Below are positions 1-64,000 of a DNA stretch of 64,000 nt, piece after piece (position 1 is the first letter of the stretch; every line of letters starts with the position of its first letter). The stretch comes from Turritopsis dohrnii (lineage: Eukaryota > Cnidaria > Hydrozoa > Anthoathecata > Oceaniidae). Both the position numbers and the translations under genes were made by a program. The DNA lies in contig BQMF02000064.1 of assembly GCA_027922465.2 (NCBI GenBank), forward strand, positions 1,116,001 through 1,180,000, read 5' to 3'. The notes beneath the pieces were generated by a model. That model did not search any database. It was not told where the DNA came from and saw only the letters and a list, made by a program, of their open reading frames with translations.

Positions 1-241
1 TTTAGTGAAATATTGGCGTCTGTCACGGACGATGATGTCTCCGCTACTGTTGATATTTGTTCCGTTGTCAGACTTACGATCTGTGACGTTTGTACGGCGA
101 CATTAGACGTTGTCGACCCTGTTGCCGTTGCACTTGCTGTTGTTACTGTCGCACTTGCTGTTATATTGAATCCAGGAAGCAAACCCTGCAGTTGGAAATA
201 TGTGACGCATTCTGACCGCGTGTAGTTTTGCGATGACGCAT
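1..241 (-). CDS. Partial exon of an FN3-like, Ser/Thr-rich extracellular protein
   Basis: Read on the minus strand, an acceptor (TTAAAAG) at 242-243 is followed by an open frame that runs off the left edge of the window (about 80 codons). It starts DASSQNYTRSECVTYFQLQG and continues LLPGFNIT, which resembles the last strands of a fibronectin type III domain (Tyr..Leu..Gly-Leu-x-Pro-Gly). A Ser/Thr/Ala-rich stretch with a repeated TASAT pattern follows, as in a mucin-like stalk. The exon would start in phase 1, the usual phase of shuffled extracellular modules. The opposite strand is also open here but gives a Val/Ala-rich product of low plausibility. This exon lies upstream of the plus-strand CYFIP exons, so it would be nested in, or antisense to, a CYFIP intron if that gene is complete. 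No family can be named. Confidence 0.45.
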
Positions 242-1084
242 CTTTTAACACAGACAGCAAGATTAACTGTAACTAAATATAACCGAAATCATATCCGTGT
301 GAAAACATCGCATTAGGGTGTTAGATGCGTGGAAGAATAGCGCCTTCACAGGAATAGCGCCTTCCAGCTCAGGATAACAATCAACGAGACATTGTTCCGA
401 TTGAAACAAAACTGTTTATATGAGTGGGAAAATCATAGTTAGTTTAGATTTTGCGAAAATTCAACAATTAACGTTTTAAGCGATCTCCTTGAACTAACCC
501 TCCGCAAAAGAAGAGACTTTCGATAACTCGAACTTAGTAACTTTAGACTTTTAAGAAAGAAGAGACTTTAGATAACTTTGTTGTATGGGTTTTTACTTAG
601 TTTTTTTCATAAAAATGAAGAAAGGTTCGTAGTGGAGGACAAATAATAAAAATACGGTTGTTCGAAACGTTTTTGAAGTACATAGGCAAATACGTACGCA
701 AAGAATATGTTGTGAAATCTTCATTTTTATCGATGTATCTTTCTTCTTGCTGGCTTCATATCTGTCTTGATATTTTCATCTTTGTGATCTTCTTTAATTT
801 TTCCCTTCAAGTGATTAATTATCCATAGCACCTGTAGTTATTGTCAAAAAAACCTGACAGCTTTCTGCATTCATCTATTCAACATTTCGCTACATTCATG
901 CTTAACGTACAAACTGTGTTCTAAATTCAGTTTTATGTTTCCATGGTAAATATTAAATATTTTTTTCTCCTCGATAAGGCAATTCTACATCTCTTTTATA
1001 AAATCTTTCATTCCATTTTTTTTTAAAATTCCTTTTATTTTTCATAAATTTTATCTAAATCATCCCGCATAAAAATGAAAGTGA

Positions 1085-1825
<741 letters not shown>

Positions 1826-1879
1826 GCGATCACCAAAATTTCAAATATCAATCGTCAAAAAACGGATGTTCGTCGGAGC

Positions 1880-1885
1880 AATAAA
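1880..1885 (+). promoter_or_regulatory. Poly(A) signal for CYFIP
   Basis: AATAAA lies 55 nt after the CYFIP stop codon. Another AATAAA-like run follows near 2007. Position fits cleavage and polyadenylation of the upstream gene. Confidence 0.45.
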
Positions 1886-1889
1886 AGAG

Positions 1890-3228
1890 AAGAGGAAAAT
1901 CGTCGCACCCGTTAAACTGCGGCTCTCCGGATTATGCACGTTCACACTGTTCCTATTCGGGAGACTTTATTTTGACAGAGGAGGGATTACTTGATTATGT
2001 ATATGTAAATAAATTAATGTCGCTCTGCCAACCAACGGAATTATTCCGTGTGTTTACACTATCCGAAATTAGCCTAATGCATCAAGTGTCTAATTATCTA
2101 TTTCCGCTAGAAAATTATGAATATTTCTGTAGTTATTATTTTCCCTACCAAATCTATTAGTCACTGTTTAAATACCAGATAAATTAAATGTGTTTTTTTT
2201 TAGAATTTTTTGAGTTGTTGCATCATAACTCTTTTAATATCAAACAATTAGGACTTCATATTCGCAACTTTTTTTCAAGTCACGCTCAAAATGTTTCCCA
2301 AAACATTTTCGTTACGTTTCTGTTGTTTTATCAACCTGTCTATAACCTTAATTTTGAAGTTATGTACAGGTATCGTTCGACCAATTCACTTCTTATGTTG
2401 ATAATGGACTTCTTTTTTTTTTTTTTTACGTGTAGCTCGAATTTGATTTGTCTTTTATGTAATTTTCTTAACCAATGCATAGCTTGTTTAATGGTTGTTC
2501 TACCATCCTAAAAAAAAATCTGTTGTTATTTGTATATTTTTTATAATATTTTATAAAGACATGATGTATGTTAATGTTAAGTCAATATCAAGTGTATTTC
2601 GCATTGAAAAGCTCTCAATAAATTCGAATGATTGTCTTACTCCTGTTCACAATGTCCACCAGATTCTACTGACGTTAGTTTGCTTTGTTGCTTTGTTGCT
2701 GTTTTTTTCATTATCGAAAATAGCAGATTTCATGATAATTCAACGTATCGATTACCATGTTATTGTTTTACATAAGAACCAGTAAAATTCCTGCTAGAAC
2801 CTGAAATCTCTGTTAAGCTGGTTTAGACCCGACACGATTACAGTTAATTTCAATCGCCGTAATCGTTTTAAAGATTTCTTCATTAATTGGAGTTTTCCAA
2901 ATTTTTTCTGGTTCATAAATTTACCCAATTCACTCTGAAAAATAGTTTACCGAACCTAAATTGTCCTACACGCGTTTTTTTTTGTTTTTGTTTATTTTTA
3001 TTTTTTTTATTTTTGAGAAGCCAGCAACATTCAACCTGATCCTGGCTGTTCCTATTTTTTTTAACCTCTTAACGATGTTATTTTATTCGTAGGAGATAAC
3101 TCACGATAGATCGCATTCATTTATGTTGTGTGCGGAACGGAAAATACATTTTTCGACACTGAGTATACATCCAAAATCATTTTCATCTTACAACAAAAAT
3201 GTCAGGTTCAGGCTGTTCTAACCAATAT
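1890..3228. other. Intergenic, no gene recognised
   Basis: T-rich, low-complexity sequence. Several open stretches of 60-107 codons occur, but they encode Phe/Leu-rich products with no family resemblance and no supporting splice signals. I see no gene here. Confidence 0.5.
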
Positions 3229-3306
3229 CGTTCCCAGGGCTTCTTGCCTTTTTGATATACGTTGGCCGTCGTCCGTATATCAAAAAGGCAAGAAGCCCTG
3301 GGAACG
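3229..3306. repeat. Perfect 33-bp-arm palindrome (MITE-like)
   Basis: The left arm 3229-3261 (starting CGTTCCCAGGGCTTCTTGCC) is the exact reverse complement of the right arm 3274-3306. The two are separated by a 12-nt loop. The transcript of either strand would form a long perfect hairpin. The terminal CGTTCCCAGGG/CCCTGGGAACG ends suggest the two ends of a short non-autonomous element. No clear target duplication was found. Confidence 0.85.
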
Positions 3307-3715
3307 AGGTTGTGTTCTTTGATCCTTCAACATGGTTTTTTATTTTGTTCTTCTGCAAAATCTGAGACTTGTGTTCTTACGAAATCTGAGACTTGTGTTC
3401 TTACGAAATTGTTCCTATAGAATAGAGTTTATATTCTTAAAATGGAAGATTTTAAGTGTGTTAAAAGATTAACAGAAATAAAGGAAGTATTTTCAGAGAA
3501 TATTTGGATTTTTTGAAATCCAACCATCCTCCACCACAAGCAGCCCATCCAGAAAGGTTTCTTTGCGGTTCCGCTCCCGGCTTACACCTCTTGTTTCTTA
3601 AATCATTTGTTTGTTTTTTTAAATCATAGTTCAGAATTTTACAACATTTGTTATTCGATGTCGAAATCTAAGTTTCAAAAATTTTTATTGAAGAAATTTA
3701 AATTTAGCTTCAACA

Positions 3716-3845
3716 ATCTCGTACCCAGGGGTTTCTTGTTAGCATTAACTTCTTACAACCTCGTATCCAAGCTTTCTAGTCCTATTTCTATATACGAACT
3801 TCGCCACCGCCGTATATCAAAAAGACAAAAAGCCCTGGGAATAAA
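3716..3845. repeat. Degenerate relative of the 3229-3306 palindrome
   Basis: The left end (CTCGTACCCAGGGGTTTCTTG) and right end (CGTATATCAAAAAGACAAAA then AGCCCTGGGAA) match the two arms of the palindrome 450 bp upstream, with mismatches. They are separated by about 85 bp of unrelated sequence. This looks like an older copy with a longer interior. Confidence 0.6.
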
Positions 3846-3903
3846 ATGAATAAAATGGTTTTAAGACAACGTTTATAAAATGTGCAAACAGTATAACAAG
3901 TTT

Positions 3904-3909
3904 TTTATT
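3904..3909 (-). promoter_or_regulatory. Possible poly(A) signal for the secreted peptide gene
   Basis: AATAAA on the minus strand, about 255 nt past the stop codon of the gene at 4165-4458. Confidence 0.3.
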
Positions 3910-4164
3910 CCTAGACGTGACAATATGTCTCGCAGGTTGTTCCATAATTTATGCTTATATAGCTTTGTTTTTTTAACAAACATTTTTCCGTTTGAAAAGA
4001 TTTCTTCTAAAAAGACTTTCGTCAAAATTGTCGGGACCTTCAGATAATCTAAAGACAAAAAAATATTGTTCTTTCCCCTATCTATTCTGCGTAAAATTAA
4101 AAAAAAAAACAACAAAAATCAAAACTCTAGATTACAAGCAGGGGGGAGGCTGTTCAATTCACGC

Positions 4165-4458
4165 TCAGATCAATGAGCTGTCAAATCCATAATTCTCCGA
4201 GTATCTTTCGTTTTGCGTCTGTAGACCTCTTCTGTACAGATACCCACGGAGTTCGGCATCTCGTTTTCGTTTACAATTATTCCGACAGTCGTTTCTGCTG
4301 TGGAGACATGACGTTATACCAGCGAATGTGTTTGGTGCAACGTGTCCACACAACGTATAAATCCCGTCACAGTCGCGCCAACAAGGCTTGTATGCTGAAG
4401 TGACGACTAATAACGCAGCGAGCACGATCGATGCTTGATAAATCAGTTTGGTCGACAT
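4165..4458 (-). CDS. Small secreted six-cysteine peptide precursor
   Basis: An intronless frame of 97 aa starts at ATG 4458. Residues 1-22 form a clear signal peptide (hydrophobic SIVLAALLVVTSA with small residues before the predicted cut). The mature part has six cysteines spaced C-x3-C-x6-C-x13-C-x6-C-x3-C (residues 26-62), i.e. a CxxxC pair at each end as in disulfide-linked helical hairpins. A basic run KRKR follows at residues 63-66, a possible proprotein-convertase site, then a Tyr/Arg-rich tail. The product is presumably exported and could be a defence, venom-type or signalling peptide, but I do not recognise a named family. The complementary strand also has an open frame of 76 codons without signal peptide; the secreted reading is far more plausible. 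Confidence 0.7.
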   Translation of the reverse strand: MSTKLIYQASIVLAALLVVTSAYKPCWRDCDGIYTLCGHVAPNTFAGITSCLHSRNDCRNNCKRKRDAELRGYLYRRGLQTQNERYSENYGFDSSLI

Positions 4459-7400
4459 TTTTCAAGTGCTTGTTAACTATAAGAAATTGTTTAAAGAAAT
4501 ATGAAGTTTAAATCAATCTCGTTTCTATTTCTAAAGACGAAATGAAAATGAAAAAGTGGGTAGAAGAAATAAAAGAAAAGAAAAAAACGTCGATGAAAAA
4601 TTAATAGAATTGCAGAAATGAAAAGAAATGTTTATTCTATTTGATTGTACGTATTCCCTGTAACAATTTTTCAAGCTTGAAAAGGCTTGATTCCAAGATC
4701 ATTCGGGATAAGAAGATCAGAACGAGAAGCATTCCTTAATGAAATATTTTCTTTTATCTAATACATCCGATATTATATCTTAATAATCGGATTTTCTTCG
4801 GATAATTGGCTCCGAGAGATCCGGGATTTTTTATTCAACAGCGATTTAAAAATCGGAAAAATATATTTAATGGTTTAGATGATGGAAAAGATTTGATGGA
4901 TTTGTGAGTACACGCAAAAGTGTATATGGACGACCTAGAAAAGGCCTTCTATGTATTAACATGAATTTAAAAAATAAACACTTTGAAAAAAAGTCAAAGA
5001 ACCAACAACATCGTTCAATTCGAACGACATTTTCTTCTAAAATTCGGGAAAAAAAAACCCTGCCAAATAAAATAAAATAAAAATAAAGTAGAAGTAACGA
5101 TTTATGCAGAAATAAACTAAATCTTTTGATGTAATTGCTTAAAAGAACTAAGAAAAATTATTGATAACTCGTCCAGTCAAACACACGTTTTATAAGGTTT
5201 GCACCCACGAACGTTTGATGATTTGAGATAAATTTTATGTGTACATCACACAATCTTATGCTCTGATGAGTTCTACACACAATTAGGTGTTTCCTTAATG
5301 TTAGGACATGTATATTTCAGCCATCATTCTTATAAGGAAAAAAAACGCGACGAATTAAGACTCTTCAAAGATTAGAGTAGAATGAAATTATCTCTACGAT
5401 AGCATTTCAGTGCTTGTCAGAACAGAATTACCTGATAATTGCGTTGTCTCTAGTCAACCAGATTATGAATGAAAACTTCTCTGAAGGTAAAATTATATAA
5501 AATTATGAAAGGTCAAACATCTGCTGTATCCAAAGTGCGCAAAAGAAACGTATTGCTAAATAAAAAACTACAAATATGAAAAACTACGGACAGAAGGTGT
5601 AACAGATGATCAAGAAGCAAACTGAAGTGTAACTAAACTTGAGTCAACACAATATTGTCAGTGGGTGCGATACATTTCAACATTATATTATTTAGAACTT
5701 TTCAGAAATTATGTCACATCGCCTCCCTCGCCTTCAAATTTTACAAAAAGACACTCACATTATGAGAGAAACCTCAGCATAGTTTTTTTTTCATTCTAGG
5801 TTACGACAGTAATTCAAAATATTCGAAACTTGGCGATGACGTAATTTACCAAAGGGTCTTCGTATTCGATATGAGCATTTTCTAGGCTATAGCCTCATTT
5901 CTACGACGAAATGTTTTTTCCACAACGTAATGCCGTATACAATATAACAGCAACCATGCCTCACAAGATGGAACCGTCAACAGAAATTAGACGGCAACTC
6001 ATTTTGAACACTTTGTGTAGGTTTATGACCTAAGGACAAAATTTCCAACTTTTTTCCAATCATATAATTTACAGAATGATGTAATTTACAGAATATGCGA
6101 TTTTGTTCTCGTTTCTCAATCGCACCATTCATTTTTTTCTTCGATTTCTCTTCGCGTTCATAAGGTGCGAACAAAAAAATCTCGAATTCACCGTTTGGTT
6201 GATAAGAATGATGAGGGTGGCCCGAAAACAAAATTTCCGCGTTTTCTAATAAATTTGAAAACCATCAAACATGGCAAAACATTGAGAGAAATACCACAGA
6301 CAAATGCGTTTTTATTAAACGCGATGGCAATCACACACGAGGGATGTGAATGTCACTTGAATGAAATCAACCGATAGAATTCACGTTTGTAGTTTCTCAC
6401 TGAATACCTCCACGTCGTAGTAAGAAACTTTTCATATAAATAAATAAATAATAAAAATAAGAAGAAATCGATAGCCGATGATCATAAATGTGCAAAAAAT
6501 GTATAACAACAAGATGGTTTTCGTGAAGTTGGTAAGTTCTTTTCCTAGCCTATATCAGAAAAAAAACAACAACAACACACAATACAGGTATTTTTTTTTA
6601 TATAAGCTCCAAAAAATTAAGAAACTGAATATTTCATGTTTTCATAAAATTACATAAAACACTTTCATAGTGTTTCAATTGACATACAGTGTGTATCAAA
6701 ATGTCTTATCCACCAACTTTCAAGGCGTATTTTTCATTACATATCTGATAAAATATTGTGAATTTTATATCACAAAAAAGAGCATTTCATGCACTATCCA
6801 TTAATGTAAAATGTTTGCCAAAATATTTGTTCTTCGAAAAGATATTGACAAAAAACTCAACGATTTGGTTCATTAAATTCTTAAAAGTCAATTTGGAATT
6901 AAAAATATCTACTTCAAAATTAAGAAACCATAGTTAAGAAACTAAAAACTAGGTACTAAAAACGGAAAAGAATTAAGAAACTGTCAATACTAGGGCTTGT
7001 CACTATAGTTTCTTATAAAAAAAAAAAATACGTGTAAATCAATAAAATATCTACCAATTCTTTGTTTTTACAAAATATGTTTCGGTTCTAGTCCCAGTTC
7101 TCGTTCAAACATATGCCAGCGAAAAAGAACTAAAAGATTAGGAAATTTGGTTAAAATTTTCTGTCAAATGTTGTTTAAGACAGAACATTTGTTCATAGGA
7201 AGCGTAACATTTGTAAACATATGTTCTTTGATCTTACCGCTACGTTTGAAAAACAAGACCCCTTTATCTTCCTACCCTTGAGTGACGTACAAGTTTTTTT
7301 GTCGATAACAAAACTTAATGCTACCTTCAGGTCCAGGCCCTTTTTTTATGAACTGGGGAACTAAAAGATGTGAAACAAATTCAATATTACACATTTACCG

Positions 7401-8380
7401 GTTGTAACTTTCACGAAATGAATTTGAAAAGCCCGTATCATTCAACAAGAGAAAAAGAGTCAATAAAAAACTTTTTTTGAATATTTTTAATAGAAAGTTG
7501 TAGATACATCCGGCCAGATTTTGTCTTTTAAACGTTAAAAAGTAACTCTGCATTTTAATCCGTTGGATCAATGAAGAACAGGGTAGTATCTACCGTTTTC
7601 CTCTAATAAACGCCGCCCGAGAACGAGAGATAAATAGTCATGATTTTTATTAACACAACAGCATATAAATGCTAAGTTCTGCAAAATGAATGAATGGGTA
7701 ACACTTGTTCAAAACACAAGCAATGAGATATATTTTGTAGGTTAATTCACAGAGATAATGTCATATCTTTGTAATCACATAACACGAAATATGAAAATAT
7801 ATCTATCTACTCACGTTTTTCTTGTTTTCACTTCCATGCATCACATGTCGCAACAAGACAAGAAATTTCGCGTTAAAAACGATCAAAACCAGGAAAAAAG
7901 CAAGAAGACAAGAAAAATTTCATAGTTTTCTGCCTTCAGAACAAAAGAGAATGGAAATTTCATTTTCCTTATTTTTTCAAAAACCACTTTTTCATTTTTC
8001 ACAAAAATATCCAGCCGAAAGAGCTTGAAAATGGCTTTCCATTGATGTAAAAATTATTTTGAAATTCGGTATATTCGTTTAAAAGAACAACTTTAAAATT
8101 TCCATTTCCAACATTATGAAACACACTGTACTATAAGATGGTTTTTGATTCCAACAGTAGTACGTTGTATGATAGTGCGTGTATAAGCTGTGAGATTTCT
8201 GCCAGTGGTTGAAAAAGCTTCTGTGAACAAAGCGATAATTGACGTTTTAAAACATGCCCCTGAACGGCTGAAGAAGAAATAAACTGAAAGAAACAGTTTT
8301 CTTGTATTGTATTTTTTTAAGTGTATATATTTAAGAGTTATATTTATTTAGAAGACCTTAAAGCTAAAAATATGCATTTA
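4459..8380. other. Intergenic, no gene recognised
   Basis: AT-rich sequence with scattered short open stretches (the longest about 84 codons) and no recognisable domains. A segment at 5880-5915 (CTAGGCTATAGCCTC) resembles the interior of the MITE at 9431-9661. TAAACGCCGCCCGAGAACG near 7608 resembles the MITE at 55131. Otherwise I see nothing to annotate. Confidence 0.45.
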
Positions 8381-8626
8381 TTTATTCCCATCACTTCGAT
8401 AAGGTCAAAATCTGTGCGTTCCATCATGGTTAAGCTTGCACGTTTTCAATCGTAATAAAAATGTCAGAACTGACGTTGTTGTGACGTCGTAGAAGAATCT
8501 CTCTTTATTCCCAAACTTCGATAAGGTCAAAATCTGTGCGTTCCATCGTGATTAAGCAAATTTTCAATCGTAATAATAATGTCAGGACGTGGTCGTATGA
8601 CGTCTCAGTGACGTCGCATTGACGTC
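8381..8626. repeat. Tandem duplication, two copies of about 123 bp
   Basis: The block TTTATTCCCA...CTTCGATAAGG..TCAAAATCTGTGCGTTCCAT...TTTCAATCGTAATAA..ATGTCAG occurs at 8381 and again at 8504 with a few substitutions and a small indel. Both copies end in TGACGTC-containing sequence. Confidence 0.8.
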
Positions 8627-8775
8627 GCAGAAGACTCTCAGTGAAACAGCTAGGTTACAAGGAGGTTACTTGATGACGTCCTTGCGACGTCATGGATCTG
8701 ACGTCTCTTTTTGTTGCAAATATGACGTTATAATGATCTTCTCATAACGTCTTGTCCGACTTGATTATGACGTCA
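8481..8775. promoter_or_regulatory. Cluster of TGACGTC (CRE/ATF-like) motifs
   Basis: At least eight TGACGTC matches on either strand lie in under 300 bp (for example near 8482, 8598, 8609, 8620, 8674, 8686, 8699, 8767), plus several TGACGTT/AACGTC variants. TGACGTC is most of the palindromic cAMP-response element. The cluster may be a regulatory array, but a second GACGTC-rich patch at 9845-9935 suggests it is at least partly the sequence of a repeat family. Confidence 0.4.
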
Positions 8776-8944
8776 CAAAGGCGACATGGTGTTTGGTGGG
8801 AACTAAAAAAACTATAAAATAAAAACATTGTCAACATCGTTTTTCAATATCATTTCCCAGACCGCTAAATCTCGTGGAGTTCGCGCGCAATAATGGATCT
8901 CATTTGTCATCTATTTCTGGGTGTTTTTTCGTGAATTTAAAACA

Positions 8945-9190
8945 TTGACTTTTTAAATACGTTTTGAAAAATAGTGAACTCAGAGGAAAATATAAAATAC
9001 TTTTAAAATGTATTGCCTTTTTAAAAAAATGTATTGCTTCTTTAAATGTGTTTTAAATGTATTTGAAAACTGATGACGAACTCGGAAGAAATTTTAAAAT
9101 ACGTTTAAAATGCATTGACTTTTTAAATATGTTTTACGTATATTTAAGGTCGGTGACAAACACGGAGAAAATTTCCTTTTACATTTAAAA
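8945..9190. repeat. Degenerate tandem repeat, about three units of 90-105 bp
   Basis: A unit containing GTGAACTCAGAGGAAAAT...TAAAATAC.TTTTAAAATG.ATTG..TTTTTAAAT recurs near 8964, 9070 and 9150 with substitutions. It is AT-rich with no coding potential. Confidence 0.5.
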
Positions 9191-9430
9191 TGTATTTTAA
9201 ATATAAATACTGTATTTATATTCTATAAGGGGATCGTTAAAGCACATTAATGTTTCAAACAACGATGACTCGGCAACTAGCAGCCCGAATTAGAATTAAG
9301 AGCTCACAGAGTCAACTAACAACCCACTTGACCGCCCCAAATAATATATGTTGTATTGCAAACGTACATGGAAATCCATTTATAAAAGAAAAGATTGACA
9401 CTATATTTTCAAACTCTGCATATCCAATAC

Positions 9431-9661
9431 ACCTTTCCCGAATTTCTGTTTAAATGCCTAGTTAATGCTTAGTTATCAAGTTTAGCCTCGTTTCTATGTT
9501 TTTTACTGTCTTTCTAATTTCATAATGTTTTCAGTAAGTAATAGTTACTCGTTTTTTCAGTTCCCCAGTGGAATAATTAGAAGTAATTAAAAGTTTGAAA
9601 AAGAGGCGAAACTTAGAGGCTAGGCTATAACATGGTGTTTAAACAGAAATTCGGGAAAGGT
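9431..9661. mobile_element. MITE with 24-bp perfect terminal inverted repeats
   Basis: The left end 9431-9454 (ACCTTTCCCGAATTTCTG then TTTAAA) is the exact reverse complement of the right end 9638-9661. Weaker inverted similarity (AGCCTCG / GAGGCTAGGCT) continues inwards, so the whole 231-bp unit can fold back. No coding capacity and no clear target duplication. Confidence 0.75.
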
Positions 9662-9844
9662 CTATTGTTTCCCAAGACAGTAATGAGTGTTTTCTAATCT
9701 TTACGGTTGTATGACATCGTCTTCTTGGTTCCGCTTTACCGTCAAACAACGTTGTATTGGAGTGATTGAAACAGTGAGCACAAACGAGCAGTTACAGCTC
9801 CCGCAATTTGATCGTAAAAGGATCCCAATTGCGACATCCCATTT

Positions 9845-9935
9845 TCAGACGTCCTTTACGACGTCGCAAAATGCTCTCAAAACCAAACGACCATTTTACG
9901 ATTAAAATGAGACGTCTCAAAGACGTCGTGTGCCC
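9845..9935. repeat. GACGTC-rich inverted segment
   Basis: CAGACGTCCTTTACGACGTC...GAGACGTCTCAAAGACGTCG carries four GACGTC palindromes arranged as a rough inverted repeat, sharing vocabulary with the array at 8481-8775. It is probably part of the same dispersed repeat family. Confidence 0.4.
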
Positions 9936-10355
9936 ACTAGGCGTGACCAAAACTACCCAGTACGAAAGGACACCACAAATTTTCCCCAAAAACAAATCAT
10001 AGAAAATGTTTCATGGGAAGTGGAGACAACCAACATCTCCGCTCTTAGCTGTGCTATTCTCTCTCCGTTTCTTTCGCTAGTTATTGTAAACTGTAGAGGT
10101 ATCTTTATCAGCTTACCTGCTGATAGCACTTTTTAAGTTAAAATTTTAGGTAACTATCTGAATAATTTCACTTCACTAGACAAAGGGTTCTTCACAGAAT
10201 CTTTTCTATACGTTTTGATATTTAACATAACAGGAGGGCTCTCGAATCTTGTAAATCGTAAAAAGATCTTTTTTTTATCATTCTTCGGTTGAATTCTTCC
10301 TGGTCACCCGGAAACGAATTTTTGGACAATTATTGCATGGTAGTGGACATACCAT

Positions 10356-10946
10356 CAGGGCCGCCGGATAACGATTTAGGGCGAGAGGGGGCCAAAATTG
10401 CGAAAAAAGGACCTTAATATATTTTGTTTTGCTAGGGCTTAGAACTTTTCCCCGGGACATGTAGATTTCAGATTACAGCTGGCAATTTGCTATTTGTGAA
10501 TGCACCCACAGTAACATGCTGAAATTAGTTTTTCTTAGTTGTGTTATATATAACTTCTTTGAAATGTATGTCATCAAAATAAAGACTTTCATGCAGGGAC
10601 GGCGGCACAAATTCGAACCTGGTGGGGCTGAGAATCTGGTTTGTCAAAGGAGGATCCACCATGGTTGGGTCCGAAAATTTTGAAATTAGACCTTCCAGAC
10701 TGGCTTAGAAAACACTTTCAGGACTATAATTCGACTTAGAACATCACAGTGTTTCAGTAAAATTTATAAAGGGAAGACCGAGAGGGACATAAATAAGTTT
10801 TCCTTTAAAACGTCATTATGTAACAATAAAGTAATATAAGTCATACAAATTGATACACAAAAAATGGCTTCAACACTTTTTTTTACAAGAGAATCGTATG
10901 TATTAATCCCTTATCTATGTATTTATCCCCTTATCTGGCGGCCCTG
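10356..10946. mobile_element. Non-autonomous hAT-like DNA transposon, 5-bp target duplication
   Basis: The left terminus CAGGGCCGCCGGATAA (10356) and right terminus TTATCTGGCGGCCCTG (ending 10946) are inverted repeats with one mismatch. They are flanked on both sides by ACCAT (10351-10355 and 10947-10951), a 5-bp target-site duplication. CAGGG...CCCTG ends are common in hAT elements; a 5-bp duplication would fit the hAT5-type subset. A second CAGGGACGGCGGCAC motif inside (near 10596) may be a nested element end. No transposase frame is visible. Confidence 0.65.
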
Positions 10947-11959
10947 ACCATTTATGTGACAAGCGCATCGTGGAACTGAAATCAAGATGGCGCTATTTTC
11001 ACTTTCGTTTTTTTCGAAAAATAGATGTAAAAATCAACTTCTTCCTTCGACTCCGTGTTTATTTTTTCGAAAAATGTGAAATCTTTCTTTTTGCAAAGGA
11101 GGCACAAGAATGTAAGTCTAGATAAATCATAAAAATATTGTATCGTATTTTTTGTTTTTACGTTTTTCATGCTGTTCGTGTTTTAGGTAAAATCTCATAC
11201 TCTATGCACTCAATTAAGGGGCCTATAATGCTGCATAATTTTTGTTGCATTAGGTAGAGAAGGTCACACATTAAAAGGCATTAGACGTGGGTGGACGTTA
11301 TTTTCCTTTCGTAACCCTTTTTGGTTTGAATAGAAAGATGTCTTGACTTATATACATTGTTATAATAATTGGAAGTTTAAAGAAAATGGCATATGGCGTA
11401 TTCAGGGTCAGTCAAAAAAAGTGGAGAAGTCCAACGTTGCGATATATCTATTCAATCTTAGTGACGATTACTTGCATGCCTTTCTGTTCCACTTCAAATG
11501 ACTAATCTCCCTACCACAAATTTTGACTGAGCTCTAGCTATGCGCCTCTGATTGGAACATGCAAACATGCATAATAGGGAAACATATGTAACATCTCATT
11601 TTGTAATCCCTATTCAGTTAACCTCAGAGGTGCTGGAAGGAAGGAAAATTTGCCAACAATTGTTTTGACCGTTATTCCCCCTCAGTGCAAGCAACAGACC
11701 AAACGGCAAACCCAAAATGGAGAAGAGAACTTGTTGGAAGTGCCAAAAAACACCACAGCAATGAATGACCTTAAACTGTGATAGAACACTATATGATGTT
11801 GATAGTGATGATGCCGAAGATGAGAGCAGTGACAAATAATTAGAAGTTTTGTGATGATCATAGAGGAAATTTATTTGTTTGTATTCATTTGTATTTATTT
11901 ATTTTGTATTACTTTATCTATTTGAAAATTCTAATTATATGTCTACAATATGATTATGG

Positions 11960-12560
11960 TTACAAATGATTACAAAGTGCAACAAAGAAGATTACAAAAT
12001 TTGATAGGTTGGTGGATTACAAACCGCGACAAGGGTGGTTTACAAAGTGCGATGGGCTTTTTGGATTATAAGTTGCGACAAAACAGATGGATTTATGTGG
12101 CAAAAGAATATTGACTGAATAGGGATTACAGGGAGGAAGGAATCTGCTGGGAACAAGGGATAAATTTCGTACCTTAGGTACAGACATTTGAAATTTGAGG
12201 TTAAAACATTTGTAATGATTAAGGAGCCTTCCACCAAAATTACGATTATTATTTTACATTTGTGCAATTGACTTCACGTGAGCAAAAAACTTTTGAACGA
12301 AAGTCAAAAATGGCCACACACAAGGATTTTTGTACGCTACTAATCAGCACATTCAGTTGAAGCATTTTCATAAAATGTTTGCTTAATTAGAAAAATCAAG
12401 GGTTTGGAAATTGAAATTGAAATTGAAAAGTCGCATGTATGGGGGATTACAATGTGTGACAAGGGTGAGTTACAAATTGTGATGGGTCTTGGATGACAAA
12501 TTGTGACAAAATGGATTAAAAGTGTGACAGGGATTACAAGTGCGACAGAGATTACAAAGT
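11960..12560. repeat. Short interspersed GATTACAAAGTGCGACA repeats
   Basis: Variants of GATTACAAA(G/C)TGCGACA recur about a dozen times in two blocks (about 11960-12080 and 12445-12560), spaced every 15-30 bp. They look like a decayed minisatellite or a regulatory array. No coding potential. Confidence 0.5.
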
Positions 12561-13166
12561 GAAACGTTAACATTTGTGAGCCTTTTTCATCTCATTTATA
12601 TAAAAAGCAAATTATAGTAACTCATTTTTATCAACTCACAATGAAGATAGATATAATACATAATTCATTTTTAAGATGTTTCAAGAATTTTGAGCAACAA
12701 CATTGAAATGGTAAATTTAATTCTCTATAGATCTCATGAGAATGATTAATTGTTTTGGCTATGTCAAAATGTTGGTACAGATTGATTTGCCAATATTGGG
12801 CAACATTGATTTTTCTATTGCCATAATAATTTTTTTCGTTTTTTTTGACTGCCATATTTTTCTTTCTCATTTATTCAATGAAAACAAAAGCATTCTGAAA
12901 AAAGGTCAGGAAGGATGTTTTGAATGAAATGTTAGGAATATGTTCAAATCATGTCAACAAGAAATTGTTGTGAGACTATTAAGTAGTCTGTGTGACTTAA
13001 AATCAACTAATTTTAAATCATTATTTTCAATTAATGTTGTTAAATCTGTTTACAATTAAGTTGACTAGCATAATTAAAATTGCAAATTAGGCGTTGATAG
13101 CAGATTCAATTTCAAAATAAAGACGGTCAAATGAATCCAACATGAAATTATCATGAATTGTTTCAG

Positions 13167-13230
13167 GGAATTGGTATTCTTGCTTTCCTACATCTGAAGT
13201 ACAATGTGGCACATGAAATCCTTTCAGAAC
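13167..13230 (+). CDS. Giant gene, first detectable exon
   Basis: Acceptor TTGTTTCAG at 13166 and donor GTAAGT at 13231 bound a 64-nt exon encoding GIGILAFLHLKYNVAHEILSE. The hydrophobic start may be the tail of a signal peptide whose ATG lies in an exon further upstream. No in-frame ATG exists in this exon. It joins exon 2 in phase 1. Confidence 0.4.
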
Positions 13231-16200
13231 GTAAGTTGCTAGTGAATAAATTAATTAAGCAACCAATCAATCCTTTAATCCAATCAATTTACTTCATAGA
13301 ATGTAACAAACCACTTGGGATGCGTTCAGGTGCAATCAAAGAAAGTGATATATACACATCACACAACCACATTCACAGTGCTCCATGCACAAATAAAGAT
13401 TGGGGATTGTCAGACACATCAAATTCATTTTGGTGTTTTCGATACGCGTCAACCTTACCATATTTGGAAGTCAAATTTGTTCATACAACAGTGATAAAGG
13501 GTGTCGGTATTAAAAGTGGACTATTGAATGGAAATCTCAAATTCACAATACAGCATGGTACTGTTTATGATGAAAGTGACTTGGAAATGTATGGAGTAAG
13601 GAAAGACAAGACAGAAGGAATGGTGTGTTCATTATCTATCTCATTCTTATCATTCTAAATATTCAGTCTCATCTGGACTTATAGGAGGAATATTTGAACA
13701 GTGTCATCTTTTCTATTTTGTATTGCAGAGTTTATAGAGTAAAAAGTTGAAGTTATTGCAAAAGACCATGAGCATTATACAGGATTATATATTTTCCAGG
13801 AAGATGTATGATTGGTGTGCAGAGATATTCATCTTGTATATGAATACTTATTCCCACACATACTTAATACATGTTTTCACATACCCTTCAGATAACCCTG
13901 ACATTACTTATAAAAGTATCAAAAGGAAGATTATTGAGAAATATTTATGGCACTACAATTTGAATAGATTAGTTACTTTTTTATTGAAATATTCACAAAA
14001 TACACAAAATCAATGTTTTGAATTGTCTTGGATATGCTTTCTTATGAGTGCTTCAGACCTTCTTGTTATACTTGTTAAATGCTCCTTAAGGATATGAAAA
14101 ATTCTGAATTTTAGTTTTTTGTTAAAATGTTTTTGTCGCATATAGCACAAAGATAAAATGATAACTATTTTTGATAATAAACTGTATAATGAAAAGAATG
14201 AAAAGCATAAAAATTTTAAGAGTGTAGACACCTATTAATTTGAATAATTTTGAATAAAATACTGGTTCCTTTACCACTAATGTTTCATGAAACTGGAGAT
14301 TTTTAAATTTAAGAGAAATAATAGGTTAGGTCTCCAGATTAGGTTTTGTCATAATTTAATGAAATTCATTAAAGATTTGAATAAGAATGAAAATGATACA
14401 TTTGCTAGATTGACTGGTTCACTTGCCAATAATTCTCTGATGAAAGTTTAATATGTAATGAACCTTGTAACAGTCGAAAAATTTCTTTATGGTTTCGTTA
14501 TTTAGATGAGAACATTTCAGCAAAATCTGAAGTCTGAAAATTTACAATAAACAGTCTACCAAAAATTAAATAAAGGCAAAAAAGTCTATTCAAGAGTCAG
14601 TCAAAAAACTGGAGCAGTTCAACATTATTATTCTTTATGAGAGATTCTCCAGTGAGTGTTTATATTGAATAAGTAAGATCGGATGGGCGTTTGAAGGCAT
14701 AGAAGTTGAAACAGAAATGAATCTATTTTTCTAGCCTGAGCAGATGCCAGCAGAATACCCTTCATATTATGCCATTTTACTAGAAGTCAGTTCATTCTGT
14801 AGATTTTAGTTTCTATGTTAGTCTCCTAGAATTTTTATGCACTGACATTCTGGTGATCTAAGCAGAAATATCACACATGTTTTTCTGTTTCATAGATGTA
14901 TGATTTGCCGAACGTCAATCAAGTCAAAACTATATGGTTTAATCTTACTAAAGCACGAACATCGCGAATTACTTTTATCGCTCTCGATTCAAATTATGCG
15001 ATCTCTTGGGGTGGTTTTCAGTTTGAATTCTATGGATGTCCTTATTGGAGCTGTAATTTTTTTAACTATGAATACTGATGAAAAAATAAATTGATAAATT
15101 ATTCTTTTTATTAATTCTATTTCATACTTTTTAGATGCTAAGCCTCTAGGAATGGCTAACGGCATGATAGATGATTCAAGGTTAATGGGCTACTACATAC
15201 ATCGAAAAAACATTGCCTCAGCAAGTTTTGCAAGACTAAATTCATATGGAGATGGATTTAAATACTCTGGTTCTCCTACTCAACTATATCCTGGCGACAG
15301 AAAAGTCTGGCTGCAAGTATCCTTAAAGGTTGTAAAAAAACTAGTTTATATTTCAATACAAGCAAATGACAATGGATTTAAATATTTTCTGGAATATGGT
15401 AAAGACTTGGGAAACCTTGCACAATTTTTTGATTCTAAAGAAAATAGCTATGTATGTGATATTATTTTTATAACCATGAGTCATCTTTATTCAAAGTCAT
15501 CACTGTTGATTAACTAATAAAATTGACGAAAAAAACTAAACTGAAATAGTCTACTGAACTAGTGGACCCATGGTCATCACTTCACTCTAGAAAGTACTTT
15601 TCAAACTTTTGAAAAATAAAAAATAATCATAAAATAAAAAACGAAATTTGAAGAAAAATGCTCCTATATAGACTTGAACATTTTACAACTGAAGCAGTAG
15701 CCATAATATTTCAACATGAAATTTAGAATTTGATGAAGAAGTTTTATTTTTGACTGAATTCATTCCACTGTATGGATTCTTACAATTTCAGATAATATCA
15801 ACTTCACAGTACCTTAACGCAATGGAAGATGCAACTTATATCTTTTCAAATCCTATTGTTGCTAAGGTTATGAAAATCTATCCAGCAGTTAATTCTTATG
15901 ATAATCCTTCATTTAAATTTGAGCTCTTTGGTGTTCCGATCTATTCCGGTAAATCATTTTTTTTATTTTCATTTCTTACTGGATTAATTTGATGCATTAA
16001 CAAAGATCATAATGTTACCATAGCGGACCATCAATGGAAACTTGAAAAACCTAATGTTTTTAAAGATGTTTTGATGTTTGAGGATTTACGTCCCTCTCCT
16101 CGAATCACTACAACAGATCATTTTTCTACTACATCTAACAATCGAATTCAACCTCATTTGCGAACTAATGAGTTACCTGATGATAGCTGTTTGATAAATC

Positions 16201-19200
16201 CAAAGAATTGCAAAGATGGGCTATCATTTTCTTTTTGGACTAGAAGTAAGAATATAATCTTTTTCCGAAGTTTTGATGACCTCCCTTTCTGTTCTTTATA
16301 TCATTTGTTTTCTTTAGTTCACTCAAAGGCAAATGGACATGGAAAACCATTGATGATTAAACCCTCCCATCTCGTCCAAAAATCTGGCTGTTTAAGTAAT
16401 GAAATTAAAGCAATAAGTTTAAAGGAAGAATTTTCAATACATCTCGAAAGTTTCAATGCTCCAAGATACCACAAAGTTGACTCATACTTGTGGCTTAACA
16501 TGGATAATAGAAATTTTTCCAATTATTACGATGTATATGGATTTGTTAACCACCCTTCATGGTTTGTCACAAGTTGCTCTATATTTAATTCAGATTTTGA
16601 ATTGTCACATGCAAAGGTCTTGATACAAACAAATGAGAATGCCAATATTGGAAAAGTTTTAGAACCTCTCCTAAATTTCAATGGATGGAATTATGGGTAT
16701 TCTATATCTCTTTTGTTCAAGCCTAGTGTGCTATCAGATGCGAACGTAACAATTCTTAAGAATTCTGATATATGGTTTTACCCGCAGATGTTTACAGGTA
16801 ACAAAATTTTTTTGTTTATTGTTTTTCTCTTGTGATTGATTTTAAATTTTTTTCTTGTATAGGTTGTTCTAACCACAAAAGTAATATTATCAACGATTTA
16901 TCAAATCAGAATTTTTATCCTGATTACCAAGATCAAGTTTGTAAAAATCCTCATACTCTAAAATTAAGCCATTCTGGTTTTGTGTTTTGTAACAGCACAA
17001 TAACGAATTACGTAGAAATAGACTTGAATCACGAATATTTTGTTGTTTCTATAAAAGTTGCTGGACTTCAATCTTCTACCGGCATGTTAAAGAAATTTCT
17101 TCTTGAATTTTCACATGATAACATTACTTGGGAATTCATTTCAGATGAAAACGAAAATAAATATGTGAGTACCAGCTTCAATTTTCATTTTTATGTCACA
17201 GGTGTTGAAAACAGACTGGACCAGCAATGAAATATTGATATCAAGCAAGTTAGATATTACCTTCAGAATATTATTATGTCGAACTCAGATGATTTACATG
17301 CTACTCTTATTTTGGTACAAAACCCAAATTGTTACTTTTGTAGTGTAGCAATATCTTTGCAATCTCTTTCAAAACTTATTATGACATTGGCAAATCTACA
17401 CCCCACTTTTATTTTAGAGAGTGATAAATTCAACTAAAATTTACAGTCAAGTTCTTCTTATTATCATGTGAGGCCATTTAGAGGCGAGAAGTGTAGAGAA
17501 GTGTGGGTACACTCTCTATTCAAGATTCTGTGATCTAATTTTTCGTCACCCATTTGGAGACAGGATTTGAGCAAATCACTTTTGAACCATAACCCATAAA
17601 AAACTTTTGCGCAAGATACTAGTAATTAATATAAACAAAAATCATCTTAATGTTCCGATAAACACAGTGTGTTTGTCCCCTTGATACTTACAGGTGAATA
17701 TGGGCATTTTGCCATACAATTCAAATGAAGCAAAATGTTACTAAACAAAGGGCTAGTGGGATTATTAAAATTGTTAATTTAATGAATTTAAATTTAGTGT
17801 TCTGCTTAATAATTTTAGGTGTTTGAAAGGAAGTCTTTGGCATTAAAAAAGATAGAAGTACTTCCATTGCCATATCCTATTTATGGTCGATACATACGTG
17901 TTCACTCAATAGACAACGAGTATATTGGGGATTTTCCAGGATTAAGATTCGATATTATTTCTTGTATTCTTCCTCCAGGTCAGTTCCATATTGAATTTAT
18001 GCTACCTTGTATTCACTCTTTTATTCATTTTTTTCACTTATTTTATTTTATTATTTTGTAGTGTAGTTATATTTTTTTTGCTTATTTTAGAAGCAAAACC
18101 ATCATGGATGAAACTCAATAATGCACCTGTTTGCTTTAAGGCAAAAAATGATGAACCTGCAAAAGTCATTCTGTCAAGCTATTTTAGTATATCTTATTTC
18201 AAACTCGTTTATAAATCTGGTTCAGTGAAATGTAATAATGGCCATAGTTCATATTCGAAGTTTAGCTGTGGTTTCACTACAGAATTAGGTGTAGTTGTAA
18301 CAAATAATTTAAAGAAAATTATTGCACCGTATTTAAATGATGTTAATGCAAATCGGTATCCATATCCTCCATTTCAAGGAGATTCATCTGAGATTCACTT
18401 GAAAGTGGATGCACCGAGATTTTTCCAAAAAGGAGAAGAAATAAGTGTTTGGTATTTGGAAGATTTGCACAATTCTACTGAAAATGATAATGATGGAGAA
18501 ACTTGCATTGACTTATATGGCTGGGGTATGTACACCAGCAAATTTGATTATGCAACAGATATTAACAAACAGCGAATGAATTTTTCAATTTACTAAATTG
18601 TTGTAATGATAGGAAGGTTGTGCTTGCTTACTGTTCATAGTAATGAATATTTCAAACTAAACTGAAATCTGAAATAATCTGGAAGGGTTGTTGAATAAAA
18701 TGTAGTTTTTTGAAATGAGATTAATGCTGTTGGGCTCTTTCTTGTTTCTTGTTGGTTATGAGTTTCGATGAATCATTTATTTTTGAGGTTTACCACATTT
18801 ACAATATTGGTTGGTTTTGGATGGTAGTTGCCCCGATTGTTTGTGCGCTTATGTCGATATTGGTGATAGAAAAACTTTAAAAATTGGTTCCGAATGTAAT
18901 CAAGCTTTTTACATGACAAAATATAATCATTTAGTTAGTGCTAACTATGGCAAATGCGTCAAAGTATCTAACAACGGAATTTTGAAAATCACAAAAAATT
19001 GTAATTCAAAGTTTCAAGTAAATGAATCAAATCATCTTCAACACAAGAGTTCAGGTGCATTTGTAGGTCTTCTAAATGACCAGCAAACCGAAGGGGGTCC
19101 ACTTAAAATGAGTGAAAATGCAACCAAAAGATTTGTGATCAGAAATATTCTCTACAATGGTAAGTAAAGATTCATTTTTAATTTATGTTACTAATGTTTA

Positions 19201-22200
19201 TTTTAATTGTTTGATATTTAATGAATTGAGTTATTAGATTGCTTGTTGTTTTTTTTTGTTTTGTTCCTTTTTAAAAAAAAAACCGTTCCTTTTGTAGTGG
19301 CAGATTTTGCAGCAGATTACTTGATAACAAATGCTTCCAATGAAGATATTACTGCAATCAGGGAAGCATGTTTAAATAATAATGCTGATCTTGTTAGTTT
19401 TGAATCAAAAGAGCAATTTGATGTCATTAATAAAAGGCTTTCAGAGTGGAATTTCACTGAAATCCCCTTTCATATTGGTTATAACCATGCAAGCAAGATT
19501 TGGTTTGATGGAGCACCATTTGATTTTCTGGAAATGACAAAAATCTCCTCAGAATTTACTTATCAAGATGTTTACTTACATTCAGGGCATGTGATTGTAA
19601 ATGACATGATTAAAAAACATGGACTTTGTAAGAAAAGTATGTAACGATTTTGTATGGTGAAAATGCTTTATCCATAGCTTTTAGAATCTGGTTTATTCGA
19701 TTCATTTACATGGTTTAAATTAAGTTGGATTTAGTAGTTTTTAGTTTTGTTTTTAGGACATGGAAACTCAAGTATGGGATTTAATATTCCGATTATTTCT
19801 ACTGGGGTCCATGTTGTAGATGGCAATGTCATTGGCAATGGTTTTCTCATTTCAAGTAACATAGCTGGAAACCGTCTATTTGTTGCACTCGCATACGAAG
19901 GAACAGTGTGTGATGGTGTCATTGCAATTAATTCATCAGTGTGGATGCTTGTTAGTCTAACATTTTCAAAGTCTACTGTCTTGCTTAGTGTTATGATAAA
20001 TAGTGAAGACGCTGAGAGCATACCATGTACAAATAGGCTACCTACTACAGATTTGCTGCAAAAACCACAGTTTTTTCTAAAGGAAATTTCGAATTATTTG
20101 AACATTCTAAGTTTTTATGATCATTCTTACATTTACATCTATGCTGATATTGCTAACATCATATTTTGGCAATATGCCCTTGAAGCTGAACAATTGAAGA
20201 AACTTTATGATACAGGTATTCTGTATTTTCAGTTATCTATAAGTTTAAGTTGTTTGGAAAGTTTCCAAGTCATTTGAACGAGCAAAGTCTCTAAAATAAA
20301 AATGAATAAAAAATTGAGGTGATTTATTTAGACATTTAATCTATTTCTGGATTTTGTTTAAGATGCAATCACTTTCTCTGATTATCCAACATTTCCTAAT
20401 CATGAATGGAAGATTAGGAGTTCTGTTTGTTCAGAATCAACATTAGGACTATGTGGTGATGTTGATCGATTACTACAAAGAGGCAAAGGTATAGTACTAT
20501 AAACTGGTTTTAAATTAAAAATTGAAATATGTTATGTAGGACAAGATGGTTGTATTTTTCAGAAATTGAGTGTAATTGGGTTCATGGAGACCCAATTGGT
20601 AAACATCAGGAATATATTGGTTTGTTCAATATCGAATCTGAATGCATTTATGAATGTTATGATAATAGTGTACATGACCACAGCATAAATGGCGTCTCAA
20701 TGAGATTGCATTTCTGTTACTGCATATACGATATGTATAACATTTCTGAAAATGCGGCTGGTCAGATATCATGCTATTTGCCAGTTAAAGGTATGGAAGA
20801 TAATCTAATTGATCAAGATAGATAAAATATGATATCATAGTTTATTATCTTTTTTAGTAAAGTATGGAGTACAAACTCAACCTCATGCTGGATTGAGAAA
20901 AATCCAAATTCATCCTTCTAATAAAATGTGGTATGCAATTGGAATGGATAATCAACTTTATCGACACCCCTCTCGAAAATCCCTAAATGAAGACTTGTGG
21001 ACTAAAGTTTTTCCTATCAAATTTCCTATTGATGAATTTCACTTCTTCAAAAATGAAATATGGGTTCAACATCGAAATGGTTATATATACTATTGGAATG
21101 GACAGAATTTTGTTTCAAATTCGCATATTGGTGTAGTAAGAACATTTTGTGTGGGCGAAACACATTTATTAATCATACTAGCCTCAAATGAAAGATATGT
21201 TCTCAAAAAACATGGTAAGTCTCATAACTTAATGAGAGTAGTGATCAATCTTATAATACTTTTCTGATATTGTTGAAGGATACTATTGAAAATTGCCTTT
21301 TTCTTTGCAGCTGTGGTTGGTTCATATCACTATTCCTCTATCTATCAATTCGTTGTTGGGGTGATCTTTGATCAATATCATGATTCATTTGTTCTTTACA
21401 CTTCATATTATATTTATCAGTATAAGATAGGAAATCAAGTAGAATATATTAAATATATCAATCTAAATAAGCAGGTGGCAATATCAAGTTTTGGCACGTT
21501 TTATTGGTTGAAAACAAATCATGCAATCTATAGTAATATTGGATCATTAGATGAGGAAATTGGACCATTGGATCGTTTAAGTCAAGTATCATCCTTTGAT
21601 GTGGACAATGATCAATATTTTGTGTTATTGGATGATAAAGGCATTGTTCATCAATATCCTGTAACATCAGGTAAGCTCTTAAACCATCCTAGTATCTTTA
21701 ATTTAATCTGCCAACTGTGAAATCTAATTATTTTGGTTTGACTGGATATTTAAATCACAAAACATAGCCTATTAGCCTATTTTAGAATCCCAAAAAGCTG
21801 ACCTTGAGAACATAATTGTAATGGGCATTTTTTTATCAGAGCATAATAGTAAAGCCATACCGGTTATTGAACAAATTATACAGGTATGACAAGCAGGTGT
21901 ATCAAAATAAGCAAAGGCAGAGACAATAATAAATGCTATCAAACTGAGAAACACATGTTTTCTCCTAAGGTTTTCAGTTTATAAAAAAAAAAAAAATAAA
22001 AAATTTCACTATTATTCATTATGTGTGAACAACCTAAATGTTCAAGCAGTGACATAAGTGTTATTTTTTTTTTAATCTTTATACAGGATATTCGTTTCAG
22101 ATAGCTCAATAATGGCGTTGTTAAGAACGGACGTGCTCTGTTTTTTGCTGATATTATTGACACTTATACAAAAAAATAAAGTTCGCTTTTTAACATCAGA

Positions 22201-25200
22201 TGGCATTAGTCTTACATTGAATGCTCCTGTTTTATTTACTGGAAGTGAAAGTTTTATCTGTGGCTCTTTATGGAATAATGGAAGAAAGTATCGTTTGAAA
22301 AATTATTGCATTTTGCTTTTGTTACTGGCTGGAGATATTGAGTTGAACCCTGGTCCTAGAGTAGTACCCGAGCTAGACAAATTACTTGCTTGCAAAGGCT
22401 TTAAATTGTTTCACCAGAATGTGAGAGAATTACATGGAAATCTGGAATTAATCACTGAATTTCTCACAGAAAGGAAAAACATCGACATTTTAACTTTGAG
22501 TGAAACTCACACGCAAGTTACTGATAACTTCAATGCTTTTGAAATTCCGGGGTACACCTATGTTGGCAAAAGCAGGAACGATGCGAGAGGAGGTGGAGTC
22601 GGTATGTACATAGCAAATAAACATGATTTTATTTGCAGAGAGGACCTGGAAGAAAACGGTTTAGAGAGTATTTTTATTGAATTACGATTAAAAAATACCA
22701 GAAATATATTGATATCAACATTTTACAGACCCCCTGTTTCATCTCGCCACCTCTCACACAACTTTACAAACCTTCTACAAAACACGCTGTCATTAGCAAC
22801 GAGAGAGAATAAAGAACTTCTACTACTAGGAGACTTAAATGTTAATTACTACGAACCAAACGACCATAAAGAAATTAAAGACATTTTTATATTTAATAGT
22901 CTGTCTCAAATCATAAACAAAGCAACATGCTACGATTTACATCACAATACATCATCATTAATTGATCTAATCTTCGTAAAAAGTGATGCATCAATCACAA
23001 AGAGTGATGTCATACCGATGTCAATTGGAGATCATGGCATGATTGGTTGTGTCTATAAAGTTAATAACTTGAACTTCTCTCACAAAAACATCCAATGCAG
23101 AGATTATCGTCGATATGACCTGGAAAAAATGAAAAGAGATATTTGTGCATCGAAAATAAATGAAATTGATCAGTACACCGACGTTAATGATGCTTGGCAA
23201 CATCTAAAATCAATTCTCCGCGATATTTTCCAAAAGCATGCGCCACTTACTCAAAAGAGAGTGCGTGGAAAACCCTGTCCATGGCTGTCAAACGAAATAA
23301 AAACAAAGATGATCAATCGTGATGCTGCCCTTCGAAAGATGAGACAAACGAATTCAACTTGTGACGTAAATGCCTACAAAAGACTACGGAACGAAGTGAA
23401 CATAGCTTTGCGAAAAGCGAAAGCTGATTATTACAAAGATTTGTTGAATGAAAACATTACCAAGACTGATAAGTTTTGGAAAATTTTGAAAAAAGTTTTT
23501 CCTGACAAATGTACATCAACAAACAGCAAATCTTATAAAATTGATGGAAATCTGACATCAAATCAATCGAAAATCGTAAATGGTTTCTGCAACTTTTACT
23601 CTACAATCATATCACACATCAAGAAACCATTGTTCCCTCTGAGTAATATCATTTGGAGAAGAAGTAAACCATGTGCTAATCGATCATTTAAAACTTTCCA
23701 TTTTCGATACATATCTGCTATGCAAATCAAAAAACACCTCAAGAAATTAAAGAAAAACAAATCATGTGGATTGGACCTTCTGCCACCAAATTTACTAAAG
23801 GACTCTGCAGACGAAATCACATATGCTCTAACATACCTCATCAACCTCTCTCTCAAAACTTCCAAATTTCCAACAGATTGGAAAATTGCCAAGGTTGTCC
23901 CGGTGTATAAGTCAGGATGCAAAAGCGATGTTGAGAATTATCGACCAATCTCCATCCTAGCAGTATTATCTAAAATAATGGAGCGTGAAGTTTATTCTCA
24001 GCTCAATGACTATCTAGAAGAGGGGAAAGTAATTTCTCCGTATCAATTTGGGTTTCGAAAAGGTAAATCCACTGAACATGCTACTTTAACATTACTTGAC
24101 AACATCTGAAACTCCGTTGACTCTGGAAAGCTAGTTGGTGCCTGCTTCATCAACCTTCGTAAGGCATTTGATACTATTGGACACAATAAGCTAATTGAAA
24201 AGCTGGAATGTTATGGTGTACGTAATAAAGAACTAGATTGGTTTCGAGACTACCTGTTCAATCGTCACATACGTGTTTGTCTGAATGGTACGTTATCAGA
24301 AAAGAAAGCAGTATTCTCAGGTGTACCGCAAGGTTCCATTTTGGCTTTTATTCATAATCTTCTTCAATGACGTAACTGAAAACCTGCTTCACTTGAAAAT
24401 CGTGAAATATGCTGACGATACTGTTATCACCTGTGAAAGCAATGTTCTTGATGATGTTGAAAGATTTTTAAATGAAGATCTCTTAAACCTACATGAATGG
24501 TTTAAAGAAAACGAACTGCTGCTGAACTTAAAACCAGGAAAAACCGAAGTTTTGTTATTTGGTACATCCAAAAGAATAACTAATCAACGCAGAGAGATCG
24601 AAGTGAAGATTATGGATCAAAAGATAAATGTCACTCAACATTATAAATACCTAGGTGTCGAAATAGACCCCACCTTGAACTTGAACTCCCATTTTGAGAA
24701 AACGTATAAGAAAATGTCAAATCGTCTAAAGCTACTGGGTAAAATGAGAAGATTTATGACAACTGATGCTGCCCATAACATTGTCAATGTGGTGATTTTA
24801 CCATTGTTCACCTACTGTTGTCTCCTGAAGCCTACATTCAATGAAACCCAATTGAAACGAATTACATCTTTTGAACGCAGAGCGTGTGACCTGGTAGGCG
24901 GTGGTCGTCAACATAATGTTAACATGAAAGGTTGTGGGAAACGTCGCTTATGTTTTTTTGTTCAGGATGTTCTTCTCGGCAAAATAAAACCACCTGTTGA
25001 TGGCTACTTTGAAATATCTAATACGAGGGTCACTACCAGGAACATGGGCTTGTTCGTGCGACTCCCGAAGGTGAAACTGGAATATGGTCGACGGTCAATT
25101 CGATACATGGGTGCAAAGATATTTAATGAACTTCCGATTAATATTAGGAATCAATATAAAGATGACAATTTTAAAATTATTTTGAAAAACCACAACTTTT

Positions 25201-28200
25201 AGACACTTTTTAATATTCTTTCGTTTTACACTTTGCACTTTTGATATTGCTATTCTCATTCCTATTTCTATATCATGTGCTCTTGTGTCTGCTATTTTTC
25301 ACATGATTAATAGTTTAATAGTTAAGACTTAACAGAGTTTAATAGTTAAGATTTACAGAGTTTAACCATCTTTCAACTGTGCATTGTCCTTACACAGCCC
25401 CTCCTTTTTACTTGTCCACCCTGTACCTTTAGTTTGACTTTGTTTTATCCTTTTTTATCTAACAGGACGCGTGTTGATAACAGTATCTGTATATATTATT
25501 TTTAATTGTACATTTATTGAAACGCTTTTATCCTGTATAAATATTCGTCATAAATGAATAAATATATATCTACAAAGTATATACATAATAAAAACTGTTC
25601 TACCAACGAGTCCTGTGTAGATAGCAAATTGAGAGAATAGTGTTGAAAAGTTGGAAAAAACTTTAATTAGACTAGACCTGGAAATATAACTCGCATAATC
25701 AGCTATCGAAACCAATTTGGCGATTGTAGAAGAATGTGGGAGAATCAGACTAATGATAGACAGTGGAGGGTGATTGAGTGACAAGACAACATATATATAA
25801 AAACAAAAAAAACAAAAAAACAACAACAAAAAAAACTACATAAAATTAAAACTATTTAATTTTCCAGTAAATATCTAAAGTAAATATTTGAAAAACCGAA
25901 TACCAAAAAGAAGAGTCATGCTTTCAAAATTATATTATCATGTTATTATTATATTATCATGTCTTTTATATCGTCTTTTTTTTCACACCCTACTCAAACA
26001 TTTTTATAGTTATAATTTTTTAGTTATAATTCTTTCCAGCAATTGAATTTTGCCTTTGAAAATAAAATTTCTCAATGAAAATACTTAGTTTCAATATCAG
26101 ATTTTTTCGGTTTATTTTTAGTGTCTGTGTCTGGGATTAAAATAACATTTTCCAAGGATTACTATGGTGCAAAAAATTGGTGTGAAAATGATGAATCAAA
26201 TCTAGCATCAGTTAACGATGAATATCATGCAGAATTAATCAAAGCAGTTGCTCTGTATTCTGAAAAGTCTTGGATTCATTTAAAGAATACAACAACAAAA
26301 TACTTTCCTTTATGCACATCCTTTATAAATAAAGCATTTGCAAGATTGGCTGGCAGCTGCTTAAAGACTACAAATGCACCTGATCACACCTGGTTACCAT
26401 TCATTTGTACTGGTAAGAGACATACTGAAATATTACTAGGAAAGAAAATCTTTGGTATACTTTCCTTTTTAATAGCATCTATTGTAGTACTGAACTGGTT
26501 TATAGATAATTGTGTTATTATTTTTGATTCTGTCTAGGTAAAAAATATAAGCTTCCACTTTTGCTTGCTTCAAGCAACCTGAAGAACTATGAAGAATCAA
26601 TAGGTGGTACATGCCAAATTTCATCGGAACTCAAATCTCATAATCTATTTATCTTTTCACTTAAAATTAAGCGATATGCATTCGTAAAAAAGGTAAACAT
26701 GGTTTTTGTAACTGATAATGAATTAATTGGAGAGACAATGAAGTTCCAGATCAGTTTGATGGCTAAATCACCATCGTTACTGAATTGTTCAGAACCTGTT
26801 TTGACTTCTAATCTTGCATTGACTTATCCAGTGTATTGGACTTTTCAAAAGTGGGAATATACTATGGAAACCCCAGATATCTCGAAACTGATTCAACACG
26901 CTATTAATCAGAATTGGCATTATCAGAAGGAAGTTGGTGTTTTGTTCAAAAGTCTGTCACAAATAAGTGAAAACTTGAAAATAAAGAATGCATATTTGAA
27001 AGTGTTTTATGAAGATAATGAACCCAGTAAGTGATAAATGTTTTGTGTATTCTGTTGAGTGTGATACTGAAATTTCATTAATTTATAGTTTTCTTACTCT
27101 ATAGACAACTTTTTATATTTTCCACCAACATCAATGCAATATATGTCATATTCAACTGGTTCATATCACACTGGTATGCAGTGGTTATCCTTTTGGTATT
27201 ACATGTCTGTAAGAAATTGGAGCAACCTCTTAGTTTGGCAAATAAATGAGGGAAATGTCCCAAAGTTGATATTCAGTGTGACTAATAAGCAAACCCAAAA
27301 TTGGGAACAAGCAGTTGTGAAACTTGATTCTGTGAGTGGTGGAAGATTCAAGGTAAACAAATGTCTTTATTTTTAATACATCATTTTAATTGCAATGGCG
27401 TTATTCAAATAATAGCCTTAAAGTGAAATGCAATTTCGTAATTTTTATGTTTTTGCTATTATCATAGAAAAGCCTTGCTTTTGTCATAGGTGCTGTTTCA
27501 TAGACTTCAAAGACTAAATGCCATAAAAAATCATGTTGCAGTTGATAGCATTGAATTATCTGCGAACAAACCTTTGAAATTGCCAGTTCAGGAGGAGTTA
27601 CTGTTCAATATAAGTGGTAAATGCCTGCTGGAAATTTTAACTAAATTCTTCTTTTTTTTCATTCCGTATAAAAATCCGACTGGTAGCCTTGTGGTAGAGT
27701 GCTTGTTTCCTGTTCGGGAGGTCATGGGTTCAATCTCGAACTGAGTCATGCTAGCAACTATAACAGTGTGAATCACTCCTCTCTGCTTAGCACTCAGCAA
27801 GAGAGTAGGAATGATGTTAAGGATGGTTGTTTAGTTGAGGGATTCATGTCATTACAGCTTCTGTAGCCCAAATGGTGGCTTTAAATGCTCTAGGACCTCC
27901 TTCACAGGATCCTCGTTGGGTAAACATTCATAAATAAATATGTAAAATATGATAATTTATTTTAGATATGACATCATACATGATGGTTCTGGAAAAACTT
28001 AAGCTTTCTACGCCAGTGCTTTTATATCCTTTCGCCACGAAGATGTATTTCAACAAAGATTATGGCCCATACATGCTAAATCTGACATCAATATCTGATG
28101 TAGAAATCAATGTTGCAACTGACAAGTACGGATTCCCACATCACAGTTTACAGATCTGTAGTAAGAAGAACTTAACAGCGAACATTAAAAGGGCAACAAT

Positions 28201-31200
28201 TCATATACGAAACGAGTTTGCAATAATGTTTCACTATAAGTCTAATCAATCAATATCTGTTAATCAATCAATCTTCAAATTACAATCAGAAGAAAATGTG
28301 AATTCCATAAGTTTTAATGATGTTGGAAACTCACTCAGGATCAAGTAAGTGCTAATGACATTTTAATCAAACTCTTTTTGTTATTTTTAAGTAAATAACA
28401 AAAAAAAAAAAAAAAAAAAAGTAAATCAGAGAAAAAGCCTCTTATATCTTCAATTGTTATCATTTAGATTGGACAATTCAGAGTCAAATGACCGTTTGTT
28501 TGATATCCATCTTACACCATATTGGACTTACTATGCTTTTGTTTATTCAAATGGAAACTTTACCTTTTATTGCAATAATTCGGTTTGTTGAATTTGCTGA
28601 TTATGATTTTACAGCTGTCAAAGATTTTTTTTTTAACTTTGTGTTTTGTTGGCTATTACTTTGATTTTAATGTAACTCTACTTATATCTTCCATATAGAT
28701 TCACAAAACAGCAGAAATGATTTATGTGGGACCATTTCCAGACACATTGACTGTTACTACTTCTGGTTTTATTTCATGCTTGCAAATTTATTCGAAAGCA
28801 CTCACACTGGCTGAACTAAATGGGCTGGAATTTTGTCCCAATAGACAAAGTTGGTTTTTTTATACTGAATTTTATTATCTTCTTTTGTTTCTGTGAAATC
28901 AATGTTTTTCTTTTAACATCATAGGCATGAATTATCATCCACACATATGCAAATATGGTATCAATGTAGCTTTTGCAGAAAAAGTTTGCTATTGTTATGA
29001 TCAAACTTTATGGCATCAATCAGAATCATGTAGCAATAGTAGGTTGCTGTTTATTAATGCTTAATCTTGCTGTATGCATAATTAAGTTTATTTTTAATCT
29101 TTTGACTCTTAGATTTTGCATCTACTATTTACAAAGATTCCATGTATGTCTCATTTGATAGTAATGCAGGCTTTGATGAGTCTGGTCAGCTACCAATTAC
29201 CTTACCTGATGCAAACGAATATAATTTTAACTTGGGTATACGAAACTATGCTCTATGTATGAAAAATCATACAGGCAATGTTTTATTATCAGTGAATGAC
29301 ATCAACTGCACATCATCGACATGCGCAACTGTGGGATTTTGGATTTTTATAGCTGATGTTGCTTTCGACGCTAATTCTGTTTACAACATTTATGATTTTC
29401 TAAATCTGACAATTGCTTTCATGACAACCAAGCAACAAGAGTTGATATTGGAAATAAAAGTGGAAGGAAAGTTCTGCAACACATTGAAATTGACGAAAGA
29501 AACATGGGTTTTCTTTACGCTTATTTATACAGTGGATGGTATTAGTATGTATGTAAATGATCAAGAACTCAGGATTTGTAAGCTGTCTATGATTCCAAGA
29601 TCCTCAAATTTATCGATTGGACCTTTCGTATGCATCGATGAATTTTCAGTAACATTGAATCAAAGGTTGGATCTTTACAAAAAAGTGACACTAGGTAACA
29701 GGCAATTGTAGATGAAATGCAACTTAGTTTGTGTTCTTATTTCAAATGAGATGATTATTTAACTTTTCGTTTTCATTTAGGTGACAATAACAACCATGTC
29801 AATGTCGTGTTATTTTACAACGTGAGTAGTGCAAGTTTTTCCAAGGAAAAGATATTCTTGAAATGGTCATATGAAGAAAATGAATTTGTTAAAGACACAA
29901 TCGAAAAATTGGTTTGTGCTTCAAAGTCTAAACTTTATTTATGTGATGTTTTTCTTAAAAAATGTCATTTTATAATGTTTTTGTTATTAAAGTATTAAAG
30001 TACTTAATTTTTAACTATCAAAACTATTGAAATTTCAGCTTATCAGTGTAACAAGTTACTACAATGCAATTCCATCACGATACATTCTAGGTACTACAAT
30101 TGATGATTTGAGGTAATTTCCTTCAATATAAGTGTTGATTTATCCATTAAGTTTGGATCCATCTGATGACTACAGCAATTATCATCTTTATGTTATGCAA
30201 TATTTTACGTCTGAAGTACATGGATAGATGTTGTTTTATAAATCAAGAAGTCAAACTTTTTTGATCTCTCTTTTTAGAGTTTAAACATAACTTTAAATTT
30301 TAGAATGGAAGCTGACGGCTTGCATGCATCTGGGAAAGTTCTTTTAAACTATGTAACTAGAGCTTCACATGTCAGCACTATGCAGCAGAATGTAATATTT
30401 GAAGGGAGGACATATTCAGTCACCAATTTGAAAATTACAGGAGGTTTCAATTATTGTTATATCTTTTGCCAATGATTTGATCATTTTTATGTAGCAGAGA
30501 TTATTAGTGTTGCTTGTCATTTTATTCTAGTATCTTCTAAAGGAACAATATGCAATATATCTTTTTTGACTGCTACTGAAGTAACCGTGGAGATCTTTAA
30601 CCAAGATGAAGAGGGAAAAAAATTCCAGTTGGGCTTTCATGCATTGATTCTCAGCCAATTCCCAGTCTACAACATATCAACATCAAAGCTGATCCAATTT
30701 GTTGAATTTGAAACATACGAAAATATGTCAAAACTATATATTAATGACCTTAAGCCATTCAGAAATCATTCAATAAAAATATGGCCAGTTTCGCATTTTG
30801 GTTATGGAAAAAGTTGTTTGATAAATTTTGCCACACCAAAAGCAGGTATGATCCCTTTGATACTTTGAATCTTGATGCCTTTTCATAAACTTGGTTAAAC
30901 TGCTTACAAAATTGTACTTGTTATAAGATTATAAGATTGTTGGTTGGAATTTACTTCTTTAGCAATAATGAAAATTCCCAATAATAAGGTAATATGGGTT
31001 AAAAAATATAAGGTGAAGCAAGAAATAAAATTATTATATTTATGCCACTTTCATAAAAAATGTTGATTATGATACGATTCTATAGTGAATGATATCCCAC
31101 CGAGTGACGTTTTTGCTGTCAATACAAGTCATGTGTCTTTGACTGTCGAGTGGCACAAATACGATGACCCAACTGGATGGAATAGTGATGAATTGAAATA

Positions 31201-34200
31201 TGTGATTTATTGGAAAGAAGTAACATATAATGAAACATTTAACATCTCCTTATATGAGCAGCTATTTGTCCCCAATGAATTTGTTGGTTTTTCTGAAGTC
31301 AAGCTGCAATCACCTAAATTCATAAAAGTGAATATATCAGATTTGATGCCATTTACAAATTACAGTATCTTAGTAACCACATTAAACGACATGGGTTTGG
31401 GAAACTTTACAGAAGTATTTTGTCGAACAGCTGAGTGGTGTAAGTAATATCGCAACCAGATTTTTTTCTCTACCTGAAAGACTTACTCTACTGTGCTTAA
31501 AATCCTTCTTGATGTTTGTGATTATTATTTAGACCCAGAGTACATTCCTGAAATCACAGAAATCCATTCAACGAATGCACAAGCGACAATAATTTTTCAA
31601 GAAATACCAAATAACATTGAACTATATAATTCATGGAATCTTGAAGGTTATAATGTTACATTAGTTAGAGGAGGCTTAAATAAAACAGTTGTTCTATCGC
31701 CTAATGAGACATCAGTGGTATTTTCTGGTTTGGATTGTTTTTCTATCTATCAATTACACGTAGTTGTATTTAACCACATTGGTCCTGGACCAAATACAAC
31801 TGTCTGTTTCTCTACTCAAGAACATGGTAAGAACCAAACAGCTAAATAATTGATTTATCTAGGATTTTAAGATTTTTCAGTAATTTTTCTTGATAAACTC
31901 TTGATGTTAGCAAAATTATTAATAAGTTCAATCAATTCTCATCGTTCTGTTGGCAGTACTCTAGCTCTTATATTATGCTATGTCTTCCCTCTCATCACGT
32001 ATATTATACGTGCTATTTTTTTCTTTCATAGCACCAACTTTAGAAATTGAAGTAATCATTGAAGAGGTAACAAACATTTCTATCAGCCTTTCAGTAAGTG
32101 GGATGGATATAAACAAAGAGAACGGAGTTATAATCTCTTACCTTGTGCACTACAAAGGACTGAATAATGATAAAGAAGAACGAGAATTCCATAAACATAT
32201 TGAACACAGTGGTTTTGATCTCGAACATTGGAATGAGATGAAAAAGGTTTTTGTAAACTGCAGCTTGATTTCAAAACAAAAACCAAAGTCAGCACAGCCG
32301 TTGAACATCTCAATAAGCAATCTGACACCTTGGACGTTCTACAATCTCTCCTTGAGTCCTTGTAATAAGATTGGCTGTAATAACAAAACTACAGATATAA
32401 CTTTTGAAACAGAACCATCCGTACCATCTTGCTCACCTAACATTTCAATTGTGAGTTTGGGCTCGACAGAGTTACTTGTATCTTGGCCATGTATGAGCAG
32501 CTGTGTTAATGGACCATTTGTTTCTTATCATACTACTCTAAAAGAGAGTGATATGTATAAACAATTGTCTCCTGTGTTTACACACAATGTGACTAGATGC
32601 TCCACCATTTTCACTGATTTAAGAAAATATTGGAATTACACAGTAGTAGCGTTTGTTGAGAATGCTTTAGGTTATGGACCAAAATCACAAGCAAAATGGA
32701 GTTTCACAGATGAGGATGGTGAGTACTGTTTTTTGTTGAATCAATCAAATTAACATGTGTTGTTTGAGTTAAATAAGTTTATTTTAGAACCATCTGGTGA
32801 ACCAACAAATTTATCAATCCAACCTTGTGGTAGCACCATCATATGTATCAATGTCAGCTTGCCACTATATTCATTAAGAAATGGTGTCATTCGTGGCTAT
32901 GTAGTGACATATTATGATCACCGAAACCTGGAATCTAAAACATCCACTTTTCCAATTAACACAGAGGAAACTGTTTTTCTGAAAATTGTCAATTTATCAA
33001 AGTTTACTGATTATGATTTATCAATTGCTGCATTTACTAATGTTGGAAATGGTCCGCATGTAACAGAGAATGTCAGAACTCTTGAAGATGGTAAATACTG
33101 TTTAAATTTTAAGTGTATATTATTATGGTGAGTTTTAGTATTCCTCATTGTCATGCTCTTTGCTTTGGTTTTTTATAGTACCAAGTTTAGGTGCGCATAA
33201 CGAAGAAGTTTCTAATGTTGATGCATTTAGTGTACATTTTCAATGGGAAAACATCCCTGTTGATGCGATGCACGGTGTCATGAGGTTTTATTTTGTAAAT
33301 TGCGTGGGTATGTTGGCAAATCAGTCCATTCACATTTTGCCTGCTTTGAACATTACTTTTTATGAACATCAACCATTATACAAGGCCATGTTTTCTGGAT
33401 TGTTTGCATACACGACTTATAATATTACCATACAAGCCTGTACAACACCTGGTTGTGGTAGCGAATCAACAATCCAAATAAAGACAGAAGAATCAAGTAA
33501 GTTTACTTATTATGTGTTATTTTTCTTTAACTTTTTATTTTTCCCATATCGAAATATTTAATTTCTGTTTTACTTCATCTATCTTGCCTTTTTCTTTGAT
33601 AATATATATTATTTTATGTTAACAAAAATTTATTTGAAATTCATTTTGATGTAGGAAACTTGAAATAAATGTGTTGAAAAGTAAAATTGCAATTCTATTG
33701 ATTTTCTGATTACAGTGCCAGTTGGAACCGTCCAAAATTTACATCGGTGTCACAATAGCACAGTAGAGACGTTACATTTGAAATGGTCTGATTTATTACC
33801 CATGGAAAAAAGGGGTATCATACAAAACTTTACCCTTACCTTTATCGAGGAGGAGTATCAATGGGATTATGATCCAGAATCAATGATTGTCTCTGGCAAT
33901 CAGTTTAATATCTCCATTCCTAATCTTCGTAACTTCACTACATACATCGTGGAAATTGTTGCCTCTAATAGAATGGGTAAAGGGCCATCAATGACAAAAC
34001 AATTTCTGACACCAGAAAATGGTGAGCAAATCAAATTTGAATTCTAATATCTGGAAGTTCTTTTGAGTATTAAAGAAAATTACGAAATCATCCAACTAAA
34101 TTGTATTTAAAGAGAGATTTGGTATGAATTAGTATATTTTTTTTAGTGCCTTCGGTTTCACCTAAAATCATTGCAGCATATAACATCAGTAGCACAGCTT

Positions 34201-37200
34201 TAAAGGTAGAGTTTTCTCCGATAATTGAAAGCACCTGGGAAGGTACACCATTGGGATATTATATGTACTACCAATTAGCTGAAGAAGATCCAATTTGTGT
34301 CCCTGGCCAAGTTTGCCATCACAGAAACTATGTCATTTGCCTTGGGGACAAAAGTGATAGCTGTGAAATACATAATTTGATGTTGCATACAAATTACAGT
34401 ATCTGTTTATCTGGGTTTACTAATGCTGGTCCTGGTGTACTCAGTGAATGTCTTTTTGCTGTTACAGATACTTATGGTATGATCTTAATTCTCAACATTT
34501 TAACAGCCATCAACTGATAACAGCCATCATATTCTTAATCAGCCTTACTTAACTTACATATCTTATTTACATTGTCTTGTTGTCATTAAAACAAAAAATA
34601 AGAGATGTTCTACTAAAAAGTGTTGTAATCACAAAGTTTTATTTTAACAGTCTCTCATATGGAGAGTTAAGTTTGTGTTTTATAGGAATTTGTTAGGAGG
34701 CTGTAATCTGGTCTAGCTGAACTGTTTATGGCCAGGCAAACGTATTAATCTCAACCAGGAATTCAACTTTTAAACTTCTAGTTGATGGGAACTGGTCAAT
34801 ATGGAGTACGTGGGGAAGTTGTGATAAAAGTTGTGGTCTTGGCATTCAACAAAGGTTCAGATTTTGTATTAACCCAATGCCAGCAAGAGGAGGGGCGAAT
34901 TGTACCGGCGATGATGTTGAATCCAGACGTTGCAACGATTTCCCATGTCCAGGTGATGAGTTTAACAGTACTCAGAAAAAAACACATTTTTAATATTTCT
35001 GAAAAACTTCAAAAATTCATTGAAATGTCTTTAAAATTTTCATTTAGGTTTTTACTTAGCTAATAGAATGCAAGATTGTCAGAGCGCATGTGCAACTCTT
35101 GGCGATGAATTTGCTTGCTCTACTGTTATCAAAACAAAAAACCAGACCACAGTATTCAAAAATGCCATTGATATCAATAACTTTTCGATTTCATTCAATT
35201 TGAGTTGTAAGAAAAATTTAGATGAGCAGTTCTTCTCAAAAGAATTTCACCCAGCGTACTCTGTTGAAGATGAAATATGCGTTGGTTATAAAGGTGTCCC
35301 TGAAACGATCAACTGTAGCAACACTGAAGATTTCGATGCAAAATATAGACGATTATGTTATTGTATTGACAAAGGTATTATCAGAGAATATTAAAACTTT
35401 TATTACAAGATGGTGTCTGTCATACTTAATACATGCATTTGTGTATCATCTTATGTATATTGTAGAAACAATGGGATACACGTTGTGGTCGATATGGAGT
35501 CCTTGCACTAAATCCTGTGATCTTGGACAACGAAAACGATACCGAAAATGTTTGATACAAACAGGGTGTGACAAGACTGAGGATACTAATGATTGCAATC
35601 AGCATAGTTGTCCACGTAAGACGTTATTCAAAATTGAATTGGTCATTATTTGTATTGGATCTAATGTGACTGCCCAGAGATATGTAGGACTCCCACTGGT
35701 CTTAATATACTTGATGGATTTCCTTTTAGTTGACGGTCAGTGGGGAGCATGGTCTGCCTATGGTAAATGCTCAACCACATGTGGTTTTGGCAGGCAAATA
35801 AGAAAGCGATTATGTAATTCGCCTTCTCCTGCCTTTTTTGGAAAATTTTGTGCTGGAACAGATATTGATGTGATGACTGGGTGTAGTCCTAACCCTTGCC
35901 CAAGTACGTGTTCTTTTCTCTTTTATTTATATCAGATTTTTCTCGAAAACTGTTTCAGGAATGGATATATCTTTTCTGTTTCTGACGTGGTCTAGTAAAA
36001 ATGTTTAAAATACCCTAGTTTCTCCCCCTCCTCCTCATCCTCTCTTTCCTGTGCCAACGATTGTTCCCAGTTCTGAAATTCCTTTAGTTTTCATGTAAAT
36101 TAACACAAAAGTAAAATTGGAAGGTGCTGATTTCCAATTTGCCAGTCATTTTTTAGATTTGGTCAAAATTGGGCAATTTGTCAAGGATTGGACCAAATTT
36201 CATTAATTTTTTCAATTTTCATAAACGTTTCGACTATTTCAAATTGTTTGGGACATGCATCGGATAGTTGTTGTTGTGACGTCACGGCTTGAAGTCTTCG
36301 AGTTGTTAGGTTTCTTATGTTGCACTCAAGTTCAGTATATAAAGGGAGTCTTTTAACCAATGAAAAACAAGGAAAAACAAGATGAATAATGCTTCCATAA
36401 AATGATTGTTTTATTTTCACATACAGTTCATGGAGGCTGGTCGAAAGTTTCCAGTCTTAGTATGTGTACACAACCCTGTGGCGAGGCTGGTTCAAAATGG
36501 CAGAAAAGACATTGCAACAACCCGACACCAATGTATCATGGGCGAATGTGTAAAGGAGCGGCAGTGCGACACGTCCCATGCATCCAAAACAAAAAATGCA
36601 AACGTTTGTTTTTATTATTTATCGCGTTGTGCTTTTCGATTTTTTTTCCCAAAAATATCTATTATGTTCTTATGGTTGTTGTGAATGATACTAACGATGT
36701 CGAAATCCAAACTTTTTACCCACACGCCAACCATGGTGGCGCTTACAGGAGCCACTAAACTAAGCAAATTACTTCCGGCCAGATAAGAAAACGTTGATTA
36801 CCTTTTGATTTTATTGACCAACTGCAATAGCTTTGAATCGCTTTTCTTCGTAAACTATATTTAGGACTTAGTGTTACCTTTCTAATCAAACTTCCATTCG
36901 TCAAATGGCAATTTAAATACGTTTACTTGGGCAGCAAGGAAACTTTGGAACTGACGTCGAACCTAAGTAACGCAGTAAGTTGCTCTCCAGTCTTTGAAAC
37001 TTTTGATGCAAGATGTAAGCTTATATCCAGATTCAAAACTTGTTGGGCGTGTTTAGGTTGTTGTTTGGTTATCTTGTACTTTAGACCTTAATTTTTTCGA
37101 AAGCTTTTCTGTTTTCCCTATTTATCGTAGTTCCAAGCTACTTACGGTTGCATTGATTCATGTTGTCTTGTTTAGATTGAAAACCATATGGCGAACAGTT

Positions 37201-38269
37201 CTGTTGGAGTTAGTGTTATCGAGTACATTCAATACAACGAATTAAGGTATGTGATCTTCATAGGGTCTGCTCAGAAACGAAAAAAAAAAAAAAAAAAGAT
37301 GTGATTGAATTAATGAAGTGGGTGTGTCCTCTTTTAGATCTGGCAGTGTAAATGTGAATTTCACCGTGTTTTTCAAGGGAAATCCATTCGTTGAAACTCT
37401 TGTGCTCCAAGATGCCTTCGATAACATTGGACGTATCCATGACATTCCTGCTCAGTTGATCCAAATATCATCGCCTGATGGTAAACCTGTTTTTTTGTGT
37501 TTTTAATGATCCTAATGGGCTCATTACTGGACCATAAGTGACATATTGTCGGTCTAAATCGCTGGCCGAAACTAAAACCTGTGACTAAAAGTAGATTTAG
37601 TCGTTACAGGTTGCGGCGAAGAATGATCAAACCTTTACTATGTGAAATATGACCAAATTGATGAAAGTACAAAATCTCCTTAACTTTATTGATATCTACG
37701 TCAACAACCGACGCCGACTAAAATGTTGTTTTTTTTCCCTTCAAACCTGAAATGCCACGGCACGCCACGTCATGCCTACTTGGTCTGATAATGTTTTGTT
37801 TACTCAGTTTGTGTAAGTTGTGTTTTTTTTTCGGTAACCGAATGAATATTCTCGTCTAACGAAAAACTACCGAGAACACAAAAATTCCTTTTTTCTATCT
37901 CATCGAAGCAGATGAAAAAACGATACTGATTATTTTAGTTCCCGACAAGCCGCCGACGTGTTACATCGAATCAGTAACGTCACACGAGATTAAAGTGTAT
38001 TGGGACGCGATAAACGTAACTGCGATCGATTTCTATGCGTACTATGTATTCGTTCGAGACGTATCTAATTCCCATGGCAACTGGACTTCGTATGGAACTC
38101 GAACAAATTGGATTATTTTGGAAGATTTGAAGGCTGGACACCAGTATGGAATACGATTAACAGTATCCATAGCAACTGGCAATGGCATAGCCTCCAGCGA
38201 AGTACTAGTCAGAACCCTTGATGGACGTTAGTATTCTAAATTCCTTCTTTTCACCCATTTATTTATTTA

Positions 38270-38301
<32 letters not shown>

Positions 38302-41300
38302 ATTTTCAATATAAAAATTTTCGTTCGAAAACAAAATTTCCTAATTTTTCATGAGAAAAAAAATATTAGAAATGGATTTATGTTGATATCGAATTGGTAC
38401 CAGACTTTAGTACTGGCTCATGGATTGGATGCCATATCTTTTTTTAGGCCCCACTATGCCGCCGTCCAACCTAACATATCATAGAATCAGTGGGCATAAA
38501 GTTTATCTCAGTTGGAAGTCAATATCCAATGAACATGCCGCTGGTGCATTGGTTGGTTATAAGGTAATCTATACACGTCGCGATATAAATGTTTCAAGAA
38601 GTGTCACTACATCTTTGTCGCAACTGCAATCTACACTTGTTGACTTAAAACCAGCAACGTGGTACTTTGTTGAAGTCGCAGGTTATACAAATGCAGGATC
38701 TGGTCCCGCTGCCTATACAACCTTCATGACACTATTTGCAGGTAGGAGTTTCGATATCTTCGTCTCAGTGCTCAGATTAAGTATTGCTCTAGTTTATGCA
38801 AATGAAAATGGCGTATAGATCAGTTATGTGTTAGCATATTTTATCTCTCGAGAAATGAAGAAAATTGATATATCAGATGCTTTTTTTTTAATTAGCACCT
38901 GGCATTGCGCCTCCCAATATCCAAGTCAACGATAGAATATCTTCCAGGCTGTTGAGTCTGTCCTGGAATCCAGTCCCAAAAGAAGAAGAAAATGGATACT
39001 TGACTGGTTACAGAATCACTTATTGGTTGTCATATGAAGGTGGGGTTGAAGTGCCGATGGGTGCAAAGAAAATAGTTATTGATCTCGATCGATTCACGCA
39101 TTCATATGAACTGAATAACTTATCACCGTATTCGATCTACACGGTCAAACTGGGTGCTTTCTCGGAGGAAGGGTACGGCCCCGAAGCGACGTTTAACGCA
39201 GGTTTGTTCCTAAATCTGAATATTTTCTGCGGCTGATGCAAACAAACAAATGTATTCTTTTTACAAAAAGATTTTTCTGTTTTTTTTTTATGTTCCTGCA
39301 CAGAAACATGCAAATGTCCACAACACATTTACACAAACTATTTCAATCTCGATCCATACGTGAATTTTGACGAGAACGATCAAGTTCATGGTTACTTGCC
39401 GAAATTTATTACGGAGGCATTGAATAACATTTGTACTAACTGTCGCTCGTATACCAAGCCAAACGTCTATTTTGACCGTACGTTGACTGGTTATCCCGCT
39501 AAAAAAGATTCCGAATCGGAAACTAAACAAAGCATTGGCGATTCGGCTCAACTGAATTTTCCGTTGATGAACAAATTTTACTATAAATACTACGCAGGCA
39601 CTTTTCCATATGTGGGGCTTTTTCGAGTTCCAGGCTCCGCGATCATCACGAATGATATACAAGTGAGATCAATTGGAATTGCAGGCATCTTTAAAACTAT
39701 AGCATCTGCTTGGACGATTATCTTGGTCATGTTTTTGATATCAGTTATTTGTGGTTGGTGTTTCTGGTACACGGTGAGCTTCATTCAAAATCGTGTCATT
39801 ATTGACATCAGTTAGGCGTTGTTTATACGAAGATCAGCTACCCGGCTAATCTCGTTTTCTGAGGTCTCGCTGGTATTCAGAAACTCTCTTAATCCCTGAT
39901 AAGAGAGCTATGTTGCTTCATATTGACGTGAATTAGGGAGATTCACGATTACACGAAAACAATCAATTACTTGTGAGAATTCTTTTGAAACTGTTCTACT
40001 AAAACGATACTTCAGAGATTTAAAGCCTTTTGTTGTATCAAAAGAAACATCATTACTTTGCACGTTTATTTCAAGTGTTGATGTGAAGTTTCTAATGACT
40101 TTGTAGGGAAAAATTCACGAACAACTCTACTAAGTTGTATATAATTCCCTACAAATCTATAGAAAAATAGTTTCGTGTAAACGAAACATGATTTTTCCGA
40201 ATCCCGGTAATTTGTCTCGACACCATAAACCAACCCGGGCTGATATGATTAAAACCCTTAATGTAATGTATTTATCAAGAAGAAGTTCATTTTATTACTA
40301 GGAACAAATATCATCACATACTGATATATCCCAACAGGAAAGTCTGAAAGGGGCTTGGCAAGGCGTGTGGATGGCTTTTGTTACCATGTCAACAGTCGGG
40401 TAAGTATTTGGAAGTGGAGACGAAAGTTTCTCTTCAACTTTTCCTTATTGCAGAAGTTGTTTATTTCGTCAGATACGGAGACTTTGTTGCTACAACATCT
40501 TTATCTAAAATGCTGATGGTTTTATGGATAATGACTGGCTTGTTGTGTGTCAGCATATTCACTGGATTTATAACATCCAATCTTACGTCTAATAACATGC
40601 ACAAGCCAATCAAATTGTATGGAACAACTGTAAGAAAAATATGTATTCATTGAACTGTTTTGAAATTGACGTTGACAGATTTTTATTTTAAAATGAAAAC
40701 ACTTGATTTTGCAGACCGCTGTTGTTTCTGGTACAACAGAATACACGCACGCCATTCTTCGCAACGCAAAAATTATCGACGCTTCTACTCCTCTGGAAAT
40801 CCTAGAAATGGTTCGCAACAACAGCGCGGAAATCGGGTTACTCAACAAACTTGATTGTGTACGTTACCTAGATGACATCCACAAAATGTCTTTGAAAGTA
40901 GCCAAGCTTATTACAGTGGACTCTGGATACGGTATAGCTTTGTCTGGCGGATTGGAGCCGTTAATTAGGGATATCCAAAGTCACGTGTTGGCTAACCAAG
41001 CAGCGATCAGTGCGAAATTTGAGAGCGTTACAATTCAGGTGACTCATATGTTTTGTTAGCGATATGTATGCGACATGTATGCGATATGTATGCGACAGCG
41101 ACATGGTCGAATATAAATTATCCAGAAGTCGGGTCTCACGAACATACACGCCTATCCTTAATGTACTAAGTGTTACAATCCTCGCAGATGAGCCGTAGTT
41201 GCACTCTGTCTGTGGATGAATTCGGTTGGACTTCTCTAATCCACAAGATTGAGGTTTTGGACTGAAGGTTTTGAACATAATCTTGATGACATCGGATCGA

Positions 41301-42115
41301 CAGTGCAGTCGGTAGACCAATCGCTCATCAAGCGAAAGCTCGTGTGTTCAATTTCCACTCTCTCTATTATGGATTGCAGAGATGGGAAATTGCCTTATGT
41401 CTATAACTGATTACAAATAATACATATTATGGTTACACATTGGTGCCATCCCAGTGTGTAAAATCGTCAAAACATGACTGCGATGAAGAGCAATTTTATT
41501 GAAATAGCGTGTATATTTCTAAAGAGATGTTCTCCTTCGCAGTGATTTTTCGACAAATTTGCCAACTGGGATGTCGTTTATGAAAGAGAATTAACAAAAA
41601 CCTTTTTTTCAGGTAAACGTTACAGTTACGAAATCCGAAGTCTTTTCGTCCGAGGAACTAATTGGTCACGTGAAAGTTCTGGGGTATTTCTTCATTGTAT
41701 TAACCCTGCTCGGCAATATATGGTGGTTAGGGCGTAGATGTAGGAACAAAAATAAAATAACGCCAAGAGGTATCCTTTGTGTTTTCTTATTTTATGATGT
41801 CCTTTTCAATACTGTTGTGTACTGATAAGGGGGCGGGAAAAGGGCGCTAAATCGTGTATTTAATTGGAAACTATGGCGCTTATTTTAGGCACCCTTCATG
41901 AGTTAGGAAGTTTACATGGTAGTGTCCAGGAATTCGAACAAAAGTTTCGAACATTGGTTGTCAAATTTGATAAGCAGCACATGAAAGAGATAGGTGACTT
42001 GCAGTGTCTCAAATCCAACTTTGTGCGGCTCATGACGAGAAACGGATATTTTACGGAAGAGGAAGTTTCCAAGAAAATGAAGAAAAGGAGCAGAAGGAAA
42101 ATACAAAGTGAATGA
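13167..42115 (+). CDS. Giant multidomain adhesion ectodomain fused to a K+-type iGluR-like channel
   Basis: Fifty-four exons with acceptable GT-AG sites join into one frame of 14,241 nt (at least 4,746 aa) ending with TGA at 42113-42115. Most exons begin and end in phase 1, as expected for shuffled extracellular modules. Predicted order: discoidin x2, LamG-like, discoidin, unassigned, trefoil-like, C-type lectin, LamG-like, PAN-like, propeller-like, C-type lectin, jelly-roll/LamG-like blocks, SEA-like, FN3 x9, TSP1 and Cys-rich units, SEA, FN3 x3, then an ion channel (S1-M1-pore TVGYGD-M2-S2-M4) and an 87-aa basic tail. It would sit in the plasma membrane with almost all of its mass outside. 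The ATG/signal-peptide exon was not found; the first exon I can support is 13167-13230. Since phase-1 exons join in any combination, two adjacent genes cannot be excluded without transcripts, but no stop-plus-poly(A) or new signal peptide interrupts the series. The 3' poly(A) signal is near 42442. Confidence 0.8.
13300..15052 (+). CDS. Giant gene exons 2-3: discoidin (F5/8 type C) domain 1
   Basis: Exons 13300-13595 and 14896-15052 encode residues about 22-172. The start CNKPLGMRSGAIKESDI and the end ITFIALDSNYAISWGGFQFE then FYGCP are the two signature ends of an F5/8C domain, whose first and last cysteines normally pair. Exon phases are 1-0 and 0-1, identical to the two other discoidin copies. 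Discoidin domains bind carbohydrates, phospholipids or collagen at cell surfaces. The 1.3-kb intron between the exons holds no gene. Confidence 0.75.
15135..15948 (+). CDS. Giant gene exons 4-5: discoidin domain 2
   Basis: Exons 15135-15451 and 15792-15948 (residues about 173-330). The start AKPLGMANGMIDDSRLMGYY and the end MKIYPAVNSYDNPSFKFELF then GVP match the F5/8C pattern. The same split and phases (1-0, 0-1) as copies 1 and 3 point to tandem duplication. The terminal Cys is replaced (GVP in place of GCP), so the usual N-to-C disulfide may be missing. Confidence 0.72.
16006..16797 (+). CDS. Giant gene exons 6-7: linker plus LamG-like jelly roll
   Basis: Exons 16006-16245 and 16318-16797 (residues about 331-570). 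Exon 6 has a Pro/Thr-rich linker ending CLINPKNCKDGLSFSFWTR, the 'C..GlsfSFW' entry strand typical of LamG/pentraxin-like domains. Exon 7 continues a beta-rich region of about 160 aa with two Cys and several N-glycosylation sites. The exact family is unsure. Confidence 0.55.
16863..17978 (+). CDS. Giant gene exons 8-9: discoidin domain 3
   Basis: Exons 16863-17164 and 17819-17978 (residues about 571-724). Signature strands YVEIDLNHEYFVVSIKVAGL and ITWEFISDENENKY are followed by YGRYIRVHSID and the closing LRFDIISC. This is the best-conserved F5/8C copy, with 'W...isdenen' and 'aRYIRv' both present. Phases again 1-0, 0-1. Confidence 0.78.
18091..18525 (+). CDS. Giant gene exon 10: unassigned domain
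   Basis: A single 435-nt phase 1-1 exon (residues about 725-869). It has four or five Cys and ends with the striking run EISVWYLEDLHNSTENDNDG then ETCIDLYGW. The acidic NDNDG could bind calcium. I do not recognise a named family. The exon acts as a self-contained, shuffled module. Confidence 0.6.
18788..19159 (+). CDS. Giant gene exon 11: ricin-type beta-trefoil-like module
   Basis: A 372-nt phase 1-1 exon (residues about 870-993). Repeating CNQAFYMTKYNHLVSANYGK, CVKVSNNGILKITKNCNSKF and HLQHKSSGAFVG elements resemble the 'gkCl.v....l.l..C...F.....l.h..sg' repeats of ricin B-type lectins. Fewer than three full repeats are visible, so this may be a partial or divergent trefoil. The acceptor was set at 18787 because only that site keeps the frame. 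Confidence 0.5.
19298..19636 (+). CDS. Giant gene exon 12: C-type lectin-like domain 1
   Basis: A phase 1-1 exon (residues about 994-1106). The pattern 'C..nnAdLVSFeSkEqfdvI...' followed by FHIGYNHASKIWFDGAPFDF and a closing Cys is the CTLD long-loop layout. No EPN/QPD or WND calcium-sugar motif is seen, so sugar binding may be lost or non-canonical. The donor GTATGT at 19637 was chosen because the earlier GTAAGA at 19628 would create a stop at the junction. Confidence 0.65.
19757..20215 (+). CDS. Giant gene exon 13: LamG-like domain
   Basis: A phase 1-1 exon of 153 codons (residues about 1107-1259). Strands SSVWMLVSLTFSKSTVLLSV and the end ANIIFWQYALEAEQLKKLYD match the concanavalin/LamG fold ('W..v.l......l..yvng', '...iydrALs..Ei..ly'). 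The last motif is typical of the LamG_3/pentaxin type. Confidence 0.65.
20363..20790 (+). CDS. Giant gene exons 14-15: linker and PAN/apple-like Cys-rich unit
   Basis: Exon 14 (20363-20488) is a short linker with two Cys. Exon 15 (20563-20790; residues about 1302-1377) has the C...C..C pattern with HSINGVSMRLHFCYCIYDMY, resembling WSC/PAN modules ('C...C.......fgv....CyC'). A similar unit lies between the first and second TSP1 repeats at 35048. Assignment tentative. Confidence 0.5.
20858..21670 (+). CDS. Giant gene exons 16-17: beta-propeller-like (tectonin-type?) unit
   Basis: Exons 20858-21214 and 21311-21670 (residues about 1378-1616). They contain repeated strands such as MWYAIGMDNQLYRHP, EIWVQHRNGYIYYWNGQNF, TFYWLKTNHAIYSNIG and YFVLLDDKGIVHQYPV. 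Each reads as a 'w.v...g.iy.' blade like tectonin/tachylectin propellers. Few Cys are present, consistent with a propeller. At least four blades can be counted by eye. Confidence 0.5.
22112..25202 (+). pseudogene. CR1-like ORF2 (APE endonuclease / reverse transcriptase), broken
   Basis: Readable coding parts are 22112-24106 (endonuclease and N-terminal RT), 24110 to about 24345 (RT motifs A and B) and about 24345-25202 (YADD, thumb and C-terminal region), separated by one stop and one frameshift. In life the enzyme nicks target DNA and copies its RNA in place (target-primed reverse transcription). This copy cannot make a complete active protein, given the stop, the frameshift and the lost motif-A aspartate. 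Confidence 0.85.
22331..22357 (+). other. 2A-like ribosome-skipping motif in the LINE
   Basis: Codons 74-82 of the frame read GDIELNPGP, matching the D-(V/I)-E-x-N-P-G-P consensus. It lies after two hydrophobic segments and just before the endonuclease. 2A-like motifs at this position are established for some APE-type non-LTR retrotransposons of invertebrates, where they separate a leader peptide from the enzyme during translation. Confidence 0.9.
26122..26412 (+). CDS. Giant gene exon 18: C-type lectin-like domain 2
   Basis: A phase 1-1 exon (residues about 1617-1713). The pattern 'a.nWC.ndesnLASVnDEyhaeLI' then SWIHLKN and a closing TWLPFIC is the CTLD core. No EPN/QPD motif. It follows a 4.45-kb intron that contains the CR1-like LINE. 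Confidence 0.68.
26538..27026 (+). CDS. Giant gene exon 19: beta-rich (jelly-roll?) module
   Basis: A phase 1-1 exon of 163 codons (residues about 1714-1876). The strand pattern YAFVKKVNMVFVTDNELIGE, VYWTFQKWEYTMETPDISKL and LKIKNAYLKVFYEDN resembles carbohydrate-binding jelly rolls, with an alternating hydrophobic pattern and W..Y motif. Family not certain. Confidence 0.5.
27105..28849 (+). CDS. Giant gene exons 20-24: LamG-like region
   Basis: Five exons (27105-27352, 27490-27616, 27966-28344, 28468-28582, 28699-28849; residues about 1877-2216) with mixed phases 1-0, 0-1, 1-2, 2-0, 0-1. WLSFWYYMSVRNWSNLLVWQ opens a LamG-like strand set. FISCLQIYSKALTLAELNGL then EFCP closes one ('isclqiY.kaLt..Ei..l..C'). 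There are probably two jelly-roll units. The intron after exon 21 holds a SINE. The last donor (GTTGGT) is weak. Confidence 0.55.
27676..27950 (+). mobile_element. tRNA-derived SINE
   Basis: A polymerase III A box (TAGCCTTGTGGTAGAG, about 27684-27699) and B box (GGTTCAATCTC, 27727-27737) are spaced as in a tRNA. A non-tRNA body follows, then a 3' end ATTCATAAATAAATA. That tail resembles the end of the CR1-like LINE 2.4 kb upstream (ATAAATGAATAAATA). The SINE lies in the intron between exons 21 and 22 of the giant gene. Confidence 0.75.
28925..29694 (+). CDS. Giant gene exons 25-26: Cys-rich spacer and LamG-like domain
   Basis: Exon 25 (28925-29038) has a compact Cys-rich unit (ICKYGINVAFAEKVCYCYDQ). 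Exon 26 (29113-29694; residues about 2255-2448) is a 194-codon jelly roll with ATVGFWIFIADVAFDANSVY, TWVFFTLIYTVDGISMYVND and a late LSIGPFVCIDEF, matching the LamG_3 layout. The donor of exon 25 is GTAGGT, chosen for frame. Confidence 0.6.
29781..30443 (+). CDS. Giant gene exons 27-29: SEA-like domain 1, cleavage site altered
   Basis: Exons 29781-29911, 30039-30112 and 30304-30443 (residues about 2449-2563), phases 1-0, 0-2, 2-1. The same three-exon, same-phase split encodes the SEA domain at 36865-37480. The strand that normally carries GSV(V/N)V reads SGKVLLNY here: the nucleophilic Ser is replaced by Lys, so self-cleavage is not expected. The match rests on gene structure plus position and pattern; sequence similarity is low. 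Confidence 0.5.
30531..34476 (+). CDS. Giant gene exons 30-37: nine fibronectin type III domains
   Basis: Eight phase 1-1 exons (30531-30845, 31086-31439, 31533-31826, 32032-32718, 32788-33090, 33179-33496, 33716-34021, 34147-34476; residues about 2564-3532). The 687-nt exon 33 carries two FN3 units. Each ends with the FN3 signature, e.g. LKPFRNHSIKIWPVSHFGYG, LMPFTNYSILVTTLNDMGLG, LTPWTFYNLSLSPCNKIGC and LRNFTTYIVEIVASNRMGKG. Many N-glycosylation sites are present. No RGD motif was noticed. This stretch is a long, elastic spacer or ligand-binding rod. Confidence 0.85.
34782..36603 (+). CDS. Giant gene exons 38-42: four TSP1 repeats with a Cys-rich insert
   Basis: Exons 34782-34952, 35466-35615, 35730-35903 and 36427-36603 each encode one thrombospondin type 1 repeat. 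Examples are WSIWSTWGSCDKSCGLG, LWSIWSPCTKSCDLGQRKR, WGAWSAYGKCSTTCGFGRQ and GGWSKVSSLSMCTQPCGEAG, with the WxxW (C-mannosylation) and CSxTCG motifs. Exon 39 (35048-35374) between repeats 1 and 2 is a separate Cys-rich module (DCQSACATLGDEFACST ... LCYCIDKG), PAN/WSC-like. Residues about 3533-3865. All are phase 1-1. TSP1 repeats usually bind glycosaminoglycans or partner receptors. Confidence 0.85.
36865..37480 (+). CDS. Giant gene exons 43-45: SEA domain 2 with intact GSV cleavage motif
   Basis: Exons 36865-36974, 37176-37246 and 37338-37480 (residues about 3866-3973), phases 1-0, 0-2, 2-1. The sequence VTFLIKLPFVKWQF ... IENHMANSSVGVSVIEYIQY then SGSVNVNFTVFF is the SEA fold, with the G-S-V-x-V loop at which SEA domains of mucins and adhesion receptors cut themselves between Gly and Ser. 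The two halves would stay bound non-covalently, leaving a removable outer chain and a membrane-anchored FN3-channel chain. Confidence 0.72.
37939..39201 (+). CDS. Giant gene exons 46-48: three membrane-proximal FN3 domains
   Basis: Exons 37939-38226, 38448-38741 and 38896-39201 (residues about 3974-4269), all phase 1-1. Signatures: LKAGHQYGIRLTVSIATGNG, LKPATWYFVEVAGYTNAGSG and LSPYSIYTVKLGAFSEEGYG. The second and third are textbook FN3 units (SLSWNPVP..., GYRITYW). They connect the SEA joint to the channel, so force or ligand signals on the ectodomain could pass through them. Confidence 0.88.
38257..38296. repeat. (TTTA)n microsatellite
   Basis: About nine TTTA/TTTG units in the intron between exons 46 and 47 of the giant gene. 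Confidence 0.8.
39304..42115 (+). CDS. Giant gene exons 49-54: iGluR-like ligand-gated channel with TVGYGD pore
   Basis: Exons 39304-39773, 40302-40399, 40473-40629, 40715-41038, 41613-41769, 41889-42115 (residues about 4270-4746). Lobe S1 includes VHGYLPKFITEALNNIC and VPGSAIITND. M1 is AWTIILVMFLISVICGWCFW. The pore loop AWQGVWMAFVTMSTVGYGDF is split by an intron between the GG and A of a filter glycine codon. M2 is KMLMVLWIMTGLLCVSIFTG. Lobe S2 runs AVVSGTTEYTHAILRNAKII to SGYGIALSGGLEPLIRDIQ. M4 is VLGYFFIVLTLLGNIWWLG, then an 87-aa tail ending in a basic cluster. The TVGYGD filter is that of K+ channels. The SYTANLAAF gate motif of animal iGluRs is absent (TGFITSNLTS here). The agonist is unknown, and the canonical iGluR Arg could not be placed with certainty. 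The first exon has no signal peptide, so it needs upstream exons. Confidence 0.88.
41293..41445 (+). mobile_element. tRNA-like SINE fragment
   Basis: AGTGCAGTCGGTAGACC (A-box-like, about 41302-41318) and TGTTCAATTTCC (B-box-like, about 41345-41356), with a possible anticodon-type stem CGCT/AGCG between them. It does not fold into a complete tRNA, so I read it as the head of a tRNA-derived SINE in the intron between exons 52 and 53. Confidence 0.5.
41448..41572. mobile_element. Palindromic MITE, copy A
   Basis: About 125 bp with ends ATCCCAGTGTG and CAACTGGGAT. The interior is an inverted pair (CTGCGATGAAGAGCA / CTCCTTCGCAG) around TTTCTA(A/T)AGA. The same element occurs at 47672, 48718 and 51392. 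Confidence 0.8.
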
Positions 42116-42441
42116 ATTGATGGAAAATTTTTTTTCAAATTGTTTTTGGTTCTATAAAGCTTGGTCCGAATGCAATTAAGCGCCCAGTAAGGATGCCTGG
42201 CGAACATACATATAGTGCACATGATCGCCTTTAAGCACCTTCAAACGACGCCTTGAAAATGGTCACCGTGCATATCAAAACGTTTTATATGGACGAACGG
42301 AAAATGAAGGGTGTCGCTATTTAAATAAGAAATTCACCAAACTGGAAATGAATTCAAAAGAAAAATAAGAGAGAAATCGAAAATTCATACGTAAGAGATA
42401 TTTTTGAGCTTATTTGAAAACACATTTCAATATGGTCATCA

Positions 42442-42447
42442 AATAAA
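42442..42447 (+). promoter_or_regulatory. Poly(A) signal for the giant gene
   Basis: AATAAA 327 nt after the stop codon, just before the DIRS-like element. It is the first canonical signal in a suitable position. Confidence 0.5.
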
Positions 42448-42900
42448 GAATGAAACGTGTCAAATGTTTGTCTTTGTTAGTATATTGCCTTGACCCAATA
42501 TCTTCTTCTTCTTTCCTTCTTCTTCTTTTTCAAATGTGGATTGAGTAATGACGAATAAAAAAAAAGCACTTTCTACGCCCTCCTGTCGATTTATTTTGTG
42601 AGATATACAAAAAAAAGAAAAAGAAATATGTATGGAAAAAAGAGGGGCGCAAGCCATGAAAATCAAAGCATCCTCTCTGGGCGCTTAAGTGCGTTCGCAT
42701 TGTACTACATATACGCACCAAGATAAGTGTAAAAAGCTTAAGTGTAAATATATAATCCAAACTCGCGTATTTAATAATAATACTTAGCAGAGTACCGTAT
42801 GTTTAACTGACACCGATCAGAGTATCTCACTTATAAAGTTTTTGCTTCGCGTAGTTTTAGTATATGTTTCGAATATTGTGCCCTGTATTAGATCTTACTC

Positions 42901-42993
42901 TATTTTATTTCATTAAATCTCGTGATCTAATACTGAATTTTCCCAACCTTTACCTCTGGCATAAAGATGGTAACCCCGTTACGGACGACCTCT
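42901..42993. repeat. DIRS-like element, left inverted terminal repeat
   Basis: Reverse complement of 45602-45694 with only a few mismatches. Shared landmarks: GTGATCTAATACTGAATT, CCCAACCTTTACCTCTGGCA, TAAAGATGGTAACCCCGTTA. Confidence 0.9.
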
Positions 42994-43009
42994 GTTTAAA
43001 GCGCCTTAA

Positions 43010-44010
43010 GGTTGTAATCCCAAAACTGCTGCCTCAAATTGTGACTTATTTTCGAGGTCTTTATTGTAAAACGTTTGCCAAGTAGATTCACTAGACCAGT
43101 TACCCCTTCTAAGAATATCAGGAGATAGACAGACCAGATGCACCTGCCTTAGAGGAAGAAGCAGACCTAGTTGAATGTACCTTGAATACTGATGTATCAA
43201 AGCCAGAGTTAGCTAGTACTTGTTTGATCCAACCCGCAACGGTACATTTAACAACTACTTTATGTGGTTGGACAAAACTCAACAACAACTGAGTAGTTTC
43301 GTTTTGACGCCTCCAAGCACTTGAAAGAATCTAACGTACTTACTACACACAATAATTTATCTTGTGAAAAACCCTCGAAAGTAAGTTTGGGAGGAGCTTG
43401 TCCTCTTTTCCAACTTTTCGAAAGCTTAGTAAAATGAAATGTGTACGTGTTATCTGTCCTACTCCTAAAGCGAATGTCCAAATTTGTAATTTCTGAACAT
43501 CGACTCGATGCGGTCAGAGCCAGAAGGATATTGATTTTAAGTGTTAAAAGTTTGTCTGACAAATTACACGACTCTGCCAAGCTTTTTATATAATTGAGTA
43601 CCTTGTTTATATCCCAAATAAAAGTATACTTGAGGTTGAGGTGGACGCTTGTTAAAGACACCTGACATTAAATCACAGACCATGGGCAATTGACCTACTG
43701 GACCACCTTCCACACGGTGATGGTAAGCAGATATTGCTGAACGGTGAGCATTAACAGTGCCATATTGCAAACCTTTATCAAAAAGATCAGCAAGATAAGT
43801 CAAAATGTAATTTAAGGAACAACGAAAGGGATCAACCTCCCGTTCACGACACCAGCCAGACCACTGACGCCAGGCCGATTCGTAAGTAGAAATTGAACCC
43901 TCTCTCCTGGAACTAGAGATAAGGGTTGCAACTTTGTCTGATAAGCCTGCTGTTGCCAAGTTTGACCTGAAACCAGCCAACCCTCTAATTGCAGGGAATG
44001 GTCCATTATC
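43010..44010 (-). pseudogene. DIRS-like tyrosine recombinase remnant
   Basis: Minus-strand pieces include a SAM-like N-terminal domain (SISTYESAWRQWSGWCRERE), the first catalytic Arg context (LALTASSRCSEITNLDIRF), an HxxR motif (HSTRSA) and the C-terminal W..(Y) region (STWQTFYNK). They are spread over at least three frames, with a break near 43600 and another near 43115, so no complete enzyme can be made. Confidence 0.8.
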
Positions 44011-44760
44011 AGCGGATGAACCTGTTTGATGGATTGAGAAGATTTTTTGACGAGGCAATATTATGGGATTCTGAATTGACATTTCCAATAGTGACGTGTA
44101 CCATGACTGAGTTTGCCAAAAAGGAGTTACTAGAATGAGCGTTGTAAGTTCCTTCCGTGCTTTTGACAGTGTCTTTCAAATCAGACTGAATGGAGGGAAT
44201 GCACAAAGGAAGCGACTGGACCAATGTTGTTCCTACGCATTTGTTGCTATGCTCCCTGGATCTGGTTTCCAAGACATGTAAAGTTTCAGTTGGTGGGATA
44301 GACGAGATGCAAACAAATCTATTTGTGGTGTTCCCCCTGGCCCAACAACTCTTCCCCCCAGCAACTCTATCTGTTGGACCGGGGATAGTATGAATTTCTT
44401 TACATTTATTATAAAACCCAGTTGTTGAAACAAGAAAATTATTGTGTCCCTGTGACCCAGTAACTCCTGAACTTTCCAGTACTAGCATATCGTCTTGGTA
44501 AATTATGATTCGAATATTCAATCGATGTAGCAATGAAATGGGTATTTTCAACAGCTTGGTGAACACTAGGGGAGCAGGGCCTAGACCAAAGCATAGGATT
44601 AGGAATTCGCACAGATTTCCCTCCCAAAGAAACCGGAGATATTTTCTTGACTCCTTTGCAATCGCTATTGTGAAATAGACATCCTTCAGGTCTAACTTGA
44701 TCATATATAATCCCCTTTCTGGAGGAGATCTTTTAAAAGATGCACCTCCTCCATCTTGAA
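44009..44760 (-). pseudogene. DIRS-like reverse transcriptase / RNase H remnant
   Basis: The minus strand reads KLDLKDVYFTIAIAKESRKY (motif A) and IRIIIYQDDMLVLESS (motif C, YxDD type). The upstream helix (HFKMEEVHLLKDLLQKGDY) is in another frame, with a break near 44706. The region after YQDDML also changes frame near 44440. Confidence 0.8.
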
Positions 44761-44803
44761 ATGTTGAAAAGGAATGAAGGAATTCAGGTGCTTCAGATTT
44801 ATC

Positions 44804-44804
<1 letters not shown>

Positions 44805-44837
<33 letters not shown>
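44805..44837. repeat. Homopolymer of 33 C
   Basis: An uninterrupted run of C (G on the coding strand of the DIRS-like element) between its gag-like and RT regions. It is unusual in such an AT-rich region and may mark a slippage hotspot or a collapsed or uncertain assembly site. Confidence 0.9.
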
Positions 44838-44926
44838 TGGAGGATGAACCAGATTTTTTTCGAAAAGTAATTGTTTTATAGATGGGTGAATTCGGTGGTA
44901 CAATTTTGGGTCCAGGAGATTTTGTG

Positions 44927-45341
44927 TTATGTTGAAAAGAGAGGCTGCTTCTTGCATTTCACTCTAACCTGAAGAACCTTGTCTTTAGTAATCTCCACCT
45001 TATTGGAGCCACGATATCTCTTCGAAAATGTGATTTTTCGCCCCTCACCAGCACGATCTGTTTGGGAGGGGCCCGGACGAAAGGGCTTTCGCTTCGTATT
45101 CTTTAATCCTTTAAATAACTCCTCCGAACGTTGACGAGACTGTCTCCGAAATATGGAATTTTTCACCAAATAGATTATTATGTTCATCCTTCAAAATGTC
45201 CATTTTCTCACGTAATGTCTCTTTGACTTCCGTGTGGTCCTTAACCACAGCACCAAGGGCGTTAAAACGAGGATGATAGACTGCAGCTTGGAATGCCTGG
45301 GCAAGCAGCAGTATTCCTTTATCCAGATTTTTTGCCACCAT
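44927..45341 (-). pseudogene. DIRS-like gag-type region
   Basis: Minus-strand pieces MVAKNLDKGILLLAQAFQAA ... LREKMDILKDEHNNLFGEKF and, one frame over, RRQSRQRSEELFKGLKNTKR resemble the gag-like first protein of DIRS elements (coiled, basic). A frameshift near 45165 joins the two. Confidence 0.6.
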
Positions 45342-45601
45342 TGGCGGAGAAATCGAAACATCTTCATCGCCAGTTGCATTCTTTACATTCCTCTACAGCC
45401 TTCCACACTCTTGCGAGAGGACCCAAAGCATTACTGAATCTTCCATTGTTAAGTAAATGTCAATAAATGTAAAAACTACTGTAGATCGATGAAAAGACGC
45501 GATAAATAACAAGCAAAACCAATTGACACTGTAGATATATCTTGATAACGATATACACGTGTTCAAAACACAACTCTTCACTTCGCGTGCAAAGTTAAGA
45601 A

Positions 45602-45694
45602 AGAGGTCGTCCGTAACGGGGTTACCATCTTTATGCCAGAGGTAAAGGTTGGGAGAATTCAGTATTAGATCACGAAATTTTATGAAATAAAATT
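45602..45694. repeat. DIRS-like element, right inverted terminal repeat
   Basis: Inverted copy of 42901-42993; see that entry. Confidence 0.9.
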
Positions 45695-45881
45695 GCATTT
45701 TAGTATTTATTATTTATAAACATGAACCCGCATAAACGTAAACAAAGAATCTGGAGCCAAGGTGGTTGATGTTCAAGACGACATGAATCTGTCAATCATA
45801 AATCTGGAAATTCTATTTATTGTTGATTGCAACTGAAGTAAAGTTTCCCGATTGTAAATTTTTGCATCTAAAATCTAACCA

Positions 45882-46060
45882 CAGTGTAACCTCTAATAGC
45901 GAGCACTTCTAAGGAACCAACTCGAAATGGTCGTTGATTGGAGGTGGTCGCTGTGGGGAGGTTTACTTATGAGAGTTTGACTGTAACGAGACCAAAGTTT
46001 AGTGGTCCTTGATAGGTGGTGGTCGTTGGGCGGAGGTGGCCGCTATTAGAGGCTACACTG
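45882..46060. mobile_element. pogo/Tigger-like MITE, short copy
   Basis: The ends CAGTGTAACCTCTAATAGCG and CGCTATTAGAGGCTACACTG are near-perfect inverted repeats, followed by TA on the right. The interior has GGTCGTTGATTGGAGGTGGTCG repeats. The same family as 58306-58858; CAGTG(G/T)AACCTCTA termini with TA duplication are typical of Tc1/mariner-superfamily pogo/Tigger elements. Confidence 0.75.
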
Positions 46061-47671
46061 TAATCAAAACACAACATTGTAAAAGTTTATATCACGTAAG
46101 AATTTTAATGATCGATTCGAAATACCATCAAGCGTATTCTCAAACGGTATTTTCAGAAGAGTTTTCCCTGAGAAGAGTTTTCCCCTGAAAATTTCACCTT
46201 CGTTCAAAACCTGTTCAAAGTTGTCCTGCTTAATTGGATTTTATTAATGTCTCGCCTTCCAATTGCCTCTCTTGATTAATAAAAAGTTTTCTTAGAAAAT
46301 ACGAGGCTGGCTTACCACAAACAACGTAACAGTGGTAAGTGATTATAACCGAAACACTGGATTTGATGTCCTGTATTACAAAATTTTGATTTTTTTAGCG
46401 GTCTCGTGGAATGAAAGATGGAATGTTATGATTGAAATATAAAATGATCAAAAAACATACTTCATCAAAAATCATACTTCATCTAAAATTTACGACAAAA
46501 CATTCGACATGATGTCAACCCTAAACATTCGATACGACGTGAATGGTAACTATGACAACCAAAAAAGGATTGGTTTCTTTTATTACTCTTGATTTTCTTG
46601 ATTTTCCATCAACAGTCGTTTTATGAATGGAAGAAAATATTTCAAATACTCAAGGTTCTCTGCCACTTCATGTAGACCATGAAGCCATTTACCAAATTCT
46701 TTAATTTTTATTAAAACATTTCTCGAATGCAATTTTTCTGATATGACCATAGTTAGGGAAGTCAGACCATATTTGTTTTGAATTTGACTTTAAGCTCTTC
46801 AGTTTTACTGAAAGTTTTTACCTATGTAAAGATTCATAGTGTGAAAGCTGGTGATGTCTTCAAGCTAAGCAGAGCTCTTGGTCTCGCATCAATGGAAAAG
46901 TTGTTTTCATATTTTCGATCAGTTCTATGTTGATCCATGCATCCATGTTTTTTCATGCAGAGAATCCACCCCCGCAAGGGTTTTTACCACAACATTCATC
47001 ACGTGAAGTTTGACGTATGATACAGCTTAAGCATGAGCACAAACAGGTACCAACACGTGCAACTAACGTGACGCGTAGAAACAAAACAAAAAAACATTTA
47101 CACCTGTTCGTCCAATCGATGTTATCTATTGCGTTAGGCAAGGAGATGTTAGAATTTCCTTACTAGAAATGGTCTTTTAATCTTATGGTTAAAAATATTT
47201 TGTTTTCGTTTGACAAAACGAGACATTACGCAATGGTTTAACTCTTTTAACCCACACGGAAATAACAAGTCTTGACCACAAACTTTAACGGTCGTGTGTT
47301 GTTTGCCAAACCAAAAGTTAGTAAACGGCAAATTTTGAAGTTCAAACAACTTCTTGTCTGAAAGCATATTTTTTTAAAATCTTCAAGTTCTCACAAACCT
47401 CAGAGAAGGTGCAATGTCTGTCCTCTTCATTTGGCATCACAGTATTACTCCTTCTAGTTCGTAACCAAGAAGACCTCTGAAAATATACGCCTTATTTTAT
47501 CACAAGTAATTCTGTTGATGTTTATTCATTGTTTGACGTCATGACTCGTTATCGCTACAAGCGGTTGATATTGATGTTTTTGGCTAAGTTCCAAGTATCA
47601 AGTTCTACACTAAGCGCTTCAACAAGCAAAATGTCAACAAATGCAATGGTCGAAGTTCTGTGAATGACAGT
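46061..47671. other. Intergenic, no gene recognised
   Basis: AT-rich sequence with only short open stretches (up to 72 codons) lacking family resemblance. Nothing to annotate. Confidence 0.5.
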
Positions 47672-47784
47672 TCTCAGCGGCCGAAATCTTCGAAAAGTCA
47701 CTGCGATGAAGAGCATTTTTTATAGAAATATTGCGTATATTTCTATAGAAACGCATTGACTTTTTGACGATTTTGCTCACTGGG
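47672..47784. mobile_element. Palindromic MITE, copy B
   Basis: Shares GTCACTGCGATGAAGAGCAT and TTTCTATAGAAA with copies A, C and D. The ends are more diverged (CTCAGCGGCCGAAAT / TTTGCTCACTGGG). Confidence 0.7.
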
Positions 47785-48717
47785 TTTATTCCTCACAAAT
47801 GTAAGTAAATAAACTTGAACACCCTAATCCACCCGTTTCACACCGCCCTTTAATGGCGTTAATTTTCCTGACACATCATTAAAAGGATCGGTTTACCACT
47901 AGAAGGAATATTCTGCTTACGACATGAAAGGTAATTGTTTGGTAACTCATATCACCTAACCAAAAAATGTTCTACTTTTCCGTTGCGAAAAATTCAACTA
48001 CTGCAAGAAAACTGGATTGAAGGCGGTTCCCCAGTGAAAAGCAGAATATGTTAATGTAGAAATATTTTCTGCGATCTCAATATCACAATAAAAATTATCT
48101 TTCATAGAGCTTTTCCGTGACAAAGTTGTTCACTTAGTTGTTCATCAAGCGTTAGATACTTGTCAGTGAGTGTAACCTTGGAGTTTTGAAAAATAATGAC
48201 AAAATTGACTGTCAAACAATTTTTTTGTCATTGCTTATTGCAGTTTGTATGATGTAATGGAGCATGAGTGTATTCTACTGACCAGACCTCCCCTCACTAA
48301 GAGTTTATTGTGAAAAGTTTTATGGTTCAGCTATTCAGTTTCTGACAAAGTTTAATAACTCTACACCTTGAATTTTGTGTGAAAAAGATGTGCTGAGTTG
48401 AAGAAAATTCACCAAAAGTTGTTAATTAACAAAAATATTTGATCAATGTTTAAATGTAATAAGGTTGTCGTCAGGGTCATAAATATTTTTGCTTGAAAAT
48501 GTATTATCAATTAGCAGTTTCCTATAGTTCAATATCTCCAAAATACTTCATGTAACTACCATCATGCAATGCAATATTTACTTACTCTAGGATTTGCAGA
48601 ACCATTTTCCGTTGCGTCACCTATATACATCATATAATCACTAGGCTGCAACAAGTTTTATCTCCATAATATTTTATGTAACTTCCAACGAGAAAAAAAT
48701 CATTCAAATTACCTCAA

Positions 48718-48842
48718 TCTCAGTGGGCAAAATATTCAAAAAGTCACTGCGATGAAGAGCATTTTCAGTGATATAGTCTGCAAATTTCTATAGAAATGCA
48801 CTCCTTCGTAGTGATTTTTCAACAACTTTGCCCACTGGGATG
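48718..48842. mobile_element. Palindromic MITE, copy C (best preserved)
   Basis: The ends CTCAGTGGGCAAAAT and ACTTTGCCCACTGGGAT form inverted repeats. The interior GTCACTGCGATGAAGAGCAT pairs with CACTCCTTCGTAGTGA. Confidence 0.8.
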
Positions 48843-49771
48843 GAACAAAACTGATCTTCTCACAGCTGTTCAGAACGAGGCTTAAGGTAACCCCAAAACA
48901 AGTAATTATAGCATTGCATTGTGGTAGTTGTATTCGTATATTATGGAGATAATAACATTATAGAAACGATCAATATAAAATGTTTTATTTTGTTACTTTT
49001 GTTCTGGCAACCTCGGACCTAGGTATCCATGTTTAATTTTTTGACGAATCATAATGTTGAAATGTACAAGTGACAAAATAATACATTCGATTTGTTTCTA
49101 TTTTTATTTCTTTTTTCAAAAATGTTCAAATCTATAAAAACTAAAGAATTTCATCGAACGAAATTTTAGTAAATAAAAAAACCAACTAAATAACCGTTAA
49201 AAATACGAGAAAAAAAAATATATAACTTAAAAAAAAATGAATTCCAAGATCTGTTTTTTTAAAAAAAAAAATAAAAAAATTACATAACATCAAAAAATAA
49301 AAGTCAAATTTCTAGACCTTCAAAAGATTCATATAACATTATCACTAAACAATAATGTCAAACCAGTGAAAGAAGACTGAACATTAAATATTTGAAAATA
49401 TTTGGACTGAATAAAACACTTCAGGCTGATAAAAACTTGATAAGAATTTCATGCGGTGTAACAAAAAAAAAAAACTTTCTCTCACCTTACGCAATCGCAG
49501 CAATATAAACCACTTAAATTCGAGTGGTACTTTGCAAACACAACGAAAATATCATTATACAAAGATCAGCTGCGAATCCTTATTAATTAATGTTTTTTTA
49601 TGTGAAAATAACTTACTTCTTAAATGTGTTTTGTTTTTCCTATATGTTTTTTCCTAAAACTCGTCAATATATAATTTTTCTTTTTTAGTGACTTAAAAAC
49701 ACCATTATATTACGTACACTATATATATAAAAAAGATAATATGCTAGTTTTCTTTCTTTTTTAGTAGCATA
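48843..49771. other. 3' flank of the Sox gene, no other gene
   Basis: Very AT-rich with many A and T runs. It probably holds the 3' UTR of the minus-strand Sox gene. No open frame of interest. Confidence 0.4.
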
Positions 49772-51934
49772 TCAAATGCTTGGGATAAAATGTTCAAAAT
49801 TTGCTGCCATCATCATATTATTATTTTGGTTCATCTCACTCGGATAAGAATAGAAATCATAAAAATTATGACGGAGATAAACAGGTTGACACGTGTTTTG
49901 GTTATATTGGAGGTGTGATGTGTCGTTGACATGCGTGTTAAAATCATAGTTCATTAGGTACTCTTTGTTTGGATATATACCGTGAGTCGGTTGTTGATGA
50001 TTTGATTTCAAAGCATGAACATCATAATACTCGTTGGAATAACCCATTTGGTCAAACGTGAAAACGTCGTGATTTATTTGTGTAGGGCTAATCTCCGGAG
50101 TAGGGGGGAAACTCTGCATACCATTCATACCGGAGTTGATAGGTGTGTTAAAGTGCGGCTCTTTGTAACATGATACCGGACTTAAATCGGGTGTCAACAG
50201 TTGACATGATGGGTTGTAAACATGACTGTATCTTGAATCTTCTACTTTCTGTTGACTATTTTCTTTAAAAATTGGATAGGAATACTGGTCGCATCCAACT
50301 TTTATTTCATAAGGGTTTATCTGTTGATCCAGTTGATTTTCAGTAGAGTAGGTGTGCTTATCGATATGGTTGAAATTTGATATTGATTTCATTTCAGATG
50401 AAGGTTTTCCGTCCAGCGGAGACTTTTCTTTCATTTCGCTTTCGTTTCCATGGGAAACCTTGGCGTTTAAAACGTCATGTGTCGGTTTTGATTTACGTTT
50501 ATCGTTACTGTCGTTATCTTTTTTCACGTCATTGTGTTTGATTCCTGTATGGGGTTCGCTGCTTTCAGTCTTCTTCTGTGTTCGTTTACCTTGTCCTTTT
50601 CGACGCGGCTGATACTTATAGTCTGGGTAAATTTCGGTGTGTAACAGTCGGATGCGCTCTGCTTCGTCAATGTAAGGCTGACGTTCTGCTGGCGACAAAC
50701 CCTTCCATTTTTTACCTTCAAAATGGTGATTTTATTTTAAAAACAAATAAGTTTCAGATGCAACATATTACAAAAAAAACCCTTGATGCTGGGACAGTAT
50801 TAAAAAGATTTTTAACTTTTTATGAATTCATGAAAAATTTGTAAAATGAAACCAACATTTCACGTTTGGGATAAGCATAAAAATTGCTACTGACAATGGC
50901 CACACGGAATTCGAACATAAATAATAAAATTATGCAAATTAATGTTAAAAGCGCTAACCACTGATTGGTAGGCGGATCTTTCTTTCATTCGATTCAGAAA
51001 ACAAAATGTTTTTTTTTCTTTTACAAGACTCAACAAAACCAAGTACAGTGTAATTTTGGATTTAAGTCTTGCTTGTCTCGAAAATTTTGACAGAATAATT
51101 ATTTACTGAATAATAACTTTCGAGGTTAATGCTAGAAAATCATTTTGTAACCATGGAAATATTTTGATCTCTTGATTGGTTTTTCAGAGGTGCGCTATCA
51201 TGTTAACATATGATTTGTCAGTTTCGATAATGTTTGTTATCGATTTATCTTAACTGGAAAATTGAAGAAAACTTGATCTGAGTGTTACAAAAAAATATTT
51301 GGATTGTGAATCACACTTGACACCAAAGTGTTATATTTTCTAGGTGATAGATTTCAAGTTGTCTGTCATACTTAAAAATGATGAATTTTCGATCCCAGTG
51401 TGCAAAATCGTCAAAGAGTCACTCCAACGAAGAGCATTTTTATTGAAATTATGTGCGTATTTCTATAGAAATGCACTCCTTCGCAGAGATTTTTTAAGAA
51501 CTGTGCCGGCTGAGATATTTCTCTTCTTAATAGATTATTACATCAGCAGTAGAAAGCGAAAGATCACAAATAAAACTTTTCAAAGAAATAATAAAAAAAA
51601 ACTAGACAGAAACCATTCATTCAATCAAACAATTACCTAAGATTTTGCTGAGGTCAGCATTATGTAGTTCAGGGTTTTCCTCGGCTACTCGTTTCCTTTC
51701 TAAATGAGAGAATACCATAAAACAGTTCAGCGGTCGTCTGATGCGATCAAAGGAGATGTTAGCCGGTTTTATGTATCCGCCATATTTTCTCTGGACGAAT
51801 TTTGTTGATTCTCGATCTATATACTTGAATGTACCATTTGGTGACAAAGCATTTTTGACATGTGTGGTATCATTGGACGCTCGTAATAGTTGCTTCAGCG
51901 TGTGGTAGTCTGCTTGTGGGTTTAAAAACGACAT
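49772..51934 (-). CDS. Sox-family HMG-box transcription factor (group E/F-like)
   Basis: Two exons, 51637-51934 and 49772-50715, joined by GTAATT...TTTTGAAG, give 413 aa. The HMG box (about residues 64-140) reads [39 protein letters not shown] and [20 protein letters not shown]. The intron lies inside the box after LSKILG, a position known from vertebrate SoxF genes. YKYQPRRK is also SoxE-like, so E versus F is left open. The box binds the minor groove of DNA and bends it. The rest is Ser/Asn/Gln/Tyr-rich, typical of a transactivation region. The signature normally RPMNAFMVW is RPLNCFMVF here, an unusual change, while the FM wedge is kept. A 64-nt intron is predicted in the 5' UTR (51977-52040). 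The coding intron contains a MITE copy. Confidence 0.9.
51392..51516. mobile_element. Palindromic MITE, copy D, in the Sox intron
   Basis: Starts ATCCCAGTGTGCAAAATCGT and contains AACGAAGAGCATTTTTATTG and TTTCTATAGAAATGCACTCC TTCGCAG, ending near GCCGGCTGAGAT. Same family as copies A-C. Confidence 0.75.
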
Positions 51935-51976
51935 TTTTTTATTTTGTCATGAATGGCTATGATGAGTTGTTGTGAT

Positions 51977-52040
51977 CTGAAAAAACGTTAAAAAAAACGA
52001 ATAGAAACATTTCCTTGTGTTTCTCGTTTGATGGACTTAC
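51977..52040 (-). other. Predicted 64-nt intron in the Sox 5' UTR
   Basis: On the minus strand, donor GTAAGT at 52040 and a T-rich acceptor TTTTTTCAG at 51977 lie 43 nt upstream of the Sox ATG. Good splice signals, non-coding context. Confidence 0.45.
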
Positions 52041-52099
52041 ATCGATCATAAAAAGATCGCTTCCAAAAAGCATTTACACTATTGTCGATCAGTTTTCAT

Positions 52100-54184
52100 G
52101 TTTATGTATCCGTGTTTTATTGAAATGATTTCTTAGCTTATTTTTTAACAAGTATTTTGAAAAATATATTAATACAAATGAGTTTTAATAATAAAAAAAA
52201 TTGCACGATTTTACCTCGAAGCTTGTTCATCGTATCAGGAACGTACGATCAATAAAAGTATCAGCTCCTATTCTTTTCGTAACTATCATACTTCAGTAAC
52301 AGCCACATGCTTTGAACACGACACGTTCGCTCGCTGCAATAACACGTCAATAATGCTTTGCAAATAGAGATCGCTTTTCTATAAATATAACGGTTTCTAT
52401 GACGTCATGTTTTACAACAACCAATCATTACTCTTTAGAGCTAAAAAAGATAAATAGAATGTTTTGAATGTTTAAATTTGAATTTTTAACAGTTCATAAA
52501 CATGGGTATATTAGGGAGATAAAAGTTTGTTATGGAGATTGAAGTATCGGTTTACATTGCGTGTAAACAAGCATCTCTTATGTGTGATTAATCCTGAAAA
52601 CTCGCCGGTGTCATGGAGTGCAAGAATTTTGTTGACTTTCATATTTATGCACGTGATCTTTTATGACGTAATTGTTATGATTGGGAAATTTTTGTTTACT
52701 CTCACAGACAACAACATTTCCCGAAATAAACTTAGTTGCGTGATGTATAAAAGTGAACATCCTGACTTTCCCCCGTTAAAATAATTCAAAATACAAGCGA
52801 ATTTGCCATCTAATTCTTTGCAATGAATCATTTGAGGAATTCCTCAAAAACTTTTACCATAATAACATAATAACTTCAGCCTAAGAATTTGTAAAACCAC
52901 AAGTGTTTTTGAACTCTGTACTTTGATATATGTAACGCAAACTTACGCAAATTTTTTCCCCAGTATAAACCACACTTTGGCGGAACTAAATGTAATTGCT
53001 TGCAAGGACAAATCTCATGTTGTGTTTATACCTAACCTTTAATGACGTCACAGAATCTTCTGCAAAGATTTACAAATTGGAAAAAAAAAATTATCTGAGA
53101 CGATTTTTCATACAATATTGGTTAATGAAGCTGGTATTTATATGACCCAAATAAATTTTCAGTACAGCCAACTATTTTAAAAGCGGTAGCTTGTTTTTAT
53201 GTACTTCAAAGTCCAAATCAAGTTCAAATTTCACTCTTCATCTGTTATCCTCGACGATTGAACTGCTATATGAAACTTAGAATAACTAGCCTAAAGAAGT
53301 TGGTTTTTGGAAGTTTAGAGAGACGTTCTACCTGGTTTAACAGAGTTCGATTGAAAAATGATACTTTACATTTTTAAATATGTAAATAGCTAAAGAATTA
53401 ATTAAGAACAAATAAATATACAATTTCCAAGTTTAGTAATTGTTTGTTTTTCAGAGAACTGTCGAGTTTTCTGTATCCTCTGTGAAAAAGTCTCAAAACT
53501 CAATGTTACTGAAATTGGTATAATCACAATCATTCATTCAGTGTTTCATTACTGCCAAGGCACCTTGACGTCAAAATATGAACTTCACGTGAGAACATCA
53601 AAGATCATTCATTGCGTAAAGCAGCCTGAACATTGTCATCTAACATATCTGACGCAAGTCCGATTGGATGAAAAAATAACACGTGCTAAGGTCATGGCGT
53701 GAGTAAGTTTCCGATAGCTCCAATCCAACCCACCTGCTAAACCTGATTTAACCTATTCGACCTGTCAAAGCAAGCTTAAGTTACTAGTTCAACAGAATTA
53801 GCTTTTTCCTCCATCAGCAGCAGTATCGCACGACATCGTCAGATTGTTTACTCTTTAAACTGCGTGATATTGATATCGAGTTTACTGGATTCAAAGTTCA
53901 CTTGATTTAATCGAGCTTTGTTTTCGTGGCAATTTTCATATAATTTTTAAGCATCATACGTGTTTACCAGTTTGTGTAGACATCTTTATTTTTCCTTGTG
54001 GTGTCAAATTGTGAATAGGCCACTTGTTACGTCAGCCTCCTAACCCATGTGGTAGATGTAAAAGAAAAAAATATACGTAACCGCAGAAATCGCAAAACTG
54101 TCAAAGTTTTTGCTTAATACCAATATTGGTTGTGCTCTGTGTTGCGAATGAAGATCTTATGGCAATTATTGAAATAAGAGATGA
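52100..54184. other. Upstream region of the Sox gene, no gene recognised
   Basis: A TATA-like TATATTTATAG on the minus strand near 52380-52392 is a possible Sox promoter element. Beyond that, AT-rich sequence with one open stretch of 85 codons (52527-52784) lacking family resemblance. Nothing else seen. Confidence 0.35.
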
Positions 54185-54190
54185 ATAACT

Positions 54191-54996
54191 TATGGAACGC
54201 CGTTTTGGACTTTAATACTTTCTGAAATAGTACTTTCTATACACAAAGTAATACTTTCTTTTTCGTCAAATATTACTATCTTTATACATACTTTTTAGAC
54301 ACAAAATAATACTTTCTGCATAAAATTTAATACTTTCTTTTAATAAGACTTTTTATACTCCTGTAAGACTTAAGTTAGTCACGTGACTGGTCCAATCACC
54401 TTTTTAAAATCGCCTGGATCATTCAAATGCAATTTGGTTATATGCAAATTCCAGCGCCAAAATAAAATGGCAGATCTACTATTGGATAATCTATCAGAAT
54501 TTCTCGAAGCGTTGTCTACAACTTTAGATAAATTAGAGGTGGAAGAGGAGGAGGAGGAGAAGGAACCTCCAGATGAATGATCTCCTCTGAGGAAAAATTG
54601 CTTTAACTTATCATCTACCTTTACTTCATCATCATGTGCCTCAACAGAAGTTGTCTGATGAGTTGAAGCACAAACAACTTCTTTCGCGGCGTTTGTCAAT
54701 GATTTCACGAGATCTTTAGATGAGGAAGCCATTTTGTTTAAAACAATCTCTCCATTGTTTGTTTGGATAATTGAGACAGACCTGAGCTAGACTCCCAAAA
54801 AATGATCGTTACCATGGGAACGAGGTTCACTCCTCAGACCAGAAAAAATATTATTTCACACGTAGCTACAAAGTATTATTATGAATAGAAAGTACAATTT
54901 TGTGAAAAAAAGTATTATTTCTTAGCAAAAGTATCATTTTGTAGAGAAAGTATTATTTTGCGTAGAAAGTATTAAAGTCCAAAACGGCGTTCCATA
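54191..54996. mobile_element. Inverted-repeat DNA element with 6-bp target duplication
   Basis: The termini TATGGAACGCCGTTTTGGAC (54191) and GTCCAAAACGGCGTTCCATA (ending 54996) are perfect inverted repeats that extend through TTTAATACTTTCT. They are flanked by ATAACT on both sides (54185-54190, 54997-55002). Each end carries a subterminal array of AATACTTTCT-like motifs over about 150 bp, perhaps transposase-binding sites. The centre holds a 117-codon minus-strand frame but no transposase. Superfamily not assigned. Confidence 0.85.
54379..54732 (-). CDS. ORF of unknown function inside the inverted-repeat element
   Basis: A 117-aa frame starting MASSSKDLVKSLTNAAKEVV, with a Ser-rich middle and ending DPGDFKKVIGPVT. 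Its start context is A-rich (AAAATGGCT) and it lies between the subterminal repeats. It could be a captured first exon of a host gene or a small element-encoded protein. No family recognised. The complementary frame is acidic and looks like a shadow. Confidence 0.35.
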   Translation of the reverse strand: MASSSKDLVKSLTNAAKEVVCASTHQTTSVEAHDDEVKVDDKLKQFFLRGDHSSGGSFSSSSSSTSNLSKVVDNASRNSDRLSNSRSAILFWRWNLHITKLHLNDPGDFKKVIGPVT

Positions 54997-55130
54997 ATAA
55001 CTAGTTGCGCGAAATTTCACCATATGATGTCATAATCAACAGAAAGTGAAAGAAACAAGAACACAGTTTTGTTTCTTATGTCTTTATGGCATTTTCCAGC
55101 AGATAATCCAAAAAATGTCTAAAAAACGCT

Positions 55131-55624
55131 ATACCGTAATGCATCGATTAAACGCCCCCCTTCTTTTAAACGCCCCCTCGAATAGACGCCCCCCCCCCCT
55201 TTTCAGGAGATTTTTAAATAAACGCCCCCCTCTATTAGACGCCCCCTCGAATAGACGCCCCTCTCTAGAGAGGGGCGTTTATTAGAGACACACTAATTAA
55301 GGCATGTAGAACTACTACATTGCATTGTTTCAGCCTCAATGTTTTCATTTTGTATAAAAATATGGAAATTTGCGATAGACGCCTTTCTTTTTAAATTTTA
55401 AACTAACAGTTGGAAAGTTTGTCTTTATTGACGATGATCTTGAAGTTTAATTTTGTATATTTTTTATCGATGTTTATATTTAGTTTATATTTACGAAAAA
55501 GAAGAGTTTCACAAAAATTCAATAGACGCCCCCCTCTTTTAAACGCCCCCCTCGAATAGACGCCCCCTAAAAATTCAAAAAATTTAATAAACGCCCCGGG
55601 CGTCTAATCGAAGCATTACGGTAT
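55131..55624. mobile_element. MITE with ATACCGTAATGC termini and GC-rich CGCCCCC repeats
   Basis: The left end ATACCGTAATGCATCGATTA and right end TAATCGAAGCATTACGGTAT are inverted repeats with one mismatch. Next to both ends are repeats of (T/C)GAATAGACGCCCCC / AAACGCCCCC, oriented alike on the left and closing with GGGCGTCTAATCG on the right. No coding capacity. Confidence 0.8.
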
Positions 55625-56249
55625 CTAATTTTCAAAATTATTCATGAAACAAAATTTTTGTTGTTGTTGTTGTTGTTTATTGTCAAGTTTTAATCGTGTA
55701 TGACAAAAATTACGTGACATTTCACAATTTTGAAAATGTAATTGGGAATTTTGGCGAAACTTAATTTTTAATGAGAAGTTCTCGGTAAAATTCTCGGTTA
55801 AATTTACGACTTTTGTTTAGATGAGAAATACCAAGGTGAAATTTCCTCTCCGAACACGGAGTGATGATAAGTTGATATCATTCGAAGCACGTTCCATGCC
55901 TGCAACCTTTCAAATTTTATAATTATCAAAATATGTGTAAATTCTTGTTAAAATGTATATTATAAGAATATGCAACATATACAAAGATAAGTATCAGAAT
56001 CGGAATTTCGGATTTATAGTTCGATAATGTAATTCGGGAAACCTTCATAAATTTCCTTTCAGAGTGATTGAACTCGATTATATCGATATCATCTCGATCA
56101 TCTCATAAGACAATAAGAAATTTCCTCACACGAATTTGTTGACTAAAACATCTGAATCTGTTAAACTTACGACGATCATTTTTTGCAACAAAGTGTAGTA
56201 AAGTATAAATAAAAAAAAAACAAAAAAAAAAAACAACCTTATTTCTTAA

Positions 56250-56501
56250 AAGTTGCTAAGTCAAGTGGTTTGTGTTAGTGCAACTGAATCACAAGAGTAC
56301 AACTTAAACAAAGGCATCCGAGCAAAGTTTTTTTATGGGATGAAGTCGTTGCCTAAAACTACTGGCAATTACAATTACTTTACAAAATCAAAGGAAGGTC
56401 ATCCACTTCTGTGGCTCGAATTAGACTTGATCAAAACAATTTTGTCCGCAATAAATGCAGTTTCGAACTCACTGTTTCCTGCCTTTTGGTATACAGACTG
56501 A
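56250..56501 (+). pseudogene. Possible orphan exon, discoidin/F-type-lectin-like
   Basis: After a T-rich tract and AAAAG, the frame reads VCVSATESQEYNLNKGIRAK ... GHPLLWLELDLIKTILSAI, then stops. The 'hPLLWLELDL.kt' run recalls the WLQVDLG strand of discoidin or F-type lectins. No partner exon or start was found. It may be a relic. Confidence 0.25.
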
Positions 56502-56871
56502 CAGCGAAGTAAACGACCGTGTATTAAAGAGGCGTGAGTCCGAGGTTGTAATAAACGCTTAAATCCTTTGTTTTTTTCTCAACAACAAAAGTTCCAGTGT
56601 GCAAAAAAGCATCGAGCGTATACGTCGAAACTTCGATTCTCGACGATGGCTACGGTTGAACGACGCTGTAATGAAAATTATAGAAATTAACGCTTCAGTG
56701 AATCTAATTATTATATGGTATGGACAGTTAAAGTGTTGCAAAAAAAAAATAGAAAAAAATGCAGATTATGAGCCATGGAGCTGCGAAGATTAACCTTGAT
56801 GTCCATACATAAAAATGAATAGTGATAATAACAAATTTAATGTTTTGAAAATATAATGTAATATATAATAA

Positions 56872-56880
56872 TATATAAAT
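56872..56880 (+). promoter_or_regulatory. Possible TATA box of the 535-aa gene
   Basis: TATATAAAT lies about 60 nt upstream of the ATG at 56939, a spacing that would leave a short 5' UTR. The surrounding sequence is AT-repetitive, which lowers confidence. Confidence 0.3.
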
Positions 56881-56938
56881 AATATATACAAAACAAGAAC
56901 TTAATTTATTGTCTTCGTAAAAACAATTTTAAATCAAA

Positions 56939-59900
56939 ATGTCCAAAAATGCTACCGCATTGCTGGAGAATATCGATATTTGGCAAAATGGAGGAATGAT
57001 TGTTCCGGCTATAATGACCCTCATATGCTTCATATGCACGTCGGTTTCGTTAACCGTTTCCGGTTTCATTTGTTTACGAGATCGGGAAGCACAAGACGAA
57101 GTGGACAATAAAGCAAAACATCACAAAGAACAAGAATTTGTATCTAAGGTGCTAGGTAATATATAGTTTTTTTCTACTTTGTCACTTTCTCGCCCGTATA
57201 AAGTATCAATGGTGTGATTAATGATTAATATAGCTAAAGGAGAAAATGTTGATTCGACAACTTTGATTCCAAATAATAATGGTATAAAGTTATAACTGGT
57301 ACGTGGACATCACCTATTCGTGATGGCAACCATTGTTGAAAAGCTCAATATTGGTGTTTTTCGTAATTAGCAAAACTTGTGTTTGTGGCAGTATAAAACT
57401 TTGCAAAAAAACTTTGCTGTTCATTTATTTTGGCAAATTCATGATGGTGCAGTACTTGAAACAGGTTGTTGTTTAGATGACGTCAGAAATACACAACTTT
57501 TTAAAAAGGAATAGTGCACTGGGTCGAGCCTCGGTATGCTTTAGTTTTTACCAAAAAAAAAAACAAAGAAGAAGAAGAAGAAGAAAGAAACATTCTTAGG
57601 TTCATTTTACAAGCTGTGCTTTTGCCGAGCCGAACTCACCAAATTTTCTCTGTGTTCGGCTTCACTATGCTTGTGACCAACATCAGCCGGTGCCGAACCG
57701 TCTCGCACTTGACTCGACTGCTGTTAAACAAAATGACTAACCGAGCCGTGCTAAAAATGCTCGTGTTCGACTGGCACAGCAGAGATTATAAAAGAAAACC
57801 TCAAAGTATTTTTTATGTCACTATTGGTATCTATTTTAATCTTGACAAAGCTAGGCAACAGTAATGTTTCCCTTTTTACACAAAACACTTGTAGTACGGC
57901 GTCCTTTCTTTGCATTTCAGGTTTGTTTTATAAGATTCGAACATCAAATATATTTCGCATAAAAGAGATCATGTCCGACTTGAATGATGAACGGCCGGTT
58001 TGGATTGGAACCAAAAGAGGTAAAAAAAAAAATTAAATGTTGAAAAATGTCACGCAATATGAAAAACATTTTCAAAACAAGAACATAAAATAAAGATTTG
58101 TGACGTGACGTTTTTTGTGCAAGATACATCGTTGCTCGAACAAAACGTGGAAAAGTGACGAAATTTTTGCTTCGTGACGAACATTTTCCCCGACGAAAAG
58201 TGAAATTTATAAGAAAGTATTAGTAAAATTTTGCGAAATGACGAAATTTTCCCTGACGAACATTTTCCCCGACGAAATTATCCCGGATGAGGTATACTTA
58301 GAGTACAGTGGAACCTCTATTAATGGTCACCTCCATAGATCGGTCACCTCCTGATAAGCGGCCAGAAAAAGCAGTCCCTGCCGAATTTATTGTCAAACTC
58401 TTATAAAAAAACCTCCATACATCGGTCACCTCCAATCAACGGCCAAACGGCCACTTTCTATTGTCCAAATGTCTAATTTTACCTCTATTAACGGTCAAAA
58501 AAATCTTTATGCAAGCAAATGAGAGGAAAAATAAAAAAAATTGTTATTTACAATGATTATTTACAAAAATAAAGTCAAGTCAAGCAGCCTTATCTGTTGT
58601 AGATGATTTGAACAACTTTTGTGAAGCACTTATAGTAAGTGTTTTGAATATTGTCACACTACGACTTGAAGCACTTAGGCTCAATAATGTTGTGTTTATT
58701 TTGATCATGAATCATTCTTTATGCCCCTTCCACCTCACCCGACCAGCCTCTTTGATAAAAAAAGTATATTCATATGAAACCTCCATACATCGGTCACCTC
58801 TAATGCAACGGCCACTAAGCTGGGTCCCACAAAGTGACCGCTATTAGAGGTTCCACTGTATTTCTTATCAGCTAGTGTAAAGCATCCGTTACTTTTGCCC
58901 CTGAAATCCAAAATTTTTCCAGCATTTTTTGATGAATGTCAAGACTGTTGACGTCAGCCTTCACAATTTTCAGAACCTTGATTTTTTCTAATTAAGTAAA
59001 AGGGTCAAAAATCTTGAAAAAATGGTTGACGTCATTTGTGAACAATCCCTTATCCTTTTATCTGATTTGGAACTTCTTCCAATTTTGTATCTAAATACAG
59101 AAATTGCTTATGTTCTTCTTTTTCTTCCAGAAATCATTGCAAATTTAGAATACTATGGAATATTTTTAACTGAAAAAGAAAAATCGAAGTTGATGACGAA
59201 AGATGAAGTATTTGAGATTGACTGTGAATCGTTGTTCTATTTCGAACTGGAACGATTTTCAAAAGCACAAGCCATCTATGGTAGTAACGTTTTGAGTTAT
59301 TTTCAATGCATTCAGCAGGATGGCTCTGCATTTCCGCGAGAGTTTTATCCAGATATTAAAAACATATTTCATATTGATATCATCTACAACGTATTTACAG
59401 AGATGCAAGTTATTACAGAACTATTCGTATTATTAGCAACTGGTATTGATCTGGAGATTATAAGTGTTTACGCCATCCCGCCACAATTCCGCCACTCACA
59501 ACTCGGAAATGAGCTAAGTAAAATAAAGGACTTTCTCTATAATTACTATAAACGTGTGTTTCCTACAGAGAGAAGCACTGCTAATGTTATGAGAAAACTA
59601 CCACAGTTGCCTATCGTTTACGAAAAGATTTTGAGTAACGTCAAGCCAGAAACAGTAGAGACAATAGTCGAAGTTGAAGAAGAAGAAGACGTGTTTGAAA
59701 CGCCCGTGAAAAGGGTGGAGTACGGATCTGTTGGTTCTGTTAGTTCGCTCAGTGTGGAAAGTATACCTGATCAAATGGAGGACGATGTTCCTTCGAGCTC
59801 ATACAAAGCTCCGCCATCTCCTACACCCAGTACAGCTTCTAGAATCGGAGCATCGGCTCGAAGGCGACTTTCAGGGACGTTTGGAAAGCAGAAGGTGAAA

Positions 59901-60422
59901 ATGGTAAAAGTTTATCAAAAACTTAGTGACCGTGTAAAACAAAGACCCTCATATACGCCCCAAGATGAAACGTCTTCGCTTTATGATCCGGAGGAATTTC
60001 CAACAGAACAAACCTATAAAGGAAAAGCTTCTATGGCAATCATCAAAGAAGATTTATCAGATGAAGAGGCTACACCTAAAAAACATAGCGCTGATGATCA
60101 AGTCCCATTCCCAGCACCAAGTGCACCAACCAAACAAAAGAGAAAACGAACAGTTTCCAAGCGAGTCCGTGTCGTGAAGGACCCATCAGAAACACAAGAA
60201 ACAATTCTCGAGAGTATGAGGTTTCGATACAAAGCTCCAGTTAAACGTGAGAGTAGTAATCGCCGAAGGGGGATGCTGGCGAAACAAGTGATCATCGATC
60301 ATAATGCCTTCACGTACATGGTGACCCGTGTGTTGGCCTTTTTAAAGGAACAAGGTCATCTAAGTGATGAAGAGCTCAATAGCGAACTGTATTCTGAGGT
60401 CGATCGTAACTTTATCATTTGA
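56939..60422 (+). CDS. Unrecognised single-pass membrane protein, 535 aa
   Basis: Exons 56939-57155, 57921-58019 and 59131-60422 join in frame (all introns phase 1) to 535 aa ending TGA at 60420. Residues 1-19 are a short N-terminal segment with one Asn-x-Thr near the start. Residues 20-46 form one membrane helix (MIVPAIMTLICFICTSVSLT...). Then comes a charged juxtamembrane stretch, a helical region (about 106-275) with EIIANLEYYGIFLTEKEKSK and NELSKIKDFLYNYYKRVFP, an acidic run and Ser/Pro-rich, probably disordered part (about 285-480), and a C-terminal helix (about 485-535) rich in conserved-looking hydrophobics (HNAFTYMVTRVLAFLKEQ). By charge the long C-terminal part should be cytosolic. 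AATAAA follows at 60460. I do not recognise the family; it may be lineage-restricted. Confidence 0.72.
58306..58858. mobile_element. pogo/Tigger-like MITE, long copy, in an intron of the 535-aa gene
   Basis: The ends CAGTGGAACCTCTATTA and ATTAGAGGTTCCACTG are inverted repeats flanked by TA on both sides (58304-58305, 58859-58860). The subterminal regions have repeated CCTCCATA(C/G)ATCGGTCACCTC units. It relates to 45882-46060. No transposase. Confidence 0.85.
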
Positions 60423-60459
60423 AATTTGCTTTTGCGTGTTGGCTCAAAAAGTAAGGGCA

Positions 60460-60465
60460 AATAAA
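60460..60465 (+). promoter_or_regulatory. Poly(A) signal for the 535-aa gene
   Basis: AATAAA, 37 nt after the stop codon. Confidence 0.5.
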
Positions 60466-60680
60466 ATTAAAAATGAATGGATAACTCATAAAATAAAAAC
60501 TTTTCTAGCATATCTTTCTTGAATTTGGAAAGCAATAAGATTTTTTTTTTTCATTCGACATGATTTCTTTAACCACCTCTGCGATTTCAACATAAACGAT
60601 CTATGGAAAATCTTTCCATGTTGCGTAATGTATATTCTGTTTGTTTACGATCCATATAAATTTATTTATTTATTTTTCAG

Positions 60681-60810
60681 CTTTTTCTCTGTTGTTTCCT
60701 TTTACACGAATAATGACTGTTTGCATTCGTTTAGCAGATCAGGCGCCGTTGTAGCTGAAGTTTCATTGCGTTTAGCTTCCCAATTGTTCGAAACAGCGTC
60801 CGCTCAATGA
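60681..60810 (+). other. Possible orphan terminal exon
   Basis: After TTTATTTTTCAG (acceptor-like) the frame reads FSVVSFYTNNDCLHSFSRSG then AVVAEVSLRLASQLFETASA and stops, with AATAAA 20 nt later (60831). The base composition is less AT-rich than its surroundings. SRSGAVVAEVSL recalls the core strand of SEA domains, weakly. It could be an alternative last exon or a relic; no upstream partner is evident. Confidence 0.2.
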
Positions 60811-61500
60811 AAGCGTTTCACTAAACGAACTGAATAAAATGTATTATCAGAATTTAATCGTTTCTTTTTGAAATTATTTCCCTAAATAAAGTTGAAATTT
60901 TCCTATCTACATTAACTATGCTTTTTCAAATTGCAAACAGGGATTGTTGTTTACAATACAGTTTTCCTGAAATTTTGCTTTTATAGAATCAAAGATCAAA
61001 AGGCGATTATAATCGAATAAAAATTATTTTGAAATCATAAATATGTTCCTTTTAGTCTGGATAATACAATAGTCCAAAATAGATGAAAAAATGAAATGTG
61101 AAAAATTGAAAAAAAACAAAACAATGATTTTTAGATAAATATATGCAAAAGGAAGACGAAGATTTACAATTAATTATCATCCAGCCTTCAGGAGGATGTT
61201 ATACCTGTTAATTATTCAGTGGAACATGATTTTACCATCGAGTCATCAAAAAACGGTTTCTATTCTGTAGCTCTAGACCCTTCCAGCCGCTCAAAACAAC
61301 ATCTGCAAACTGGAAAACCTCTCAAATAACTACTGCACCTTTCTGTACGTTATACTTAAAAACGCCCGTCTATTCTGTCGTTGGTGTGTGAAAGTTTATT
61401 CTTGGAGTATTTGAATGTGCTTGAAATATTCTTTTGGATGTCTTACATGCAATTTTGGCCCAATCAAACAAGCAGACAAACAAGAATTAGTTTTTACATA

Positions 61501-62239
61501 CCTTTATTACACGAAAATTAACATAAATTAAAATAAATTGATTTAAAAAAATCCACGTTGCCCCGCGTTATTTAAGCGCCCATTAATTAATGTATCGTGT
61601 AATATAATCCCTCGTTATTTTGTGATATTTTTCAATGTTTGAAAGCAAATTGTTGAAATGCAGTAAGTAAAAACGACAGGTTTACTATTTTTTATGACAG
61701 TAATTTAACGGAATAAAACATAATATATAAAAACACAAACATAACGAGTCACTCGCACAGTTTGAAACCTTGCCAGGCCAAAGTTATGACGGGTATCTAC
61801 GATTACCTGAGTTCAGAGAGAAAGGAAAAGCAATAAATGAAGGCTGGATGGAAGGCAGCGGGGATACGATGCAAGATAAAACGATAAGTGCTTTGATCCA
61901 TTAGCATAATCGTATAGCAGACATTAGCACGCACACTGTTGTATTTGGTTTTCATTCTTGTGTTTTATTATGTAGGTAATATATTACGACTTTGGTAAAT
62001 CTGTAAACATTGAAGCTTTTGATTTCCTTTCGGTATTCGAAAAAACCTTCCAAATCACTTAAACTTATCCTGAATCAAAAATCAAAATCCGCGTAAACTT
62101 GATACCATTTAAAAATTACAGTCCTTGAACCGTGTTAATTAAAGCACACTTTTAGAAAGTCAGTTCGGCCATCCGCGTTTGTGACCGCATTAATTAATGG
62201 CGCTTTAAATAGTCCGCCTGTTAATTTCGTGAAATAAGG
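61501..62239. mobile_element. Probable inverted-repeat element
   Basis: The left end CCTTTATTACACGAAAATTA pairs imperfectly with the right end TTAATTTCGTGAAATAAGG. Further inside, TTTAAGCGCCCATTAATTAA (61570) pairs with TTAATTAATGGCGCTTTAAA (near 62195). No coding capacity; the exact ends and any target duplication are unclear. Confidence 0.4.
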
Positions 62240-64000
62240 TATTCGGGTTTCTTTCATGTGTTCAACTTTCTTTTCGAGACTTTTTTCCGTGTTAGAATCT
62301 AATTGACTGAAGTTTTTTTTGTAATAATATAATCTTAATATTTTAAATATATATATAAGAAACTTTTGTGAGGTATATATACAAGCAAAGAATTTGAATG
62401 TCTTTTATTATTTGCATCGGTACACTGTCGTTTCTCTGGAATGTTAAAAAAAATCATAATGCTTTGCGAGTAAGGCTTGCGCATAAAATTATCTGGAAAT
62501 AACACAACGTAATAGCTTTTAGTTGTTTTTTTTTGTTGTTTTTTTTGCAAACATAAATATTATTTCACTTTCAGAGCGAAATTTGCAACAAGGACAAGTA
62601 CCTCTACTATTTTGGAACAGCATCGTGGTTAGACATGCTCCATAAAGCCCAAAATCTTTAAAACGCCTTTAAACGTCGCCATTTGTCCATAGATAGGAAA
62701 AGCTGTGGTAATAAGAGAGTGAAGCTATTTGATTAGCCATTAATTTTGCTGTTGGTTTTCGAAAAATATCTGCTGACAGTGTGCAAGCAAATAGACTGAA
62801 TTGATTAAGAGAACAAAGAGTAAAAGAGTAAGAAATTATTATTGTTCTGTTGCACTAACAGAGACACGTTTTCGAGTGAGATGGTTTTAAAAGTTTTCAT
62901 TCAACATCGATACTATGTCATACATATAAGCACATTTATGAATCATAGCAAGTTGTTTTCTTTTACAAAGAAAACGTGTCGACCATGGAAATTATTTTAC
63001 GATTATTTTTTCCTCTTTTTAAAATCTTTCTTGGATAAAAAAAGCATGGATACCAAAATCGTATAAATGACTCACCAATTTCTAAAAGTAAAAGGATGGG
63101 AAGAACTAACTGGTTGTAAAAATCGACTTGAATATACAAACAAACAAGAATATTTCGAATTATAACTATTAGGATAATTTGGAGGTTATCAATAGGACAC
63201 TTTGAAAAGACTTCCAACCATGATAAGAAAACGGTTTCAAAAACACTTAAAATAGATTTTGGACTTTATTATGAATTGCATTTATGTCCAATTCAGGTGT
63301 CGTTTTGAAATTTAGTATATTTTGAGCTGGGCGCGTATATAGCGGAAATGTTGTAAATAGCTCCCTTAAAAAAATTCATTTTATTTTTCAATAAATTCTT
63401 TAAAAGCCTGAGTTTTTTGGGCATACAACAAAATAACACAGCTCGAGTTAATTCATAAAGCACTCAATAAAACTTGTTTTAAAACTTCCAAAATTAATAT
63501 ATTAAAAGTAGATATAATATATCTAAAAAAAATCTGCTGTGAGAAATTCTCTTTAGTGGAAACGCAAATAAAGCCTGAGACCTTGGATAAATTCGAGATG
63601 TTTCTAATTTAAATAAAAAATTAGAAAACGTCTTCATTTTAATTTTTTTGTTATAATTCTCAATTTTATATATCTATTTCTAATCTATTTCTAAATTAAT
63701 ACTCTATCGCTGTGCTAATTCAGAAAACAAATATTAAACTCAAGTTTTTATGCATTTCAAATATTATGTCGTTTAAAAAAAAAGCATATTTCATATTAAC
63801 AAAAAACGTGCGATACAAAATGAGATAGATTATTCTACCCACCTCGTTTCCATGGTTTCTGATCTTCAAAAGGCACTTTTATGGCGGTGAAATTCAGCGA
63901 GAAAGTAAGGAAGTATGGGCACTAGGGCGATGGATAATGAACTTTTTCAAGCTTTCACATTGAAATACTCTAAATCGAAATTTCAAAGAAAGTAATCATA
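62240..64000. other. Intergenic, no gene recognised
   Basis: AT-rich. Open stretches up to 84 codons on either strand have no family resemblance or splice support. Nothing to annotate. Confidence 0.5.

Follow-up and report, generated by a model that had tools for sequence, protein, structure and literature searches.

iGluRs assemble as tetramers, and their customary S1/S2/M1/M4 naming is used here; in animal iGluRs, an ATD precedes S1. Among animals, a rotifer is, to our knowledge, the sole source of a described iGluR with a K+ filter. iGluRs and K+ channels are thought to have a common pore ancestor, and the same account describes GluR0 (Synechocystis Slr1257) as a K+-filter iGluR with two transmembrane segments and AvGluR1 of the rotifer Adineta vaga as joining the usual eukaryotic iGluR layout to the K+ filter signature (PMC12332018). 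The main text of a survey of metazoan iGluRs contains none of the terms potassium, fibronectin and GYG (PMC6307864).

The gene described here lies in a 64-kb stretch of Turritopsis dohrnii DNA, the whole of which was analysed and which we call the window. Its channel carries the TxVGYG filter of GluR0-type K+ receptors (as TMSTVGYGD). Compared with GluR0, the window protein adds M4 and an arm of > 4,200 residues, and the binding Arg is not recognised in it, the alignment being poor at this point. The K+ filter is common to AvGluR1 and the window protein but, going by the description of the former, the latter has an FN3/TSP1/lectin arm instead of the ATD. The S1-M1-P-M2-S2-M4 fold predicted for the window channel is that of the metazoan families (AKDF, NMDA, Epsilon and Lambda), whose pore, unlike that of the window, is of a non-GYGD type (LLQQGPDY in L001, an iGluR of the same genome). 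The fusion would represent a kind of K+-filter iGluR with a new architecture. Our tentative reading, held at a little below even confidence, is of one giant membrane protein in which a lectin/MAM/LamG/FN3/TSP1 arm of this length sits where the ATD normally does, joined to a predicted iGluR-shaped K+-filter channel that would likely be gated by adhesion or contact. The features are collected in Table 1.

Table 1. Features of the channel gene (positions in the window, exons numbered as in the final model) and its compact relatives elsewhere in the genome.
Feature	Position	Strand	Evidence or remark
Exons 1-8, galactose-binding (F5/8 type C) modules	13300..17201	+	Pfam F5_F8_type_C 9e-11 in exon 8
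Exons 9-16, ectodomain stretch without named domain, propeller-like by eye only	18091..21670	+	One frame
Non-LTR retrotransposon (endonuclease and RT) inside intron 16, outside the protein	22076..25199	+	Pfam RVT_1, Exo_endo_phos
Exons 17-20, C-type lectin, then MAM	26122..27616	+	Pfam Lectin_C 3e-8, MAM 4e-10
Exons 21-26, LamG-like modules	27966..29911	+	Laminin_G_3 3e-4, below cut-off; aligns with P0011
Exons 27-36, linker, then first FN3 array (two FN3 in exon 32)	30039..34476	+	Pfam fn3
Exons 37-41, TSP1, Cys-rich module (35048-35374), three TSP1	34782..36603	+	Pfam TSP_1, 4 stretches
Exons 42-44, module between TSP1 and final FN3 units	36865..37480	+	29-52% identity to P0009
Exons 45-47, final three FN3, adjoining the channel	37939..39201	+	Pfam fn3; both ends in phase 1
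Exon 48, S1 lobe and M1	39304..39773	+	Phase-1 acceptor as in 23/23 paralogs
Exon 49, pore helix and first half of filter (TV, codons 40392-40397)	40302..40399	+	
Exon 50, rest of GYGD (to 40482) and M2	40473..40629	+	Ion_trans_2 1e-11 over exons 49-50
Exon 51, S2 lobe	40715..41038	+	S1S2 profile matches GluR0 1ii5, E 2e-4
Exon 52, M4	41613..41769	+	34% identity to P0009 over 52/52 residues
Exon 53, cytoplasmic tail and stop codon	41889..42115	+	
Compact relatives L022, L023, L028-L033, L035, L037, L038	C86, C99, C220, C441, C34, C410		

A sequence-only reading of the window had joined 54 exons in one frame to at least 4,746 aa. We rebuilt the gene independently of that exon list with our own Viterbi exon finder (codon bias plus GT/AG site matrices) and arrived at close counts, 53 exons and 4,715 aa (13300-42115, +); exon 1 starts later than first read, at 13300 instead of 13167. 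The chaining depends on settings, masking, coding bonuses and hand curation. One run gave two chains with a break at 27866/27968, the second reaching 43292; strict settings gave nine short chains and looser ones a single chain of 38 exons (25918-41984). With the retrotransposon masked and coding bonuses placed at the TSP1, M4 and tail exons, one chain of 69 exons was obtained (12452-42115). In hand curation, 15 predicted exons were discarded; most were micro exons or had no length at all, but 36157-36275 and 41188-41253 were among them. The ends of two exons were also reset, which left 54 GT-AG exons with a single frame and a single stop; 27721-27825 was then rejected as an exon, being a dispersed repeat, and removed in frame. 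Under all of these settings, a single chain held both the S1 exon and the last of the FN3 exons. As a control, the coding model was trained on exons before 30000 and run with no bonus, the splice matrices still being those of the whole gene: region 29990-42400 scored 301, its reverse complement 48, region 46000-58400 40 and three shuffles 42-72. The unhinted control chain differs in detail, with a split S1 exon and an end at 42179. A scan of 4000-13290 for a signal-peptide exon returned one weak candidate only, and the 5′ end and start codon lie outside the model.

The domain content was largely as first read. F5/8 type C (discoidin) and lectin modules were recovered, LamG fell below the Pfam cut-off and the MAM domain had been missed; four TSP1 stretches were confirmed, whereas nine fn3 stretches pass in Pfam, not the 12 FN3 units counted by eye. 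Around the gene, an exon of a CYFIP-type (FragX_IP) gene lies upstream (1085-1339, +), and a reverse-transcriptase piece just 3′ (43567-44875, -) adjoins a recombinase-like frame, assigned by eye and with no Pfam match. A SOX-like HMG-box gene ('SOX' by eye) follows at 49775-51946 (-), with one intron splitting the box. The retrotransposon inside intron 16 carries a GDIELNPGP motif, which we take to be 2A-like. An Rfam scan of the window gave no matches at the gathering score.

Four lines of evidence bear on the junction between FN3 and S1. A search of the genome (436 Mb, 891 contigs) yielded 23 paralogous S1 exons for examination (11 + 12 loci); one further partial match of 68 residues (C115:558827) lies outside this set. 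A profile made from the window's own FN3 units detected same-strand FN3 exons ahead of S1 in each of the 23 paralogs: 11 of 11 loci in one set and, in the other, 11 of 12 within 1.5 kb and the last at ∼ 3.1 kb. The independent cases number fewer than 23, because several paralogs form near-identical pairs. The same profile gave no match in 19 control loci (11 compact relatives and 8 Lig_chan loci), nor on the other strand at the 23 paralogous loci. All 23 share the codon position of the S1 acceptor and its phase 1, in agreement with the window, whose FN3 exons are also in phase 1. In the window, donor 39201 scores 6.0 against a 95th percentile of 4.1 for all GT, and the exon 48 acceptor 4.2, slightly below its 95th percentile of 4.6 (with matrices trained on the same gene). 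The Cys-rich module has ten non-self genomic matches (those spanning about 57-165 of the query, matches merely reaching in from TSP1 being excluded), and 10 of 10 lie 2.7 to 9.8 kb upstream of a paralogous S1 exon on the same strand. Matches to the TSP1 region were found upstream at at least 12 of the 23 loci, with 81 of 753 candidates scored. In the window and the 23 paralogs, FN3 stands before S1, where an animal iGluR would have its ATD, and Pfam scans of the window and the foreign relatives detected no ATD family.

Proteins of other genomes, in which the sequence-only reading had proposed looking for the same join, contain it as well. Four were found: P0009 (Hydractinia symbiolongicarpus LOC130655123), P0010 (Clytia hemisphaerica), P0011 and P0012 (Oculina patagonica ACROYT_G034798). 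They resemble the window protein in FN3 and a TVGYGD channel, and three of the four in TSP1, but their N-terminal parts are shorter; they stand in databases as uncharacterized, without a function. A single alignment covers window residues 2583-4750 for P0010 and 2733-4728 for P0011 (numbering that includes the repeat exon). Exons 27-36 align exon by exon with P0009, P0010 and P0011, which cover exons 30-53 nearly in full, FN3 exon 46 being absent from P0009; the match to P0011 extends to exons 17-29 as well (22-27% identity over exons 17-20). P0012 lacks the TSP1 and lectin parts, and the tectonin-type part of P0011 follows LamG, unlike the stretch of the window protein that looks propeller-like by eye, which precedes the lectin. 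The fusion of an FN3/TSP1 ectodomain to a channel, claimed from the window alone, is supported as a single open frame whose join recurs in 23 of 23 paralogs and four foreign proteins. Exon chain, conserved FN3-S1 join and TVGYGD filter are evident at the level of sequence.

Two exons encode the filter (TMSTV / GYGD), and the intron between them interrupts the first G codon. Pfam Lig_chan scores 26.8 bits for the window and 21.5 for P0009, both below the cut-off of 30.8, and 37.8 for P0011, which passes. A first AlphaFold model was weak (pLDDT 58, pTM 0.34), and its Foldseek matches listed were all iGluRs at TM-scores of ∼ 0.2; the second, which we adopted, reached pLDDT 68 and pTM 0.53, with S1 modelled worst (pLDDT 32-49 in residues 61-100), and 50 of 50 Foldseek matches listed are iGluRs. 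In the model, made on the Clytia relative, the iGluR layout is present, with an S1/S2 clamshell split by M1-P-M2 and followed by M4; together with the profile match to GluR0, this predicts an S1-M1-P-M2-S2-M4 fold for the window channel. Fusion, K+-type filter (TVGYGD, with the Ion_trans_2 match) and iGluR topology, as proposed from the letters, are supported.

The channel gene is one of at least 24 copies in the T. dohrnii genome. It belongs to a family that is probably cnidarian-wide. Among the 24 copies, the filter or its YGD half was read in 14 and the first half only in one, and it is unread in nine; it varies at V among paralogs (TLG, TTG). The filter-splitting intron (TVG|YGD) is at the same place in the giant members with both halves read and absent in the C47 copy. 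Six further M2 exons with YGD (L064-L067, L070 and L071, on C57, C95, C4, C126, C47 and C353), where no S1 exon is listed, suggest that more members probably exist than were counted. Near-identical copies on opposite strands (C241:464079/531883, C8:1448531/1555285 and C86:999339/C99:963548) are either recent duplications or unmerged haplotypes. For the S1 exon, Ka/Ks ranges from 0 to 0.38 in nine of ten pairs and is saturated in one (the pairs overlap, and several have < 10 changes); in this exon, amino-acid changes between paralogs are few compared with silent changes.

In a tree of 16 channels with P0001 as root, one clade (0.94) unites the window channel with its paralogs and the four foreign proteins, separate from the intronless relatives (0.87). 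The window channel pairs with Hydractinia (0.987), and the Clytia placement has a support of 0.29. From this tree, the giant copies were probably already multiple before the window species and Hydractinia split. A homologue search with the 477-aa channel alone returned 0 of 4592 candidates, the giant relatives lying beyond its length range. Profile search A1 gave eight matches, GluR0-like P0001 and seven other proteins with ion-channel domains; relatives of P0001 were found at 10 loci in bacterial genomes and at none in viral contigs.

Lectin, MAM, LamG, FN3 and TSP1 domains typically have binding or adhesion roles. A giant arm of this lectin/matrix type joined to a K+ channel would likely let cells convert touch, or contact with matrix, into a K+ current; gating by adhesion is here inferred from domain names only, and ligand gating and matrix sensing are proposed with the same reserve. 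We speculate that four subunits would assemble with arm and clamshell outside the cell, and that the arm may bind matrix, glycans or a neighbouring cell. Binding, or a pull on the FN3 stalk, would then act through the S1 lobe on M2, and the pore would open to K+, so that the cell would be hyperpolarized and silenced.

A possible but somewhat unlikely alternative is a chemoreceptor, in which the clamshell binds a soluble ligand as GluR0 does glutamate and opens the K+ pore, the arm merely positioning or anchoring it. Compact intronless relatives speak for it: each of the 11 loci examined encodes S1-M1-P-M2-S2-M4 and TVGYGD in a single open frame of 411-478 aa, with a hydrophobic leader in most (by eye) and no FN3 in the locus. 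Clamshell and pore therefore seem to work armless, and these relatives may form a second, chemoreceptor-like branch of animal K+-filter iGluRs. The predicted S1S2 fold is GluR0-like too. In iGluRs, an Arg of S1 binds the amino-acid carboxylate and an Asp of S2 is a ligand residue. That Asp is kept in eight of the nine giant members with S2, a point in favour of a soluble ligand, but the window has Asn, as do five of six compact ones (the alignment being poor here). No Arg was recognised in the carboxylate-Arg column of P0001 in any of 17 members of the poor alignment, and several have an Arg 1-3 residues away; the column is unanchored, since the Arg of the ordinary iGluR L001 falls in a different one, and S1 is also the worst-modelled region. 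Further evidence against a chemoreceptor is that the giant members form a clade of their own and that FN3 precedes S1 in every in-genome copy examined. We retain gating by adhesion or contact as the preferred reading.

That the arm belongs to two genes, a lectin-type one (exons 1-16) and a separate FN3/TSP1/channel gene starting near exon 17 or later, we consider unlikely. Intron 16, at 4.4 kb, harbours the retrotransposon, P0009 starts within the LamG part, and just one exon-9-like match lies near a channel exon, all of which would suit two genes; this match, on C115, precedes the channel exon by 24.6 kb on the same strand (the distance in the window being 21.2 kb), and none of the remaining ones lies < 100 kb from a listed S1 exon on the same strand. 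However, the donor (7.9) and the acceptor (5.7) of the intron are good and agree in phase, scored with matrices trained on the same gene, and the signal-like frame at 25918 is followed by no good phase-1 donor; for these reasons, a single gene running through exons 1-16 and the rest is favoured. P0011 also argues against two genes, as it holds LamG, MAM, FN3, TSP1 and the channel in one protein, with an F5/8-like N-terminus to which window residues 173-411 align (E 7e-6). This short alignment and the C115 exon 9 paralog are the support for exons 1-16 from outside the window. Exons 9-16 have no Pfam match at E 0.05, and exons 17-27 used as a query matched, beyond the window, only around the dispersed repeat.

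An ordinary Kv/2TM K+ channel carrying an unrelated extracellular part and without iGluR kinship is very improbable. The pore does find its best sequence matches in Kv and BK channels (the A1 profile matches the voltage-gated K+ channel structure 6uwm at 2e-15), but with the pore left out, S1S2 matches entries of the binding-protein type, including GluR0, and in the predicted fold a binding-protein domain wraps the pore, unlike in Kv or 2TM channels. On this S1S2 profile and the Foldseek iGluR matches, a plain Kv channel was rejected. Pfam searches with single S1S2 members gave weak matches: Phosphonate-bd in one of 11 (0.0014, below cut-off), SBP_bac_3 in one of 11 (0.15) and two unrelated families. 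That the channel exons form a gene starting on its own, wrongly joined in the model to an adhesion gene of FN3/TSP1 type, is strongly disfavoured to the point of being barely credible and was rejected. A hydrophobic stretch does precede S1 in the open frame, but in the window this frame holds no Met and the two introns flanking the last FN3 exon no AATAAA/ATTAAA (an in-frame Met occurs within 60 codons before S1 in seven of the 23 paralogs, at no conserved position), and the join itself is conserved. The signs that the sequence-only reading had named as refuting the fusion were not seen in the window.

The sequence-only reading had taken the receptor for a class not known to be described. This holds for the open-licence literature, in which no such fusion was found (preprints and most subscription journals lying outside this scope), while such proteins are already in databases, uncharacterized. 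The animal family as a whole appears to retain the K+ filter, in a compact and a giant form, and homologues are present in Clytia and Hydractinia. In its widest form, which we regard as possible though doubtful, the proposal is of a new cnidarian receptor class: adhesion-gated K+ channels in which a giant matrix- and glycan-binding arm replaces the iGluR ATD, so that cell-cell or cell-matrix contact, or a pull on it, would directly silence the cell. Two dozen or more copies in one genome would then have arisen by expansion to serve as sensors of contact identity, next to a chemosensory branch of compact members within the same K+-filter lineage. A giant form that senses contact would link adhesion directly to hyperpolarization within one polypeptide and, if true, this would be relevant to early nerve evolution, mechanosensing and cnidarian tissue recognition.
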